Source: Strigamia acuminata (Eukaryota; Arthropoda; Chilopoda; Geophilomorpha; Linotaeniidae). Taken from it: a DNA stretch of 60,000 nucleotides. Every line of letters begins with the position of its first letter. Position 1 is the stretch's first letter. Shown piece by piece: positions 1 to 60,000 of this stretch. A program made the translations under genes and the position numbers. The notes below the pieces were generated by a model. That model was not told where the DNA came from. It worked only from the letters and a program-made list of their open reading frames with translations, and searched no databases. The stretch lies in contig OX442314.1 in the NCBI GenBank assembly GCA_949358305.1, positions 53,331,369 through 53,391,368 on the forward strand. The letters run 5' to 3'.

Positions 1-774
1 GGCGTTTTGCCTTCTCTGGTCTTTAAGTCGGTGGGCTTCGGTGCGTTGCTGCTCCAAGGTCCAGTCCGGCTTAGATTGGGCTACTTCGGCCAGACAGGCA
101 GTCAGCATTGCGGATTGTGTTGATCCGCGAATTTGTGGGTTCACAGCCAACACTCTCTGCCTTTTGGGAGCCGGTTGCTGGTCGTCATCCAGCTCCTCAC
201 TTGTGATTTCTGCCCAGGTTGAGGCGACCCTGCCCTCGACTGGCTTCGAATTCGACGTCGATGGTGTTGGTTGGGGAAGTCCAACCGCACCTTCTGTCGT
301 TCTCGCGGATTTGGGTGTTGGTTGGGGAAGTCCAACCGCACCTGAGTCCGTCCGGGTTGCCGTCCGTTCTGGTTGATTGTGTTCAACCGTACGGGGGTGG
401 TGATCAAATGTTGGGCGTTTTGGTCGTCGCGATCGTTGCGTTGTCCAGCCCGCTTCTTCGTGGTCTACGCGCTGTCCGGTTGGTTTTGCTTTCTCAAACC
501 TTGGTGTTACGGACGTCCGCGTTGTTGAAACGATTTTACTTCCGCGGGGCACTCTGTGTTTGCGGTACCAGTGTGTTAACGGTTCTAAACCATTCACCAC
601 GCCTTTACTGCGACAGTTGCCGCACGACATTTGCATATCGTCTGGCAGAAAAATCACTTTTTTCCCTTTGCAAACCGGGCATCCAATCCATTTATCAAGT
701 GGATCGTGCGTCGGTTTGTCGGGGTTGTTCTCTTTACCGTCCTTTCCGCCATTCGTATTCTTCATCGTGGCCAT
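1..774 (-). CDS. Partial zinc-ribbon protein, runs off the left edge
   Basis: An uninterrupted minus-strand frame runs from an ATG at 774-772 to base 1, giving 258 codons with no stop, so the gene continues outside the window. Residues 32-54 form a CX2C-X15-CX2C zinc-ribbon-like motif (CPVC at 32-35, CGNC at 51-54). The rest is hydrophilic and rich in Arg, Thr, Pro and Gln, with two copies of the decapeptide GAVGLPQPTP about 17 residues apart. No signal peptide or membrane segment is seen. I do not recognise the family; it could be a host nucleic-acid-binding protein or the small first ORF of a mobile element. The start was chosen as the first ATG after an in-frame upstream region, with a TATA-like box about 100 bp upstream. 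Confidence is good that it is coding and low on function. Confidence 0.6.
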   Translation of the reverse strand, partial: MATMKNTNGGKDGKENNPDKPTHDPLDKWIGCPVCKGKKVIFLPDDMQMSCGNCRSKGVVNGLEPLTHWYRKHRVPRGSKIVSTTRTSVTPRFEKAKPTGQRVDHEEAGWTTQRSRRPKRPTFDHHPRTVEHNQPERTATRTDSGAVGLPQPTPKSARTTEGAVGLPQPTPSTSNSKPVEGRVASTWAEITSEELDDDQQPAPKRQRVLAVNPQIRGSTQSAMLTACLAEVAQSKPDWTLEQQRTEAHRLKDQRRQNA

Positions 775-870
775 TGAGTCTTTCTTAGCAAATAGTTTTT
801 TAATGCAAAACCGTAGCTTGTTGATTCGAGGCTCGATCAAGGAATAATGGTTCTGGTAGTCCAGATTGGC

Positions 871-880
871 CATTATATAC
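871..880 (-). promoter_or_regulatory. TATA-like box for the zinc-ribbon gene
   Basis: The minus strand reads GTATATAATG here, about 100 bp upstream of the ATG at 774. The placement fits a TATA box with a short 5' leader. This rests on position and motif only. Confidence 0.3.
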
Positions 881-884
881 CGGG

Positions 885-3035
885 GGATCGAAGGATGATT
901 GGTGAAAGTACTGACAGCCAATCAGAAGAGCCTTAAGATCTCGTTCTAATCTTGTTCCAAGGCGAACGCGATCAAAACGTGATCTGAAGTGATCAAAAAA
1001 TCAGAAAAAACCTGGTGGATCTTTCTTGAAGTTCTCGAAGATCTGCAAATTATTCGATTTTTTTGGTTTTTGTAAACAAAACTTGTCTTCTGGTTGTTAT
1101 TCTTTTGGTAATTGGTTCTTGTGAACTATTTCCATGAAAATATCCCGTTTATTTCGCAGTTCACCGTGGAATTTCCGAAAAATTCTTGGTTCTTTGCAAA
1201 ATTCTTCTGTTGTCGTTTGGCAACAATGGTCGCCATTTTTATTAATTTCTTCGACATTTGTGCTCAAATCAGTCATTTTGTTGTAAATAAAGGTTTATTA
1301 ATTTATTTCCTTGGTTTGTGGGTTCTTGTGAACTCAAAACTCAAAATTAGTTGCAAAAAATGTCGGAATTTGCGCCATTCGGTTTCCGTAGAAACCAATT
1401 GTGCGATCGTTCTTCGGGTTCTTAATTCCATTCCTCGAGAGAACTTGAATTGTCTTGCTCTGTCCATTGTTGGATTTCTTGGTGCCAACTGTGTGGTTTT
1501 CATAGAAATCACTTTGGTTGTTGCTGCAAACAAAGTTGTTTTTTTGGTTCGAAGCTTGCACCAAATTCCAGGTTGGATATTCTGTACTTCTAATGTTTCT
1601 GTTTTTCTTGGTTTTTACCGTTTGACTGTCGATTTCTCGTCATCAGACTTGGTAAACCGAGATAATTAATCATTAGGTATGTTCTTATTCTTGTAGTTTG
1701 TGCAATACAAACTTTTTAAATTTTTATCTCATCTTTTCTTTGCTTAGTAATGAGGACTGCAACCGTATCCGGCCAATTTATTCATGTTTAGATGATTTGA
1801 TGGCATATCGGGTACAGGTGCCATGCTCCCATTATCAGCTGACAAGAAAAGGGTTTTTGTTTAAACTGGGTTTTTGTTTATTTTGCTGGTTAAATTCTGT
1901 TGCGTTTTTTCATCCGCACAGATCAACTGGCAAACAAATAAAAACTTGGTTAGTTACTTTTTTGGAAAAATAAAAAATCCCATTAACCATTTTAATATCT
2001 TTTAATAAAGTAAAACATTTTTTAATTTTACGGTTTATTAGTATTCAATAAAAGACGTCATAAACTTAAAATTCCTTGTTTTCCTCACTTTATTTCGTTA
2101 GAAGTTCTAATTCTTGATGAAAAATTCTTTTATTTTTGGCAATTTCGATGCTTGTGGTGTTTTCCACACGGCCCGAGTGCTATAAAACAGTCTCAAAATC
2201 AAAAAGTTACATTAAAGACAAATTTTTCCGGTCTGAAAATGATTTGCGATGTATTTCATTTCGTTTACGACCGTAAAAACATCAATCGTGACTTTCTGCA
2301 GTGATTTGTTTATTTGCAGGCGATTTAATGCGTTTGATGGGTGTCCAAGTGCATTGTAGGCCAGCAAAACAATTCATATTGCGAAGTTTACTGTTAATTT
2401 AACACTTTATTAAAATGATCACTATTTTTGCGGCGAAATTTTTTCAAATCTCTGCAAAAACATGTCCATTCATCTTTGAGTGTCTCATTCTCTTGTTTTC
2501 AACAGGTATTCACAATTTTCGTGTCTTTTTATTTGCTACAAAACACAAAAATTCATGTCAAACATGAGATTTAAGTCGAGTTTCAGATTGCCGCCGACAA
2601 TTTGGCTTCTCTGCACTGCGTGCGCTGTCCGTTTCCTCGCGCATTCTCGATGACGCGATCAAACTACAATTGTTCGGTGTCGGGCCTATTTTATCGTAAA
2701 AAACCATGAACTTTTTAATTTCAACCATAATTTATTTAAAACAGTGATTATTTCTTCAAATTTAGGTTTTTATCTACTTGGTTCTCAAAGTTTTATGATC
2801 AAAACATTTGGTTTTCGATTTTCCGAGGAATTCAAATAATTTTACAAGGTTTTCCTGGTTTTAAAACCTCAAAAAAAAAGGTTTGATCTCCTCCAATTTC
2901 GCCCTAAATTTTCTTTATTTTTGGTCAACAAGTCGTTGTTTCGGCAAAAAATTCGTACCAGTGTTTGACCATAGTTCGAGATTCGCCAAACCACTTGTGT
3001 GTTTGTTCAGAAAGCTGACAAAATAAGGTTTCGTG
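885..3035. other. AT-rich intergenic DNA without a recognisable gene
   Basis: Short ORFs occur but none has codon structure, domains or a plausible start. Weakly repeated phrases such as GTTCTTGTGAACT (near 1118 and 1324) and CCACACGG (near 2166) suggest this is an older edge of the decayed satellite to its right. Nothing else is supportable. Confidence 0.5.
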
Positions 3036-4700
3036 GGATTTTTAGAATGTTCCGTGGTGGTTAGCCAAGTCATTCTAATCCCGAAAACAATTTGTTTTTT
3101 ATCAAATTTCTGCAATTTAGTTGTTTTTCCGGCGATTTCGTAATACGTGGTGCTTGACCACACGGTCAGATGGCCGTATACAAGTCCTGTTAGAAAAAAA
3201 AAGGTTAGTTTATTCGAAAATCATTTCCGAAAATTCAATTCTAAGTAAAGTATTTCCTTTTTTTATTGTGAATAAAATAAAAACTTCTTGTATTTTTGAA
3301 ATAAAGTTCAAACATTTTATTTTCTAGTTTTACAGATCATTAATAAAAAAAAATCTTAAACCTAAAAACGTGTGTTTTTGTTACTTTTATTCAAAAAAAT
3401 GGTTCTTTTTTGCTTCGAAATATGTTTTTTGGTGGTCAAAATTCGATTTTTCAGTGGTTTTTAACCACACGGTCCGAGCGGCCATTTTAAACAATTTCTC
3501 GGTCAAAAAATGTTTCGTAACTCGGTTTTTTGGATATCTAAATGGTCTTGTGGCTTTCGCCACTTCATTTCAATCTAAAAACGGTGTTTTTGATCTTCTT
3601 TTCCAGAAAAACGGTCGTCTCTTGCGGTAAATTTGTTTACGAGCGGCGGTGATCCACGCGGTCGAAATTCGGCCGAAACGTTCATTTCTCTCCAAAAGTC
3701 AATCTATGGGTTTTTCCATAATTTTGTGGGTAGCAACCACAATATCTATTCTTAATTTCATATTTTCCACGAGAAACGGTCTTCTTCTGCGGCAATTTCT
3801 CTTGTACGAGGCGATAAATCTCGTGTTCAAAAAATCTGGCAAAATGTCCGTTTTCCGGTGAAAAAAACATAAAAAATGCTTGTATTACAATTCTCGGGAC
3901 GATCCGTGGTTTTTAATCACGTTTTCCCTATCAATTACTCGTGTTTTGAGAAAAAATTGATTGTCTTCACGGCGATTCGTTGATTCGCCCCGCAATAAAC
4001 CAAGCGGTCGAAAATCGGTGAAAACGTCAATTTCCAGTCTAAAACACGTTTAATATTATTAAAACTCTTTATTCGGGAAGGTTTGTGGTGCCTTTTACCA
4101 CTTTATCCCAACTCAAACTTATTTTTAGGCACGATTGTTGATTTCGCGGCGAATATTTTGGCTGCGCGTGCCGTCAACCACGCGTTCAAAAATTGGCGAA
4201 AACCTTCGTTTTTATTTAACAAAAGTGTGTCAAATCGTTTTTATTCGAATTCGGAGTGGTTTGTGATGTTAAATCACATCAATCCCTTCTTTAATCGTGC
4301 TTTTCTTATTTTTCCGCATTAAAACGATCGTTTCTTGATTCAAATTTTCGGCCATTTTCGCGGAAAACCACGTGGTCAAAATCTGTCAAGAATTGTCATT
4401 TTTGGTACAAAAAGGTTTTTTGAACTCATTTTACCGGTGATTTCATTCGTTTTTTAGTTTTAAACAAGCCGAATCGTCGAAAAAGTGTTTGTTTCCTTCA
4501 TTTGTCTTGCCGGGAAGTCGATTGTCTCGTATCGGCGGTGCTTTTGCGCGTGTTGCTTGTTACGATCGTGCTGCTTCGCCGAAGCAAAAATCGTCATTGT
4601 TCCGGGCAAGAAAATGGATTTTCGTTCAATTTTTCAGGTTTTGGAATGATTTGTGGTGATTCTCCACTCATTGCGAACCAAATTCATCGATTTTACGTTG
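3036..4700. repeat. Decayed satellite, about 180-bp period
   Basis: Two motif classes recur at similar spacing. The first is a small hairpin, GTGG-loop-CCAC or its variants, near 3548, 3722, 3905, 4085, 4258 and 4650. The second is a phrase like CCACACGGTC followed by GGCC or GGCG, near 3160, 3465, 3655, 4005, 4180 and 4365. Spacing is about 173-195 bp or twice that. The monomers are heavily diverged, so this reads as an old tandem array. No coding potential is seen. Confidence 0.5.
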
Positions 4701-6885
4701 TTTTTCGCCAAAAAAGGTTGATTTTTGCAGCAAAATTTGGGAAAATTTCGGAAAAAACTCAATTTCTCTGGTAAATATCCTTTGTCGAAAGATTTCTATG
4801 ATTGTAACAACTTATTTTTAAATAAAAACATGTCGTTTCGTTATAAAACGTTTGGTTTGTGTTCGATTTCTCAAACACTTTGGATTTTTTTGCTTTTTGG
4901 TCAAAAATATCCATTTTTTGGTTGAATTTATGTCCTGTAAACACTAAACTTTTCAACTGGGCCATCGTAACTTCCGGGAATAAACATACTTCCCTATTAC
5001 AAAGCTTAATCTATTTTGAATTTGTGTTTGTCGGTATTTATTCAATTTTCATTTTTTTCGATTTCGTAGTGACTGATCATTACCGGAGACGGGTCATACA
5101 CTATTTGCTAAGTCCCGTTGCTGTTTTAACAACTCTTCCACAAATTTTTAAAAAAGTCCCTGACCAGGTAGTCCATCTACTCGAATGTTAATTGATTGGA
5201 ATAATTTGGATAAAACCCAGTTTTCCAGTCAATTTTCGTGTTACGTGCTTGTGCACACGTCGAAATTTTGACAAAAAACTTGTTTTTTATTCCTGTTTGC
5301 ACAACAAATGGTTTTTTAAAGTTTGTTTTCGTTTCCCAGTCTTCCTTTTGAGAAGATAAAAAACTAGAACAGTTCAAAAATTGAAATACAAAACGTTTTT
5401 TCACCTGTTTTTTTGTGTGAATCTTTTGAAATGTTTGCACATCTCTCAGACTCCACCAAGATAAGTGAATATCTTGGTGAGGGGTTTTTTGTTTGGCAAT
5501 TTACAAAAAGAACGAATGAAGAGTAGAGTTCTCCTGTAAACTGCCTGAGTTCGACACACAACTGGCTGCTAACCAGGCTTGACACTTGGCCAGATAAAGT
5601 CAAACAGCAAACGTCGTTACTGCCCGCTCCAGAGCCTCCACTTTTCCTCACCTTAGAAAGTGCCCTGCTGCATGTTTTCACCCGGGATGGAAGGAAAAGA
5701 ATTCGAAGAAGAGAAAGAATTAAAAGAAAGTTGCCAAGAGAGGTCTTTTTGGAGATGTAGATATTTCTCGGGCAATGCCAATTCCATTCATCTTGGGGAC
5801 GAGAATCGATGGAAGTTTGAGTAGGCACGTGAAAAATGAAAAGAAATTTGAAAGGTACAGCCATGGATTCACCCAATGTACAATGAGTTAGCCATTCTGT
5901 CGACACACGTTTAAATAGTGCGCCTTTGAGCACGTCACCGGCGATTTACCATCTCACCGGCCGCTCTCCTATTCTCCAAACCCCAGTGGTTGTAGTTGCA
6001 GATAAAAACCTAATTTAGTTCCTGCAGGCAAGAAAAAATTCACAGTTTTCATCTTTAACATCCACTGGTGCAGGGAAACGAGGGAAAGTCCGCAGTCATT
6101 ACCTAATCTGTACTCGTGATTGGTGTGCGTACTAGTTTTTACCACGTAAGCCGGCCGATCTGCTTGCACCGAGCTTTTTACATTTGACCTCCGTGGGTGC
6201 TTGTCCCCATTTCGTCGATCATCTGTCCACCCAGCCATGCAAACACTAGCGCTTCACCAACACTTTCGGACTGACAAATCGTACGTCCTACGCCCGACCC
6301 ATGAAAGCGACTAAAAAAAACTAAGTTTTGAATTTGTAAGTGGCTTTTTTAATTACCTGCGCGAACGCATGCTGTTTTGGGGGCCAGGGCAACTGGTTTA
6401 TAAATCCTGAAGCCCCTTCCTTTGTCAGCAACAACAAACAAAAACAGTCCTTCATATAGGTCCTTTTCACCAAAAAATAGAAATAATAAGGTTGGTAAGC
6501 ATTCTGGAAATGTTTTCTTAATTAAGTCAACAATCCAGGCAACCTACCCAAAAACGAAATGATACGCAATGATATCGCAACAATGCTCAACTTGAAGTCG
6601 TACAGCGGCACTGGGACGCTTGCCTCCAATAACCTCCGGACTTGACATCGCCACAAGCCTCACCCGCACAACAACACCCAGTTAGCACGCGCAAATATCA
6701 AGGTTTGGTCAACAGGGTCCGTATATTGGATGGTTATATCAAACTACTGGCCTCAGCAGTCCACAACCAGGTCCAATACTCATATTTCACAACCAGATCT
6801 CGGAATTCAAACCAATTTTCAAAAAACAACAAACAAAATTTCCAAAAAAAATTGTTTTGTTGTAAGCAGAAAAAAAAATTATCTA
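4701..6885. other. Unassigned region with one unrecognised open frame
   Basis: A 189-codon minus-strand open frame spans 5364-5933, and its translation shows no family I recognise. It contains a possible splice donor (CTAAG followed by GTGAGG near 5655), so a host exon is conceivable. A shorter minus frame at 5969-6238 is likewise unrecognised. The part from about 6400 to 6885 may be internal sequence of the retroelement whose LTR starts at 6906, but no retroviral domain could be read in it. Confidence 0.3.
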
Positions 6886-6903
6886 TCCCAGGACGGGCCA
6901 CCA
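6886..6903 (-). other. Putative primer binding site
   Basis: Two bases after the LTR end the minus strand reads TGGTGGCCCGTCCTGGGA. It begins with TGG, as expected for pairing with the CCA end of a tRNA. I cannot identify the tRNA from memory. Confidence 0.35.
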
Positions 6904-6905
6904 AT

Positions 6906-7474
6906 TGTGAGAGTGGACGGACATTGTTCGGGCACTGGAATGCCTAAACAGCGCCGGACGCTCGACACGTATAGATAGGAGACTACAAGAGGCTGTGTTT
7001 GAGGTTTTAGGCCTTTATTCAGTTGTCTAGGGGTCAATATCTTGTGTCTCTCCCATGCTCGTGCTGCATTGCTGCAGCAGACCTGTGACCACACGCGGCA
7101 CACACGTGGTTAGGGTTAACCTGGTTGTGCGGCGTGGTCATGTCGATGTTCATTCGGCCCATGGTAATCGCTCACGATACTGGGACTGGCGAACCGGCCA
7201 AGTCCCTAAGTGACACCATGGTGAACAAGAGTGTGGACCGGTCTGATGTTGGTCAGAGCCGTTCCTGGAGAACTCTGGCCAGAAACAGGATGTTGGGCCT
7301 TTTATACCCCACTCTTGCACCATGGGTACGAGAGTACCTCTTCCCATTGGTTGTGGGGTTGGTGACCGGATATGACGTCATCCTGGTCACCATCCCTCAA
7401 CCGTCAACGCCACCTGGCGGGTGGGGTTGGGCTGGGCCATGTGGGCGTGTTGTAGTGGCCGATAATCGGTCACA
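6906..7474 (-). repeat. Probable LTR of a minus-strand retroelement
   Basis: The segment starts TGTGA and ends TCACA, perfect short inverted ends typical of LTRs. On the minus strand it has TATAAAAGG at 7306-7298 and AATAAA at 7019-7014, in the correct promoter-then-polyA order, and a candidate primer site follows it on the left. The matching second LTR was not found in the window, so the element is truncated or its other end is unrecognised. The 569-bp length is plausible for a Ty3/gypsy or BEL LTR. Confidence 0.5.
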
Positions 7475-7603
7475 GTGTTAATAATTGTCCATGTCTGTAT
7501 AGTATTATTAATGATAATAATAGTTGTGATAACTACAATTAAATGTACATTAAATTTGAAAACATCATCGCAATGAGTCAGTTTTGATTGACGGCGGAAA
7601 TAA

Positions 7604-8719
7604 TTAATACGAAAGCGCATCCCTTAAATGCGCCGTCTTTTGCATCTCGTACTTCACACATTTCCCCCACCACGAGCGCCGCGCGCAACTTTTCTCAGCT
7701 TTCAGCACGAAACAACGCATTTGCACCACGTTGAAGAACAATTTCCCAACGACATTCGACGCAGCATTATTCACCATCTTCAAACACGTACGAAATCTAA
7801 ATTTAAAAAAAAAAAAAAAAAATTAAAAAAAGTCCACAATTAAAAAAAAAAAACTTAAACAAAAAAATGTCCTGAATTTAAAATTAAAATCTACTTTTTT
7901 CCTTACTCTTTTTTTCCTTACTATTTAAAAAAAACGTTTCAAGGTCAAAAATCCGACGTCACATGCAATCAATCACCTGAGAAAAATCACCTGATTTTAA
8001 TTCCATCTCATTTACCTTTCGTCGCAGTCGCAATGCGATATCGTGTGCAGCCTGTAGTTGAAAATATTATACTTGGAACTGAACCCTTCGATGGTATGCG
8101 AGCAAAAATCGTGTTGTCGACAACACCTGTCCGCAGCAGCGTTAAACCCCAGCTCGTTGTACCTCTCGGTCGTCGCACCGACCCCGCACCAATTCGTTCC
8201 CGGATAAATCAAAACGTCTCTCTTATTCTTCTTCGCCTTCCCCAACCTCGCCTTCACCCTCAAATGTCTGACTTTACACTCGTCACGAAGCGTTTTCACG
8301 TCGAGCAAACTCTCGTCGTCCACCCGACTGGTCAATCGTATCGTCTGGTTCATCCCACGCTCAAGTTCGAGCGCCGTTCCGTCTTCGACCAGCACGCGCG
8401 CCCGACTCACGACCCCGTCGAAACTCGCGATAAATCGCTCGATTTCTTCTTTATCGGCCGAGAATTCGCAGTCCACAATCCTGTCCCGCGAGTCCAGTAT
8501 GGTTTGTACGAACTGCCGACCGTTGCTCACTTGCCACAGCCGCAACTGGGCCGTCGAGCCGGGTCCGGGAACCGCGGTCTCGAACGCGAACGTTCCGTCC
8601 CGAAAAATCCGTTTCTCCACTTCGCCGTCGTCGAGCACGCGTTGCGCCACGAGATTCGGCGGAACCGCGAGCGCACGGACGGCACAAACCCAAAACACGA
8701 TCAAAGCGACTTGTCTCAT
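7604..8719 (-). CDS. Secreted phospholipase A2, group III-like, two exons
   Basis: Predicted sn-2 glycerophospholipid hydrolase, calcium-dependent and secreted. Exon 1 is 8719-8016 and exon 2 is 7796-7604. The 219-bp intron between them has a GT donor (AG|GTAAAT) and an AG acceptor (AATTTAG), and one Arg codon is split by it. The product is 298 aa. The chosen Met is followed by a clear signal peptide (hydrophobic MRQVALIVFWVCAV). A long pre-domain of about 150 residues comes next, as in arthropod homologues, then a basic site KKNKR and the catalytic domain. That domain has the calcium loop YPGTNWCGVG and the active-site stretch CCRQHDFC, where the His-Asp pair is catalytic. The conserved HCDCD run ends exon 1, and exon 2 supplies the C-terminal Cys-containing helix. 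Exon 2 was found by reading past the apparent stop, which lies inside the intron. Family assignment is firm; a venom or digestive role is not implied. Confidence 0.85.
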
Positions 8720-8750
8720 GGCACCGAGTGATGGGAAACGCGTGGCGGCG

Positions 8751-8789
8751 TTTGCTCCAAACGTTTGCTCCAAACGTTTGCTCCAAACG
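8751..8789. repeat. Three tandem 13-bp repeats upstream of the phospholipase gene
   Basis: TTTGCTCCAAACG occurs three times head to tail, 32 bp upstream of the phospholipase start on the minus strand, and is followed by CCAATGAG. It could lie in the 5' leader or promoter; no function is shown. Confidence 0.7.
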
Positions 8790-9920
8790 ACCAATGAGAA
8801 GAACAGCTGCTTCACCACGTCGCACCGCGCCCCCACCCGTCGGCCATCACGTGACGTCTCGCTGAAGTCGCTCGAGACAAAGCCCGAACCTCAAACTCGT
8901 TTTGAAAATGACGTGAAAGATTTTTTGACACCGCGGGAAGACAGTTTGAAGCGACTTATCGGGAAGTAATCAACGTTGCGCACCCCGGTCGAATGCCACA
9001 CAAGAGTTGGGTCGATCACTCCCAATTGGATTCCTGCCTAAGGCAATCAGCGGCTGCGACCATCAATTACAACCCTGTGCAAAGAATAAAGGAGGCAGTC
9101 AGCGGGATTACCCATTACTCCTCACCCCGAGTTGCGCGGAGGGCAAAGTAGGGGAGTGGGTGACGGGAACAAGGGATGATTATCGGTGAGCGGTAAAACA
9201 CAAATTGGGTGGAATTATGGGGGATGAAATGAGGAAAAAATGGATTTTTTTTTTTTATTTTTATTTTAATTTATTTTTTTTGTTTATATTAATTAAGAAC
9301 AGGAAATCGTCATTTCTTGCATTATTATCTAATTTAGACGGTTTTTTTTTTTTTTCATTTTCTCGCTATTGTTTGGACTTACGTGATGAATAATCGAGAC
9401 AAAATTTGTAAAAACATAAAAATTGTAATTTTTTCTTGAATAAAAATATTTTGGAATGGAATTTGCAACATATGTTAGACTTTTACGTTTTAAGTTGTAA
9501 CAAATTATGCATACCCGTGAGAAATTTTGAATTTTAAATGCAAATTTTGAGGAAATTATTTTTTTTCTGTTGTTGGAATAATGTTGATGTTGTAGACATT
9601 TGATGGGGAAAGTAAGAGAAATTAATCGCATGAGCAGAGAAACCAATTAAGCTACACGGGAGAAAAAAATGAAGTGGTCACACAGGACAAAAGCACACAC
9701 GCAGGCAGAGATCGTACATACACGTCGCTTGACATTAAAGTACTTTCTAATGAGTAATGACAACAAGAACCACTTATGTTTCTTTTGAGTGGTCAGACGC
9801 TTTTGCTGATATTGGCACAGTGAAAACCCCTTTTTCTGTTTAATCCTTTTGTGTTCGCCGACAATTGCTTTAAATCTCGTCCATGGTTGGCTAAATCCCG
9901 TATAAATCCCATATAAATGC
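8790..9920. other. Intergenic DNA
   Basis: About 8790-9190 has higher GC with no family-level match. 9230-9650 is AT-rich with long T runs. No tRNA-like B box, gene or transposon end could be recognised. Confidence 0.4.
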
Positions 9921-10000
9921 CTAATAAATTTTCAAATGCTCTAATAAATCTTTAAATCCCTTAATAAATCTTTAAATCTTCTAATAAATCTTTAAATTGA
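9921..10000. repeat. Four tandem 20-bp AT-rich repeats
   Basis: Exact 20-bp register with consensus CTAATAAATCTTTAAATCYY at 9921, 9941, 9961 and 9981. The array lies about 80 bp upstream of the putative TATA box of the RhoGAP-like gene. Confidence 0.75.
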
Positions 10001-10081
10001 TACCGGTCTCGTCGAATCACGTTTAGATTCGATATATTGACGTATATATTACGTCTACGCAACGGACGTGGTTTCTTTCAA

Positions 10082-10088
10082 TATAAAA
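10082..10088 (+). promoter_or_regulatory. TATA box of the RhoGAP-like gene
   Basis: TATAAAA lies 69 bp before the ATG at 10157, consistent with a short untranslated leader. Confidence 0.45.
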
Positions 10089-10156
10089 ACAGACAAGCGC
10101 ACGAATTCTTATAATCATTCCTCTAATTCTTCATCCGGTGTATCAAGCTTGACAAC

Positions 10157-11401
10157 ATGAATAAATACATTACGGAAGTCGTAACGGAACAGCTCGTAAA
10201 CAACACTGTTCGAGAATTGAAGAATTTCGGCATAAAAGCTCCAAAGATGAAAAAACATCAAAAACATGAAAAACGGCGATTAAACCGGGACGGAAAAGTA
10301 TTCGGAGTCTCAATCGCGACTCCGCGCCACACAATCATCGACGAAGACAAAGGAATAACAATTCCGTCGTTTTTCGTCGACATCTTGACGAGAATGGAGA
10401 AAGAACCCGAAGCGCAGTGTTTGTTTTCGTTCGAAGGCTTCCCCTCGATACAACGTCAAATCAGGAAAATCATCGAAAACCAACTGCTGTTCGACTTGAA
10501 ACGCGTTTCCGTGTACGATCTCGCCAGTGTCATCAAACAATATCTAAGGGAATTGCCGAAGCCGTTGATACCGAAGAAATTCCACGCTGCGTTGTTGAAA
10601 GCGCAGAAATCGGAGAAACGACGCGCCAAGTGCACGTTGTTGTTGTGTCTGCTGTTTCCGCTTGAAAACGTGAATTTTATTCGCTATTTCATGTCGTATT
10701 TGAAGCGATTACTGTCGTTTAGCGAGTGGAATTCGCTGGACGTGTACGACTTGGCTTTCTTTTTGACTGCGGATTTGTTTCATTGGGACGAAAGCGATAA
10801 AAGCAGCAAAAGGTTTGAAGCTTTTATGGAGATTGTGGTGACATTGATCGCGCACGCAGAAGAGATCGGGGTCGTGTCGTGCGAAGTTGTTGCGGATAGT
10901 TCGACATCGAAAACAAGTTGTTTCCGAAAGTTGTTCCGATGCATGAAAAGACGCAAAGTTTTGTCGGAAAGTTATTTGATAGCGGAAACTGTGGACGGAA
11001 TTGAATGTGGTCAAGACGAATCGAAATTGGCGTCGTCTTGCGTCGAAATGGTGCAGAAATCGGTGGAAATTGAGACACCCGTTAAGTTGGATTTGGAAAT
11101 TGATACCGGTTTTGTGGGTGCTTGGTTGGATAAGCTTGTGGTTTGGGAAGATCGTTCTAAGGTTACAGTTGAAAAAGTGGAAGATGATGTTGTAGAAATC
11201 AAAAAGACTGACGTGTCCGTGTCGAGTAAAAGCGAAGTCACTGTTGTTTGGCGACCAAGTTTGCCGGATGTTTTATCTAACAAATTGGGGAAACATCCGA
11301 GTTTGACCAGATTATATCGCGCAGGAATTGTGTCGCAAAATGTTGCTAAGTTTCGTAGGGAATCTCATAATTGCGCGTTTAAACCTAAACACATGCACTG
11401 A
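10157..11401 (+). CDS. RhoGAP-domain protein, ARHGAP11-like, probably catalytically dead
   Basis: A 414-aa single-exon protein. After a basic N-terminus, GKVFGV at residues 46-51 and IPSFFVDIL at 69-77 match the entry to RhoGAP domains of the ARHGAP11/19 group. VIKQYLRELPKPLIP at 125-139 matches the core helix and conserved Leu-Pro segment. The domain runs to about residue 250. In active GAPs the loop carrying the catalytic arginine finger reads like GLFR; here it is CLFS, with Ser91 in the arginine position, and the following residues (FEGF) also deviate. It therefore probably binds a Rho-family GTPase without stimulating hydrolysis. The C-terminal third is Ser/Val-rich, with a KXFRRES-like basic end and no recognised domain. 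A TATA box and a polyA signal bracket it. Lack of introns could mean a retrocopy. Confidence 0.75.
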   Translation: MNKYITEVVTEQLVNNTVRELKNFGIKAPKMKKHQKHEKRRLNRDGKVFGVSIATPRHTIIDEDKGITIPSFFVDILTRMEKEPEAQCLFSFEGFPSIQRQIRKIIENQLLFDLKRVSVYDLASVIKQYLRELPKPLIPKKFHAALLKAQKSEKRRAKCTLLLCLLFPLENVNFIRYFMSYLKRLLSFSEWNSLDVYDLAFFLTADLFHWDESDKSSKRFEAFMEIVVTLIAHAEEIGVVSCEVVADSSTSKTSCFRKLFRCMKRRKVLSESYLIAETVDGIECGQDESKLASSCVEMVQKSVEIETPVKLDLEIDTGFVGAWLDKLVVWEDRSKVTVEKVEDDVVEIKKTDVSVSSKSEVTVVWRPSLPDVLSNKLGKHPSLTRLYRAGIVSQNVAKFRRESHNCAFKPKHMH

Positions 11402-11441
11402 GATCTTCATCGAGATTGTGTTTTGTTGTGTGTTGAAAACA

Positions 11442-11447
11442 AATAAA
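11442..11447 (+). terminator. PolyA signal of the RhoGAP-like gene
   Basis: AATAAA occurs 41 bp after the TGA stop, within an A-rich stretch. Confidence 0.5.
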
Positions 11448-11815
11448 AAATAGCTTAATAATTTCAAATTTTAATTCATTTAATTAACATTGTCAACTAA
11501 TACATAATAATTGCTAAGTTATATAATCGCTAATGCCGACATTTGGCAACTAGCCCTAAAATAATATGATTACGTGTCCGTGGGTCCTGTGTCCGGGAAC
11601 GGCTGATCTCCCGCTCGACCGGGGTTATAGATGTCGTCTGCGCAAGCCGGGCTGGCTGTGTCAAGTTAATGCTGAGTTGTCTAAATTGTTAGTGTAAAAT
11701 GTTGATTAATGCTTCCCGTCGCAATCACACAGTTGCCGTCGTAATTTTAATAATTATTAGTTGACTCGTCATTAATTTTGCTTTCCAAGGTGGGGCTTGT
11801 TTTAACCCTCTTCCA
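11448..11815. other. Short intergenic stretch, possible degraded tail of element D
   Basis: On the minus strand this would be downstream of the Gag-like ORF, but no protease or reverse transcriptase coding is visible and no second LTR was found. Confidence 0.4.
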
Positions 11816-12222
11816 CTAGTTTTTTGGAACTTGTGGGCCTTCGATTTGTAGGCGCGACTGAAGTCGACTTGAGAATTTGTTGAAAAAATCAGATATAGAT
11901 TTATTAATATTGGTTTGCATTTCCTCAATTCGTCGTTCAAAAGCCTCCACTGTGACCCAATTTTGATCCGGTTTTTCTTCCTCAAATTTTTGAGGTTCGA
12001 ACAGCGATCGATTGTGTCGGACGAATTGAAGTATTTGATCAAAGGTGTGACGACCATATAAATTGTGACCAACTAAACGATTAGAACTTTCTTCATTCAG
12101 ATTGTCGAACAAGGTGTGGGTATTATCTCCAGCGTGCCGACCTTGTGCTTTATTAAATCGCAACAAAAAACCATACAAAGGCTCATCTTTCCGTTGTTTC
12201 ACGGTTCGCAATTTTCGAGCAC
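11816..12222 (-). pseudogene. Gag-like gene of element D, 3' part (split by the 46-kb insertion)
   Basis: This encodes the C-terminal about 136 residues of a Gag-like protein, beginning with RKLRTVKQRKDEPLYGFLLRF, a capsid-type helix region of Ty3/gypsy Gag, and ending VPKN before TAG. The N-terminal part lies 46 kb away at 58480-59083. With one copy of the 9-bp target duplication the two parts add up to 1020 nt, that is 340 codons in a single frame, so the gene was intact before the insertion. There is no zinc knuckle. Downstream in the -1 frame only a few codons follow the slippery site, so pol is missing or decayed. It could be a Gag-only relic or a domesticated Gag gene that has now been broken. 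Confidence 0.7.
11819..11825 (-). other. A_AAA_AAC slippery heptamer at the end of the D Gag frame
   Basis: The zero frame reads CCA AAA AAC TAG, exactly the register for -1 slippage directly before the stop. The -1 frame closes after about six codons, so this looks like a relic of a gag-pol frameshift. Confidence 0.5.
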
Positions 12223-12231
12223 GTGTAAGTG
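12223..12231. repeat. 9-bp target site duplication, left copy
   Basis: GTGTAAGTG directly abuts the left inverted terminus and is repeated exactly at 58471-58479 beyond the right terminus. The bases outside differ, so the duplication is exactly 9 bp. Confidence 0.9.
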
Positions 12232-12420
12232 ACGTGCATATAGTTGACAGCACATTGTTTCAGAAATGGCTGAAACGTTTGTAGTTTGTTAGTCATGGTT
12301 TGTATTGTTTGTATGCCAAGTTTTACGATTTGTATTCTGATAGAACTAGAATAAACCATGGTTTTCCAATGTGCTGTCAACTATATGCCTACAGCACACT
12401 TTTGCCAATTTGAACTTTTT
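12232..12420. repeat. Left terminal inverted repeat with an internal hairpin
   Basis: The terminal unit matches 58470-58282 in reverse complement with only scattered mismatches. Within it, the outermost GCATATAGTTGACAGCACAT sequence recurs inverted near 12370-12390. The outer about 155 bp therefore forms its own hairpin with arms of about 22 bp, nested in the larger terminal repeat. Confidence 0.8.
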
Positions 12421-13404
12421 TCAGCGGATTCTGTTAGTATTCCGTTAGTATTCATTTGTAATGTATAAATTTTCGTTTGTATTGATTTGCAACAAATTCT
12501 ACGACGTGTGCTGCCAACTTGATGCTGGAATACACGCCCCCAATTTCACTTTTCTTTACAGATTCTGTTAGTACTCAGTTAGTATAGATTTGTAATGTAA
12601 AAATTGTCGTTTGTATTGGTCCATGCAAGCCACAAAATTGATTTGACCGCTTTCGGGCACTCAGGGAAAAGTGTGTGCTGCCAACTTGATGCTGGAATAC
12701 ACACATCCAATTTCACTTTTCTTTACAGATTCCGTTAGTACTCAGTTAGTATTGATTTGTAATGTACAAATTGTCGTTTGTATTGGACCGTACAAGCCAT
12801 AAAATCGATTTGACCGTTTTCTTGCATTGCGGGAAAAACGTGTGCTGCCAACTTGATGCTGGAATACACGTCCCCAATTTCACTTTTCTCTACAGATTCT
12901 GCTAGTACTCTGTTAGTATTGATTTGTAATGTACAAATTGTCGTTTGTATTGGACCGTACAAGCCATAAAATCGATTTGACCGTTTTCTTGCATTGCGGG
13001 AAAAACGTGTGCTGCCAACTTGATGCTGGAATACACGTCCCCAATTTCACTTTTCTCTACAGATTCTGCTAGTACTCTGTTAGTATTGATTTGTAATGTA
13101 CAAATTGTCGTTTGTATTGGTCCATGCAAGCCACAAAATCGATTTGACCGTTTTCGGGCACTCAGGGAAAAGTGTGTGCTGCCAACTTGATGCTGGAATA
13201 CACACATCCAATTTCACTTTTCTTTACAGATTTCGTTAGTACTCAGTTAGTATAGATTTGTAATGTATAAATTGTCGTTTGTATTGGTCTCTGCAAGCCG
13301 CAAAATCGATTTGACTGGTTTCGGGCACTTGGGGTAAAGCGTGTGCTGCCAACTTGATGCTGGAATACACACATCCAATTTCACTTTTCTTTACAGATTT
13401 CGTT
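12421..13404. repeat. Left-arm 167-bp tandem array, outer part
   Basis: About six monomers. The CTTTACAG or CTCTACAG landmark recurs at 12554, 12721 and 12888, exactly 167 bp apart. Each monomer carries the phrase GCTGCCAACTTGATGCTGGA. The 167-bp unit is not a multiple of three, so ORFs read across it are artefacts of the repeat. The array is interrupted at 13405 by element A and resumes at 32888. Confidence 0.85.
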
Positions 13405-13408
13405 AGTA

Positions 13409-14369
13409 TGTAATGAGCCTAAATTATTATTAAATAAATAATAATAATTCTAGACTTATTGATGCTTAGACAAGACTTATCATAAAAACTACTCTCTAAT
13501 ATAAAACTCACAAAATGGTTTATTCTGACTTAGAATAAGATAAATTACAGTGATGAATAAAGCTTAATGGAAATAAGAAATGAAATAATAGATGAAATGA
13601 CGAATTAACTTCAAATCGACGTGGAAACGTTATTCTGACGATTCCAACGTTCCGGCGATGATAACGGCTCGTTTCGTCGCGCTTCTACGGCTCTCTTTCG
13701 ACGCTCGACTCGATTTTCTACTCGGCGTCGCTCCTCGGTGAAACGGACTTGTTCCGTGACTCAACTTCTTGAAATTGTCTGGCACAAATCGACTCCCGTC
13801 GATTTGCTTGGTCAGCCGGACTCTTTCCGGTACTTCTTCTACACGTTCTCCGCAACTCCGTCGTCTTGGCGGCGAAACTGCGACTCTTTCGCACAACAAT
13901 CTCTTCTCAACAATGTCGTTGAGACAAGATGAAATCTCACAATTGTATTCGTACAATTGCAAGAATGGACTCTAGCTGGATCCCTCTCAGCAAGAGTGTG
14001 GCTTCCCGTGTCACTAGTTGTGGTGGCACAAGATGAATCTAGCTGGATTCTTCACAGCAAGATTAGGAGTATAAAACTTCACGGAGGTTTTCACAAAATA
14101 CTGGAGGATTTCTCTGGGTTATTTTGTGTTGTTTCTCTGGCAAAGTTGAATTCATACTGAGGAGTTCTCACTCCTCTCAGGACTCATTTCCTGTTTGGAG
14201 GCTTGTGGGCTGGTTACCCTGGCAACCACCCACATTTCCTCCCACTCTACTTAGCTTTCTTGCCTGTAGACAGGAAGCATAAAAAACTCAAACTAAAATA
14301 TAATAAACTAAAATATAATTTTACAGACTTTTTTCTGTTACTTCCTTAGTGACCACTAGGGTCACTACA
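13409..14369 (-). repeat. 3' LTR of element A
   Basis: Starts TGTAATGAGCC and ends GTCACTACA. It matches the LTR at 31927-32887 over 961 bp; by eye I see only two substitutions (near 13421 and 13831), which points to a recent insertion. Confidence 0.95.
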
Positions 14370-14384
14370 CCTCCCTCCTTTTTA
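14370..14384 (-). other. Polypurine tract of element A
   Basis: The minus strand reads AAAAAGGAGGGAGG directly before the 3' LTR, the expected plus-strand primer. Confidence 0.75.
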
Positions 14385-14412
14385 GGAAGGATCCCCGATT
14401 CTTCCTTTACTC

Positions 14413-17400
14413 CTAGTCTTCGTATTGAGCAGTGGGGTCCAGGACTGGTACCTCACTCTCAGACACCGAAAATCGGGGCATTCCCCGAGTTGGACCCGAC
14501 GCTGCTCCATTATTGACATGGAGCCAAACTTCAGTAATGTCCGTCGTCGTCGGGAATACTCTCGCATAGTCCATGTCGTACTTCTCCCGTGTGCCCGTTG
14601 GTGCCTTACGGACAGCAATCACTCTTCGATGCTGGGTCACCCTTTTTGGTTCCCGGACCGCATTTTCCAGCCATTTGAGAGCGTCATGGCTCAAGGTGTT
14701 GCTGTAGATCAACATGGTTCTTGTGGCCTCGGATATTCGCAATTTTGGATAAAGGTAACGAATTTTCCCGAAATCTTGGTTTTTGCTTCTCCTCGCCCCT
14801 GGTTTGGGCGTTTTGTCGATGTTGGCCAACCCTCTTCTGGAGACGTCCGATTCCTTGGCCGAGGACTCAATTCCTTCTCGCCTACTTTGATCTATTTCGC
14901 TGCCACACGCCTCGGATTCGGAATTTCTTGCCGACCTGTTCATGGCCAATTGGTGGGCCATTGGCGTGTAGGTCGCAGCTGGTTTAGCTCGAGTTGAGTG
15001 TACGTTTGACATCCTCATTGGTGTGGTCGCCATCAGAATTGTTGGTACTTCTTCGATCGTGGGCGCAGGTGGTTCCATTGGAGCCCACTCCATTTGTTTC
15101 TGCTCCACAAAAGTACGGAACTTCTGTTGAGCCATTACGTTTTGATAATGTTGGACCCATTCAGCCCTCAGTCGCATCGCGCACTGGTCCGGCGTTTCCC
15201 CATTTCCCAGGACATCCTTCATTAGTTGTGCTCGTACTGCTGGCGGGTCTCTTAAGATGGAAGTCCAGTTTCCGATCATCTCGTTGGGGATTCCTAACGC
15301 GGCCGTCCACAGGAAAGTGGTGGCGATGAATGTCGTCTCGACTGAGGGGAAAACTCCTGGAAACATTACTCTGTAGAATGCGGCGTCTAGCAGTGGTTGG
15401 AACTGTCCGAGCCACTCCGTCGTTTGCAGTTCCACTGCTTGCTGCACGAACTCTCTCGCTCTCCTTCTGAGGTCGTTGATCGCTTCGTGAATCTGCGCGT
15501 TCTGGTACTCGTCTAAATTTGCCTTCAATAATCCTTGGTGGCAAAGTGGAAATCGCAGAAACATCTCCCAAAGTGGACGATAGTCTTTATCGAACCCCTC
15601 CTCTGGCTGCATTGCGGGATTATTCGAGTAAGGTGCCGTGGCCAAATTTGGAACGGGCAACGTGATGTTTACAGCAGGGATTTGCTCCGTGAACGGCAAA
15701 GTGTGTGGATTTACCCCTTGCTGTTCTCTTGGTTTAGCCTTTCGTGGGTCCTTCGCCTTTTGCGACTCGTCAACTCGAATCTCCACTTCCGCTTGCGGTC
15801 TCTTTACCGTTTCTCGTCTGTCTTCTGTTTGAGGCTTTACGGGTCTTCTTGGATCTCTTCCTCCGCGGATGATTGATGATCTCCCTCGTGGGCGTAATAT
15901 TCTCGGCTTCGATTTCCTCTCTTTAACCCCTTTCGCCATTTGGGCATGTTTTATCGCCAAAGCTTCATCCAACGTGGGTAGGTCGACGAAACTGTACGTC
16001 TCCGGTGGTGATTTCCTCGGAGTCGGTGTTGGAGGCACAGACCGTGGCGTCCACGTAATTGGTGTATGGGTACCAATGACTGGTGATCTTGGTGGAGTCG
16101 CTTGAGGCGTCCTTGGCCCTGTCGGACTTTTTTCCGTTTCCTCAAGTTCATAGGTGATCACGGACGTTATCTCCTGCGAAAGCTGCGTCTCTTCTGGTTC
16201 CTCTTCAGAAATTTGCATCTTCTCCTGACCTTCCAACGAAATTTCCCGCACCTCGTCTACAAGCACGTATTCATTTTCAGACGCAGAGTAGTATGAATCG
16301 CTGCTTTCTTCCACTTGGATTCTCAAAATATCTTCATCGTCCTGTGTCACAGTTCGTTTTGGACGCATTTCGGAGTATCGGTGCGATCGTTTCGCCTCGC
16401 TTTTCGCTCCTTGTCGCTTGGTTGACGAATTTCGACTTGAATGTTCTTGCCTTTCCCTCGGACTCAATTCCGGACTTCGACTGTCTCTTCTACGGGAACA
16501 GGAAACATATTTTACTTTACGTCGTTCCGACGAGTGACTTTGATGCTCCCTTGTTTCTTGTCGCATTCTTTCGTTTCGTTCAAGGGGTCTTGTTTCCCTA
16601 CTTCGGTTTCTCGACGTACTTTGCTTCGGCGGAGTTTCTTTCCTCCGTCTGTCGCGTCCTCTGTATCGAAGTGCTCCTCGGGTCCTTGCTTCCCTTCCTC
16701 TTCGAGCTAACTCATGTTGTTCAGATCGGAATTCATCATAGTTTCTATCTCTAGAATGGTGACTTCTCGATGACTGATGAGGTTTCGGACTTAATTCCGA
16801 CTTTTGTTGACTTCTGGACGCTGATCGACTTCTCGGATGGCGTGTGGATGTTGTAGATCTTTCTGACCTCTTTGGCGGAGTCTTCTCTCGCTGCACCGTA
16901 CTTCGTGGTCGTCTTGACGAATACTCCTCTTTTCGAGTTGTCTGGGGCGGTGTCTTTCTTCGACGCTCTGGACTTGGCTCCTGATCGGCCTGAGATCTTT
17001 TATCTCTACGCTCCCTTTCCTCCCTCTCTAGCCGTTGCCTTTTTACGTAATAGAGAGGTCCGAAGTCATCTCGCAACTCTGGTTTCTCCTTTGATACAGG
17101 AGTGATGTGGACACCAAGTACCCCTGCCATCGTCAATTGATGCATTTTATATTGAGAGTCCACGTAATAGGGTGGTACAGTTTCCAAATCTGGTTCGTCT
17201 AGCAATGCCTGCTCCGCCTGCCATTTCGCCTTCTTCTCCAAATACTCGGCTGCTACATCCGCCATGCCCTCCTGAAGTCGATTCATCACTTGCCGTGCAA
17301 ATTGAATTCGATTTGTCGCCGGGTCACAATAAATGACATAATCCTCCGCTTCTTCTGGAGTCATCGGAAAATCCTCGCCTATCAATTCGTTCCAAATTGG

Positions 17401-17643
17401 TCCATGTGTGTCCGTTAATATTGAAATTAATTTTAACATTTCATGGAAACACGTTTTGAAACCTTTGAACAGTCTTTTCAGGGTTCCCCAGCGTCGTTGC
17501 ATGGCTAATGAGATGAATTGTCTGACGTTGGCTGGTTTGTAGCCTCTCTGCTCGAATATTCTTTTCAACTTTCGATGGATTCTTCCCCGATAGAAGGTTC
17601 GTGGGACTCTCGCGTTTTTGGGTAATGCGTCCCATGATTCCAT
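14413..17643 (-). CDS. ORF3 of element A, novel third protein in env position
   Basis: 1076 aa. The N-terminal about 215 residues are helical (RGRIHRKLKRIF, MHQLTMAGVLG). Residues of about 215-430 form a strongly Arg/Ser-rich low-complexity region like SR splicing factors. A Pro/Thr-rich acidic linker follows, then a globular block (TFLWTAALGIP, WTSILRDP) and a C-terminal block (YPKLRISEATR, HRRVIAVRKAPT). The two globular blocks, and more weakly the N-terminus, match ORF3 of element B. I see no signal peptide, furin site or transmembrane helix, so it is not a typical envelope protein. It has no knuckle or enzyme motif I recognise. The reading frame is intact, and a plausible splice acceptor lies 15 bp upstream, so it may be made from a spliced subgenomic RNA. 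Function unknown; RNA binding or a capsid accessory role would be guesses. Confidence 0.85.
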   Translation of the reverse strand: MESWDALPKNARVPRTFYRGRIHRKLKRIFEQRGYKPANVRQFISLAMQRRWGTLKRLFKGFKTCFHEMLKLISILTDTHGPIWNELIGEDFPMTPEEAEDYVIYCDPATNRIQFARQVMNRLQEGMADVAAEYLEKKAKWQAEQALLDEPDLETVPPYYVDSQYKMHQLTMAGVLGVHITPVSKEKPELRDDFGPLYYVKRQRLEREERERRDKRSQADQEPSPERRRKTPPQTTRKEEYSSRRPRSTVQREKTPPKRSERSTTSTRHPRSRSASRSQQKSELSPKPHQSSRSHHSRDRNYDEFRSEQHELARRGREARTRGALRYRGRDRRRKETPPKQSTSRNRSRETRPLERNERMRQETREHQSHSSERRKVKYVSCSRRRDSRSPELSPRERQEHSSRNSSTKRQGAKSEAKRSHRYSEMRPKRTVTQDDEDILRIQVEESSDSYYSASENEYVLVDEVREISLEGQEKMQISEEEPEETQLSQEITSVITYELEETEKSPTGPRTPQATPPRSPVIGTHTPITWTPRSVPPTPTPRKSPPETYSFVDLPTLDEALAIKHAQMAKGVKERKSKPRILRPRGRSSIIRGGRDPRRPVKPQTEDRRETVKRPQAEVEIRVDESQKAKDPRKAKPREQQGVNPHTLPFTEQIPAVNITLPVPNLATAPYSNNPAMQPEEGFDKDYRPLWEMFLRFPLCHQGLLKANLDEYQNAQIHEAINDLRRRAREFVQQAVELQTTEWLGQFQPLLDAAFYRVMFPGVFPSVETTFIATTFLWTAALGIPNEMIGNWTSILRDPPAVRAQLMKDVLGNGETPDQCAMRLRAEWVQHYQNVMAQQKFRTFVEQKQMEWAPMEPPAPTIEEVPTILMATTPMRMSNVHSTRAKPAATYTPMAHQLAMNRSARNSESEACGSEIDQSRREGIESSAKESDVSRRGLANIDKTPKPGARRSKNQDFGKIRYLYPKLRISEATRTMLIYSNTLSHDALKWLENAVREPKRVTQHRRVIAVRKAPTGTREKYDMDYARVFPTTTDITEVWLHVNNGAASGPTRGMPRFSVSESEVPVLDPTAQYED

Positions 17644-17654
17644 CGCTTTTCTTG

Positions 17655-17668
17655 TCTATAAATTAAAT
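17655..17668 (-). promoter_or_regulatory. Candidate splice acceptor for ORF3 of A
   Basis: The minus strand reads TTTAATTTATAG followed by ACAAGAAAAGCG and the ORF3 ATG. It could serve a subgenomic mRNA; the donor was not identified. Confidence 0.35.
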
Positions 17669-18361
17669 TTTCATTAATTTTTTATCTTTTTACGAAATTA
17701 TTCTCAATTGTGTGTGTCATTTTCTTAATTTTTCGTTTCATAAAATTCTCGCCAGATGGCGTTCTTTCGTATATCGCGACGTATTTTCATGTCGCTTTTC
17801 TCAAGTTTTTGCCAGTATTTACTAATTTTGTCACATAAAACTAATTATTTCTGATAGTTTTAACTTAGTTTTAGCCTTCTTAGCGATATTCCATGCTTAT
17901 CTCGATCTTTTATCGGTTTTGTGATCGCGTCTCCGTATTTACGACTTATTTTGTTTCGTCTCTTACGATCATCGATAAATTTTTACTTTTATGACACGCA
18001 CAATTGATGAATAATGATAACTATTATTTTGGATCTCTTATCCTTAGTTTTTTCGACTTAATTCGATTTTTTACTACCTCTTCGTGTACCGGTTTCTTCG
18101 GTTTTGGCGGCGGACGAAAATCTTGATTCATCGTGGTGTTGATGATTGCTCCGTCCGGACTTCCTCGTAATTCCTTGTTGTTCGATCGTTTGATGCTTAG
18201 TTTAAATCACTCCAACGTTTTTGTTATTGTTTTGACGAATGTCTCCACACATGTGATTTTTACTTCACGTTGAATCGACATGCGGTTCGTTCAACCAATC
18301 ACGATCGAGCTGCGACGTCGTCCACTTCCGGACTCCCGAGTGACGTCGCTACCTTCTATTT
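17669..18361. other. Pol-ORF3 spacer of element A
   Basis: About 0.7 kb of AT-rich non-coding sequence separates the pol stop from ORF3. No gene or repeat is recognised. Confidence 0.5.
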
Positions 18362-21300
18362 TTAGAGGTAGTCTGGAGGTTTAATCCTCCCTCTGTCTCG
18401 AAGTGGATATTTCTTCAAGACAGCTTTCTTTTTAATTGTCTTGGGTTGATTTTCGCGCAGATCTTTATATCTTTGTTTTGTTTTCACTTTTTTCACCACT
18501 TCTCCCCCCTTTTTAGGAAACGACGCAACTTGTTCGTCTGTTTCCACAACTAAATTTTTTGGAAAAAGTGGCACATCAACTTGTGATTTCTGTTGCAAAG
18601 TTGCGCTCAATTCTTCATTAATATCTTCACTTTGTTTGACTTGCTGCTCGCTTGGAATTGCAAAATCTATTTCCTCATTATTTTCCGTGTTTGATGAACT
18701 TGGCGTTGTTTGTAATTCCTGTTGTTCTTGCGAAATTTGCGAATCTTGCAAATTTTGTGTTTGATCCAAAATTTGTGATTCTTCCGAATTTCCTTGATTT
18801 TGCGAATCGTCTAAATTTTGCATTTGACGCAAAGTTTGAGATTCTATTGAATTACTGCCTTGAATTTGTTCATTCTGCACGTTCTGCGAACTCTCTATAT
18901 TTGCAATTTCTTGCATTTCGGATGGTGATGGCTCGTCGAACAAAGTGTTAATAATTTTTCCTTCCGGGTTACTTTGTGTTTGGCCTTTTTCCCAAATTTC
19001 TTGATTAAATTCCGGGAAAAACGGCGTTAACTCGGACATGTGAATGGAACGCAAGATCTTATTATCTTTAAGTCGTCTTAATTTGACAGCTCCGCCCTGG
19101 TGAACTTTAATAATAACATATGGTCCACTTCTCTTGTCGGATAATTTCGCAGAAATTCCCTGTGACGCTTTTGACAAAGTGTGATCTTCTTTCCATACAA
19201 GGTCATTTGTTCGAAAATCTTGGAATTTCCCATCTAATTTATGGTTGTCCACACGCTCACGAAGGTCCATGATGTGTGCCATCATATGATGGTACGTGTC
19301 GCGAATGACCTTCTCTAATCGTTGGATGTAAATGTGTGGCTTATTTGGGTCAATTTTCAAAATTCCATCCAAAATTCGAGGATCCCACGGTATCCTAAAT
19401 TCTCTGCAACAATTCAAATATGCCGGCGAGTAATCACGGCCTGTTGTTGCTGTTGTGCGTATACTAAACGCTATCTCTCTTAGATATTCGTCCCAGCGCT
19501 TGTGGATCGATGTGTAGATTGACAAAATATATTTTAAATCTCTGTTGGTCCTTTCCACGGTGTTGGCTTGGGGATGATATGGTGATGTAAATCGCGGCAC
19601 GATTTTGAACTTTTTACAAAATTCATGATAAAGTCGTGCTTTAAATTGCGGTCCGTTATCCGATATGATTCGGAGCGGAAATCCCCAGCCCATGCATGTG
19701 TCATATAAACAGTCTGCTATATCTTGTGCCACCGGGTCTGCCAGCGGATAAAGTTCTGGCCAGCGAGTGGCTATATCCAGAATCACCAAAATATAGTTAT
19801 TTCCTGTTTCCGTTCTAGTTAACGGTCCTACTAAATCGATACTCAAACATTCAAATGGCGCATACGGGCCAATTTGAGCTGGTTCTACTCGTGTCCTTGT
19901 TCTGGGTTTACACGCTTGGCAGCGAGAACAATGTTTAATAAATCGAGCTGTATCTCGTTTCATCCCCTCCCACGTATACACTTGTCGCATTCGATAAAGT
20001 GTCCGTGCTATTCCACAGTGGCTCGCCAAAGGATGTCCGTGCATTTGCCACAGAACTCTAAATCTCAATGATCTCGGCACTACAATTTTAAGTGCTCTCG
20101 AATCCTCTGCCAAATCATCCGACATTGTTGGGTGATATTTGAGTAAAAGGTTTTCTTCTACAAGGTGTTTTGTTGCTAAAATCCGATATTTTTTTCTATG
20201 CAACGGAGTTTTCACGTATGTGGGAAATTGCTCAGTTTCAAGATAATGTCGCATGGCCTGACAGTGGCGGTCTTTGATCTGGTGATCAACGAGCTCTTCT
20301 CGTGTCGGCGGTGTGCAGTTTGCCTGTTCCGTCACTTTTGCAATAAATGCCGTGACCATCTCGTTTTCAGAAGTTGGCATGTACTGCCATTCTTTCTTTT
20401 CTTTTGGACTCTGTTCCAACTCTTCACTTGATGCGCTATACATCTGACACCAATACGATGCGACTTCTTCGTCTTCAGCCAATGGTCGTGGTAATTGGTT
20501 CCAATTTCCTACCACCCATTTGCGTGGCTCAGTTGGACAATATCGCAGATCGCCGTCAGCTTCTCCTGTGTCCTCCGCGTCGCAAATTATCTGAATTGGC
20601 GCCCTGGACAATGCGTCTGCCAAAGTGTTGGTTGTCCCTTTCAAATACTGAATTTGGAAATTGTAAGACATTAATTCCATCTGCCAACGGGCAAGACGGC
20701 CTGCTGGCTCTTCCAGTCTCATCAACCATTTCAGGGCCTCATGGTCAGTTTGTACGACAAAGCTCGTAAATTCGAGGTACGGCCTAAATTTTCGCAGTGC
20801 CCATATGACAGCTAAACACTCGAGGTCGGTGGCGCCGTAATTGAGTTCTGCTTGCTGCAGACATCGGCTGACATAGACGCATGGGGATTCTATCATCTGG
20901 CCGTCAATTTCCTTCATTTGCATTAAAGCAGCGCCTAAACCCTTTTTGCTTGCATCTGTTCTTACAATGAAAGGTTGATCTAAATTTGGCAGGTGCATTG
21001 TCTTTGCATCAGTTAATAACTTTTTTATTTCATCAAATGCAACTTGGTGCTCATTTTCCCATAGGAACTCTATTCCTTTCTTCAACAGTGGGCGTAGTGG
21101 TGCCGCTACAGTTGCCAAATCTTTTAAAAGACGGTGGAAAAAGTTGACCATTCCAAGGAATCTCTGGAGCTCAGTCAAATTCTTTGGCGCTGGAAATTCC
21201 GAGATTGCCGCTACTTTCGCGGGGTCTACACTTAATCCATTAATTCCTAATTTATATCCTAGGAATTTGAGTTCCTTCCTACAGAATTTGGACTTAGTCG

Positions 21301-23436
21301 GATTCACATGTAATCCGGCTTGCTGTAGTTTTCCCAATACTGAGTCCAAGTGCTTCATATGTTCAGCATATGTCTTTGATACGATCACTATATCGTCCAA
21401 GTAGGCCCAAGCATATTTCCTGAATGCTTCGCCTAATACCTTTTCAATCAATCGTTGAAATGTTGTTGGCGCGTTGACCAGCCCGAAGGGCATGACATTG
21501 AACATTAAACGACCCATGGGGCTCCAGAAAGCCGTTTTTGGGCGGTCTTCCGGTCTCAGGTCTATTTGCCAATATCCCTTCGTTAAGTCGATGGTCGACA
21601 CCCACTGGAATTCTCCTAATTCTCTTAAGATTTCCGTAATGGTCGGCATCTGTGGCGGGTCATAAAGGGTATGTTCGTTCAGCGCTCTGTAATCGATACA
21701 GAGGCGTGGCTCCGAACCTGGTCTCATTACCAGTACGATTCGCGTTGCGTAATCCCCTTCAGCTTCTGATACATAGCCTTTGTCGATCATCTCCTGGCAG
21801 AGGGTCCTTAAAATTTCGCGCTTCTGCGGGTTCCAAGATTTAAATGGAACTCGGATCGGTTTATCCGTGTCTAAGTTTATCGTATGTTGGAGCACGTGTG
21901 TTTTTCCAGGATTCTTGCTGAGTATCTTTTCATATTTCCTCAGCACATGCTCCAATTGTACTGCCTCAGTTAATTGCAGTTTTGCCTCTTCGATCATGTC
22001 ATGGACTCCATTTCCAACCTTCAACCTCGCCTCGAATGCACAAAAGCTACTTTCTTTTCTAAATGTTTTCAATGACGATTCGGGCTCTTCTTTCTTTTGC
22101 TCATATTTATCAAGAAGATACTGCGGTATGTAAGGTTGTGGTACATCTATTGTCGTGATGAAATTCCATTTACCGTTGAGTGGATTCGGCTGTATTTTCA
22201 TCCTCTTCATTGCGTCATTGCCGATTAACATGAACTTCATGTCGTGAGGCAACACTAAGAAATACTGCTGCATCATACCATGAGTCCATCTAATCATCAT
22301 CCTAATTGTTCCCATAGGTTGGACTTGTTTATCCGCTGTATTTACAGTCATGTTGGCTTTGAGAGGCCAAACTTGTTTTTCCAACCCCATCGCTTGAATC
22401 AGTGGCCAAGAAATACAACTGCGGTTGGCGCCGGAATCCAACATCGCGGCGATCGAACCTTGTTCTGTCTTGATGTCAATCGTCGTCATCCCTTCTAAAA
22501 CATCTTCTTCGGGGAGTAGAATGTTAAAGACTCTAATTCTTGGTCCTTCTGGCTCCAAAGTTGTTAATTCCTTTAGGAGTGGGTCCCAATCCACTGGTTC
22601 AACTGACGTATCGGTCATCCAAGCCGCTATAGATGGAGTTTCTTCATAGGTCTTTTTTACCTTCGTCCAAAAAATAGTCGCCTCATTTTCTTGTATCAAT
22701 TTTACATCTTTTAATGCTTCGGTCACTTTGACTGTGAAATACGATTTGTCAAATTCATTTGATCGATAAGCTTCTTGTATTACAGGTGGGCAGTCTTTTA
22801 TTTCTAGAGGTGGGAATCTCATTCCGACGAGTTGTCCACACTCCATGTCACAGATCATTTCACCTCTTTTTGGCATTGTGCCGATTGCTTCTGGTGGCGT
22901 GAGTATTATAGGAATAGTTGTATTTTTCAGTGGTCCATTATCGCCTAAACTGTCCGATTTTGATGAACACCCGGCTATTTCCGGTTTTGTTGAATACCCG
23001 GCTACTTCCGGTTTTGGTTCCGATGTTGCTTTTGGGGCTGGAAATTTCAATCCCACAACTTCGCCATCTTCGTAATCAACAACTATTGTTCCTCTTCCAC
23101 CTTCCAACGTTCCAATTACTTTTCGTGGTTTTTCAGTCAACTCCGATTGCAAATATTCTCCGGTTTTACTGTCCTTGATGAATCGTGATCCAGAAGGCGC
23201 TTCCACCGTAGGTTGAGTCTTCTGGATATTTTCAATCGAATTTTCTTGTTCCACAGCTGTTTTTAATATTAAGGAAGTCTCTATTACTTTTCCATCTATT
23301 GGTAGTGTTTCTATCAATTTTTCCGAGTTCTCTAGCACTTTTACAGATAGGGCTGTTGTTGGTTGGGCATTTTGCAGTTTTTCCGAATTTTTGGTCAGCG
23401 CGAGCTCTACTGCTTTTCCTGAGCCCGCGCGTTCAA
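18362..23436 (-). CDS. pol: Pol polyprotein of element A (protease, RT, RNase H, integrase)
   Basis: Read in the -1 frame relative to gag from the slippery site at 23443-23437; the frame is open across the gag stop, so no separate ATG is needed. Residue numbers count from position 23338. The protease motif LDSGA lies near 300. The reverse transcriptase follows, with WVSTIDLTKGYWQI, MPFGLVNAP and the catalytic YLDDIV. RNase H contains VRTDASKKGLGAAL and TDHEALKWL. The integrase has the HHCC zinc domain (HGHPLASHCG, CSRCQACK) and the DDE triad in LSIDLVGP, IISDNGPQF and NTVERTNRD. The long N-terminal extension carries a twice-repeated module (about 77-102 and 153-178) of the form IGT..GG...D.E.G..VG.KFP. 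The C-terminus is a Gln/Asn/Ser-rich tail. Domain order is Ty3/gypsy. All catalytic residues are present. Confidence 0.95.
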
Positions 23437-23443
23437 GTTTTTT
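23437..23443 (-). other. A_AAA_AAC -1 frameshift site of element A
   Basis: The gag frame reads ACA AAA AAC, the canonical X_XXY_YYZ heptamer, ten codons before the gag stop. The -1 frame is open from here into pol. Confidence 0.75.
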
Positions 23444-26400
23444 GTAAGGTTGTCTGATAAAGAATTAATGAGATGTTCCATTTCTTCTTTAGACAACATT
23501 CTCTTTGGTTGTTGACATTGCCGTACCCAGTGTCCAACTTGGCCACAATTATGACACGGTGCATTTTCCGGTGTCAATTTTGCTTGACTGGTCTTATTAC
23601 CATCTGTTGCGCCGCCTGGCGTAGAAGTCTGTCCCTTATTTTCACCTAATTGTGGAGTTTGTACTTCTATTTTTGAGTTGAAGTCGACAGAATACGGTTT
23701 GGTTGGAAAGGATGAATTTCCTTGTGTCTGTGGTTGCACAACCATTTGATGTGGCAACCTTGTTTGCATTTGCGGTTTGTATTTTGTTATCGCTGGATTG
23801 TTCCGTGTAAACAATACGCTTGCCGCGTCCATCAAAGTATTTAATTCATTTTCCGAGTAGTCTGTCAACATTATTTGTGTATCACCGACTGATTCGGTTA
23901 CTTCGGACGGGTCTTGTACCCATTTGACCGTTGGTCGCGTTGGTACTCGTGGTTGAGGATAAGGCGATGGTCCACTTTCTTGTTTTTTGGTGGGCCCTTC
24001 CTCCCGAGATACTAAAAATTGCGAGCGTGGACGCATCATTTTTGCACCGGATCTCGTATAGTCTGAGTGGTGTCGCTGCAAGTCATCCCGTGCTCTTTGC
24101 TCTTCCAGCGGGAGGTCTGATGCATATCTGTCATCAATATACATTTGATTGTTCCTTATAAACTCTTGTAATTTTTCGAAAGAGCTGGCCATTGGTGCAT
24201 CCACCATTCGTAATACCTTCTCGGAAAAAGGTGTCAGACCATTTCTGAATTTTCTATCTTCGTCGAAATCGCTGATGTGGTACGGGAGCTGAGCAATTAG
24301 ATCTTCTGTTCGTCTTAAGTAAGACCGAATGTCTTCGCCCAACATTTGTTTGTGGTTGTCCCAATACTTTATCATCATTGCATTGGACTCCCCGTATTCT
24401 TTCATAAATGCTTTTACAAATTCATTCCAGTGCGTGAATTTATTTTTTCGGAACCAATTCGTTGCTCCTCCAACCAACATTTTTGGTATCAACTTATGTA
24501 AAGCCACATCCGGGTCCATTTCGTGACTTGTCACCACATGCATTACTTCATCTAAAAACTGGGTTCCGATTTGCCATCCTCCATCAAACATGTCCGGATT
24601 AATGCGGTCCCACTTGATTTGGTGAGGTGAGCTGTAGTAATGTGTCCAATTATCAGTACAATATTTTAGAATAATCTTTCTTAAAACTTCCTCCATTTCC
24701 TGAGACTTTGAAGGAATTTGTGACAATTTTGAGTCAATCTGTCTCGCGATGATTTCTTCTAATTCTCTGGAACTAGTTGGTAATGCATTTAGTGGGGGCG
24801 GATCTCTATTATCCGAACGGGATTTCCCTCTATCCCATCTCTCGCCTCGTGGCCTTGAGTAGTTAGGCTCTTCACGATGAAATTGCTCAGAATGTGAGTA
24901 TTTCCTTTCATACTCGTGTTGTGATGGTGGTGGACTAGAACGTGACCTTCGTTGGTCTCGGTATGAGTCGTCTCGTCGCCTATTGGAATCTTCACGTCGC
25001 CTGTGTGAATCATCACGTTGCTCATGTGAATCTCTATTCGTATAGGATTCGTACCAATAGGAGCCCCTATTTTGTTGTGAATCCTGTTGGCGACCATGTT
25101 GTGGATTTGGGCTTTCTCTTGATATCGACTCATTTCGATTATACCAGCTTTGTCCTACTGGACCATAATCACCTTGTCTACGAGTCTCGTCTCTGAAGCG
25201 GGCGTCACTTTGCTGGCGCGGTTCGTCTTGATAACACGATATATTTCGCATGTCTGTGTCATTATGCGCTCGTGTTTCATTTGCAAATCGTACTTCACTG
25301 CGCGGACGGGCTTCTTGACGGTAATACGACTCATTTCGTAGATTTGTGTTTTCTGGTTGTTGGACATTGTAACTGGATCGAGTCTCACTCAACTGTTGAG
25401 TGCTTCTATTGTAATTTTCGCCTGAATGTTGCGAATATTTTCCTTGTAGATAGTCGTCATAGTTTCTTATTTTCGTATAACTGGCTTGTCCAGTTGCTTC
25501 ATCTTGCCCGGTTGCAGCATCTTGACTACTGCTTTTATCTTGCTCCGGAACTTCTTGATCATGTTGGAATTTTTGTTTTTCACTTTCGCGACTCAATTCG
25601 CGTTGACTATCTACTTGTTGTTTTTTCTGTGTTTCCCGCAATCTTCGTCGATCCTCTCGTTCGTTGGCTTCGGCTAACTGTTCAACCGCTTCCATGAATG
25701 TGTATGACCTTCGATAGGCGGGGTTCTCGTCATCTCGAGCGTCTTCAAGGTATTCTCCCAAGGCTTTGCCTCCACACGCGCCTTTTGTTGCAGGGTTACT
25801 GACTTTTTCAGTTTCCATTGGAGTTTGGCGATCTCTGCCATCAGAATCCATTTTTCTGCGTGCTGTCTGCCACTTTTGAAATTCATCCGGATCCACTCCT
25901 GTTACTGCACCTTGTTTTTTAATTGGTCCAGCAGGTTGGTCTGTTGCACGCTGACGATTTCTCTGTGCAATCATGTCCAGCACGTCTGGATTTTTTGCTG
26001 GTGAAACTGATGCTCTTTTAGCATCTCTTCTTTCATCCATATCACCTCTCCTTTTTAAAGGATTTGCGGACGAGCCTGGTGATAAATTGACCACTTCCGG
26101 CTGGTGTGGTGGAATGTTCGTTGGTCTGGCGTACTGGCATTGTGCAAGATATTTGAGCTCCTCATTTTCTTGGCGGACTCTTTCCGCTGCTTCTTGCGCT
26201 TCAAGAGCGTTCTGTCGAAGGTAGTGGATCTCCTTGCTTTCTGCTGTTTCCGCTGCCTGTTGTGCTGCAATTAATGCTAAACGTTCCGCTTCCACGCGGA
26301 CTCTTTCCGCTGCAATCCTCTGTCTTTCGGCTTGCATAGCTGTTCGATCAGCCGCTATTTCCGCTAGACGTTTCTCCTGCAAGTCTCGATACTCGTTCGC

Positions 26401-26980
26401 CAAACGTATTTTTTCCTGTTCGATACGTTGATTTTCGGCACGTATCGCATCTCGATTTGCCAATTCCTGCGCTTTACGTCTATCACGTAATTCTTGACGT
26501 TCCGTTGCTAGGCGGATTCTCTCAGTTTCCATTCTGTCTTTTTCAGCTTGAATTTCTCTGTCCGACTGGTCCTTTTTGGCACGAATTTCGTCTTCCGTCG
26601 CCTGTTTGGCCAATTCTGCCTCGTACTTCGCTTGGCGCGCTTGGCGTTCTTCCATTTTTAGACGTCTCACCATCTCGTACTCTTCCTGATGGAAATCTTG
26701 TAGCTGTCGGGTGCTGTCTTTCATCGCCTTTGTGATGTTTGCAACGTCTTCATCGGAAAGTGTAACGCCTTCTGCGTACTGACGCTGTCGCTCTGCCAAT
26801 CGATCTGCATTTTCTTGCATTAGGTCGGCGATACGTTGGCGCACTCGTGACAATTTGTGTCGGGTCGGGGAATTTTCGCCCGAAGTTTCCGCGTCGTCTC
26901 GCGCTCTTTGCTTGGCCGCGGTGTGATAATGTTTTATCAACTTCCCTCGTTTGTGAGCGACGGCGATCACTTGCTCCAAC

Positions 26981-26985
26981 GACAT
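26981..26985. repeat. 5-bp target duplication of element C, left copy
   Basis: GACAT, repeated at 31500-31504 on the other side of element C. Confidence 0.9.
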
Positions 26986-27119
26986 TGTTGTGTTTATTAA
27001 AGACGGACAACGATGTGTATAGTACGCGTGTCGTTTATTCAATGCCGGCAAGGTCGTCCTGACGTAATCAGGTACATGTGACCTTGCCGGATAACTGTCG
27101 CCACCTAGCGACCACCACA
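26986..27119 (-). repeat. 3' LTR of element C
   Basis: TGTTGTG...CCACCACA, 134 bp, same as 31366-31499. A purine-rich tract (GGGGAGAGGGAGG on the minus strand, 27120-27132) directly precedes it. Confidence 0.95.
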
Positions 27120-27262
27120 CCTCCCTCTCCCCAAAGGGGTAATACATAAAGGCAAAGAGCCCACTCAATACAACTCAAATTCGACAGCATAATTAAAACT
27201 CCAATAAACACTAAATGAGAACAACATAAAAATGATTCAATAATCTCGACACACACACGCCA

Positions 27263-30200
27263 TCACTGGCCCATTGTCTCTATCAGTCTTTGAGTCTTTT
27301 TGATGACCCGCCCATATCTCGTAGTAACCACTGGATTAGTCGGTCCCGGTTGTCCGCCATCTCCTTCCTTCCCCGTCCTCTCGACAACTGTGGTCGTCTC
27401 TGATCCTACCGTCCTCGGCTCTACGTCCCCCTGGTCGCCGATCTCCTCACTCTGGGTCGGCTGTGGTGGCTCCACCATCCTCGGGACCAAATGGCTCGAA
27501 TTTCTGCGCACCGTGCCACGCGGCGTCTCCACGAGGTACGACCTCGGAGTTCCCGCGGGCCCCATAATCTCGCCAGACACTTTACTGTTGGTAATCCATA
27601 CTTCCTCTCCCTCCTTCAAATCACGACGCTGGGTCGCGCGATGTCGTCTGTCATAGTCGGCGCTCCGCCGCTCCTTCTCCGCCTCGTCGCGCCTCCTAAA
27701 TTCGCGGTGGTCCGGCACCTTTGGCTGCAACCTTGCTGGCAAAATCGGGAGACCTGTCCTCAACCGTCTCGACATTAACAGCTGCGCCGGGCTAAACCCC
27801 GTCGGTCCCGGAGTGTTGCGATAACACAAAAGCGCCCTATGTACGTTATCATTCTTTTCGAGCATCTTTTTTACCGTCGCCACAAAGCGTTCCGCTTCTC
27901 CATTGCTTTGATGGTAATGTGGGCTACTCGTAATGACCCGGAAATCGTTCTCGCTGGCATACTTCGCAAACTCTATCGACATAAATTGTGTGCCCGAATC
28001 ACTCACGATCTCCTCCGGAAAACCGTGCCTCGCAAAAACCGACTCCATGCGGTCAATTACCGCCGCTGACGTAATTCGCTCCAGTCGCTCCACCTCCACG
28101 AACCTCGAGTAGTAGTCCACCATCAACAGGTAATTCGCGTTTCGCCAAAAAAAAATATCGGTGCCGACCTTCTGCCACGGTCGCAGCGGCGTCTCGGTCG
28201 CCAACATCGGCTCCCGAGGCGGGATCTGATGCCGCTGACAAACCCGGCACTCGCCCACGACCTGAACCAACTGTTGACCAAGTCCCGGCCACCACACCGA
28301 CTGTCTCGCGCGCGCCCTGCACCGGCCTATTCCTTGGTGGCCCTCGTGAATTTTTGCCACAATCTCAGCTCTCAATCCCCTGGGAATAAAGATTCTCTCG
28401 TTCTTCAAAATCAAGCCTTTACCGATCGTCAAATTCCCCTGATCACGCCAAAAAACACTCATTGACGTCGGGAGCCTCCGCTTATCTGGCCACCCTTCCC
28501 GTATGTACTTCATCAAGAGTCGGCTCTCCTCGTCCTCTTCCACAGCCTTCCGAATCTGTTCCAATCTAGCACTCGACGCCGGGAGTCCCGCCACCACCAC
28601 CTCGACCTGAGCCTCGGCAGCCCGAACCAACTCTCCCATCCCCGTCGGCTTCCCCACCGGTGCCCGTGACAACGTATCGGCAATGATCAACTGTCGCCCC
28701 GGAACGTGCGATATTGTAAAACGGAACCACATGAGCCGCATCCTAAACCGCTGAATCCTAACGGGCATCGCGTCCAAACTCTTGTTGCCCAGTAGTGGCA
28801 CCAATGGCTTATGGTCCGTATGGACGTGAAAATCCCGTCCCGTGAGATATTTCGCGAACTTCTCGCACGCCCATGTCACGGCAAGCGCCTCTTTCTCAAT
28901 CTGGGCATACCGCTGTTCAGTCTCTGTCATCATCGACGACGCATACGCAATTGGACGCAAATTCCCTCCTTCCGTCCGCTGCAAGAGCACCGCCCCCAAG
29001 CCGAACGAAGACGCGTCCGCCGACACAATAACCTCGGCTCCCAAATCGTAGTGAGCCAACTCTACGTCCCTCGACAATGCCTCTTTGATAACCCTGAATG
29101 CCTCCTCTTGTGGCTGGCCCCAACACCACAGGAACTTTTTCTCGTCCTTCAACAATTCCGAGATCGGTCGTATCTTTTCCGACAAATGAGGTACGAACTT
29201 CCCCAAATGATTAACTAGGCCCATTAGCCGACGCACCCCCGATACTGACTCTGGCGGCCCCATACCGACAATCGCCGCCACCTTCTCCGGATCCGGCCGC
29301 ACGCCATGCTCGCCAATATACACACCCAAAAATCTAATACTGGCTCTACAAAACTCACACTTGTCCCTGTTTAACCGAACGCCCGCTTCCCTCAGTCTCC
29401 GCAACACCACCGAAAGTCGTGCGTCGTGTTCCTGTCGCGTGCGCCCATGTACCAAGATGTCATCTATTTGGCACTCACATCCCTCGCACCCTTCCAAAAT
29501 TAAATTCATGCGCTGTTGAAAATATTCGGGCGCCGACGTTATTCCGAACGGCAATCTATTAAAACAAAACCTCCCGAACGGCGTTATGAATGTTGTCAAC
29601 AGTCGGCTCCTCTCCGACAGCGCCACCTGCCAAAACCCGTGAAATGCGTCGAGCTTTGTGAAATACTTTGACCCCGCAATCGACGCCAACGTAGTATCGA
29701 CGTCGGGCATTACGGTTCTCGGCCTCCGCACGCCACGATTCAGCGGAATCAAATCCACGCAGATCCGAATGCCTCGCTCTCCCTTCTCGTCGGGCTTTCC
29801 CTTCTCGGCCGTAACCATACCCGCGCACCACTCCGTTGGGCCGTCCACTCGACTAATTACGCCCTGCTCCAGCATTGAATCTAGTTGTTTTTTCACCCGC
29901 GGCAACAGCGGAATCGGGACCCGCCTCGGCACTGAAATAGAAAATGGTCTTGTATTCGGTTCCAACTCAATGTCATATTCGCCCTGCATAAGTCCGATGC
30001 CCTCAAACATCTCAGGATAATCGACCAAATACCGGCGGTCCTCCTCCGTCACCTCCGACATACTTCCGATAAATTTCACCAAACCCAGTCGCACACTCGC
30101 ATCTCGGCTCAACAGCGGCTCACTCAATCCGTCCACCACATACGTCCACTCGCACACCGCCATCTTCTCGTAGTGGATCTTGGCCAAGAACATGCCCACC

Positions 30201-30340
30201 ACCGTCAATCGGCTCGACCCCGCGTGAAATAGTCCCTGGTCCGGCGGTTCCAGCAGCTTTGGTCGCCACTCGCTTGACGAAGGGATTGCCGTAACGTCCG
30301 CTCCCGTATCCACCTTAAAACGAACAAGTTCTTTTTTCAA
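27263..30340 (-). CDS. pol: Pol polyprotein of element C
   Basis: 1025 codons. The protease motif VDTGAD lies at the very N-terminus (about residue 10). The RT has KYFTKLDAFHGFWQV, LPFGITSAP and the catalytic QIDDIL. RNase H has SADASSFGLGAVLL and TDHKPLVPL. The integrase has a zinc domain (HEGHQGIGRCR, CRVCQRHQ) and a DDE core (VGTDIF, IVSDSGTQF, NGEAERF). The frame begins within the gag 3' end and is +1 relative to gag; there is no ATG at the start (first codon TTG), so expression needs a frameshift in the overlap at 30315-30350, where an A6 run lies. All catalytic residues are present. Confidence 0.95.
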   Translation of the reverse strand: MKKELVRFKVDTGADVTAIPSSSEWRPKLLEPPDQGLFHAGSSRLTVVGMFLAKIHYEKMAVCEWTYVVDGLSEPLLSRDASVRLGLVKFIGSMSEVTEEDRRYLVDYPEMFEGIGLMQGEYDIELEPNTRPFSISVPRRVPIPLLPRVKKQLDSMLEQGVISRVDGPTEWCAGMVTAEKGKPDEKGERGIRICVDLIPLNRGVRRPRTVMPDVDTTLASIAGSKYFTKLDAFHGFWQVALSERSRLLTTFITPFGRFCFNRLPFGITSAPEYFQQRMNLILEGCEGCECQIDDILVHGRTRQEHDARLSVVLRRLREAGVRLNRDKCEFCRASIRFLGVYIGEHGVRPDPEKVAAIVGMGPPESVSGVRRLMGLVNHLGKFVPHLSEKIRPISELLKDEKKFLWCWGQPQEEAFRVIKEALSRDVELAHYDLGAEVIVSADASSFGLGAVLLQRTEGGNLRPIAYASSMMTETEQRYAQIEKEALAVTWACEKFAKYLTGRDFHVHTDHKPLVPLLGNKSLDAMPVRIQRFRMRLMWFRFTISHVPGRQLIIADTLSRAPVGKPTGMGELVRAAEAQVEVVVAGLPASSARLEQIRKAVEEDEESRLLMKYIREGWPDKRRLPTSMSVFWRDQGNLTIGKGLILKNERIFIPRGLRAEIVAKIHEGHQGIGRCRARARQSVWWPGLGQQLVQVVGECRVCQRHQIPPREPMLATETPLRPWQKVGTDIFFWRNANYLLMVDYYSRFVEVERLERITSAAVIDRMESVFARHGFPEEIVSDSGTQFMSIEFAKYASENDFRVITSSPHYHQSNGEAERFVATVKKMLEKNDNVHRALLCYRNTPGPTGFSPAQLLMSRRLRTGLPILPARLQPKVPDHREFRRRDEAEKERRSADYDRRHRATQRRDLKEGEEVWITNSKVSGEIMGPAGTPRSYLVETPRGTVRRNSSHLVPRMVEPPQPTQSEEIGDQGDVEPRTVGSETTTVVERTGKEGDGGQPGPTNPVVTTRYGRVIKKTQRLIETMGQ

Positions 30341-31244
30341 TACGCAGACTCACCCTCCACGGCGGCGAACGCGCCGCCCGTCCCGCCGTCACTCGTCCCA
30401 AAAACAGATCATCCGCGTGCGACTCCTCCATCGCCCGAACCTCGTGCGCCTTTGTACTCCTACACGTCCGTGCATAATGTCCTTTCATGTCGCACTTCCG
30501 GCATTTGGCATCACGCGCCGGGCACTCACCTCGATCGTGCCTTGGAAATCCACAGTTGCGACAGCCAGGCCCCGATGCACGGCCGCCTGGACTCGACTTA
30601 CCCGAACCCAACTGACCGCTCCATCGACCACTCTGCGCACCCCGCTCACCCTGCTCGCGACGATTTGATTTCACCTCTTCCACGGCTACGACGCTCGGCT
30701 CACCCGCACGAATAAAACTCTGCTGGCTCTTCACCACCTCCTTCATTCGTGCTTTCTCCACCGCCGTCTCTAATGTCAAGGCACTATCCAACTGCAGAGC
30801 CTCGGACACTTTTGCATCGAGAATCCCCACCACAAACCGATCCCGCACCAATTCGTCCTTCAAAGTTTTGTAATCACACGTCTCGATCAGCGCGTGCAGC
30901 GCCGTGAGGAACGAGTCCACCGTCTCGCCCGGCTCCTGTTTCCTCCTGTGGAATTTAGCCCGCTCGAAAATCACATTGCGCTTACCGACAAAATAATCGT
31001 CGAACACCTTCTTCACGAGCGCATAGTCCTTCCTTTCCTTCGTTTTCAATGTCGCCGCCGCCAAAATGTCTTCCGCCTCGTCGCCGAGGCAGTAAATCAA
31101 CGTCGTCACCTGCTTCGACTCCACCTGCTCCTCCAGGCCGGACGACTCACGGTACCTCTCAAATCGCCGTATCCACCTTGGCCAACTCTCGGCGCATTTG
31201 AAGTCGAATGGCGCCGGCGGAATAAATTGAAAAGCGGCCGCCAT
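30315..31244 (-). CDS. gag: Gag of element C
   Basis: 309 aa from the ATG at 31244. An upstream GTG is in frame, but the ATG MAAAFQFIPP is the natural start. The N-terminal half is a Ty3-type capsid region (WPRWIRRFERYRESSGL, LIYCLGDEAEDIL, FHRRKQEPGETVDSFLTALHAL). Two CX2CX4HX4C zinc knuckles (CRNCGFPRHDRGEC and CRKCDMKGHYARTC) lie near the C-terminus. It overlaps pol by 26 nt in another frame. Confidence 0.95.
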   Translation of the reverse strand: MAAAFQFIPPAPFDFKCAESWPRWIRRFERYRESSGLEEQVESKQVTTLIYCLGDEAEDILAAATLKTKERKDYALVKKVFDDYFVGKRNVIFERAKFHRRKQEPGETVDSFLTALHALIETCDYKTLKDELVRDRFVVGILDAKVSEALQLDSALTLETAVEKARMKEVVKSQQSFIRAGEPSVVAVEEVKSNRREQGERGAQSGRWSGQLGSGKSSPGGRASGPGCRNCGFPRHDRGECPARDAKCRKCDMKGHYARTCRSTKAHEVRAMEESHADDLFLGRVTAGRAARSPPWRVSLRIEKRTCSF

Positions 31245-31347
31245 CTTGGCCGTCTCGCCCGCCACTTTCACTGTTCAAAACCTCACCAAACTCGTCCTCG
31301 CGTATCGCCACCACGGAATCACCTCTCTCGCCACGCAAATCCACCAC

Positions 31348-31365
31348 CAACCACTTCTGACACCA
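31348..31365 (-). other. Primer binding site of element C
   Basis: Directly after the 5' LTR the minus strand reads TGGTGTCAGAAGTGG. Its complement looks like the 3' end of a leucine tRNA; the tRNA identity is from memory of common primer sites and should be checked. Confidence 0.6.
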
Positions 31366-31499
31366 TGTTGTGTTTATTAAAGACGGACAACGATGTGTAT
31401 AGTACGCGTGTCGTTTATTCAATGCCGGCAAGGTCGTCCTGACGTAATCAGGTACATGTGACCTTGCCGGATAACTGTCGCCACCTAGCGACCACCACA
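31366..31499 (-). repeat. 5' LTR of element C
   Basis: The same 134-bp sequence as 26986-27119, with no difference seen by eye. It is followed by GACAT, the duplicated target. Confidence 0.95.
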
Positions 31500-31798
31500 G
31501 ACATATTCGTCAAATCAATTTTACTGCTTGGAGTTGACGGCACGCTGGGTGGAGTTTTGTCGACTGGTGAGTTAACACAGGGCTCTTCTCTTCGAGTTTC
31601 CTGCGACGTTTCCAACCAAAAATCTTGACTGGTCAGTCGGCGCTGCTCGGGGTCTTGGTCCGATTCTCTCTCCGGACTGGATGATGAATCGAAATACGGC
31701 TCCGCTGCTCCGCCGGTCGCTCCTCCAGCCGTACCGCCTCTAGTGCGGAGTCCTCGTCTCGTTCCTCTCCCTCTCCTCGAATCTTGTGGCAAAGACAT
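31500..31798 (-). pseudogene. gag: Gag of element A, N-terminal part
   Basis: The ATG at 31798 opens a frame of about 98 residues, Arg/Gly-rich at first (SRRGRGTRRGLRTRGG) then acidic and Pro/Ser-rich, which ends at the insertion of element C. The remaining gag starts at 26985. The first exon-like position just after the primer site fixes this as the true gag start. Confidence 0.85.
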
Positions 31799-31906
31799 TA
31801 TTTGTTACACAGAATAGAGAAGAAAGAAACAGAAAAACTTTCTAACACAAATTTTTAAAAGACAAAATGGTGGTCCCTCAACTGAAGATAGTTGTTAAGG
31901 TTCAAA

Positions 31907-31924
31907 TTATTTAACGGGCCCCCA
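31907..31924 (-). other. Putative primer binding site of element A
   Basis: Two bases after the 5' LTR the minus strand reads TGGGGGCCCGTTAAAT. It shares TGGGGGCC with element B in the same position. The tRNA is not identified. Confidence 0.5.
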
Positions 31925-31926
31925 GG

Positions 31927-32887
31927 TGTAATGAGCCCAAATTATTATTAAATAAATAATAATAATTCTAGACTTATTGATGCTTAGACAAGACTTATCA
32001 TAAAAACTACTCTCTAATATAAAACTCACAAAATGGTTTATTCTGACTTAGAATAAGATAAATTACAGTGATGAATAAAGCTTAATGGAAATAAGAAATG
32101 AAATAATAGATGAAATGACGAATTAACTTCAAATCGACGTGGAAACGTTATTCTGACGATTCCAACGTTCCGGCGATGATAACGGCTCGTTTCGTCGCGC
32201 TTCTACGGCTCTCTTTCGACGCTCGACTCGATTTTCTACTCGGCGTCGCTCCTCGGTGAAACGGACTTGTTCCGTGACTCAACTTCTTGAAATTGTCTGG
32301 CACAAATCGACTCCCGTCGATTTGCTTGGTCAGCCGGACTCTTTCCGATACTTCTTCTACACGTTCTCCGCAACTCCGTCGTCTTGGCGGCGAAACTGCG
32401 ACTCTTTCGCACAACAATCTCTTCTCAACAATGTCGTTGAGACAAGATGAAATCTCACAATTGTATTCGTACAATTGCAAGAATGGACTCTAGCTGGATC
32501 CCTCTCAGCAAGAGTGTGGCTTCCCGTGTCACTAGTTGTGGTGGCACAAGATGAATCTAGCTGGATTCTTCACAGCAAGATTAGGAGTATAAAACTTCAC
32601 GGAGGTTTTCACAAAATACTGGAGGATTTCTCTGGGTTATTTTGTGTTGTTTCTCTGGCAAAGTTGAATTCATACTGAGGAGTTCTCACTCCTCTCAGGA
32701 CTCATTTCCTGTTTGGAGGCTTGTGGGCTGGTTACCCTGGCAACCACCCACATTTCCTCCCACTCTACTTAGCTTTCTTGCCTGTAGACAGGAAGCATAA
32801 AAAACTCAAACTAAAATATAATAAACTAAAATATAATTTTACAGACTTTTTTCTGTTACTTCCTTAGTGACCACTAGGGTCACTACA
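31927..32887 (-). repeat. 5' LTR of element A
   Basis: 961 bp, near-identical to 13409-14369. An AATAAA on the minus strand near 32036 could be the polyA signal. It is followed by AGTA, the duplicated target. Confidence 0.95.
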
Positions 32888-33310
32888 AGTACTCAGTTAG
32901 TATAGATTTGTAATGTATAAATTGTCGTTTGTATTGGTCTCTGCAAGCCGCAAAATCGATTTGACTGGTTTCGGGCACTTGGGGTAAAGCGTGTGCTGCC
33001 AACTTGATGCTGGAATACACACATCCAATTTCACTTTTCTTTACAGATTCCTTTAGTATTTAGTTAGTATTGATTTGTAATGTACAAATTGTCGTTTGTA
33101 TTGGTCTCTGCAAGCCGCAAAATCGATTTGACCAGTTTCGGGCACTTGGGGTAAAGCGTGTGCTGCCAACTTGATGCTGGAATACACACATCCAATTTCA
33201 CTTTTCTTTACAGATTCCTTTAGTATTTAGTTAGTATTGATTTGTAATGTACAAATTGTCGTTTGTATTGGTCTACACAGGCCGCAAAATCGATTTGACC
33301 GTTTTCGGGC
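32888..33310. repeat. Left-arm 167-bp tandem array, inner part
   Basis: About two and a half further monomers in the same orientation as 12421-13404, continuing exactly from the base where element A interrupts. The last copy ends near 33310 with the phrase TTTTCGGGCAAATGAGTC. Confidence 0.85.
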
Positions 33311-33445
33311 AAATGAGTCAAACCAATTTTTTTTTTTTTTTGGATTTGACCCTGGGTGTTTGGTCGAACACAAACACAACAGTCAAATTGAAAATAAATA
33401 AACAGTTCTAGATGTGCTGCTTGTTTATTTTTTACTGAGACTACG

Positions 33446-33676
33446 TTGAAAAAGCCGGAGAAATCGTCGATGAGCGAGAAAGGTGGTGAGAAGAACAAGA
33501 CGAAGTCGGCAACGAAAGTGGACAACGGACTGATGCCGGAACTGCAAGCTCTAGACGATTTGGAACACATGTCGGTCGTTGCAGCAGATCATCTCCGAGA
33601 AGTAAATTCTGCGGAAAAAGCAGTGCAGATTGCCGAAAGGTGTGATGAAGGGATTTCCATCAAAGAAAGTGGTTAA
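33446..33676 (+). other. Small ORF shared by both arms of the fold-back, left copy
   Basis: About 76 codons; the first in-frame ATG opens MSEKGGEKNKTKSATK. It continues through a conserved block LMPELQALDDLEHMSVV.ADHLREVN and ends ISIKESG before TAA. The right arm carries a closely matching ORF on the other strand at 54779-55045. An AG preceded by a T-rich stretch lies just upstream, so it may be a captured 3' exon of a host gene. I do not recognise the protein. Confidence 0.45.
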
Positions 33677-33931
33677 ACATCGACGATCTGTGCGAATTCC
33701 TACACTAGTATGACTAAAATGACTAAAATGCCCGAATGTTAATTTTATTTCCGATGCAGTAAAATATTATGGAAATTCCCGTTAATTAAAAGTTTATTAA
33801 CAATTCTTTAATGTTTTATATGCGTGTATGTCTTTTTCTTCAAATTCATCAGGAATCTAAAATTGTAGGCATGGTAATGGTGGTTAAATTAAAGTTAAAT
33901 TTAGTTATTTATGTTTATTTTGTTTTTTTAG

Positions 33932-34023
33932 GTCCCGATTGTAGACATCGGCCGCCCGAGCTGCAGGAACAGCAACGTGCAAAACAACTCGAAGCCAAGC
34001 AAAATTACAAAGCTCAGTTATCG
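33932..34023 (+). other. Captured exon-like segment, copy 1
   Basis: A T-rich tract ending TTTTTTTAG precedes an open stretch CRHRPPELQEQQRAKQLEAK, a charged helical segment. Further copies lie at 35231-35325 (plus) and, decayed, at 40912-41014 (minus), and the T-tract part alone recurs near 34263. It looks like an exon with its acceptor, carried as arm cargo. Host gene not recognised. Confidence 0.4.
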
Positions 34024-35230
34024 GTGTTTCAGGAACAGCATCAATTTTTTTTTTTACCAATCGGTTGTATTGAAACTACACAATGTTACCTATCAGATTA
34101 TTAAAAAATTAGAAATAAAAAGAATTTTTTTTATTGAAGTTACTTATTTATTTTAACAGAAATTACACCAAAATCTCCAACATAAACCATTCGCCCGCCG
34201 AGTTTTAAGTGTGTTTAAGTGGTGGTTAAAATAAAGTTAAATATAGTTATTTATGTTTAATTTGTGTTTTTAGGTCCCAATTGTAGACATCAGGGATTCA
34301 AAAAGTCACCCTGTTTATCGTATTCGTAATATCTATTAACTAGTCGAAATGTTTGACGTGTTGTTCGTACAACAAACTAGAGAAAAAGCAAGTGCTTTAA
34401 CTTGGTAAATATATTATACTTTCAAGTGTAAAACGATGATGGTCTGGATTTTAAGTGTGTACTGTTCGAATGAATTTGGAAATTGTGCATGTGAACGATG
34501 AATTTCGAATGAATTCTAATTTTGCGATATTTTATGTGAAAATAAGTTTCAACAGAAATTTATGTTGTGTTTAATTTTATTTTATTTCGTATAGGTCAAA
34601 GAATTGATTATTTTGAGTAAAATAAATTTTACCTCGTGGTTAGGCTTAAACTCCCACCACGAGAGTTTGAAAATTCTTGTCCGGACTGGTCGCTGTTTCG
34701 CCCGCCCATGTAACGTCATTTGGCCGTCGACAATGCGATGAAACACATGGTTAGGTTTAACACGAAAAGTTCGATGTTTTCTCGAAGGAAATTCAAATAT
34801 GAATTCCAATGTTCATCGGTTATTTTAACGAAGATAACCACTTTATAATTATGTTTGAGATTTCAAATAAAGAATATTTTCAGATTTAAGGCCTAATTTT
34901 ATTTAAATAAATAAAACGAAGGAAAAGTTGCTTTTTGTGGAATAAAAGATATTTTATTTCGATAAATTGTTTTTCATACCTGATTTAAATTTTAATTTGC
35001 AAATGTATTGATCCTTTTTGGTTTTAAATCTTTAACACCCAATTCCTTGAACGGAATACTGTTTGAATTTAGCGAAGATTTTTTGCTGCTACGATTGCCT
35101 AGCAACGGTGTTCTACAGGAAAGCTGCCAGAATCTAACGATCAACGTGCTTTTTTTATAGATTGTTGCTAAACAATTTAAATTGTATAATAACAATTACG
35201 AAGCACGCTGAATCGTTGGATTCTTGGCGG
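34024..35230. other. Left-arm interior without a recognisable gene
   Basis: AT-rich. 34100-34230 matches 40640-40800 in reverse complement, part of the arm pairing. From about 34300 to 35230 I find no counterpart in the right arm and no gene. Confidence 0.45.
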
Positions 35231-35325
35231 AGTCCCAATTGTAGACATCGGCCGCCCGAGCTGCGGGAAGAGCAACGTGCAAAACAACTCGAAGCCAAGC
35301 AAAATTACCGAGCTCAGTTATCGGC
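35231..35325 (+). other. Captured exon-like segment, copy 2
   Basis: Nearly the same as 33932-34023 (CRHRPPELREEQRAKQLEAK), in the same orientation but without the T-rich acceptor tract directly before it. Confidence 0.4.
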
Positions 35326-35431
35326 AGGAAAGCCAATCGTTTCCCCGACGTGATATTAGCATGGATACGAGTTATATGACAATTATATGAAAATTGATGA
35401 AAAATAAAGTATAAATGTTTACATAGAGTAT

Positions 35432-35757
35432 TTTAATTTTAAATTTATACAGTTGTGCAAAAATAATAATGAAAATTTATATTTGGCGTCGATCAAAGTG
35501 TTAAAGCAAGTCGTCGTACAAAATTGAGTGGTGCTTCCAATGCGATCAGCATCGGTTGTTCAAAAAATATTTCCCGCCAAGTCAGGCACAGTTGGCGAAC
35601 GTCGCTCTCGTGCAATGGAATCAATCCGCCTTTGTGACATGTTAACTCGGCCAAGCACAGTTCACATCATCGCGGCAAACTTGAGACTTATCGATCTGTT
35701 TCAATTTCAAAATAGCCGTTCTCCAATGCATAACTGACGCCGGAACAGCCGGTAGGA
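35432..35757. repeat. Direct repeat, left copy, flanking the USP/recombinase pair
   Basis: Shares several hundred bp with 37649-38045 in the same orientation, starting near TTTATACAGTTGTGCAAAAA. This copy has small deletions, including 20 bp inside the phosphatase fragment. Confidence 0.75.
35504..35632 (-). pseudogene. Protein phosphatase 1 exon fragment, deleted copy
   Basis: The minus strand reads a stretch like the PP1 catalytic subunit ([26 protein letters not shown]), but a 20-bp deletion removes the GDIHG metal-binding motif that copy 2 keeps at 37714-37860. Non-functional. Confidence 0.6.
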
Positions 35758-35798
35758 ACTATTTGAAATTGTTTCATGTTTTATTATTTATTACGAAA

Positions 35799-36250
35799 TT
35801 ACAAAATCACATACATTAAAACATACGGAACAAGTTTTGTATTGGGAGAAATAGTTTTGACTTTGTTTTGTAAATCGTCATAAACCTCCCAAAACTCATT
35901 GTTCCTTCTGCACACAGCTACAAAATGTCCCACACACCCACCTATTAATGGAGCAATAAATTGAATTACTCCAGTAAGTACGTAGTTATGAGCCTCAAAA
36001 GTAAGTATTGTAGGAATATTTCCCAGAACAAGTTCTGGAATATTAAATTTTACTTCTTTTGAGCTCTCAAAAAGCTCTATGTATAATGCTGGAGCATTTA
36101 ATTTATCCACAGAGATGTGGTTTTGTAGTTCGTCCAGTTTCTGCAGACAAATATTAACACTTATTAAACACTGTTTAAAAATATCTTGCATTAAAAACGA
36201 AATTGTGCAATTGCAGTCGATCGAATGTAGATTTCCCTCTAACAAATTCA
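35799..36250 (-). pseudogene. USP-like (peptidase C19) C-terminal fragment
   Basis: About 150 residues on the minus strand ending YVLMYVIL. The C-terminal half contains GGCVGHFVAVCRR, then FWEVYDDL and the closing YVLMYV, which follows the His-box pattern of ubiquitin-specific proteases (GHY.A, W...DD, Y.L.Y). The Cys box is absent, so only the C-terminus is here. AATAAA lies 7 bp after the stop (35792-35787). The assignment is by motif pattern only; similar tails occur in mobile-element-encoded proteins of invertebrates. It is head-to-head with the recombinase ORF. Confidence 0.45.
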
Positions 36251-36272
36251 AACTGAAATGTTCAGACAATAA

Positions 36273-37208
36273 TTGAGCTCGACATATTCTACGGGGGTTC
36301 AGAAGTGGCAGGAATTTTTGGGTCAAGGGTCGCCTGCTAACCTTGATGGACCTTTAACTAACTTCCCTGCAAAAGACCTTGCGCTCGAATCGCTGATCAT
36401 CAAAACTGCCAATTTCCTAGCCTTCCGCTTCCAAGAGGGGAAGTCCCACTCCACCATCACCGGGAATCTGGCAGCAATAGTCGCAGCAGGTTGCATTCCC
36501 ACGGAAGTGCGCTACGACTACCGCATTGTCAAAATTCTTAAAGGAATCTTCAACACTAAGCCAAATTTGCCCCGATACGTCGCTACTTGGGACGTGGGAC
36601 TGGCTTTAAATTATTTGCGACAACAATGGCCTCATGACACCCTGGACTGGCGTCCACTACAAGAAAAATTGCTAATCCTTTTGGCTCTTACAACTGCGGC
36701 AAGGGTGAGCTCCCTCCAGAGCTTATCACTCTCCGACCTTTCGGTGACATCAGACGCCGCCATTTTTCGGCCATTAACCCTGCACAAACACACTCGGGTG
36801 GGCACGCACACCAATTTCAGAATCGCGCCCTTCCCGCAAGACAGATCTGTCTGCCCCTTTACGGCGCTCTCGAGCTTCCTGAAGAAAACAATAAACATTC
36901 GAAAAGGAACACACCTTTTCCTAACCCAGACTCCGCCCCACTCGGCTCCGTCAAAGGACACCATCCGCAGATGGATTAAATCCTTCTTAAAAAAGATTGG
37001 AGTAGACGAAGCAGTTTTCGGGGCCCATTCTACTCGCGCGGCAGCAACCAGCGCAGCCGCTAATCGTGTACCAGTACAACAAATACTGGAAGTGGCGGGT
37101 TGGACATCGGAGAAAACTTTTGCCAAGTTTTATAACAAACCTATTATTGACCCCAACGCGTTCCAAACCGCAGTGTTACTGCCTCACGCAAATGCTAATG
37201 CAAAATAA
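36273..37208 (+). pseudogene. DIRS-type tyrosine recombinase, 5'-truncated
   Basis: 311 open codons with no Met at all; the frame opens after a TAA with TTG. The fold is that of a tyrosine recombinase: an N-terminal core-binding region (STYSTGVQKWQEFL), box I Arg in LTTAARVSSLQSL, the HSTRAAATSAA motif (H-x-x-R), GWTSEKTFAKFYNKP with Trp and the nucleophilic Tyr. The HSTR...AGW..FAKFYN pattern is typical of DIRS-group retroelements. No reverse transcriptase or RNase H lies nearby, so this is the tail of such an element or a captured recombinase. It could not be translated from its own ATG as it stands. Catalytic residues are intact. Confidence 0.8.
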
Positions 37209-37648
37209 AAAAGAAAAGGAAATAAAAAATAAAAAGAAATCGATTAGAAATTGAATAAATTGAATTATCACCTTTTATACTTGCCAATTTTACTCATTTC
37301 TACCTAAAATGGGGCTCTAAAGTCTCCTGGGATTCCGGAGATTACTGAGAATGAATGTAATCTCGGCGGAATGAAGCGAGCGGAGCGAGCGAATGAACGC
37401 CGAGCGTCGTTCATTCGATGTAATCGAGGAATAACAGGACCCTCCAACACCTCCCTTTCACTAGCATACTCTATTAATCCTCACACATGGATCTTAAATA
37501 CATATATCTTATCTTACCTTAAAGTTCCTCCCGAGTTGGGAAACGACAACTCCTAATCTTCAATTGTTTTTTCCTTGAGTTTTTTCCTACCCATTTTAGG
37601 CTTACTCTAAAGACTGACGTGACCCGGATGGTAGCGCCATCTTAATTT
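37209..37648. other. Post-recombinase tail, possible DIRS terminus
   Basis: GC-rich short inverted motifs (GAATGAACG and CGTTCATTC around 37388-37420) follow the recombinase, as in internal complementary regions of DIRS-like elements. No gene. The direct repeat resumes at about 37649. Confidence 0.35.
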
Positions 37649-38045
37649 AAAATTTATACAGTTGTGCAAAAATAATAATGAAAATTTATATTTGGCGTCG
37701 ATCAAAGTGTTACAGCAAGTCGTCGTACTTTCCGTGAATGTCACCGACAAAATTGAGCGGCGCTTCCAATGCGACCAGCATCGGTTGTTCTAAAAATATT
37801 TCCCGCGAAGTCAGGCACAATTGGCGAACATCGCTTTCGTGCAATGGAATCAATCCACGTTAAGATCACTTTTGCCGACAACCGCTCTTTGTGACATGTT
37901 AACTCGGCCAAGCACAGTTCATATCACAGCTGGCGAAACGTTTGTTCGTAACACTTGTCGCGGCAAACTTGAGACTTGTCGATCTGTTCCAATATCAAAA
38001 GAGCCGCTCTCCAATGCACAACTAATGCCGGAACAGCCGGAACTG
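37649..38045. repeat. Direct repeat, right copy
   Basis: Same orientation as 35432-35757, 2.2 kb away, and more complete. Its right part pairs in inverted orientation with 38820-38980. Confidence 0.75.
37714..37860 (-). pseudogene. Protein phosphatase 1 catalytic-subunit exon fragment
   Basis: The minus strand encodes about 48 residues matching the PP1 N-terminal region: [20 protein letters not shown], then [18 protein letters not shown], including the metal-binding GDIHG motif of PPP phosphatases. The match ends at a GT that could be the original splice donor (TTGCT|GTAACA). A stop lies upstream in frame. It reads as a captured host exon inside the fold-back, not a working phosphatase. Confidence 0.75.
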
Positions 38046-38250
38046 GCGGAACGGCAAACACAGCGCCGAGTCGGATTCATGCTTGTCTACGTGGGGCCGC
38101 GATGCTCGCCAAAGTGAGCGGCCAAATCACTGGTGAGGCCTAGATTCTTAGTCGAATCGATGAGGCGACGTGCATGTTCTTAGCGAGCGGCCAAATCACT
38201 GGTGAGGCCTAGATCCTTAGTCGAATCGATGAGGCGACGAGCATGTTCTT
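37873..38250. repeat. Central inverted repeat, left arm
   Basis: Reads in reverse complement of 38750-38980. Includes a tandem duplication of about 68 bp (GAGCGGCCAAATCACTGGTG at about 38109, 38137 and 38192). With its partner it closes the fold-back around a roughly 500-bp AT-rich loop (38251-38749) that has no recognisable gene. Confidence 0.75.
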
Positions 38251-38749
38251 CGGAAATTTAAATACTTCAATCAAAATACATTTTCGTTTATGGACTACTA
38301 AGTCAATTTAATCGAAATTAACGGCACATTTATTCGAAAAATGATAGATTATGTCGTTATTAATGAATTATTCGATTTTAATTGATATTATAATTAGCGA
38401 TTTCACCGTGTCGCCATCTATCGGCAGAATAATAAGCTCCAAAACTATAACTCGAAATTCAAATTTAGTAAACTTTAATTCTCTACAAACATCCATAAAA
38501 CAACGAAAAGAAATATTCTGCACAATTTAAACTTAAACTTAAATGTGTGTATCGCTCTTGCAGAAATTAACGATGCCAAATCATTTTTTTTGTGTGTGTT
38601 TCTTTCGATTAGATGGGATTAACAGCGGGTTTAATATTGTTTTATTAAAAATTACATGAAATTTGATGTAAATAAACACTTTATTGTAATAGTATTGCCA
38701 GAAAAAAGAATAACAATAATAATAATCGGCGCTATTTTACGAATTTCCG

Positions 38750-38980
38750 AAGAACATGCACGTCGCCTCATCGATTCGACTAAGGATCTAGGCCTCACCA
38801 GTGATTTGGCCGCTCGCTACGGGCGAGCATCGCGGCCCCACGTAGACAAGCGTGAATCCGACTCGGCGTGCAATTCGCTGCGTTGTCTTTGCCGTTCGGC
38901 GACAAGTGCTACGAACAAACGTTTCGCTGGCCAAGTTAACATGTCACAAAGAGCGGTTGTGGGCAAAAATACCGATTTTT
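38750..38980. repeat. Central inverted repeat, right arm
   Basis: Inverted partner of 37873-38250. On the plus strand it is open for about 65 codons (EEHARRLIDSTKDLGLTSDL), possibly a captured exon; the gene is not recognised. Confidence 0.75.
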
Positions 38981-39072
38981 TTTCAAAATTAATTATTAAA
39001 ACATTAAAATCGAACCAAAACCGTAAACGAAAACTAATTGTTTGATTTGTGATTTCGTGTCCTTCCATGCAG

Positions 39073-39201
39073 TTGGACGACGCGAGCATCTGCGGCGGGC
39101 CGTTGCTCGGCGTCTCCAGTGATCACCGGTCATCGGCGATCGTCGAACATCGCACGCGATCTCATGGTGAACGTGCGTTTGACGAGTTTTTAAATGTGTA
39201 G
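39073..39201 (+). other. Captured terminal-exon-like segment
   Basis: A pyrimidine-rich acceptor (TTCCATGCAG) precedes 42 open codons (starting LDDASICGGPLLGVSS, ending FDEFLNV) and a TAG. AATAAA follows at 39236. The layout is that of a last exon with its polyA signal. Product not recognised. Confidence 0.4.
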
Positions 39202-39999
39202 TCGGATAAACGTGTTTTATACATTTTTGTATAGAAATAAATGACTATCAATGATTATTATTGAACGATAAACATTAAAAATAAATTCTTTGGTTCTACT
39301 GATGAAAATATACAAATAAAAGCCGATAAGTCGACACGATTGCACATATAAATTGAGATGGATGACACGTACAAAAGCCAGCAACAATTTGCTTCCTCGC
39401 GACAATTGTATAAATATACAAAATGAATTCCGAAAGAAATCAGGTGGTCGTGTAAAGCGAAAAATGCATCCAAAACGTTTAAAAAACGACGAGGTAGAAG
39501 CGATTGTCGCCATCATTTCGTCTTCTCGCTCGAGACAGCTCAGATCGACCGACACATGTTCCAAATAGTCCACGGCTTGCAGTTTGTCGTGATTCGACTT
39601 TGTGGTTAAAGATAATAAATAATACACTCGGGAATACAATATACTTCAATATACTTGGTAAAATTGAGTAAATGGAAAACCAACTCCGCGATGTTGTATT
39701 GCCGCGTACTGGTATCAGTCGATGAAATTCAATTGAGCCCATGTTATCAAAATAATTGTATCGTCTCCAACATCAAACAGCAGCATAGCAGTCGTGCGAG
39801 AAATACGAATCTTAAAAATTTTGACATTGTTGCGTCGTACTTTTTCGAAGCGATTGAGCGTGGTATTCTCATTTCACCGTCGGTTCACCGTCGGCCGCTT
39901 ACGGCGCATCTCGTGCGGCAGGGCGAACATGATATCCCGCGACAGTCGACGGTTTGTGAATGTAATTATAACACATAACTCTCCGACTCACTTGTCAGC
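39202..39999. other. Right-arm interior with module copies
   Basis: 39490-39600 reads on the minus strand as LQAVDYLEHVSVDLSCLERE, related to the small ORF shared by the arms; another copy lies at 55372-55460. The rest has no supportable gene. Confidence 0.4.
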
Positions 40000-40150
40000 C
40001 ATGCATGCCGACCCAGCCGGACCTTCTGCGGCATTGATCCCGAACCACCGTCGAATCCGGACATCGTGTTTTTTTACGTAAATTTTTTTAGATTCGACGG
40101 TGGTTGAGGAATCGATGCCGTAGAAGGTGCAGTCGGGACGGCATGGCTGA
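40000..40150. repeat. Hairpin module, copy 1
   Basis: Inverted repeat with stems of about 58 bp: one side contains TTGATCCCGAACCACCGTCG, the other side CGACGGTGGTTGAGGAATCG. Further copies lie at 40290-40458 and 55135-55308. MITE-like, no coding. Confidence 0.65.
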
Positions 40151-40289
40151 GTTTATCCAACAATCCAACACCATTTTTTTATTTTTATTTTTTTTTTATT
40201 TTTTTTTTTTATTTTTGGATTTGACTGTTGTGTTTGGGTTCGACCAATCACTGACAGTCAAATTCAAAAAAAAAAAAAGTTTGGTTCGA

Positions 40290-40458
40290 CTCACTTGCCA
40301 ACCATGCCGACCCAAACGCACCTTTTACGGCATCGATCGCCAACCATCGTCGAATCCAGACACCATGTTTTTTTACGTATAATTTTTTGGATTCGACGGT
40401 GGTTGAGTGATCGATGCCGTAGAAGATGCAGTTCAGCCGGCATGGCTGAATTTATCCA
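40290..40458. repeat. Hairpin module, copy 2
   Basis: Same hairpin as 40000-40150, in the same orientation, preceded by a T/A-rich tract and a second small inverted repeat (TTTGACTGTTGTGTTTGGG and its partner). Confidence 0.65.
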
Positions 40459-40639
40459 CAACCATTTTTGTAATTTATTTATTCATTTTATTCTGTTGGC
40501 TTTGACCGTGGGTGTTTGGCCGAACCACTGTCGAATCCGCATTCGACCAAACACTGTGCTTTTTTTTGCGTTTTGTCTTTGGATTCGACGGTTACGTGAG
40601 GATTTGTGCGGATTTTATCAGTCATTGGTTGTACGAAGC

Positions 40640-41055
40640 AAAGCCTAATGTCATGTATTTAAATGTAGTGCATGAAGTTACCATAGTGTTAATTCTACGA
40701 AATGGTTGGCTGGCGTCATGGAAAACACTTAAAACTCGGCGGGCGAATGATTTATGCCGGAGATTTTTGTGTAATTTCTATTAAAATAAATAAGTAACTT
40801 GAATTAAAAAAATTCTTTTTATTTCTAATTTTTTAATAATCTTATAGGTAACATTGTGTAGTTTCAATACAACCGATTGGTAAAAAAAAATAAAAAATTG
40901 ATGCTGTTCCTGAAACACCGATAACTGAGCTTGGTAATTTTGCTTGGCTTTGAGTTGTTTTGCATGTTGCTGTTCCTGCAGCTCGGGAGGCTAATGTATA
41001 CAATTGGGACCTAAAAAAACGAAATAAACATAAATAACTATATTTAACTTTAATT
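40640..41055. repeat. Right-arm module paired with 33.88-34.23 kb, broken by element B
   Basis: In reverse complement it matches 34230-33890, up to the base where element B enters. The match then resumes at 54558. The exon-like segment (copy 3, decayed) is at 40912-41014 on the minus strand. Confidence 0.75.
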
Positions 41056-42073
41056 TGTCGCGCTCAACTCTAACCGTCGCTAACTCGTGGGTTGATTACT
41101 TAATTCGACTAACTCACTACCGCTTTGCTCAAGCGGTTTACCCAAAGAAATGATTACACAGATATAAAAGGTAAAATATAATATAGATTTATTCTGCGGG
41201 GCAATATACAGATATATCTTATATATATATATATAAAGGGTAAGTAAAAGGTAAATCGGAATGGGTGATGGGAAATGGAAAGGCAAAGGTAAGATGAAAG
41301 CTGGCTGGAATCGGCGAGGTCGTCTGTTGTCTTGTGCGTGTCCAAGATGGCGTCCTCGTTGTGGCAACGTGATGTCGTCTGGGGCCGGCGTGGCAATATG
41401 GCGTCCTCGGCTCGTCTCTGGCTGGTCCTTCGGGCTCACGCTGGTCGGGCGCGAGTGAATGCTTAGTTAAAAGACTTACTTCGGGCTGTTGTCTAGGTTT
41501 TTGTGTGGTGTCCGGCGATCACACAGCGGCGGACTCTTCTGGTTCCCGGCGGTCACACAGCGGCGGGAACGCTCGTCGTGGTTTTACTGCAGTTTAGGCT
41601 TGTGCGACCGTTTGTCTGCACAACTCGCTAAACTGGAGTGGTTTTTACTATTTCTAGCTGGTGTGCTAAAATAGTGTGGTAATCTTATCTCGCAGGTTAC
41701 TCTGCGGAGTTTGACACTGACCAAACGTACTCACGGTAAATTGTCCTTTGTCCTCGGTCAATCCCAGTATTTTTACTTGGGCCTGATCTTGTAGGACGAC
41801 GGATTTTACGTGTGTTTCTCGTTTGATGGTTGTGTTGGTTCTGCCCGCTCAGTGCAAGGCACATTCCTTTGCACAAAGCGGGGTCGACAGGTGACCGGAA
41901 TCACCCAATGGTGGGGTGGACGAGCCATCCCCACTCCCTCAGGGCAGACGCCTGTCCATTGACTAGATGTCAATGCACTGAGGGAAGGGAGACGCGCTTG
42001 CGGCTCCCCTTACACCCGAAACGAGGTCACGAGAGAAACTCTTCGTTGACCCCGGTCCAGTCGGGTCACAACA
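41056..42073 (-). repeat. 3' LTR of element B
   Basis: TGTCGCGC...GTCACAACA, 1018 bp, same as 53540-54557. Contains an (AT)n run near 41221. Confidence 0.95.
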
Positions 42074-42086
42074 CTTCCCCCTCCGA
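42074..42086 (-). other. Polypurine tract of element B
   Basis: The minus strand reads GGAGGGGGAAG directly before the 3' LTR. Confidence 0.75.
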
Positions 42087-42109
42087 GCTCAGACCGTGGG
42101 GCTGAGCGA

Positions 42110-44875
42110 TCACTTCTTTCCTGGGGGACCCGACACTGAGTCCGTCACCTGGGCGTAACTCACTCCAGGGACAGGCGGTTGAGTGCCGGGTGGCGCGGGT
42201 AGATCGCCTACTAACGCCGAGGACCGATCTCGGGGGTCCTCATGCTCCGTAATGAAGCATAATGCATGGCCGTCAACTGGCTCATGCGGGGCACGCGTCC
42301 TCTCGTGTAACCAAACGCTCGGGATGTAGGCGGAGAAGCCGGTGTTCGTATGCCGGATGGCATTGGCTTCCGCTGGCGTCACTGGCACACGGTGGGCTCT
42401 CAGCAACCTCTGGTGGAAGATGAGGTCTCTAGTCTTCCGGATCTGGTTGTGAAGCCAGATGAAGACTGATTTGCCTTTGTCCCGCTGCGCGAGGATAAAC
42501 CTCCTGGTCGCCGTCGTCATCGAGAGATGGGGAAACTCTTCGATGATTCGCCCGTAATAGTCTGGCGGAGGCGGTGCCGGCTTCGGCTTCTGGGTGGCCG
42601 CGGGAATAGCGGCTTGCGTCGTTGTCGCCGCTCGGGCCGGTGAGGTCCCGGGCGGTGTCGGCTTCGTTTGCTCGACGGACCTGACGGGTGGCGTTCGGCA
42701 CAGCAAGCGCCTTGGTTTACCCGCCACTTCGAACAGGGCGGGTCCTTGCGGGGATATCTCCGCAGGCATCGGTGGCGGAATCGGAACTCCGCTCGTCGGC
42801 GAGATCACCATTTCTACATCCTCTGCCGATTCTTCCGTCTGGATGGTCAAGGCGCGCAGTTGTTGGGTAGGCGCCGCTGTCCAGGTGGCGGAGGTATAAC
42901 GAAACGCCGTGCTTCGCAACTTGTACCCCTCAAATTCGGGGTTTACCACATCCCTGGTTAGCTCGTACCGAGTCAACACAGGGTCGGGCAGAATGGAGCT
43001 CCACTCTGCGAGGAGTGCACGGGGAACCTGTACACCCTCTCTGTCCACGACAGACCATGCGGCCATCGCCTGACGCCCTTCTCCGAAGAGTGCTGGGGTT
43101 AGCAGCTGCATCATGACCTTGGTCAATGATAGCTGTAGGCTGCGACGATTCACTGGATTCGATCGCTCCGAATCCGCAGTGAAGGCACACGAGAGCTTAC
43201 TCATCATCGCCGTTGCCCATTCGATGAAATATCGCTGGGCCTGATCCACACCTCGCAAGGCGGGCGCGGAGACTCTTGGGTCTTCCATCACGAAGCGAAA
43301 CGCTGAGAGCTCGGAGATAGTCGGATTGGCGGCTTCTCTCGCGAGTCGCGCTTCTTCGTCTCGCCTCTCGAAAAACAGGGCCGAGGAACCGGATCGGGGT
43401 TGGCTCGGCCTGTAAATGCCGGTCAAATTGGCTCGACATTCCTGCGCAATGCTCTGTCCAACGGGGGGAGGGACTGAGCGGTCGGTGGGTAAATCCGGCG
43501 GATCGCTCGAATTCAACAACGACGGCGGCGGCAGGTTCGGAGGCGGCTGCGTCTTGGTCGGCAGCGTCGGCGTCGGCAGCGGTGGTGTTGGCTGCGTCGG
43601 CGGTGGTGGCGTCTCCGTCGTCTGCACTCCAGTCATTGCGACTTGGAGCGCCGGGAGATGTTGTCCGGAGCCTGAAGGCTGCACGATGGCGGTTGGCATG
43701 CCATCGGGTCGTGGTCGCGAATTAATGTAGTCTGCGAGCCACCTTGCCACCTCGTGTGGGGTCACCTTCCCGTCGGTGACAACACCCATCTTCCTGGCGT
43801 GTTTCATCGCGGGATCGAAACGTGTCAGTTTCGTCCGCTTCATCTGAGTCAGAATCTCGCGAAGGTCCCGCGTATCTGCCGCTGGGACGCTTCGCTCACC
43901 TGACTGGCTACCACTTCGTCGACCCGCTCTCTTGGAGGCGTAGGCGGGTTCGGGGATGGGACGGCCCCGAGCTTCGCACCTCGCGAAGTATCGCTCTTTG
44001 CGATCTTTTTTCCGCTGCTCGCGATGAGTCAGCGGACGTCTAGAAGTGCTGGGACGAGAGACTCGCTCTTCGTCACCAGACATCCAAACCTCCTTGCACT
44101 CCTTACCGTCTTTAATCTGACGGTTTATGAAAATTCGCGGTCGGGAATACTGCGAAGGGTCACGCACCGTACTAGTGGATGGCCCAGCTTCGTTGCCTTC
44201 AGTCGTGTTTTGAGCGACACGCTGCTTCTTGGTTGTCGCTGGGGAACGCGACTGGCTGTCCCCGGCGCCTTTGGAGCGCTTGCGCTTCCGCGGGTAGCTG
44301 CTCTTGGGCCCCAAAATCCCCAGGTGGTGGAGCTGCCACATCTCGGCTTGGGACGTCAAAATTCCCATCCGAGGTCTCCACTGGGGCGTACTCTCTCCCA
44401 ATCGCAGCCTCTCAAACCACAGATGAATATCATCCGCGGTCATCCCCTCGTTTTGGAGGATGCGCTCGGCCACTGCCGTAGCGGTATCCACCAGCTGTTG
44501 TCTATAATGCTGGTAGATGGCCTCACGGGCCTCTTCTGTCTCGGCTGCTCGCCACGCATGCAGCACGTGTTCCTCCGCCGGGTTGCCAGTGTACTGACTT
44601 GACAATCCGGGGTGGAAAATCGGCGATTTCGGGTCATCGTCACGAGCTAACTCTGTGGCGATGCCTTCGCGCATTCCCTCCGGGAACGTATCCAGGAGCG
44701 TGCAGTCTCGTACCCAACGTCGGGCGATGCATCGGGAATGTAGTATTCGCAGGCGCCAAGGGTCGGCGTCTTCGCCGAAACATCGTCGGTAAAAATCGGG
44801 CAGCGCGCCTCGAAATATCCCGCCACGAGTGATGCAAGCGGGGTCTAATGGTCCCCATGTTTTACGTAGTGCCAT
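42110..44875 (-). CDS. ORF3 of element B, novel third protein in env position
   Basis: 921 aa from the ATG at 44875 (MALRKTWGPL); an upstream in-frame start at 44899 would begin inside a likely splice acceptor. The N-terminal helical region (GGIFRGALPDFYRRCF, MWQLHHLGILG) parallels ORF3 of A. An Arg/Lys-rich middle and a Pro-rich linker follow (PPPPTQPTPPLPTPTLP). Then comes a globular block (ALLAEWSSILPDPVLTRYEL) matching the A block WTSILRDPPAVRAQLMKDVL. The C-terminal block (FPHLSMTTATRRFI, RAHRVPVTPAEANA, SVWLHE) matches YPKLRISEATR...HRRVIAVRKAPT...EVWLHV of A. There is no signal peptide, transmembrane helix, zinc knuckle or enzyme motif. Homology over three separate blocks, despite a low-complexity middle, shows a conserved gene rather than random open sequence. 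Confidence 0.85.
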   Translation of the reverse strand: MALRKTWGPLDPACITRGGIFRGALPDFYRRCFGEDADPWRLRILHSRCIARRWVRDCTLLDTFPEGMREGIATELARDDDPKSPIFHPGLSSQYTGNPAEEHVLHAWRAAETEEAREAIYQHYRQQLVDTATAVAERILQNEGMTADDIHLWFERLRLGESTPQWRPRMGILTSQAEMWQLHHLGILGPKSSYPRKRKRSKGAGDSQSRSPATTKKQRVAQNTTEGNEAGPSTSTVRDPSQYSRPRIFINRQIKDGKECKEVWMSGDEERVSRPSTSRRPLTHREQRKKDRKERYFARCEARGRPIPEPAYASKRAGRRSGSQSGERSVPAADTRDLREILTQMKRTKLTRFDPAMKHARKMGVVTDGKVTPHEVARWLADYINSRPRPDGMPTAIVQPSGSGQHLPALQVAMTGVQTTETPPPPTQPTPPLPTPTLPTKTQPPPNLPPPSLLNSSDPPDLPTDRSVPPPVGQSIAQECRANLTGIYRPSQPRSGSSALFFERRDEEARLAREAANPTISELSAFRFVMEDPRVSAPALRGVDQAQRYFIEWATAMMSKLSCAFTADSERSNPVNRRSLQLSLTKVMMQLLTPALFGEGRQAMAAWSVVDREGVQVPRALLAEWSSILPDPVLTRYELTRDVVNPEFEGYKLRSTAFRYTSATWTAAPTQQLRALTIQTEESAEDVEMVISPTSGVPIPPPMPAEISPQGPALFEVAGKPRRLLCRTPPVRSVEQTKPTPPGTSPARAATTTQAAIPAATQKPKPAPPPPDYYGRIIEEFPHLSMTTATRRFILAQRDKGKSVFIWLHNQIRKTRDLIFHQRLLRAHRVPVTPAEANAIRHTNTGFSAYIPSVWLHERTRAPHEPVDGHALCFITEHEDPRDRSSALVGDLPAPPGTQPPVPGVSYAQVTDSVSGPPGKK

Positions 44876-44893
44876 CTGGAAGGATGGAGAAAT
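44876..44893 (-). promoter_or_regulatory. Splice acceptor directly before ORF3 of B
   Basis: The minus strand reads TTTCTCCATCCTTCCAG and then the ATG of ORF3. Polypyrimidine tract plus CAG is a strong acceptor, suggesting a spliced subgenomic mRNA. The donor was not located. Confidence 0.55.
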
Positions 44894-46289
44894 AAACAAT
44901 TAATAAAAAGTTAATATTTAAATACGTAGATAAATGGTTGGTTTCGAGGGACGTTGCCAGTACGTGCAGCCGTCCGTCGAGACCGATTCCTGTCTATCGG
45001 TGCAAACGTAGGACGAATTGTCCCTCGTCGGATAGAAAAAGAGAAGTCATCACGTGAAAAATCTGTCTCATGTCCAAAACGCACAGCGAGACGGAATCGA
45101 GCCTTTAATCTGGATTCTTATCATCAGATTTTACTTCAAATTAATTCTAACATTAATTAGAACATTACTAATAATTAAATTAATAATTATCAGTCATTCG
45201 TAAAAAGAATTCGTCGGGTGTAAATTATTACTAAAATCGCACAATAAATGTGCTTGTCGAAATGTTATTAAATAAATAAACCTAATAAAGAATTATTCCG
45301 AAGTCGGACTTTGTCTAATTTTTAAAAAAGTTAAAGTCAAATTAAATTTATCCAACACACCGAAAAATTCATCGTACGAATGTTAAGTTGCATCAATTTG
45401 ATGCGTCAAATTACTTGTGGAGAAAAAATATTCTTTTACAGAATATTCTCCCCTTGTCATAAAATTATCTATGGCTCGAGCCCATTGTCTCGCTCGTGAC
45501 TCAAGTCATGAGGAATTTTCGAGACGCGAGGCGACGTGAAGTCTGCGCTCGCACCTCGAAAACAAATTAACAAGGAAAAAAAAATACGATCGTGTGAGCG
45601 ATCGCGGTTAATAATTAATTATACGCTATTTCGAGTGCAAAGCACTCATGTCAGGTATTAGTCAACAAAATTTCTTCTTCAGCAGCACGGAACTAGTTCT
45701 CATGTGCCGATGCCGACTTCTACCTGATCGGGCTGGACTTGGTTTACATCGCGGTCCCAGTTTTCCTCGTCCTCGTGCTCGATGGCCAGCACGTCGTTCT
45801 CTTCCTCGTCCATGGCGAGGAGCGCGCACAAAAATCTCAATCACGATTTAAAAAGGATGATAAAACTATCTCAAAAACTCGGTGAAAAACTCGGTAAAAC
45901 GTTAAAAACGAGGATCACGCACGAATGCAGCGATCAGCTGTGAAAAGCGGAAGTCTGTGTGAACACGAGGTAATCGCGATGGATTCTGGGTAATATACTC
46001 CAGAACCCGGGTGTTTGAGACTAGTGCGCACCTACCCGTGCGCATGTTACGCTACGGGTCTCCTTTGTTCTCACTCCCGTGCGCGATTGCTGCTACGGGG
46101 TCTTTTGCACGCGGTATCCGACCCGTGCCGATAATTTTGCTACGGGTCCCGCGTTTCCACGCCATCTCGTGACGCGAATTCGACCGATATCCGCTTTGTT
46201 GGACTTAGCGAAATTTTCTGCGACGTGATGGCTTGCACTATCGGTCGATTACATTTATTTTTAGTGCCGCCATCGACTCGTAATTTATT
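44894..46289. other. Pol-ORF3 spacer of element B
   Basis: 1.4 kb without a gene. It includes three similar small stem-loops at 46034-46147 (ACCCGT paired with ACGGGT, the middle one one base shorter), described separately. Confidence 0.5.
46034..46147. repeat. Three stem-loops between pol and ORF3 of B
   Basis: ACCCGT at 46034 pairs with ACGGGT at 46054, CCCGT at 46076 pairs with ACGGG at 46095, and ACCCGT at 46121 pairs with ACGGGT at 46142. Loops are 14-15 nt and the spacing is regular. They could act at the RNA level; function unknown. Confidence 0.55.
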
Positions 46290-49200
46290 TTACTTCTTTC
46301 CTACGACCTTTCCGCCTTTTATGAACGGATTATCTCTTTTTGGTCGCAGGTTACGGATCGAGGCAGGTACGATATTTTTTGTTGTTTTTTGTGTCTGTAC
46401 CTCCTCATTATTGTTTTCTTTTTTATCCGTGTTTTTTGTGTTTGTTTCAGGAGTTTCTCCTGTTTCCCCCCCGACCAAAATTGGATCCGGAACGGATTCA
46501 ACTATCTCGTTTACCGGAGGTGAAGGGGCGTCGAAATACTCCTCGTTGTCACTTGGCGGTGCTTTTTCCAACTCGCCAGCGAACATATCGACGATTTGGC
46601 CGTCAGTTTTAGACTTGACTTGGCCTTTGGCCCACATTTCTTGCGGGAATTCCGGAATGTACGGAGTTAACTCTCGTACCTGGATCGACTTTTGCTCGGT
46701 GTTGTCCTCGAGCTTGCGTAATTTATACGCGTTACCGCCATGCTTGCCGATGATTACATACGGTCCATCTCTCTTGTCGGCCAAGCTGGCGGTGATCCCT
46801 CTCGCTGCATTTGAGAGGGTGTGTGTATCTTTCCACACCAAATCATTGATCTCGAAATTCACGAATTTTCCACCGCTTTTATCTTGTAAAATGCGGTCGC
46901 GCATGTTAAAAATGTGCGCCATCATATGCTTGTATGTGTTTGAAATTGTTTGCTCCAATTTATACACATACTCATGTGGTTTCTCTGGGTCCACCACATT
47001 TACCGACTCTGCCACTCGTGGGTCCCAAGGCACTCGTAGCTCTCGGGCGAAGTTGAGGTAGGCCGGAGAAAAATCTCTCGTCCTCGAGACTGTTGTTCGT
47101 ATGCTGAACGCGATCTCCCTCAAGTATTCATCCCACCTATTGTGGATGTCAGTGAATATGCTTAGTGCATATTTAATGTCCCTGTTGAGTCGCTCAACGG
47201 GATTTGTTCTGGGATTGTAGGTCGAAGTATGTGACGCCACAATCCCGAATTTCTCACAAAACTTACCCCAAATTTTCGAGATAAATTGGGGTCCGTTATC
47301 GGATATTATTTTACGTGGAAATCCGTAACGTAACGCCACGTCGTAGATACATTCAACGATTTTCTCTGCTGAAGGTCTAGCGACGGCGTACAACTCGGGC
47401 CAACGAGTTGCCACGTCCATTATAACGATAATGTACGCATTTTTATTTCCCGTAACGGGTTTTGGGCCCATCACATCGACACTTAAACAATCAAAAGGCG
47501 CGTAAGGCCCTAAGAAAATAGTTTCGAATGGTGATTTACTCCTCGGCTTGCACGCTTGACATCGCTGACATTGGTGGACAAAAAGAGCAATATCTTTTTT
47601 CATCCCTGTCCAGTGAAAAAGCTGTGTAGCACGATAGAGTGTTCTGCTTACTCCCGCATGGCTCGCAAGCGGGTGCCCGTGTAACAACCACAGCACGCGA
47701 CCGATTAAGGAAGCAGGTATTACTACCTTTACTGCGGTGTCCGATTCACTCAAGTCATCTTGGTGATTTGGGTGATGTTTCACTAAAAGGCCGTCATCCA
47801 ATAGGTAATCTATGGATTCGTGTGCATAACGACGCTTCTGCCTTCTGGTTAGATTGGGCGGATATTTTCCTGTCAGTACGAATCTAGCTCTGTCCTGACA
47901 TTTCTTGTCTAATTTTTGTTGCACAATTATTTCCTCCCTTGTCGGGGGACTGCTTTGCATCTGCTCGCCGACATGAGCGTGGAAGGCGCTTAGAAGCGGG
48001 TCATTTATTCTCCGCTCTAGCTTAAATTCCTTCCTTGCATTTGGGTAATTGTCAGCAGCTGGTTGGTATAACCGCGTCCAAAATCCACAGAATTTTACAT
48101 CTGCCGGAGACGCGGTGGGAATTTCATTCATCTTCCTTAAATCCCAACGGTGACAACTCGTAGGGCAATAAATGATGCGGGAGTCATCCTCGCCATCATC
48201 GTCAGCGTCGATTGGATCTGACACTGGTGCCCGTGACAGAGCGTCAGCCACGACGTTATATTTGCCGGGCTTGTATTGAATGGTCAAGTCGCATGCCATC
48301 AGTTCTAACTGCCATCTGGCTAGTCGACCGGCTGGCTCTTTTAATTTCATCAGCCATTGTAACGCTTGATGATCTGTGTGGACCACAAATTTGGTATATT
48401 CGAGATAATCTCTGAATTTCCTTATGGCCCACACAACGGCCAAACACTCCAACTCGGTGGCATTGTAATTCTTTTCAGCGCCTTGGAGTTTGCGACTTAT
48501 AAACATGCACGGCAGGTCTTGTTCGACTCCGTCGCGCACGTGTGTTTGGAGCAACGCCGCTCCTAACCCAACTCTGCTGGCGTCCGTGTGTAATATGAAC
48601 GGCCGGTTTAAGTCGGGTAGAGGCATTACGCCGACTTCCGTCAGCATCCTCTTTATTGCATTAAATGCGATGTTGCACTCATTTGACCATACAAATTCGT
48701 TTTCATTCTTCAGGAGGTCGGTAACTGGGGCTGCCACTTCAGCTAGACCCGGTAGCAACCTGCCGAAGAAGTTTATCATTCCCATAAACCGTTGGACACC
48801 TTTAACGTCCTCGGGTGGTGGGAAACGATTAATCGCATCGATTTTTTCGGGGCCAATAGCTAAACCATTGACTCCAATGCGATAACCCAGGAAGGCAAGC
48901 TCCTTTCGACAGAACTTGCTCTTGCCCGGATGCACGTGTAACCCAGCTTTTGCCAGCCGGGTGAGCACTTGGTCGATGTGCTCAATGTGCTCTTCGAATG
49001 TTTTAGAGGCAATAACTATGTCATCTAGGTATGCCCATACAAACTGATGCAGGATATCACCCAATACGCTTTCGATTAGCCTCTGAAAGGTACTGGGAGC
49101 ATTCACTAAACCAAATGGCATGACGTTGAACATCAACCGTCCAATTGGCGAGTAAAATGCTGTTTTTATCTTATCCTCTGGCCTCATCTCAACTTGCCAG

Positions 49201-50422
49201 TACCCCTTCGACAGATCCATCGTCGTAACCCAAGAAAAGGGGCTAAGCTCTCTCAAAATGGATTCGATAGACGGCATCTGTATGGGATCTATCTCTGTCA
49301 CCGCGTTTAATGGGCGGTAATCAATGCATAGGCGTGGGTCCGAGCCCGGGCGCATCACGAGCACAACTCGCGTCGCGTATTCTCCCTGGGCCTCGGAGAC
49401 AATGCCACTGTCTAGCATTTCTTGGCACATTTTTTGCACTATTTCACGTTTTTGCGGGTTCATTCCCTTATACGCAACTCGTATAGGTTTATTATCCGTC
49501 AATTTAATTTCGTGAATAGCCCTATTCGTTCGGCCCGGTTTTTTCGACAGGATCCCCTCATATTTAAGTAGGACCCTTCGTAGGGCTGCCGCTTCGTTTA
49601 ATTCTAAAGCGGCGTCGGCGACAAGTGTTTCCACTACATTGTCCCGTTGCAATTCTGTTACGAATGCTTTAAAATCGTAGTCTTGAACGAATTTCTTTAG
49701 GCCTTTCTCCCACTGTGTCTTGTCGGCCGCTTCTTTTACAAGAGCTGGTGGCACGACAATTGCGGGTCTTTCCTTATCATTTCTGATATAATTCCAAGAT
49801 TTCGTTATTGGATTTGGTTGTATTTCCATTGACGCCATGAGGTCTAAGCCCAACAGAAAAATTCTGTCGCATGTGGGCAGGACCAGGAAAGGGTGCTGTT
49901 CTACCCCTCCGAGCCACTCCATGGTCAATAATATAACTCCTTTTGGACGCGCCATTCCGTTGGCGGTTTTTAGACGTATATTTTTATTAACGCCTTTTAT
50001 CTTATCGGTGAGACCCAATGATGCTACTATGTCTTCGGAAACGAACGAGCGATCTGCTCCCGAGTCTAGTAGTCCCATAATTTTTTCACGTTCTATTGTC
50101 ATGGGCAACATGCATAGGCGGTTGGTGTATTCGACCGCCACGTTGCACATGAAAACACGAAATTCTTCTGTGTCTTCGACTACTTGAGGTAATTCTTCAA
50201 GCAGTAGGTTCGGTTCTTCCGCCTCAGCCTCAGCGTTTGCGGTAATTACCTGCAAAGCGTTGTTGGCCCTGTCTTGAATTTGGGCGTTAGCTATGTCACT
50301 ACCCATTTCTTTGACTGGTGGCGGCTTATCGAACCCTTTGTTAAACCCCTTCTTCTTCATGAATGGCGCAGACGGTCGAGAAGTTATTTCTTCGCCGCCT
50401 GCGCTGACTCGTTTTTTGACTC
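46290..50422 (-). CDS. pol: Pol polyprotein of element B (protease, RT, RNase H, integrase)
   Basis: Open in the -1 frame from the slippery sites at 50429-50411; the first internal ATG is at 50360. Numbered from that Met, the protease LLDSGAD is near residue 98. RT follows with WVTTMDLSKGYWQV, MPFGLVNAP and the catalytic YLDDIV. RNase H shows HTDASRVGLGAALL and TDHQALQWL. The integrase zinc domain is HGHPLASHAG and CQRCQACK, and the DDE residues lie in LSVDVMGP, IISDNGPQF and NPVERLNRD. Clearly the same lineage as element A Pol but shorter at the N-terminus. It ends in a charged tail with no chromodomain. All catalytic residues are present. Confidence 0.95.
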
Positions 50423-53400
50423 GTTTTTTGCCATGGCGAGTTTAATCTCTGCCATCTGCTTCATTATTGCGTCAAATTTAGCGTCTTCTTTCGCTGTTCT
50501 TGGGCACTCATTGGAATAGTGACCCGGTTGGTTACACTTGAAACAACGAATATTTGATTTGTCTCTTGGGGCTTCAGTCGATTTTTTCTTTTCAGGGTCT
50601 GCTTTCGACGGTGGCGTGTAATTTTTTCGAAAATACTTCGGAATTCGGCCGGCATTTGGTTTTAACCTGGCGCGAAATTCTTCTACCGCTCTATCTCGAT
50701 GGATGAGATGTACTAGCGGTCCTTCCTCATCGCAACCCGTTGATAAGGTATCGCGATAGCTTCGTATTTCTTCGTCCGTCGAATAATCGTCTTTTTCTTC
50801 TTTTTTGTCTGATTTTCCGGCATCTTGTCCGGCTTCCTCCCCCTCCTTGACCTCCTCCAGTGTCGCTTGCATGGCTGACGCTGTCGGTGCCTTTTTAGGG
50901 GCGGCCAAAGGGTTGGAAGGCAGCGTGGATGTCAGTTTATTTTTTATTTGTAAACCAACGCTAGCTTCTGCCAGCTCCATTATACCGCTAAGATATTCAG
51001 TAGGGCGCATAATTTTATCTGTCGCCCCATATCTTTCCGCACTCAACTTGAGACGTTTAGCGGTTGCTGCTTTCTCCGCTTCTGGTAAAGCGGAATAATA
51101 TCTTTTCTCGATATCTATCGTGTTCTCGAACAGGAAGGCGCTCATCTCCTCGTAGCTGCCTCCTGTCGGTGCCCTTTCTTCAAGTAGCACCCGTTGCGAG
51201 TACTCCGACAAACCGCCGAGAAAGAAAAGGTTGAATCCCGTGGCATGAAATTCCATCGGGGCCTTTTCGAACAACAATCTGGCGCGAATGTCGTAATCCA
51301 TTATGGTTTCACCAGGCATCTGGCGAAGACCTCGCATCTTTCGGCTCACCTCTTCGGGTGTCTCGCCGTAGCGCAGGTCGAATCTCATTAAAAAGTCGTC
51401 CCAATTGACGCCTTTCAATCCTTGGTACCACTCACGTGCCGAGCCTGTCATTAGCTCGACAATACCGTGGGTGAGCATGTCTCCTACGGTGGCTTTGGTG
51501 GCAGTCTTAATTCGAATTACTTCGTCAAGGAAGCGATCTCCCGCTTTCCATGACCCGTCGAAACGGTTCTGAATATAAAATTGCCACCTAATATTCCCGG
51601 TAACACTCATGGTGTCACGTCGGGAGACAGCGTATTTTTTCTTTACGCGGTCACCAGTGCTACGATTACGATCGTTTCGTTTGCTCAGATCAATTCCCTC
51701 GGCTTTTAACGAGCCGAGTAGGGCTCTTCCAAGCTCTCCCATCGTATACTGCCGACCCGTCGAATCGGTAAACGCGCTTTGTCGGGGAAGGTCCTGAAAC
51801 TCCTCCCGTCGGTGGTCGCTATTTTCCGATCGACGTCGTTTCTCTCTATCGCGCGGAGAGTTGGATCTCTTCCGGCGATTACTTGATTTTTCCTTTCGTC
51901 TGTCGTCGTTGGATGAGGGGTCGGAGCTGGGGTCGGGAGACGGTGAGCGGCGTGGCGGGTTGCGCCGTGAAGAGTTTGACTCTTTCCGGCCCCTACGACG
52001 GTCGTCACGTTCCCTTTCTCTGCGTTCATCGCGTTCTCTTTCCCTTCGTCTTTCTCCGGAACCTCTCTCCGAATCGTGATGACTGGGTGCATTTGACTCC
52101 AGTCCATCTGACGACGAATCACTATTTCCGTAGTGAAAATATTTCGGTCTTTCATCGCGTTTGCCTTCTTCTCGCGAAGAGGTGCGATCATGCGATTGTC
52201 TCCTTGACGACTCGTCGTCTTTAAGGATGGGCACTGGTTGTTGCCACTCAGTCCCTTGTGGATTATCATGCTGTTGGCTTGTGAGAGCTTGCTCTTCATT
52301 TCGCCTAGCATTATTAGCGTTGATTAATCGCGTTATCGCATTATTTGTGGCTGAATCGAGAGCTTGCATGCGGGGCCGAGTTTGTTGTTCTCTGGCCGAC
52401 GCATCTCTCTTGCGCGGAGTAGCTGGTGTTGCTCTCTCCGGCTGGGGTTTGGGTTTGGCCTTCGGCGTGCGCTTTGGGTCTCCCTCTAGGCTCTCGTCGG
52501 ACAGCTCGGATGAACTGACCTCTGGTTTGCGGACGGATTTCGGGTCATCTCGTCGCAATCTGGCCATAAATGCTCGCTCTGCTTCTTGTTGCGAGTGGAA
52601 AGCATATCGATGTGCTCTCAGGGCTCGGTCAACTATTTCTACCTCCTCGGGAGTAGTCGGATTGGGCTGGGTTCTGCCGTACTCGAGAGCTTGCGCTTCT
52701 CTTTCCGCCAGCTTCCTCCGTCTCTCGCGAATGGCTTGACGAGCCTCGTTCTCTGCATCCGCTTCAAATTGAGCGGAATCAACCAATTGTTGAGCGTGTG
52801 CACCTTCAACAATGGTGATTTGTGGGGATACACTGTGCGCTTTTAAAGCTGCACGTACGATCTGCAACGTTTCGTACACGGTAATTTTCCCCGTCGGAAG
52901 GGTGTATCTCACTCCTTCCGCCTGTGCCAATTGCATCGCATCAATCAAGGTGCCCGAGACGCTGTAAGGCTGGCTCGAAACACGCTTGACAGAGGATGAG
53001 TTGGACTTGTGTCCTTCGGACCTGACCGAAGCTGGGCGGCTTTGCGTAATTGGCGTGTTTAGTGCCGAATTAGCGGTCGTATTTGAGGCCGTCTTTTGTA
53101 TCGGAGACGCTGCTTTCGGACTGCCCACCTCGGTGTCGTGCGTTAGACGAGGCGATTGGTTACGGGATAAAACCTCGTTTCCGCTCGTCTCGCCGTCACG
53201 GTTAGAACGCGGCAGTTTGGAGTGAGATTGCTCTTCACCCCGCTCTGTCTCGTCCAATCGCTGCCTCGTCTCGGTGCGAGACGGGTGCGATGCCTCGGAT
53301 GCGCTTCTACGATCGGGTTTAGGCTTACGCCGTTTTTGCCTCGCTTCGTGCGCTGAGGCTTTGGGTAAGGGACCTCCAGATCGCAAGTGATAGTCGGCGC

Positions 53401-53467
53401 CTTTACGACTGCCGGCTCTCTTGTTTGCGTCGGAGTCGGAATCTGTTACTCGGGTATTATCTGCCAT
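50384..53467 (-). CDS. gag: Gag of element B
   Basis: 1027 aa from the ATG at 53467 (MADNTRVTDSDSDANK), about 70 nt after the primer site. The N-terminal two thirds is charged and low complexity, with Arg/Glu and Arg/Asp runs (ERRRERERDERRERERDD) and an SR-like section. A capsid-like block follows (RFDGSWKAGDRFLDEVIR, REWYQGLKGVNWDDFLMRF), similar to FDGGWQIGTQFLDEV of A. One CX2CX4HX4C zinc knuckle (CFKCNQPGHYSNEC) is near the C-terminus. The last 20 codons contain two A_AAA_AAC heptamers. Intact. Confidence 0.95.
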   Translation of the reverse strand: MADNTRVTDSDSDANKRAGSRKGADYHLRSGGPLPKASAHEARQKRRKPKPDRRSASEASHPSRTETRQRLDETERGEEQSHSKLPRSNRDGETSGNEVLSRNQSPRLTHDTEVGSPKAASPIQKTASNTTANSALNTPITQSRPASVRSEGHKSNSSSVKRVSSQPYSVSGTLIDAMQLAQAEGVRYTLPTGKITVYETLQIVRAALKAHSVSPQITIVEGAHAQQLVDSAQFEADAENEARQAIRERRRKLAEREAQALEYGRTQPNPTTPEEVEIVDRALRAHRYAFHSQQEAERAFMARLRRDDPKSVRKPEVSSSELSDESLEGDPKRTPKAKPKPQPERATPATPRKRDASAREQQTRPRMQALDSATNNAITRLINANNARRNEEQALTSQQHDNPQGTEWQQPVPILKDDESSRRQSHDRTSSREEGKRDERPKYFHYGNSDSSSDGLESNAPSHHDSERGSGERRRERERDERRERERDDRRRGRKESNSSRRNPPRRSPSPDPSSDPSSNDDRRKEKSSNRRKRSNSPRDREKRRRSENSDHRREEFQDLPRQSAFTDSTGRQYTMGELGRALLGSLKAEGIDLSKRNDRNRSTGDRVKKKYAVSRRDTMSVTGNIRWQFYIQNRFDGSWKAGDRFLDEVIRIKTATKATVGDMLTHGIVELMTGSAREWYQGLKGVNWDDFLMRFDLRYGETPEEVSRKMRGLRQMPGETIMDYDIRARLLFEKAPMEFHATGFNLFFLGGLSEYSQRVLLEERAPTGGSYEEMSAFLFENTIDIEKRYYSALPEAEKAATAKRLKLSAERYGATDKIMRPTEYLSGIMELAEASVGLQIKNKLTSTLPSNPLAAPKKAPTASAMQATLEEVKEGEEAGQDAGKSDKKEEKDDYSTDEEIRSYRDTLSTGCDEEGPLVHLIHRDRAVEEFRARLKPNAGRIPKYFRKNYTPPSKADPEKKKSTEAPRDKSNIRCFKCNQPGHYSNECPRTAKEDAKFDAIMKQMAEIKLAMAKNESKNESAQAAKK
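50411..50429 (-). other. Two in-frame A_AAA_AAC frameshift sites of element B
   Basis: The gag frame reads GCA AAA AAC GAG TCA AAA AAC GAG, so two canonical -1 heptamers (50429-50423 and 50417-50411) lie 12 nt apart in the same register. The -1 frame is open from either into pol. Confidence 0.75.
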
Positions 53468-53519
53468 TTCTTGCTTTGGGTATGATGTAATCACAGGTTA
53501 GAATCAGTTATTCGACTTG

Positions 53520-53537
53520 ATCCCGGACAGGCCCCCA
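53520..53537 (-). other. Putative primer binding site of element B
   Basis: Two bases after the 5' LTR the minus strand reads TGGGGGCCTGTCCGGGAT. Its complement ends in CCA and looks like a tRNA T-arm plus acceptor end. The tRNA is not identified. Confidence 0.55.
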
Positions 53538-53539
53538 CG

Positions 53540-54557
53540 TGTCGCGCTCAACTCTAACCGTCGCTAACTCGTGGGTTGATTACTTAATTCGACTAACTCA
53601 CTACCGCTTTGCTCAAGCGGTTTACCCAAAGAAATGATTACACAGATATAAAAGGTAAAATATAATATAGATTTATTCTGCGGGGCAATATACAGATATA
53701 TCTTATATATATATATATAAAGGGTAAGTAAAAGGTAAATCGGAATGGGTGATGGGAAATGGAAAGGCAAAGGTAAGATGAAAGCTGGCTGGAATCGGCG
53801 AGGTCGTCTGTTGTCTTGTGCGTGTCCAAGATGGCGTCCTCGTTGTGGCAACGTGATGTCGTCTGGGGCCGGCGTGGCAATATGGCGTCCTCGGCTCGTC
53901 TCTGGCTGGTCCTTCGGGCTCACGCTGGTCGGGCGCGAGTGAATGCTTAGTTAAAAGACTTACTTCGGGCTGTTGTCTAGGTTTTTGTGTGGTGTCCGGC
54001 GATCACACAGCGGCGGACTCTTCTGGTTCCCGGCGGTCACACAGCGGCGGGAACGCTCGTCGTGGTTTTACTGCAGTTTAGGCTTGTGCGACCGTTTGTC
54101 TGCACAACTCGCTAAACTGGAGTGGTTTTTACTATTTCTAGCTGGTGTGCTAAAATAGTGTGGTAATCTTATCTCGCAGGTTACTCTGCGGAGTTTGACA
54201 CTGACCAAACGTACTCACGGTAAATTGTCCTTTGTCCTCGGTCAATCCCAGTATTTTTACTTGGGCCTGATCTTGTAGGACGACGGATTTTACGTGTGTT
54301 TCTCGTTTGATGGTTGTGTTGGTTCTGCCCGCTCAGTGCAAGGCACATTCCTTTGCACAAAGCGGGGTCGACAGGTGACCGGAATCACCCAATGGTGGGG
54401 TGGACGAGCCATCCCCACTCCCTCAGGGCAGACGCCTGTCCATTGACTAGATGTCAATGCACTGAGGGAAGGGAGACGCGCTTGCGGCTCCCCTTACACC
54501 CGAAACGAGGTCACGAGAGAAACTCTTCGTTGACCCCGGTCCAGTCGGGTCACAACA
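53540..54557 (-). repeat. 5' LTR of element B
   Basis: 1018 bp, no difference from 41056-42073 seen by eye. An AATAAA on the minus strand near 53672 and a TATA-rich run near 53705-53720 are possible signals. Confidence 0.95.
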
Positions 54558-54778
54558 AATTTAACCACCATTACCATGCCTACAATTTTAGATTCCCGAC
54601 CAATTGGAAGAAAAGGACATTCCGTATTACGACACGCATCTAAAACATTAAAGAATTGTTAATAAACTTTTAATTAACGGGAATTTCCATAATATTTTAC
54701 TGCATCGGAAATAAAATTAACATTCGGGCATTTTAGTCATGTCATACTCGTGTAGGGATTCGCACAGATCGTCGCTGT
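54558..54778. repeat. Right-arm module resumed after element B
   Basis: In reverse complement it continues the match to the left arm (33890 down to 33680), including the phrase TAATGGTGGTTAAAT that defines the empty site. Confidence 0.75.
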
Positions 54779-55045
54779 TTAACCACTTTCTTCGATGGAA
54801 ATCCCTTCATCACACCTTTTGGCCATCTGCACTGCTTTTTGCGCAGAATTTACTTCTCGAAGATGATCTGCTACAACGACTGACATGTGTTCCAAATCGT
54901 CCAGAGCTTGTAGTTCCGGCATCAGTCCGTTGTCCACTTTTGTTGCCGACTTCGTCTTGTTCTTCTGACCACATTTCTCGCTCATCGACGATTTCTCCGG
55001 CTTCTTCAACGCGCGTAGTCTCGGTAAAAAATAAACACGCAGCAC
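54779..55045 (-). other. Small ORF shared by both arms, right copy
   Basis: About 88 codons on the minus strand. From KKPEKSSMSEK to the stop it matches the left copy at 33446-33676 with a few substitutions (ISIEESG against ISIKESG). Most differences keep the frame, and there are no indels in the frame. A TTTTTTACCGAG stretch just upstream resembles a splice acceptor. Protein not recognised. Confidence 0.45.
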
Positions 55046-55756
55046 ATCTAGAACTGTTTATTTTTTTTCAATTTGACTGTTGTGTTTGGGTTCGACCAAA
55101 CACCCAGGGTCAAATCCAAAAAAAAAAAAAATTGGTTCGACTCACTTGCCAGCCATGCTGACACAAACGCACCTTTTACGGCATCGATCGCCAACCATCG
55201 TCGAATCCAAACACTTTTTTTTTTACGTATAATTTTTTGGATTCGACGGTGGGTGAGGGATCGATGCCGTAGAAGGTGCAGTTGAGCCGGCATGGCTGAA
55301 TTTATCCAACACCGTTTTTTTATTTATTTTTCTTATTTTATTCTTTTGGATTTAACCGTGGGTGTTTGGCCGATCGTCGCCATCATTTCGTCTTCTCGCT
55401 CGAGACAGCTCGGATCGAGCGCCACATGTTCCAAATAATCCACGGCTTGCAGTGCCGGCATGTCCGTTTTCCAACTGAAAAAAGAAGCTTACAACACAAA
55501 AAAAAACAAAAAAATTAATACAAACAACAACCCACTTCGTGCGATCTGAACTTCGAATCGTCCAACTTATTTCAGCGCATACTTCAAGTCTTCGTAACGC
55601 AGTAATTCGATGCTAAGTCCGCCATTACAATTCATAAATTAATAATAATAATCAACATTACCGTGTATTACTTCTTTGTTATTTCAATAACAATACTATT
55701 GTAAGTTGCCAAGGAAATTCCTTGGCAACCTCTTTCTATTGTTCGATCACATTAAA
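55046..55756. other. Right-arm interior
   Basis: Holds the third hairpin module (55135-55308), a copy of the LQAVDYLEHV segment on the minus strand (55372-55460), and a perfect palindrome GTTGCCAAGG-AAATT-CCTTGGCAAC at 55706-55730. No intact gene. Confidence 0.5.
55135..55308. repeat. Hairpin module, copy 3
   Basis: Same inverted-repeat module as 40000-40150 and 40290-40458. Confidence 0.65.
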
Positions 55757-58260
55757 TCAATTTGTACATTACAAATCAATACAAACAAAGTACTAACAGA
55801 ATCTGTAGAGAAAAGTGAAATTGGGTGTGTGTATTCCAGCATCAAGTTGGCAGCACACATTTTTCCCGGAGTGCCCGAAACCGGTCAAATCGATTTTATG
55901 GCTTGTAGAGACCAATACGAACGACAATTTATAGATTACAAATCAATACTAACAGAGTACTAACAGAATCTGTAAAGAAAAGTCAAATTGGGTGTGTGTA
56001 TTCCAGCATCAAGTTGGCAGCACACATTTTTCCCGGAGTGCCCGAAACCGGTCAAATCGATTTTATGGCTTGTAGAGACCAATACGAACGACAATTTATA
56101 GATTACAAATCAATACTAACAGAGTACTAACAGAATCTGTAAAGAAAAGTGAAATTGGGTGTGTGTATTCCAGCATCAAGTTGGCAGCACAGGCTTGTCC
56201 CCGAGTGCCCGAAAGCGGTCAAATCGATTTTGTGGCTTGTACGGTCCAATACAAACGACAATTTGTACATTACAAATCAATACTAACAGAGTACTAACAG
56301 AATCTGTAAAGAAAAGTCAAATTGGGTGTGTGTATTCCAGCATCAAGTTGGCAGCACACATTTTTCCCGGAGTGCCCGAAACCGGTCAAATCGATTTTAT
56401 GGCTTGTAGAGACCAATACGAACGACAATTTATAGATTACAAATCAATACTAACAGAGTACTAACAGAATCTGTAAAGAAAAGTCAAATTGGGTGTGTGT
56501 ATTCCAGCATCAAGTTGGCAGCACACATTTTTCCCGGAGTGCCCGAAACCGGTCAAATCGATTTTGTGGCTTGCACGGACCAATACAAACGACAATTTAT
56601 ACATTACAAATCTATACTAACTGAGTACTAACAGAATCTGTAAAGAAAAGTGAAATTGGGTGTGTGTATTCCAGCATCAAGTTGGCAGCACAGGCTTGTC
56701 CCCGAGTGCCCGAAAGCGGTCAAATCGATTTTGTGGCTTGTACGGTCCAATACAAACGACAATTTGTACATTACAAATCAATACTAACAGAGTACTAACA
56801 GAATCTGTAAAGAAAAGTCAAATTGGGTGTGTGTATTCCAGCATCAAGTTGGCAGCACACATTTTTCCCGGAGTGCCCGAAACCGGTCAAATCGATTTTA
56901 TGGCTTGTAGAGACCAATACGAACGACAATTTATAGATTACAAATCAATACTAACAGAGTACTAACAGAATCTGTAAAGAAAAGTCAAATTGGGTGTGTG
57001 TATTCCAGCATCAAGTTGGCAGCACACATTTTTCCCGGAGTGCCCGAAACCGGTCAAATCGATTTTGTGGCTTGCACGGACCAATACAAACGACAATTTA
57101 TACATTACAAATCTATACTAACTGAGTACTAACAGAATCTGTAAAGAAAAGTGAAATTGGGTGTGTGTATTCCAGCATCAAGTTGGCAGCACAGGCTTGT
57201 CCCCGAGTGCCCGAAAGCGGTCAAATCGATTTTGTGGCTTGTACAGACCAATACAAATGACAATTTATACATTACAAATCAATACTAACAGAGTGCTAAC
57301 AGAATCTGTAAAGAAAAGTCAAATTGGGTGTGTGTATTCCAGCATCAAGTTGGCAGCACACGCTTGTCCCCGAGTGCCTGAAAGCGGTCAAATCGATTTT
57401 GTGGCTTGTACAGACCAATACAAATGACAATTTATACATTACAAATCAATACTAACAGAGTGCTAACAGAATCTGTAAAGAAAAGTCAAATTGGGTGTGT
57501 GTATTCCAGCATCAAGTTGGCAGCACACGCTTTACCCCAAGTGCCCGAAACCGGTCAAATCGATTTTACGGCTTGCAGAGACCAATACAAACAACAATTT
57601 GTACATTACAAATCAATACTAACAGAGTGCTAACAGAATCTGTAAAGAAAAGTCAAATTGGGTGTGTGTATTCCAGCATCAAGTTGGCAGCACACGCTTT
57701 ACCCCAAGTGCCCGAAACCGGTCAAATCGATTTTACGGCTTGCAGAGACCAATACAAACAACAATTTGTACATTACAAATCAATACTAACAGAGTGCTAA
57801 CAGAATCTGTAAAGAAAAGTCAAATTGGGTGTGTGTATTCCAGCATCAAGTTGGCAGCACACGCTTTACCCCAAGTGCCCGAAATCGGTCAAATCGATTT
57901 TGCGGCTTGCAGAGACCAATACAAACGACAATTTATACATTACAAATCAATACTAACTAAATACTAAAAGAATCTGTAAAGAAAAGTGAAATTGGGTGTG
58001 TGTATTCTAGCATCAAGTTGACAGCACACGCTTTTCTCTGAGTGCCCGAAAGCGGTCAAATCGATTTTGTGGCTTGCACGGACCAATACAAACGACAATT
58101 TGTAGATTACAAATCTATACTAACTGAGTACTAACAGAATCTGTAAAGAAAAGTGAAATTGGGTGTGTGTATTCCAGCATCAAGTTGGCAGCACACTCTG
58201 TAGAATTTTTTGCAAAGCAATACAAACGAAAATTTATACATTACAAATGAATACTAACGG
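55757..58260. repeat. Right-arm 167-bp tandem array
   Basis: About 15 monomers in opposite orientation to the left-arm array. Part of it has a three-monomer higher-order period: the blocks beginning at 56159 and 56660 are 501 bp apart and look identical over at least 300 bp. Landmark TTCCAGCATCAAGTTGGCAG recurs every 167 bp. The 101-codon open frames here are by-products of the repeat. Confidence 0.9.
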
Positions 58261-58470
58261 AATACTAACAGAATCTGCAGAAAAAAGTTCAAATTTGGAA
58301 AAGTGTGCTGTAGGCGTATAGTTGACAGCACATTGGAAAACCATTGTTTATTCTAGTTCTATCAGAATACAAATTGCCAAACTTGGCATACAAACAATAC
58401 AAACCATGACTAACAAACTACAAACGTTTCAGCCAATTCTGAAACAATGTGCTGTCAACTATATGCACGT
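58261..58470. repeat. Right terminal inverted repeat with internal hairpin
   Basis: Mirror of 12232-12420, ending ...CTATATGCACGT. The internal hairpin arms (GTATAGTTGACAGCACATTG near 58316 and its inverse near 58445) are kept. Confidence 0.8.
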
Positions 58471-58479
58471 GTGTAAGTG
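58471..58479. repeat. 9-bp target site duplication, right copy
   Basis: GTGTAAGTG, identical to 12223-12231. Confidence 0.9.
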
Positions 58480-59083
58480 GTATCATGTCAAATTCCTTCA
58501 AGAATAATTTCTCGAAGGTGTCCCAATCGATGAATCGGGTGACGTTGGCTAAGTACCAATCTCGGGCGAAACCAGATAAATACAAAGGTACGCCCTTTTT
58601 AACCATTTCGTCAAAAGTTATGCCTTTGGAGATGGCTACTGTCTTGGCCGTTGCTAAGAATTCATCAACATCTTCCTGTTTTCCCTCGAAAACAGGAATT
58701 TTGTGCATAAAGTGATTATTTTGTTGTTGTTGCTGCATCATTTGCGTATAATTTTGCATTTGCAAATTTATTTGCATTTGATTATCTTCTAAATTCCTAC
58801 GAGGAGATTTAGATCGGGCACGTTTCGCTGGTCTTGTGCAAATCAAATGGCTTTGATTTGAATCCAGAGGAGAATCAACATTATCTAGGTTTATTCTCTG
58901 ATTACGTCGTTGGATAGTTCGTACGTGTGTTACTGCTTCGGTTGTAGGTTTGTACTGGCTTCGATCCATACCGTACGATTGACAGTAAAGGGTTAGATCG
59001 CCGGGAATTAATTCCGTTGGATCATTTAATGGCCGATAATTTGATTTGTCCGAATCAAACATTGGAAAGTTTCGTTGAGCCAT
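58480..59083 (-). pseudogene. Gag-like gene of element D, 5' part
   Basis: About 201 codons from the ATG at 59083 (MAQRNFPMFDSDKSNYRPL). A basic, Gln-rich N-terminus (MMQQQQQNNHF) precedes a capsid-type block (IPVFEGKQEDVDEFLATAKT, LYLSGFARDWYLANV, WDTFEKLFLKEF) typical of Ty3/gypsy and Arc-like Gag. The frame is cut by the 46-kb insertion and continues at 12222. Just upstream, a strong donor (CAA|GTAAGTG near 59160) and an AG acceptor near 59121 suggest a spliced 5' leader, which would fit either a host-type gene or a retroelement leader. Confidence 0.7.
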
Positions 59084-59670
59084 AATTATTTCTACGAAAT
59101 AGAGATTTAAATGCTTTATTACTAAAGAACGAATAAATATAGACTTAAAAAAACACTTACTTGTTAGCTTTGCTGGTTTTCAAGGTGCGAAATTCAAACT
59201 GGGTTGGGAGACGGGACGGCGTGGTCAAGATGGCACTGAGTCGCGCCACCTGTTAAACTTCTGTGTTCACAGTAAAATAGTTGATCATAATCCCGTTAAT
59301 CTGTATGGCTCGAATTGGTGGACTTATAATTCCACCAATAAGCAATGTCAACATGGCACCTAAATTTGGAGTTCTCTTCTAAGTCCGTCCTGGGCAGATT
59401 TAGACTTGTCTACCAAATTGAATAATTTAAATACCCTTTCTACGACAATTTTTTTTTTTTATTTTTGTAAAGTGACTACAGACAAGGTTTCAATAAAGAA
59501 ATGTTTTATAAATATTTTTGCGTTTTTATCTAAATAAACATTCACTTTAATCCAAATTAACTTCTACGATGTATGTATATTTTTAAAGTGCGTTTTTTAT
59601 AATATACATAGAATATAAACGAGATATATTAATTTTTAAATGTTTATCGTACTTCATAATTCATAATATT
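59084..59670. other. Upstream region of gene D
   Basis: A possible primer site (minus strand TGGCGCGACTCAGTGCC near 59248) and a possible LTR start TGTTAAAC at 59251 are weak hints of a 5' LTR; no partner LTR was found. A perfect small hairpin ATTGGTGGA-loop-TCCACCAAT lies at 59314-59339. 59400-59670 is AT-rich with nothing recognised. Confidence 0.35.
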
Positions 59671-59824
59671 TCATACTTCAAATCCAAGATTGATTCTATC
59701 ATTAAGCCATGTCCGTGTTTTATAATCGCCGTGATGGCACTTGCAGTGGCACGTTGGAGGCGTACAGATAAGTTGTATTTGGATTTGGTCGTATTCTCGA
59801 TGGATTTGAATATGATCAGAAAGT
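59671..59824 (-). CDS. Probable last exon of a host gene
   Basis: A pyrimidine-containing acceptor (TTCATTTCAG) at 59834-59825 opens a 50-codon frame in phase 1. It includes a Cys/His-rich stretch CTPPTCHCKCHHGDYK and ends GFEV before TGA. Upstream exons would lie beyond the right edge. Product not recognised; the short length keeps confidence low. Confidence 0.4.
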
Positions 59825-59834
59825 CTGAAATGAA

Positions 59835-60000
59835 TTTTTATTTTAGTTTTAGCACCAACATTGATAATAATATCGGTCGAAAATCAAAAAGACTAAATCA
59901 AAACTAGTAATTCGATTGAAGATTGCTTCTATGGTATAACATAATATCCGTGTTTTACCGAATTTAAACCCCGTATGGTTATACGGGGTTCACAACTGTC
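59835..60000. other. Right edge, probable intron
   Basis: AT-rich, with a short inverted pair (ACCCCGTAT and ATACGGGGT near 59968-59990). No gene seen. Confidence 0.3.

What the first reader, a model, noticed from the sequence alone, without database searches (positions are those of the whole stretch)
12223..58479. A 46-kb fold-back insertion with a 9-bp target duplication splits a Gag-like gene
The two ends are inverted copies beginning ACGTGCATATAG, flanked by exact GTGTAAGTG copies, and the two halves of the interrupted gene rejoin in one frame when one copy is removed. That proves a single transposition event of a very large inverted-arm element. Fold-back arms and 9-bp duplication resemble Drosophila Foldback and Mutator-type elements, but the 167-bp subrepeats, the central 38-kb hairpin and the gene cargo do not match a family I know.
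Basis: partly seen in the sequence, partly recalled or inferred. Interest (0 to 1): 0.88.

Follow-up and report, generated by a model that had tools for sequence, protein, structure and literature searches.

The report
Foldback transposon swollen by nested retrotransposons
A jumping DNA element of about 13 kb with long, repeat-filled inverted arms landed in a gene-like sequence and carries three retrovirus-like elements, so it looks 46 kb long; elements of this kind are already known from flies and worms.

Summary
A 46,239-bp insertion (12232-58470) has inverted ends and an exact 9-bp duplication (GTGTAAGTG), and the split reading frame continues across the flanks. It is not a 46-kb element with cargo genes. 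It is a Foldback-type DNA transposon of about 13.3 kb containing two LTR retrotransposons (13409-32887, 41056-54557). A third LTR element sits inside the first, and a DIRS-like fragment lies in the core. The "cargo" is mostly their gag/pol genes, and the "38-kb hairpin" is the transposon's own arms pushed apart. The host genome was searchable: among the loci read, three other both-ended copies were found (10,576, 9,761 and 3,243 bp). Two have exact 9-bp duplications of different sequence, the third 7 of 9. The 10,576-bp copy is a near-identical sister without the retrotransposons. Arms of these two copies carry 8-15 tandem 167-bp units, each repeating the end motif, and unit arrays are inherited arm by arm. 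Of 132 interior ORFs in the four copies, none has a Pfam DDE-type transposase domain; a MULE transposase acting in trans is inferred from the 9-bp duplication. Closest known: Tetris (Drosophila virilis) and Tm1 (Meloidogyne). Verdict: new member of a known kind.

The parts
12223..12231 (.). left 9-bp target site duplication GTGTAAGTG
   Evidence: read directly; exact match to right copy
58471..58479 (.). right 9-bp target site duplication GTGTAAGTG
   Evidence: read directly
12232..13408 (+). outer part of left arm: terminal domain, then 6 starts of the tandem 167-bp unit (the last cut by R1)
   Evidence: inverted match to 57263-58470, 90%; tandem array 12505-13408; units counted
12232..12391 (+). 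terminal palindrome: end motif facing its own inverted copy, 22-bp stem
   Evidence: DNA fold z-score -7.2, 0 of 200 shuffles fold as well; both motif copies listed at each end
13409..32887 (-). nested LTR retrotransposon R1 (19.5 kb with R3): LTRs 13409-14369 and 31927-32887 (2 differences in 961), 4-bp TSD AGTA, zinc-knuckle (gag) ORF 23407-27174, pol ORF 18362-23464, third ORF 14413-17655
26986..31499 (-). LTR retrotransposon R3 nested in R1: 134-bp identical LTRs, 5-bp TSD GACAT, pol ORF 27263-30349 (no protease match)
32888..34215 (+). inner part of left arm (rest of the 167-bp array, then inner inverted modules 33308-33890 and 33886-34215)
   Evidence: inverted matches to 54558-55150 and 40722-41056, 92-93%
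34216..40721 (.). core: mosaic containing pieces of dispersed repeats; no DDE-type transposase domain found
   Evidence: two tested stretches match over their full length only here and in the C3 copy, other hits are partial; no MULE match by tblastn; Pfam scan of ORFs of 60 aa or more
35799..36277 (-). fragment of a protease-like ORF (weak Peptidase_C98 match, below cut-off)
   Evidence: E 0.0024; five other partial matches at four places
36278..37642 (+). truncated DIRS-like retroelement fragment with most of a tyrosine-recombinase ORF (36273-37208)
   Evidence: 99.6% identical over 1,366 bp to locus L044 (C1:19772769), which has a reverse transcriptase domain upstream
40722..41055 (-). innermost module of right arm
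41056..54557 (-). nested LTR retrotransposon R2 (13.5 kb): LTRs 41056-42073 and 53540-54557 identical (0 of 1,018), 4-bp TSD AATT, gag ORF 50384-53497, pol ORF 46290-50441, third ORF 42110-44899
54558..58470 (-). rest of right arm: inner module, 15 starts of the 167-bp unit (array 55758-58196), terminal domain
58471..59083 (-). 5' part of the interrupted, weakly Gag-like ORF
   Evidence: open frame; full-length match only to itself among scored candidates
11816..12222 (-). 3' part of the interrupted ORF, ending in a stop
   Evidence: open in the frame predicted by arithmetic; matches only itself

Best explanation
It is a non-autonomous Foldback-type DNA transposon of about 13.3 kb with arms of roughly 2.5 and 4.2 kb. 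It jumped by cut-and-paste into a weakly Gag-like reading frame and made a 9-bp duplication. A transposase made elsewhere, most likely of the Mutator (MULE) superfamily, probably recognises the outer ~19 bp and the further copies of the same motif in the terminal palindrome and in every 167-bp unit. Arms lengthen and shorten by unequal exchange or slippage within each array. Two LTR retrotransposons, a third nested in one of them, and a DIRS-like fragment inflate this copy to 46 kb; the three other both-ended copies lack them. Shown: ends, duplications, copies, nesting, motif repetition, arm-wise inheritance of units. Inferred: the MULE source, motif binding, the exchange mechanism, and that the retrotransposons entered after the jump.
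For: Exact 9-bp duplications at 3 of 4 both-ended copies, each of different sequence, and 7 of 9 at the fourth. The sister copy C3:11841751-11852326 shares two core stretches at 99.8% (1,674 and 1,706 aligned bases); it and the other two both-ended copies show no match to R1, R2 or the DIRS piece. LTR pairs, TG...CA ends and separate 4- or 5-bp duplications for R1, R2 and R3. The motif GTGCTGYCAACTNNATGC is found 28 times in the window with up to 2 mismatches against 0.03 expected; 27 of 28 are in the arms and 23 of those are one per 167-bp unit start. Of 46 unit starts in the window and C3 copies, 44 units were compared (2 cut ones dropped): 43 find their best match in the corresponding arm of the other copy or in their own array, and one ties between the two arms of the other copy; identical units three apart show multi-unit duplication in the window's right array. 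One copy (C1:32279477-32289237) has a right end alike for only 19 bp (18 of 19) yet an exact duplication, so long arms may not be needed at both ends. At least 118 MULE-domain matches exist in the genome.
Against: No DDE-type transposase domain was found in 132 interior ORFs of 60 aa or more from the four both-ended copies. Inward of 50 ends, MULE matches (115 of 118 typed) lay at 11.9 and 22.8 kb, plus one at 10.3 kb that in fact lies outside the C1 copy. Of 17 further end-pattern matches with 1-2 mismatches, one has a MULE 2.7 kb inward and one 43.8 kb inward; I judged the 2.7-kb case a chance palindrome within an inverted repeat, which is a judgement and not a test. P-type: none of 117 within 60 kb inward of the 50 ends. 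Merlin-type: 1 of 19 at 31.7 kb. Ends begin ACG, whereas a survey reports conserved G/C in the first three bases of most arthropod MULE ends (PMC13359780, passages). Mean unit identities separate arms only weakly: corresponding arms of the two copies 0.91-0.92 but 0.87 for the short left remnant, different arms 0.88-0.90. Timing of retrotransposon entry relative to the jump is unresolved, because LTR and core divergences are all 0-0.2%.
Confidence: 0.82

Rival explanations
1. A Galileo-like element: a Foldback-shaped element moved by a P-superfamily transposase.
For: One Galileo copy in Drosophila willistoni has arms of 4.2-4.7 kb with ~140-bp tandem repeats and an inserted transposon and lacks a transposase segment (PMC4168063, passages). 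P-type domains are abundant in this genome, 117 matches.
Against: Duplications here are exactly 9 bp in three copies, against 7-8 bp for Galileo. None of 117 P-type matches lies within 60 kb inward of the 50 ends.
Confidence: 0.1
2. One giant 46-kb transposon that moves as a unit with gag, pol and tyrosine-recombinase genes as functional cargo.
For: All these sequences lie between one pair of ends with one duplication. Entry of the retrotransposons before the jump is not excluded.
Against: R1, R2 and R3 each have their own LTRs and duplications. The three other both-ended copies show no match to them. The recombinase ORF is a truncated DIRS-like piece that also occurs elsewhere after a reverse transcriptase.
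Confidence: 0.03
3. Element driven by its own tyrosine recombinase (Crypton-like or another tyrosine-recombinase DNA transposon).
For: A PF00589 ORF lies in the core.
Against: The ORF belongs to a DIRS-like retroelement fragment that begins at 36278, shared at 99.6% with an independent locus; the other both-ended copies lack it. A 9-bp duplication is not expected from a tyrosine recombinase (recalled).
Confidence: 0.02
4. Assembly artefact: false inverted duplication.
For: Long inverted and tandem repeats are hard to assemble; no reads could be checked here.
Against: Arms differ in unit number and sequence (15 against 8 unit starts, about 10% divergence), and like structures stand at other places with other duplications.
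Confidence: 0.03

Closest known systems
Tetris (Drosophila virilis), Foldback transposon, PMC4079207 (abstract and parts of Results and Discussion read)
   Same: Non-autonomous; arms made of a terminal domain, a variable array of long tandem units (~220 bp) and an inner domain; middle of variable content without apparent coding capacity; 8-10 bp duplications; tandem unit shares a stretch with the terminal domain; few complete copies; no autonomous copy found.
   Different: Unit is 167 bp here; no satellite-size array seen in the matches listed; this copy carries nested LTR elements; sequences could not be compared because Tetris was not held.
Tm1 Mutator/Foldback family (Meloidogyne), PMC3169594 (abstract and two sections read, one in part)
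   Same: Composite arms with variable numbers of repeats that differ between the two ends of one element; 9-bp duplications; most copies non-autonomous.
   Different: Repeat unit ~14 bp; asymmetric 7-bp outer motifs; a Phantom-type MULE transposase was found in one copy, none found here.
Galileo (Drosophila, P superfamily), PMC4168063 (passages)
   Same: Long arms, tandem repeats in the arms of one copy, inserted transposons, copies without transposase.
   Different: 7-8 bp duplications with a palindromic target motif; transposase of the P superfamily.
Foldback FB / FB-NOF (Drosophila melanogaster), recalled; only search listings seen
   Same: Fold-back arms with internal repeats and a 9-bp duplication (recalled).
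   Different: Much shorter repeat units (recalled); sequence not compared.

Membership tests
Foldback-type elements (structural class) | long inverted arms containing tandem subrepeats | tested here: met
Foldback-type elements (structural class) | subrepeat number varies between arms and copies | tested here: met
   8 and 15 unit starts in the window copy, 12 and 11 in the C3 copy
Foldback-type elements (structural class) | several copies with target site duplications | tested here: met
   4 both-ended copies read, 3 exact duplications and 1 at 7 of 9
Mutator (MULE) superfamily | target site duplication of about 9 bp | tested here: met
   9 of 9 bp in three copies
Mutator (MULE) superfamily | MULE transposase between the same ends | tested here: inconclusive
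   none in the four both-ended copies; no convincing MULE match inward of other ends; many interiors unread
Mutator (MULE) superfamily | conserved G/C in the first three bases of the ends (PMC13359780) | tested here: inconclusive
   ends begin A-C-G
P superfamily (Galileo) | 7-8 bp duplication | tested here: not met
   9 bp
P superfamily (Galileo) | P-type transposase between the ends | tested here: inconclusive
   none of 117 matches within 60 kb inward of 50 ends; none among interior ORFs
Merlin superfamily | IS1595-type transposase between the ends | tested here: inconclusive
   19 matches, one 31.7 kb inward of an unpaired end; none among interior ORFs
Tetris family by descent | sequence similarity to Tetris ends | not testable with these tools
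   no Drosophila virilis sequence held
Crypton-like tyrosine-recombinase transposons | own tyrosine recombinase present in copies | tested here: not met
   recombinase belongs to a nested DIRS-like fragment and is absent from the three other both-ended copies

The most novel reading that the evidence does not exclude
The family is moved by a transposase outside the superfamilies searched (MULE, P, Merlin). Its 19-bp end ACGTGCATATAGTTGACAG has a motif that is repeated inward as an internal palindrome and then once per 167-bp unit, so that the arms work as long arrays of binding sites that the element can shed at one end without losing mobility.
Probability: 0.08. Interest if true: 0.55.

Novelty: new member of a known kind. 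Interest (0 to 1): 0.33.

Why it matters
It shows how an ordinary Foldback element can pass for a giant cargo transposon when retrotransposons nest in it. Two near-identical sister copies, one clean and one loaded, let arm evolution be followed unit by unit: arrays change length within arms, and no recent homogenisation between the two arms was seen. The repeated end motif gives a concrete, testable map of likely transposase binding sites. For classification it is a further Foldback element with 9-bp duplications whose autonomous partner is not known.

Tried and rejected
Tyrosine recombinase as the element's own enzyme: rejected, it is a DIRS-like fragment. Two pol genes in one 19.5-kb retrotransposon: resolved as R3 nested in R1. 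MULE 2.7 kb inward of an end-like match at C1:45807612 (2 mismatches): the match lies in a palindrome flanked by inverted coding-like repeats and I judged it chance. MULE at C1:8408641, 11.9 kb inward of a decayed end: no left end in the stretch read nor among the listed pattern matches. Empty site: no second full-length copy of either half of the interrupted ORF, so none could be shown. With up to 3 mismatches the end pattern gave 144 + 154 matches against 383 + 367 for the reversed control, so 3-mismatch matches were not used on their own; no control was printed for exact matches. The 50 ends are the 40 places plus 10 pattern matches with 0-2 mismatches; the 17 other 1-2 mismatch matches were checked against the MULE and Merlin lists and against only 15 of the 117 P-type matches. 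Rfam at gathering level and the tRNA scan: nothing.
Full report
OBSERVATION. The 9-bp sequence GTGTAAGTG stands at 12223-12231 and 58471-58479. Between them lies a 46,239-bp insertion whose two ends are inverted copies, identical for the first 34 bp and 90% complementary over 1,208 bp. On the minus strand the frame that starts at 59083 stays open to the right duplication. Counting bases with one duplication copy left out, the next full codon starts at 12220; that frame is open for 134 codons to a stop at 11816-11818, and the two other frames stop within about 12 codons. The interrupted ORF is weakly Gag-like only: Retrotrans_gag E 0.089 and Gag_p24_C E 0.11, both below cut-off and listed beside other equally weak families. 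Part of the first half is 71-73% identical to 39 other places (40 of 48 candidates scored); the second half matches only itself.

WHAT FILLS THE 46 KB. Self-comparison shows two long direct-repeat pairs. R1 has 961-bp LTRs at 13409-14369 and 31927-32887 with 2 differences and is flanked by AGTA. R2 has 1,018-bp LTRs at 41056-42073 and 53540-54557 with none and is flanked by AATT. Both read on the minus strand. Each pol ORF matches reverse transcriptase, RNase H and integrase, and an aspartic protease (below cut-off in R1); each ORF before pol has a zinc knuckle. R1 seemed to have two pol genes. A 134-bp identical repeat pair (26986-27119 and 31366-31499), starting TG, ending CA and flanked by GACAT, shows a third LTR element, R3, nested inside it. 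Leaving out R1 and R2 by coordinates, the insertion is about 13.3 kb. The inner inverted matches 33308-33890 / 54558-55150 and 33886-34215 / 40722-41056 are then the inner parts of its two arms.

TYROSINE RECOMBINASE. The core ORF at 36273-37208 matches PF00589, which at first suggested a tyrosine-recombinase transposon. The host genome has two further near-identical copies (98% and 100%). In the locus at C1:19772769 the shared 1,366 bp (99.6%) is preceded by a reverse transcriptase domain, as in DIRS-like retroelements. The window holds a fragment that begins at 36278. The sister copy and the two other both-ended copies show no match to it.

OTHER COPIES. The host assembly (237.5 Mb, 157 contigs, unnamed) was searchable. 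The first 188 bp gave 40 scored matches of 65 candidates, and the end pattern gave 26 exact matches (with 3 mismatches allowed it is not above its control). Four copies with both ends were found among the loci read: the window copy; C3:11841751-11852326 (10,576 bp, GATAAATTG on both sides); C1:32279477-32289237 (9,761 bp, TTCAGCAAG on both sides); and C6:4699514-4702756 (3,243 bp, flanks alike at 7 of 9). Two more loci (L021, L023) have a left end and a truncated right end. The C3 copy lies in the opposite orientation and shares core stretches of 1,674 and 1,706 bp at 99.8%. Two core stretches tested in the genome match at full length only in these two places; parts of them resemble dispersed repeats at about 68-94% (40 candidates scored in each). 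The window and C3 cores differ between 35612 and 37658, where the C3 copy has other, partly arm-like sequence. The C1 copy has a long left arm, but its right end is alike for only 19 bp (18 of 19). At C6:11305974 the arm appears split by about 15 kb (matches at 11305970-11306188, and again from 11320979), with an ORF 63% identical to R2's pol between, so nesting is not unique to the window; that is inferred from coordinates.

ARM ANATOMY. Each arm has a terminal domain, a tandem array of 167-bp units and inner modules. The first 160 bp fold on themselves with a 22-bp stem (z-score -7.2, 0 of 200 shuffles as good). The motif GTGCTGYCAACTNNATGC, which is the end sequence read inward, occurs 28 times in the window (up to 2 mismatches) with 0.03 expected; 27 of 28 lie in the arms: two in each terminal domain and one at each of 23 unit starts. 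The one outside (31526) lies in R1. Unit starts number 6 + 2 (left, split by R1) and 15 (right) in the window, and 12 and 11 in the C3 copy. Of these 46, two cut units were dropped. Of the 44 compared, 43 have their best match in the corresponding arm of the other copy or in their own array, and one ties between the arms; identical units lie three apart in the window's right array. Means separate less: 0.88-0.90 between different arms, 0.91-0.92 between corresponding arms, but 0.87 for the two-unit left remnant against its corresponding arm. This fits array growth and loss within each arm and no recent homogenisation between the two arms of one element. A genome search with one unit gave 122 matches in 37 candidate places; many lie at known ends, several others were not examined, and I saw no longer array in the list.

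WHAT MOVES IT. A Pfam scan of 132 interior ORFs of 60 aa or more from the four both-ended copies (41 window, 30 C3, 44 C1, 17 C6) matched only the nested tyrosine recombinase, the protease-like fragment and one marginal family (CotJA, E 0.0074); introns would hide a gene cut into smaller pieces. tblastn with the large ORFs of 13 MULE loci found nothing in the window or in loci L009-L028. The genome holds at least 118 MULE-domain, 117 P-type and 19 Merlin-type matches. Inward of 50 ends, MULE matches within 40 kb lie at 10.3 kb (in fact just outside the far end of the C1 copy), 11.9 kb and 22.8 kb (115 of 118 typed); P-type none within 60 kb; Merlin one at 31.7 kb. Among 17 weaker end matches, MULEs lie 2.7 kb and 43.8 kb inward of two. 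The 2.7-kb case is a palindrome within an inverted repeat that I take for chance. The 11.9-kb case has no left end in the stretch read. The MULE assignment rests on the 9-bp duplication and on precedent.

COMPARISON. In Tetris (PMC4079207: abstract, first part of Results, first part of Discussion read) arms have a terminal domain, ~220-bp tandem units that share 37 bp with the terminal domain, an inner domain and a middle without apparent coding capacity; duplications are 8-10 bp; no autonomous copy was found, and the authors propose the Mutator superfamily. Tm1 (PMC3169594: abstract, section on arm motifs, first part of Discussion) has 9-bp duplications and a Phantom-type MULE transposase. 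Galileo (PMC4168063, passages) has 7-8 bp duplications and a P-type transposase, with one copy showing tandem repeats and an inserted transposon in 4.2-4.7 kb arms. A 2026 survey of arthropod MULEs (PMC13359780, passages) gives arm lengths of 13-1,193 bp in its text (its table lists up to 1,527 bp in Hemiptera) and mostly conserved G/C at the ends. The arms here are longer and start ACG, which is mild evidence against a plain MULE.

VERDICT. The structure is real and well explained as a Foldback-type element loaded with nested retrotransposons. It is a new member of a known kind; the transposase is the open question.

Noticed in passing
window 26986-31499 within 13409-32887 within 12232-58470 within the ORF 11816-59083: Four-level nesting: short-LTR element R3 in LTR element R1, in the Foldback element, in a weakly Gag-like ORF; the three LTR pairs are 99.8-100% identical, so the insertions look recent.
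   Followed up: yes
window 14413-17655 and 42110-44899 (minus strand): R1 and R2 both carry a large third ORF (1,080 and 929 aa) after pol with no Pfam match; the two are only weakly alike (24% over 109 aa).
   Followed up: partly
L018, L027, L028 (C6 at 4.2, 5.17 and 5.14 Mb): Element ends lie in the same 10-kb stretches as ASC-type sodium channel genes; L027 and L028 share flanking bases, so these copies may have spread by segmental duplication.
   Followed up: partly
genome-wide: At least 118 MULE, 117 P-type and 19 Merlin domain matches, and 28 matches of near-equal score to a second tyrosine-recombinase family (two of them compared: 98.6% identical); many transposase matches lie in long open frames.
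   Followed up: no
window 35740-36277: Fragment of a protease-like ORF on the minus strand beside the DIRS piece, with five other partial matches at 81-88% (four places) in the genome; source unknown.
   Followed up: partly
window 34612-35181: Piece of the core is about 82% identical to a dispersed repeat with many equal-scoring copies, so the core is at least partly a mosaic of other repeats.
   Followed up: no
window 10127-11401 (+): RhoGAP-domain ORF next to the element; the large protein search scored no match for it at E 0.001 or better, which is odd.
   Followed up: no
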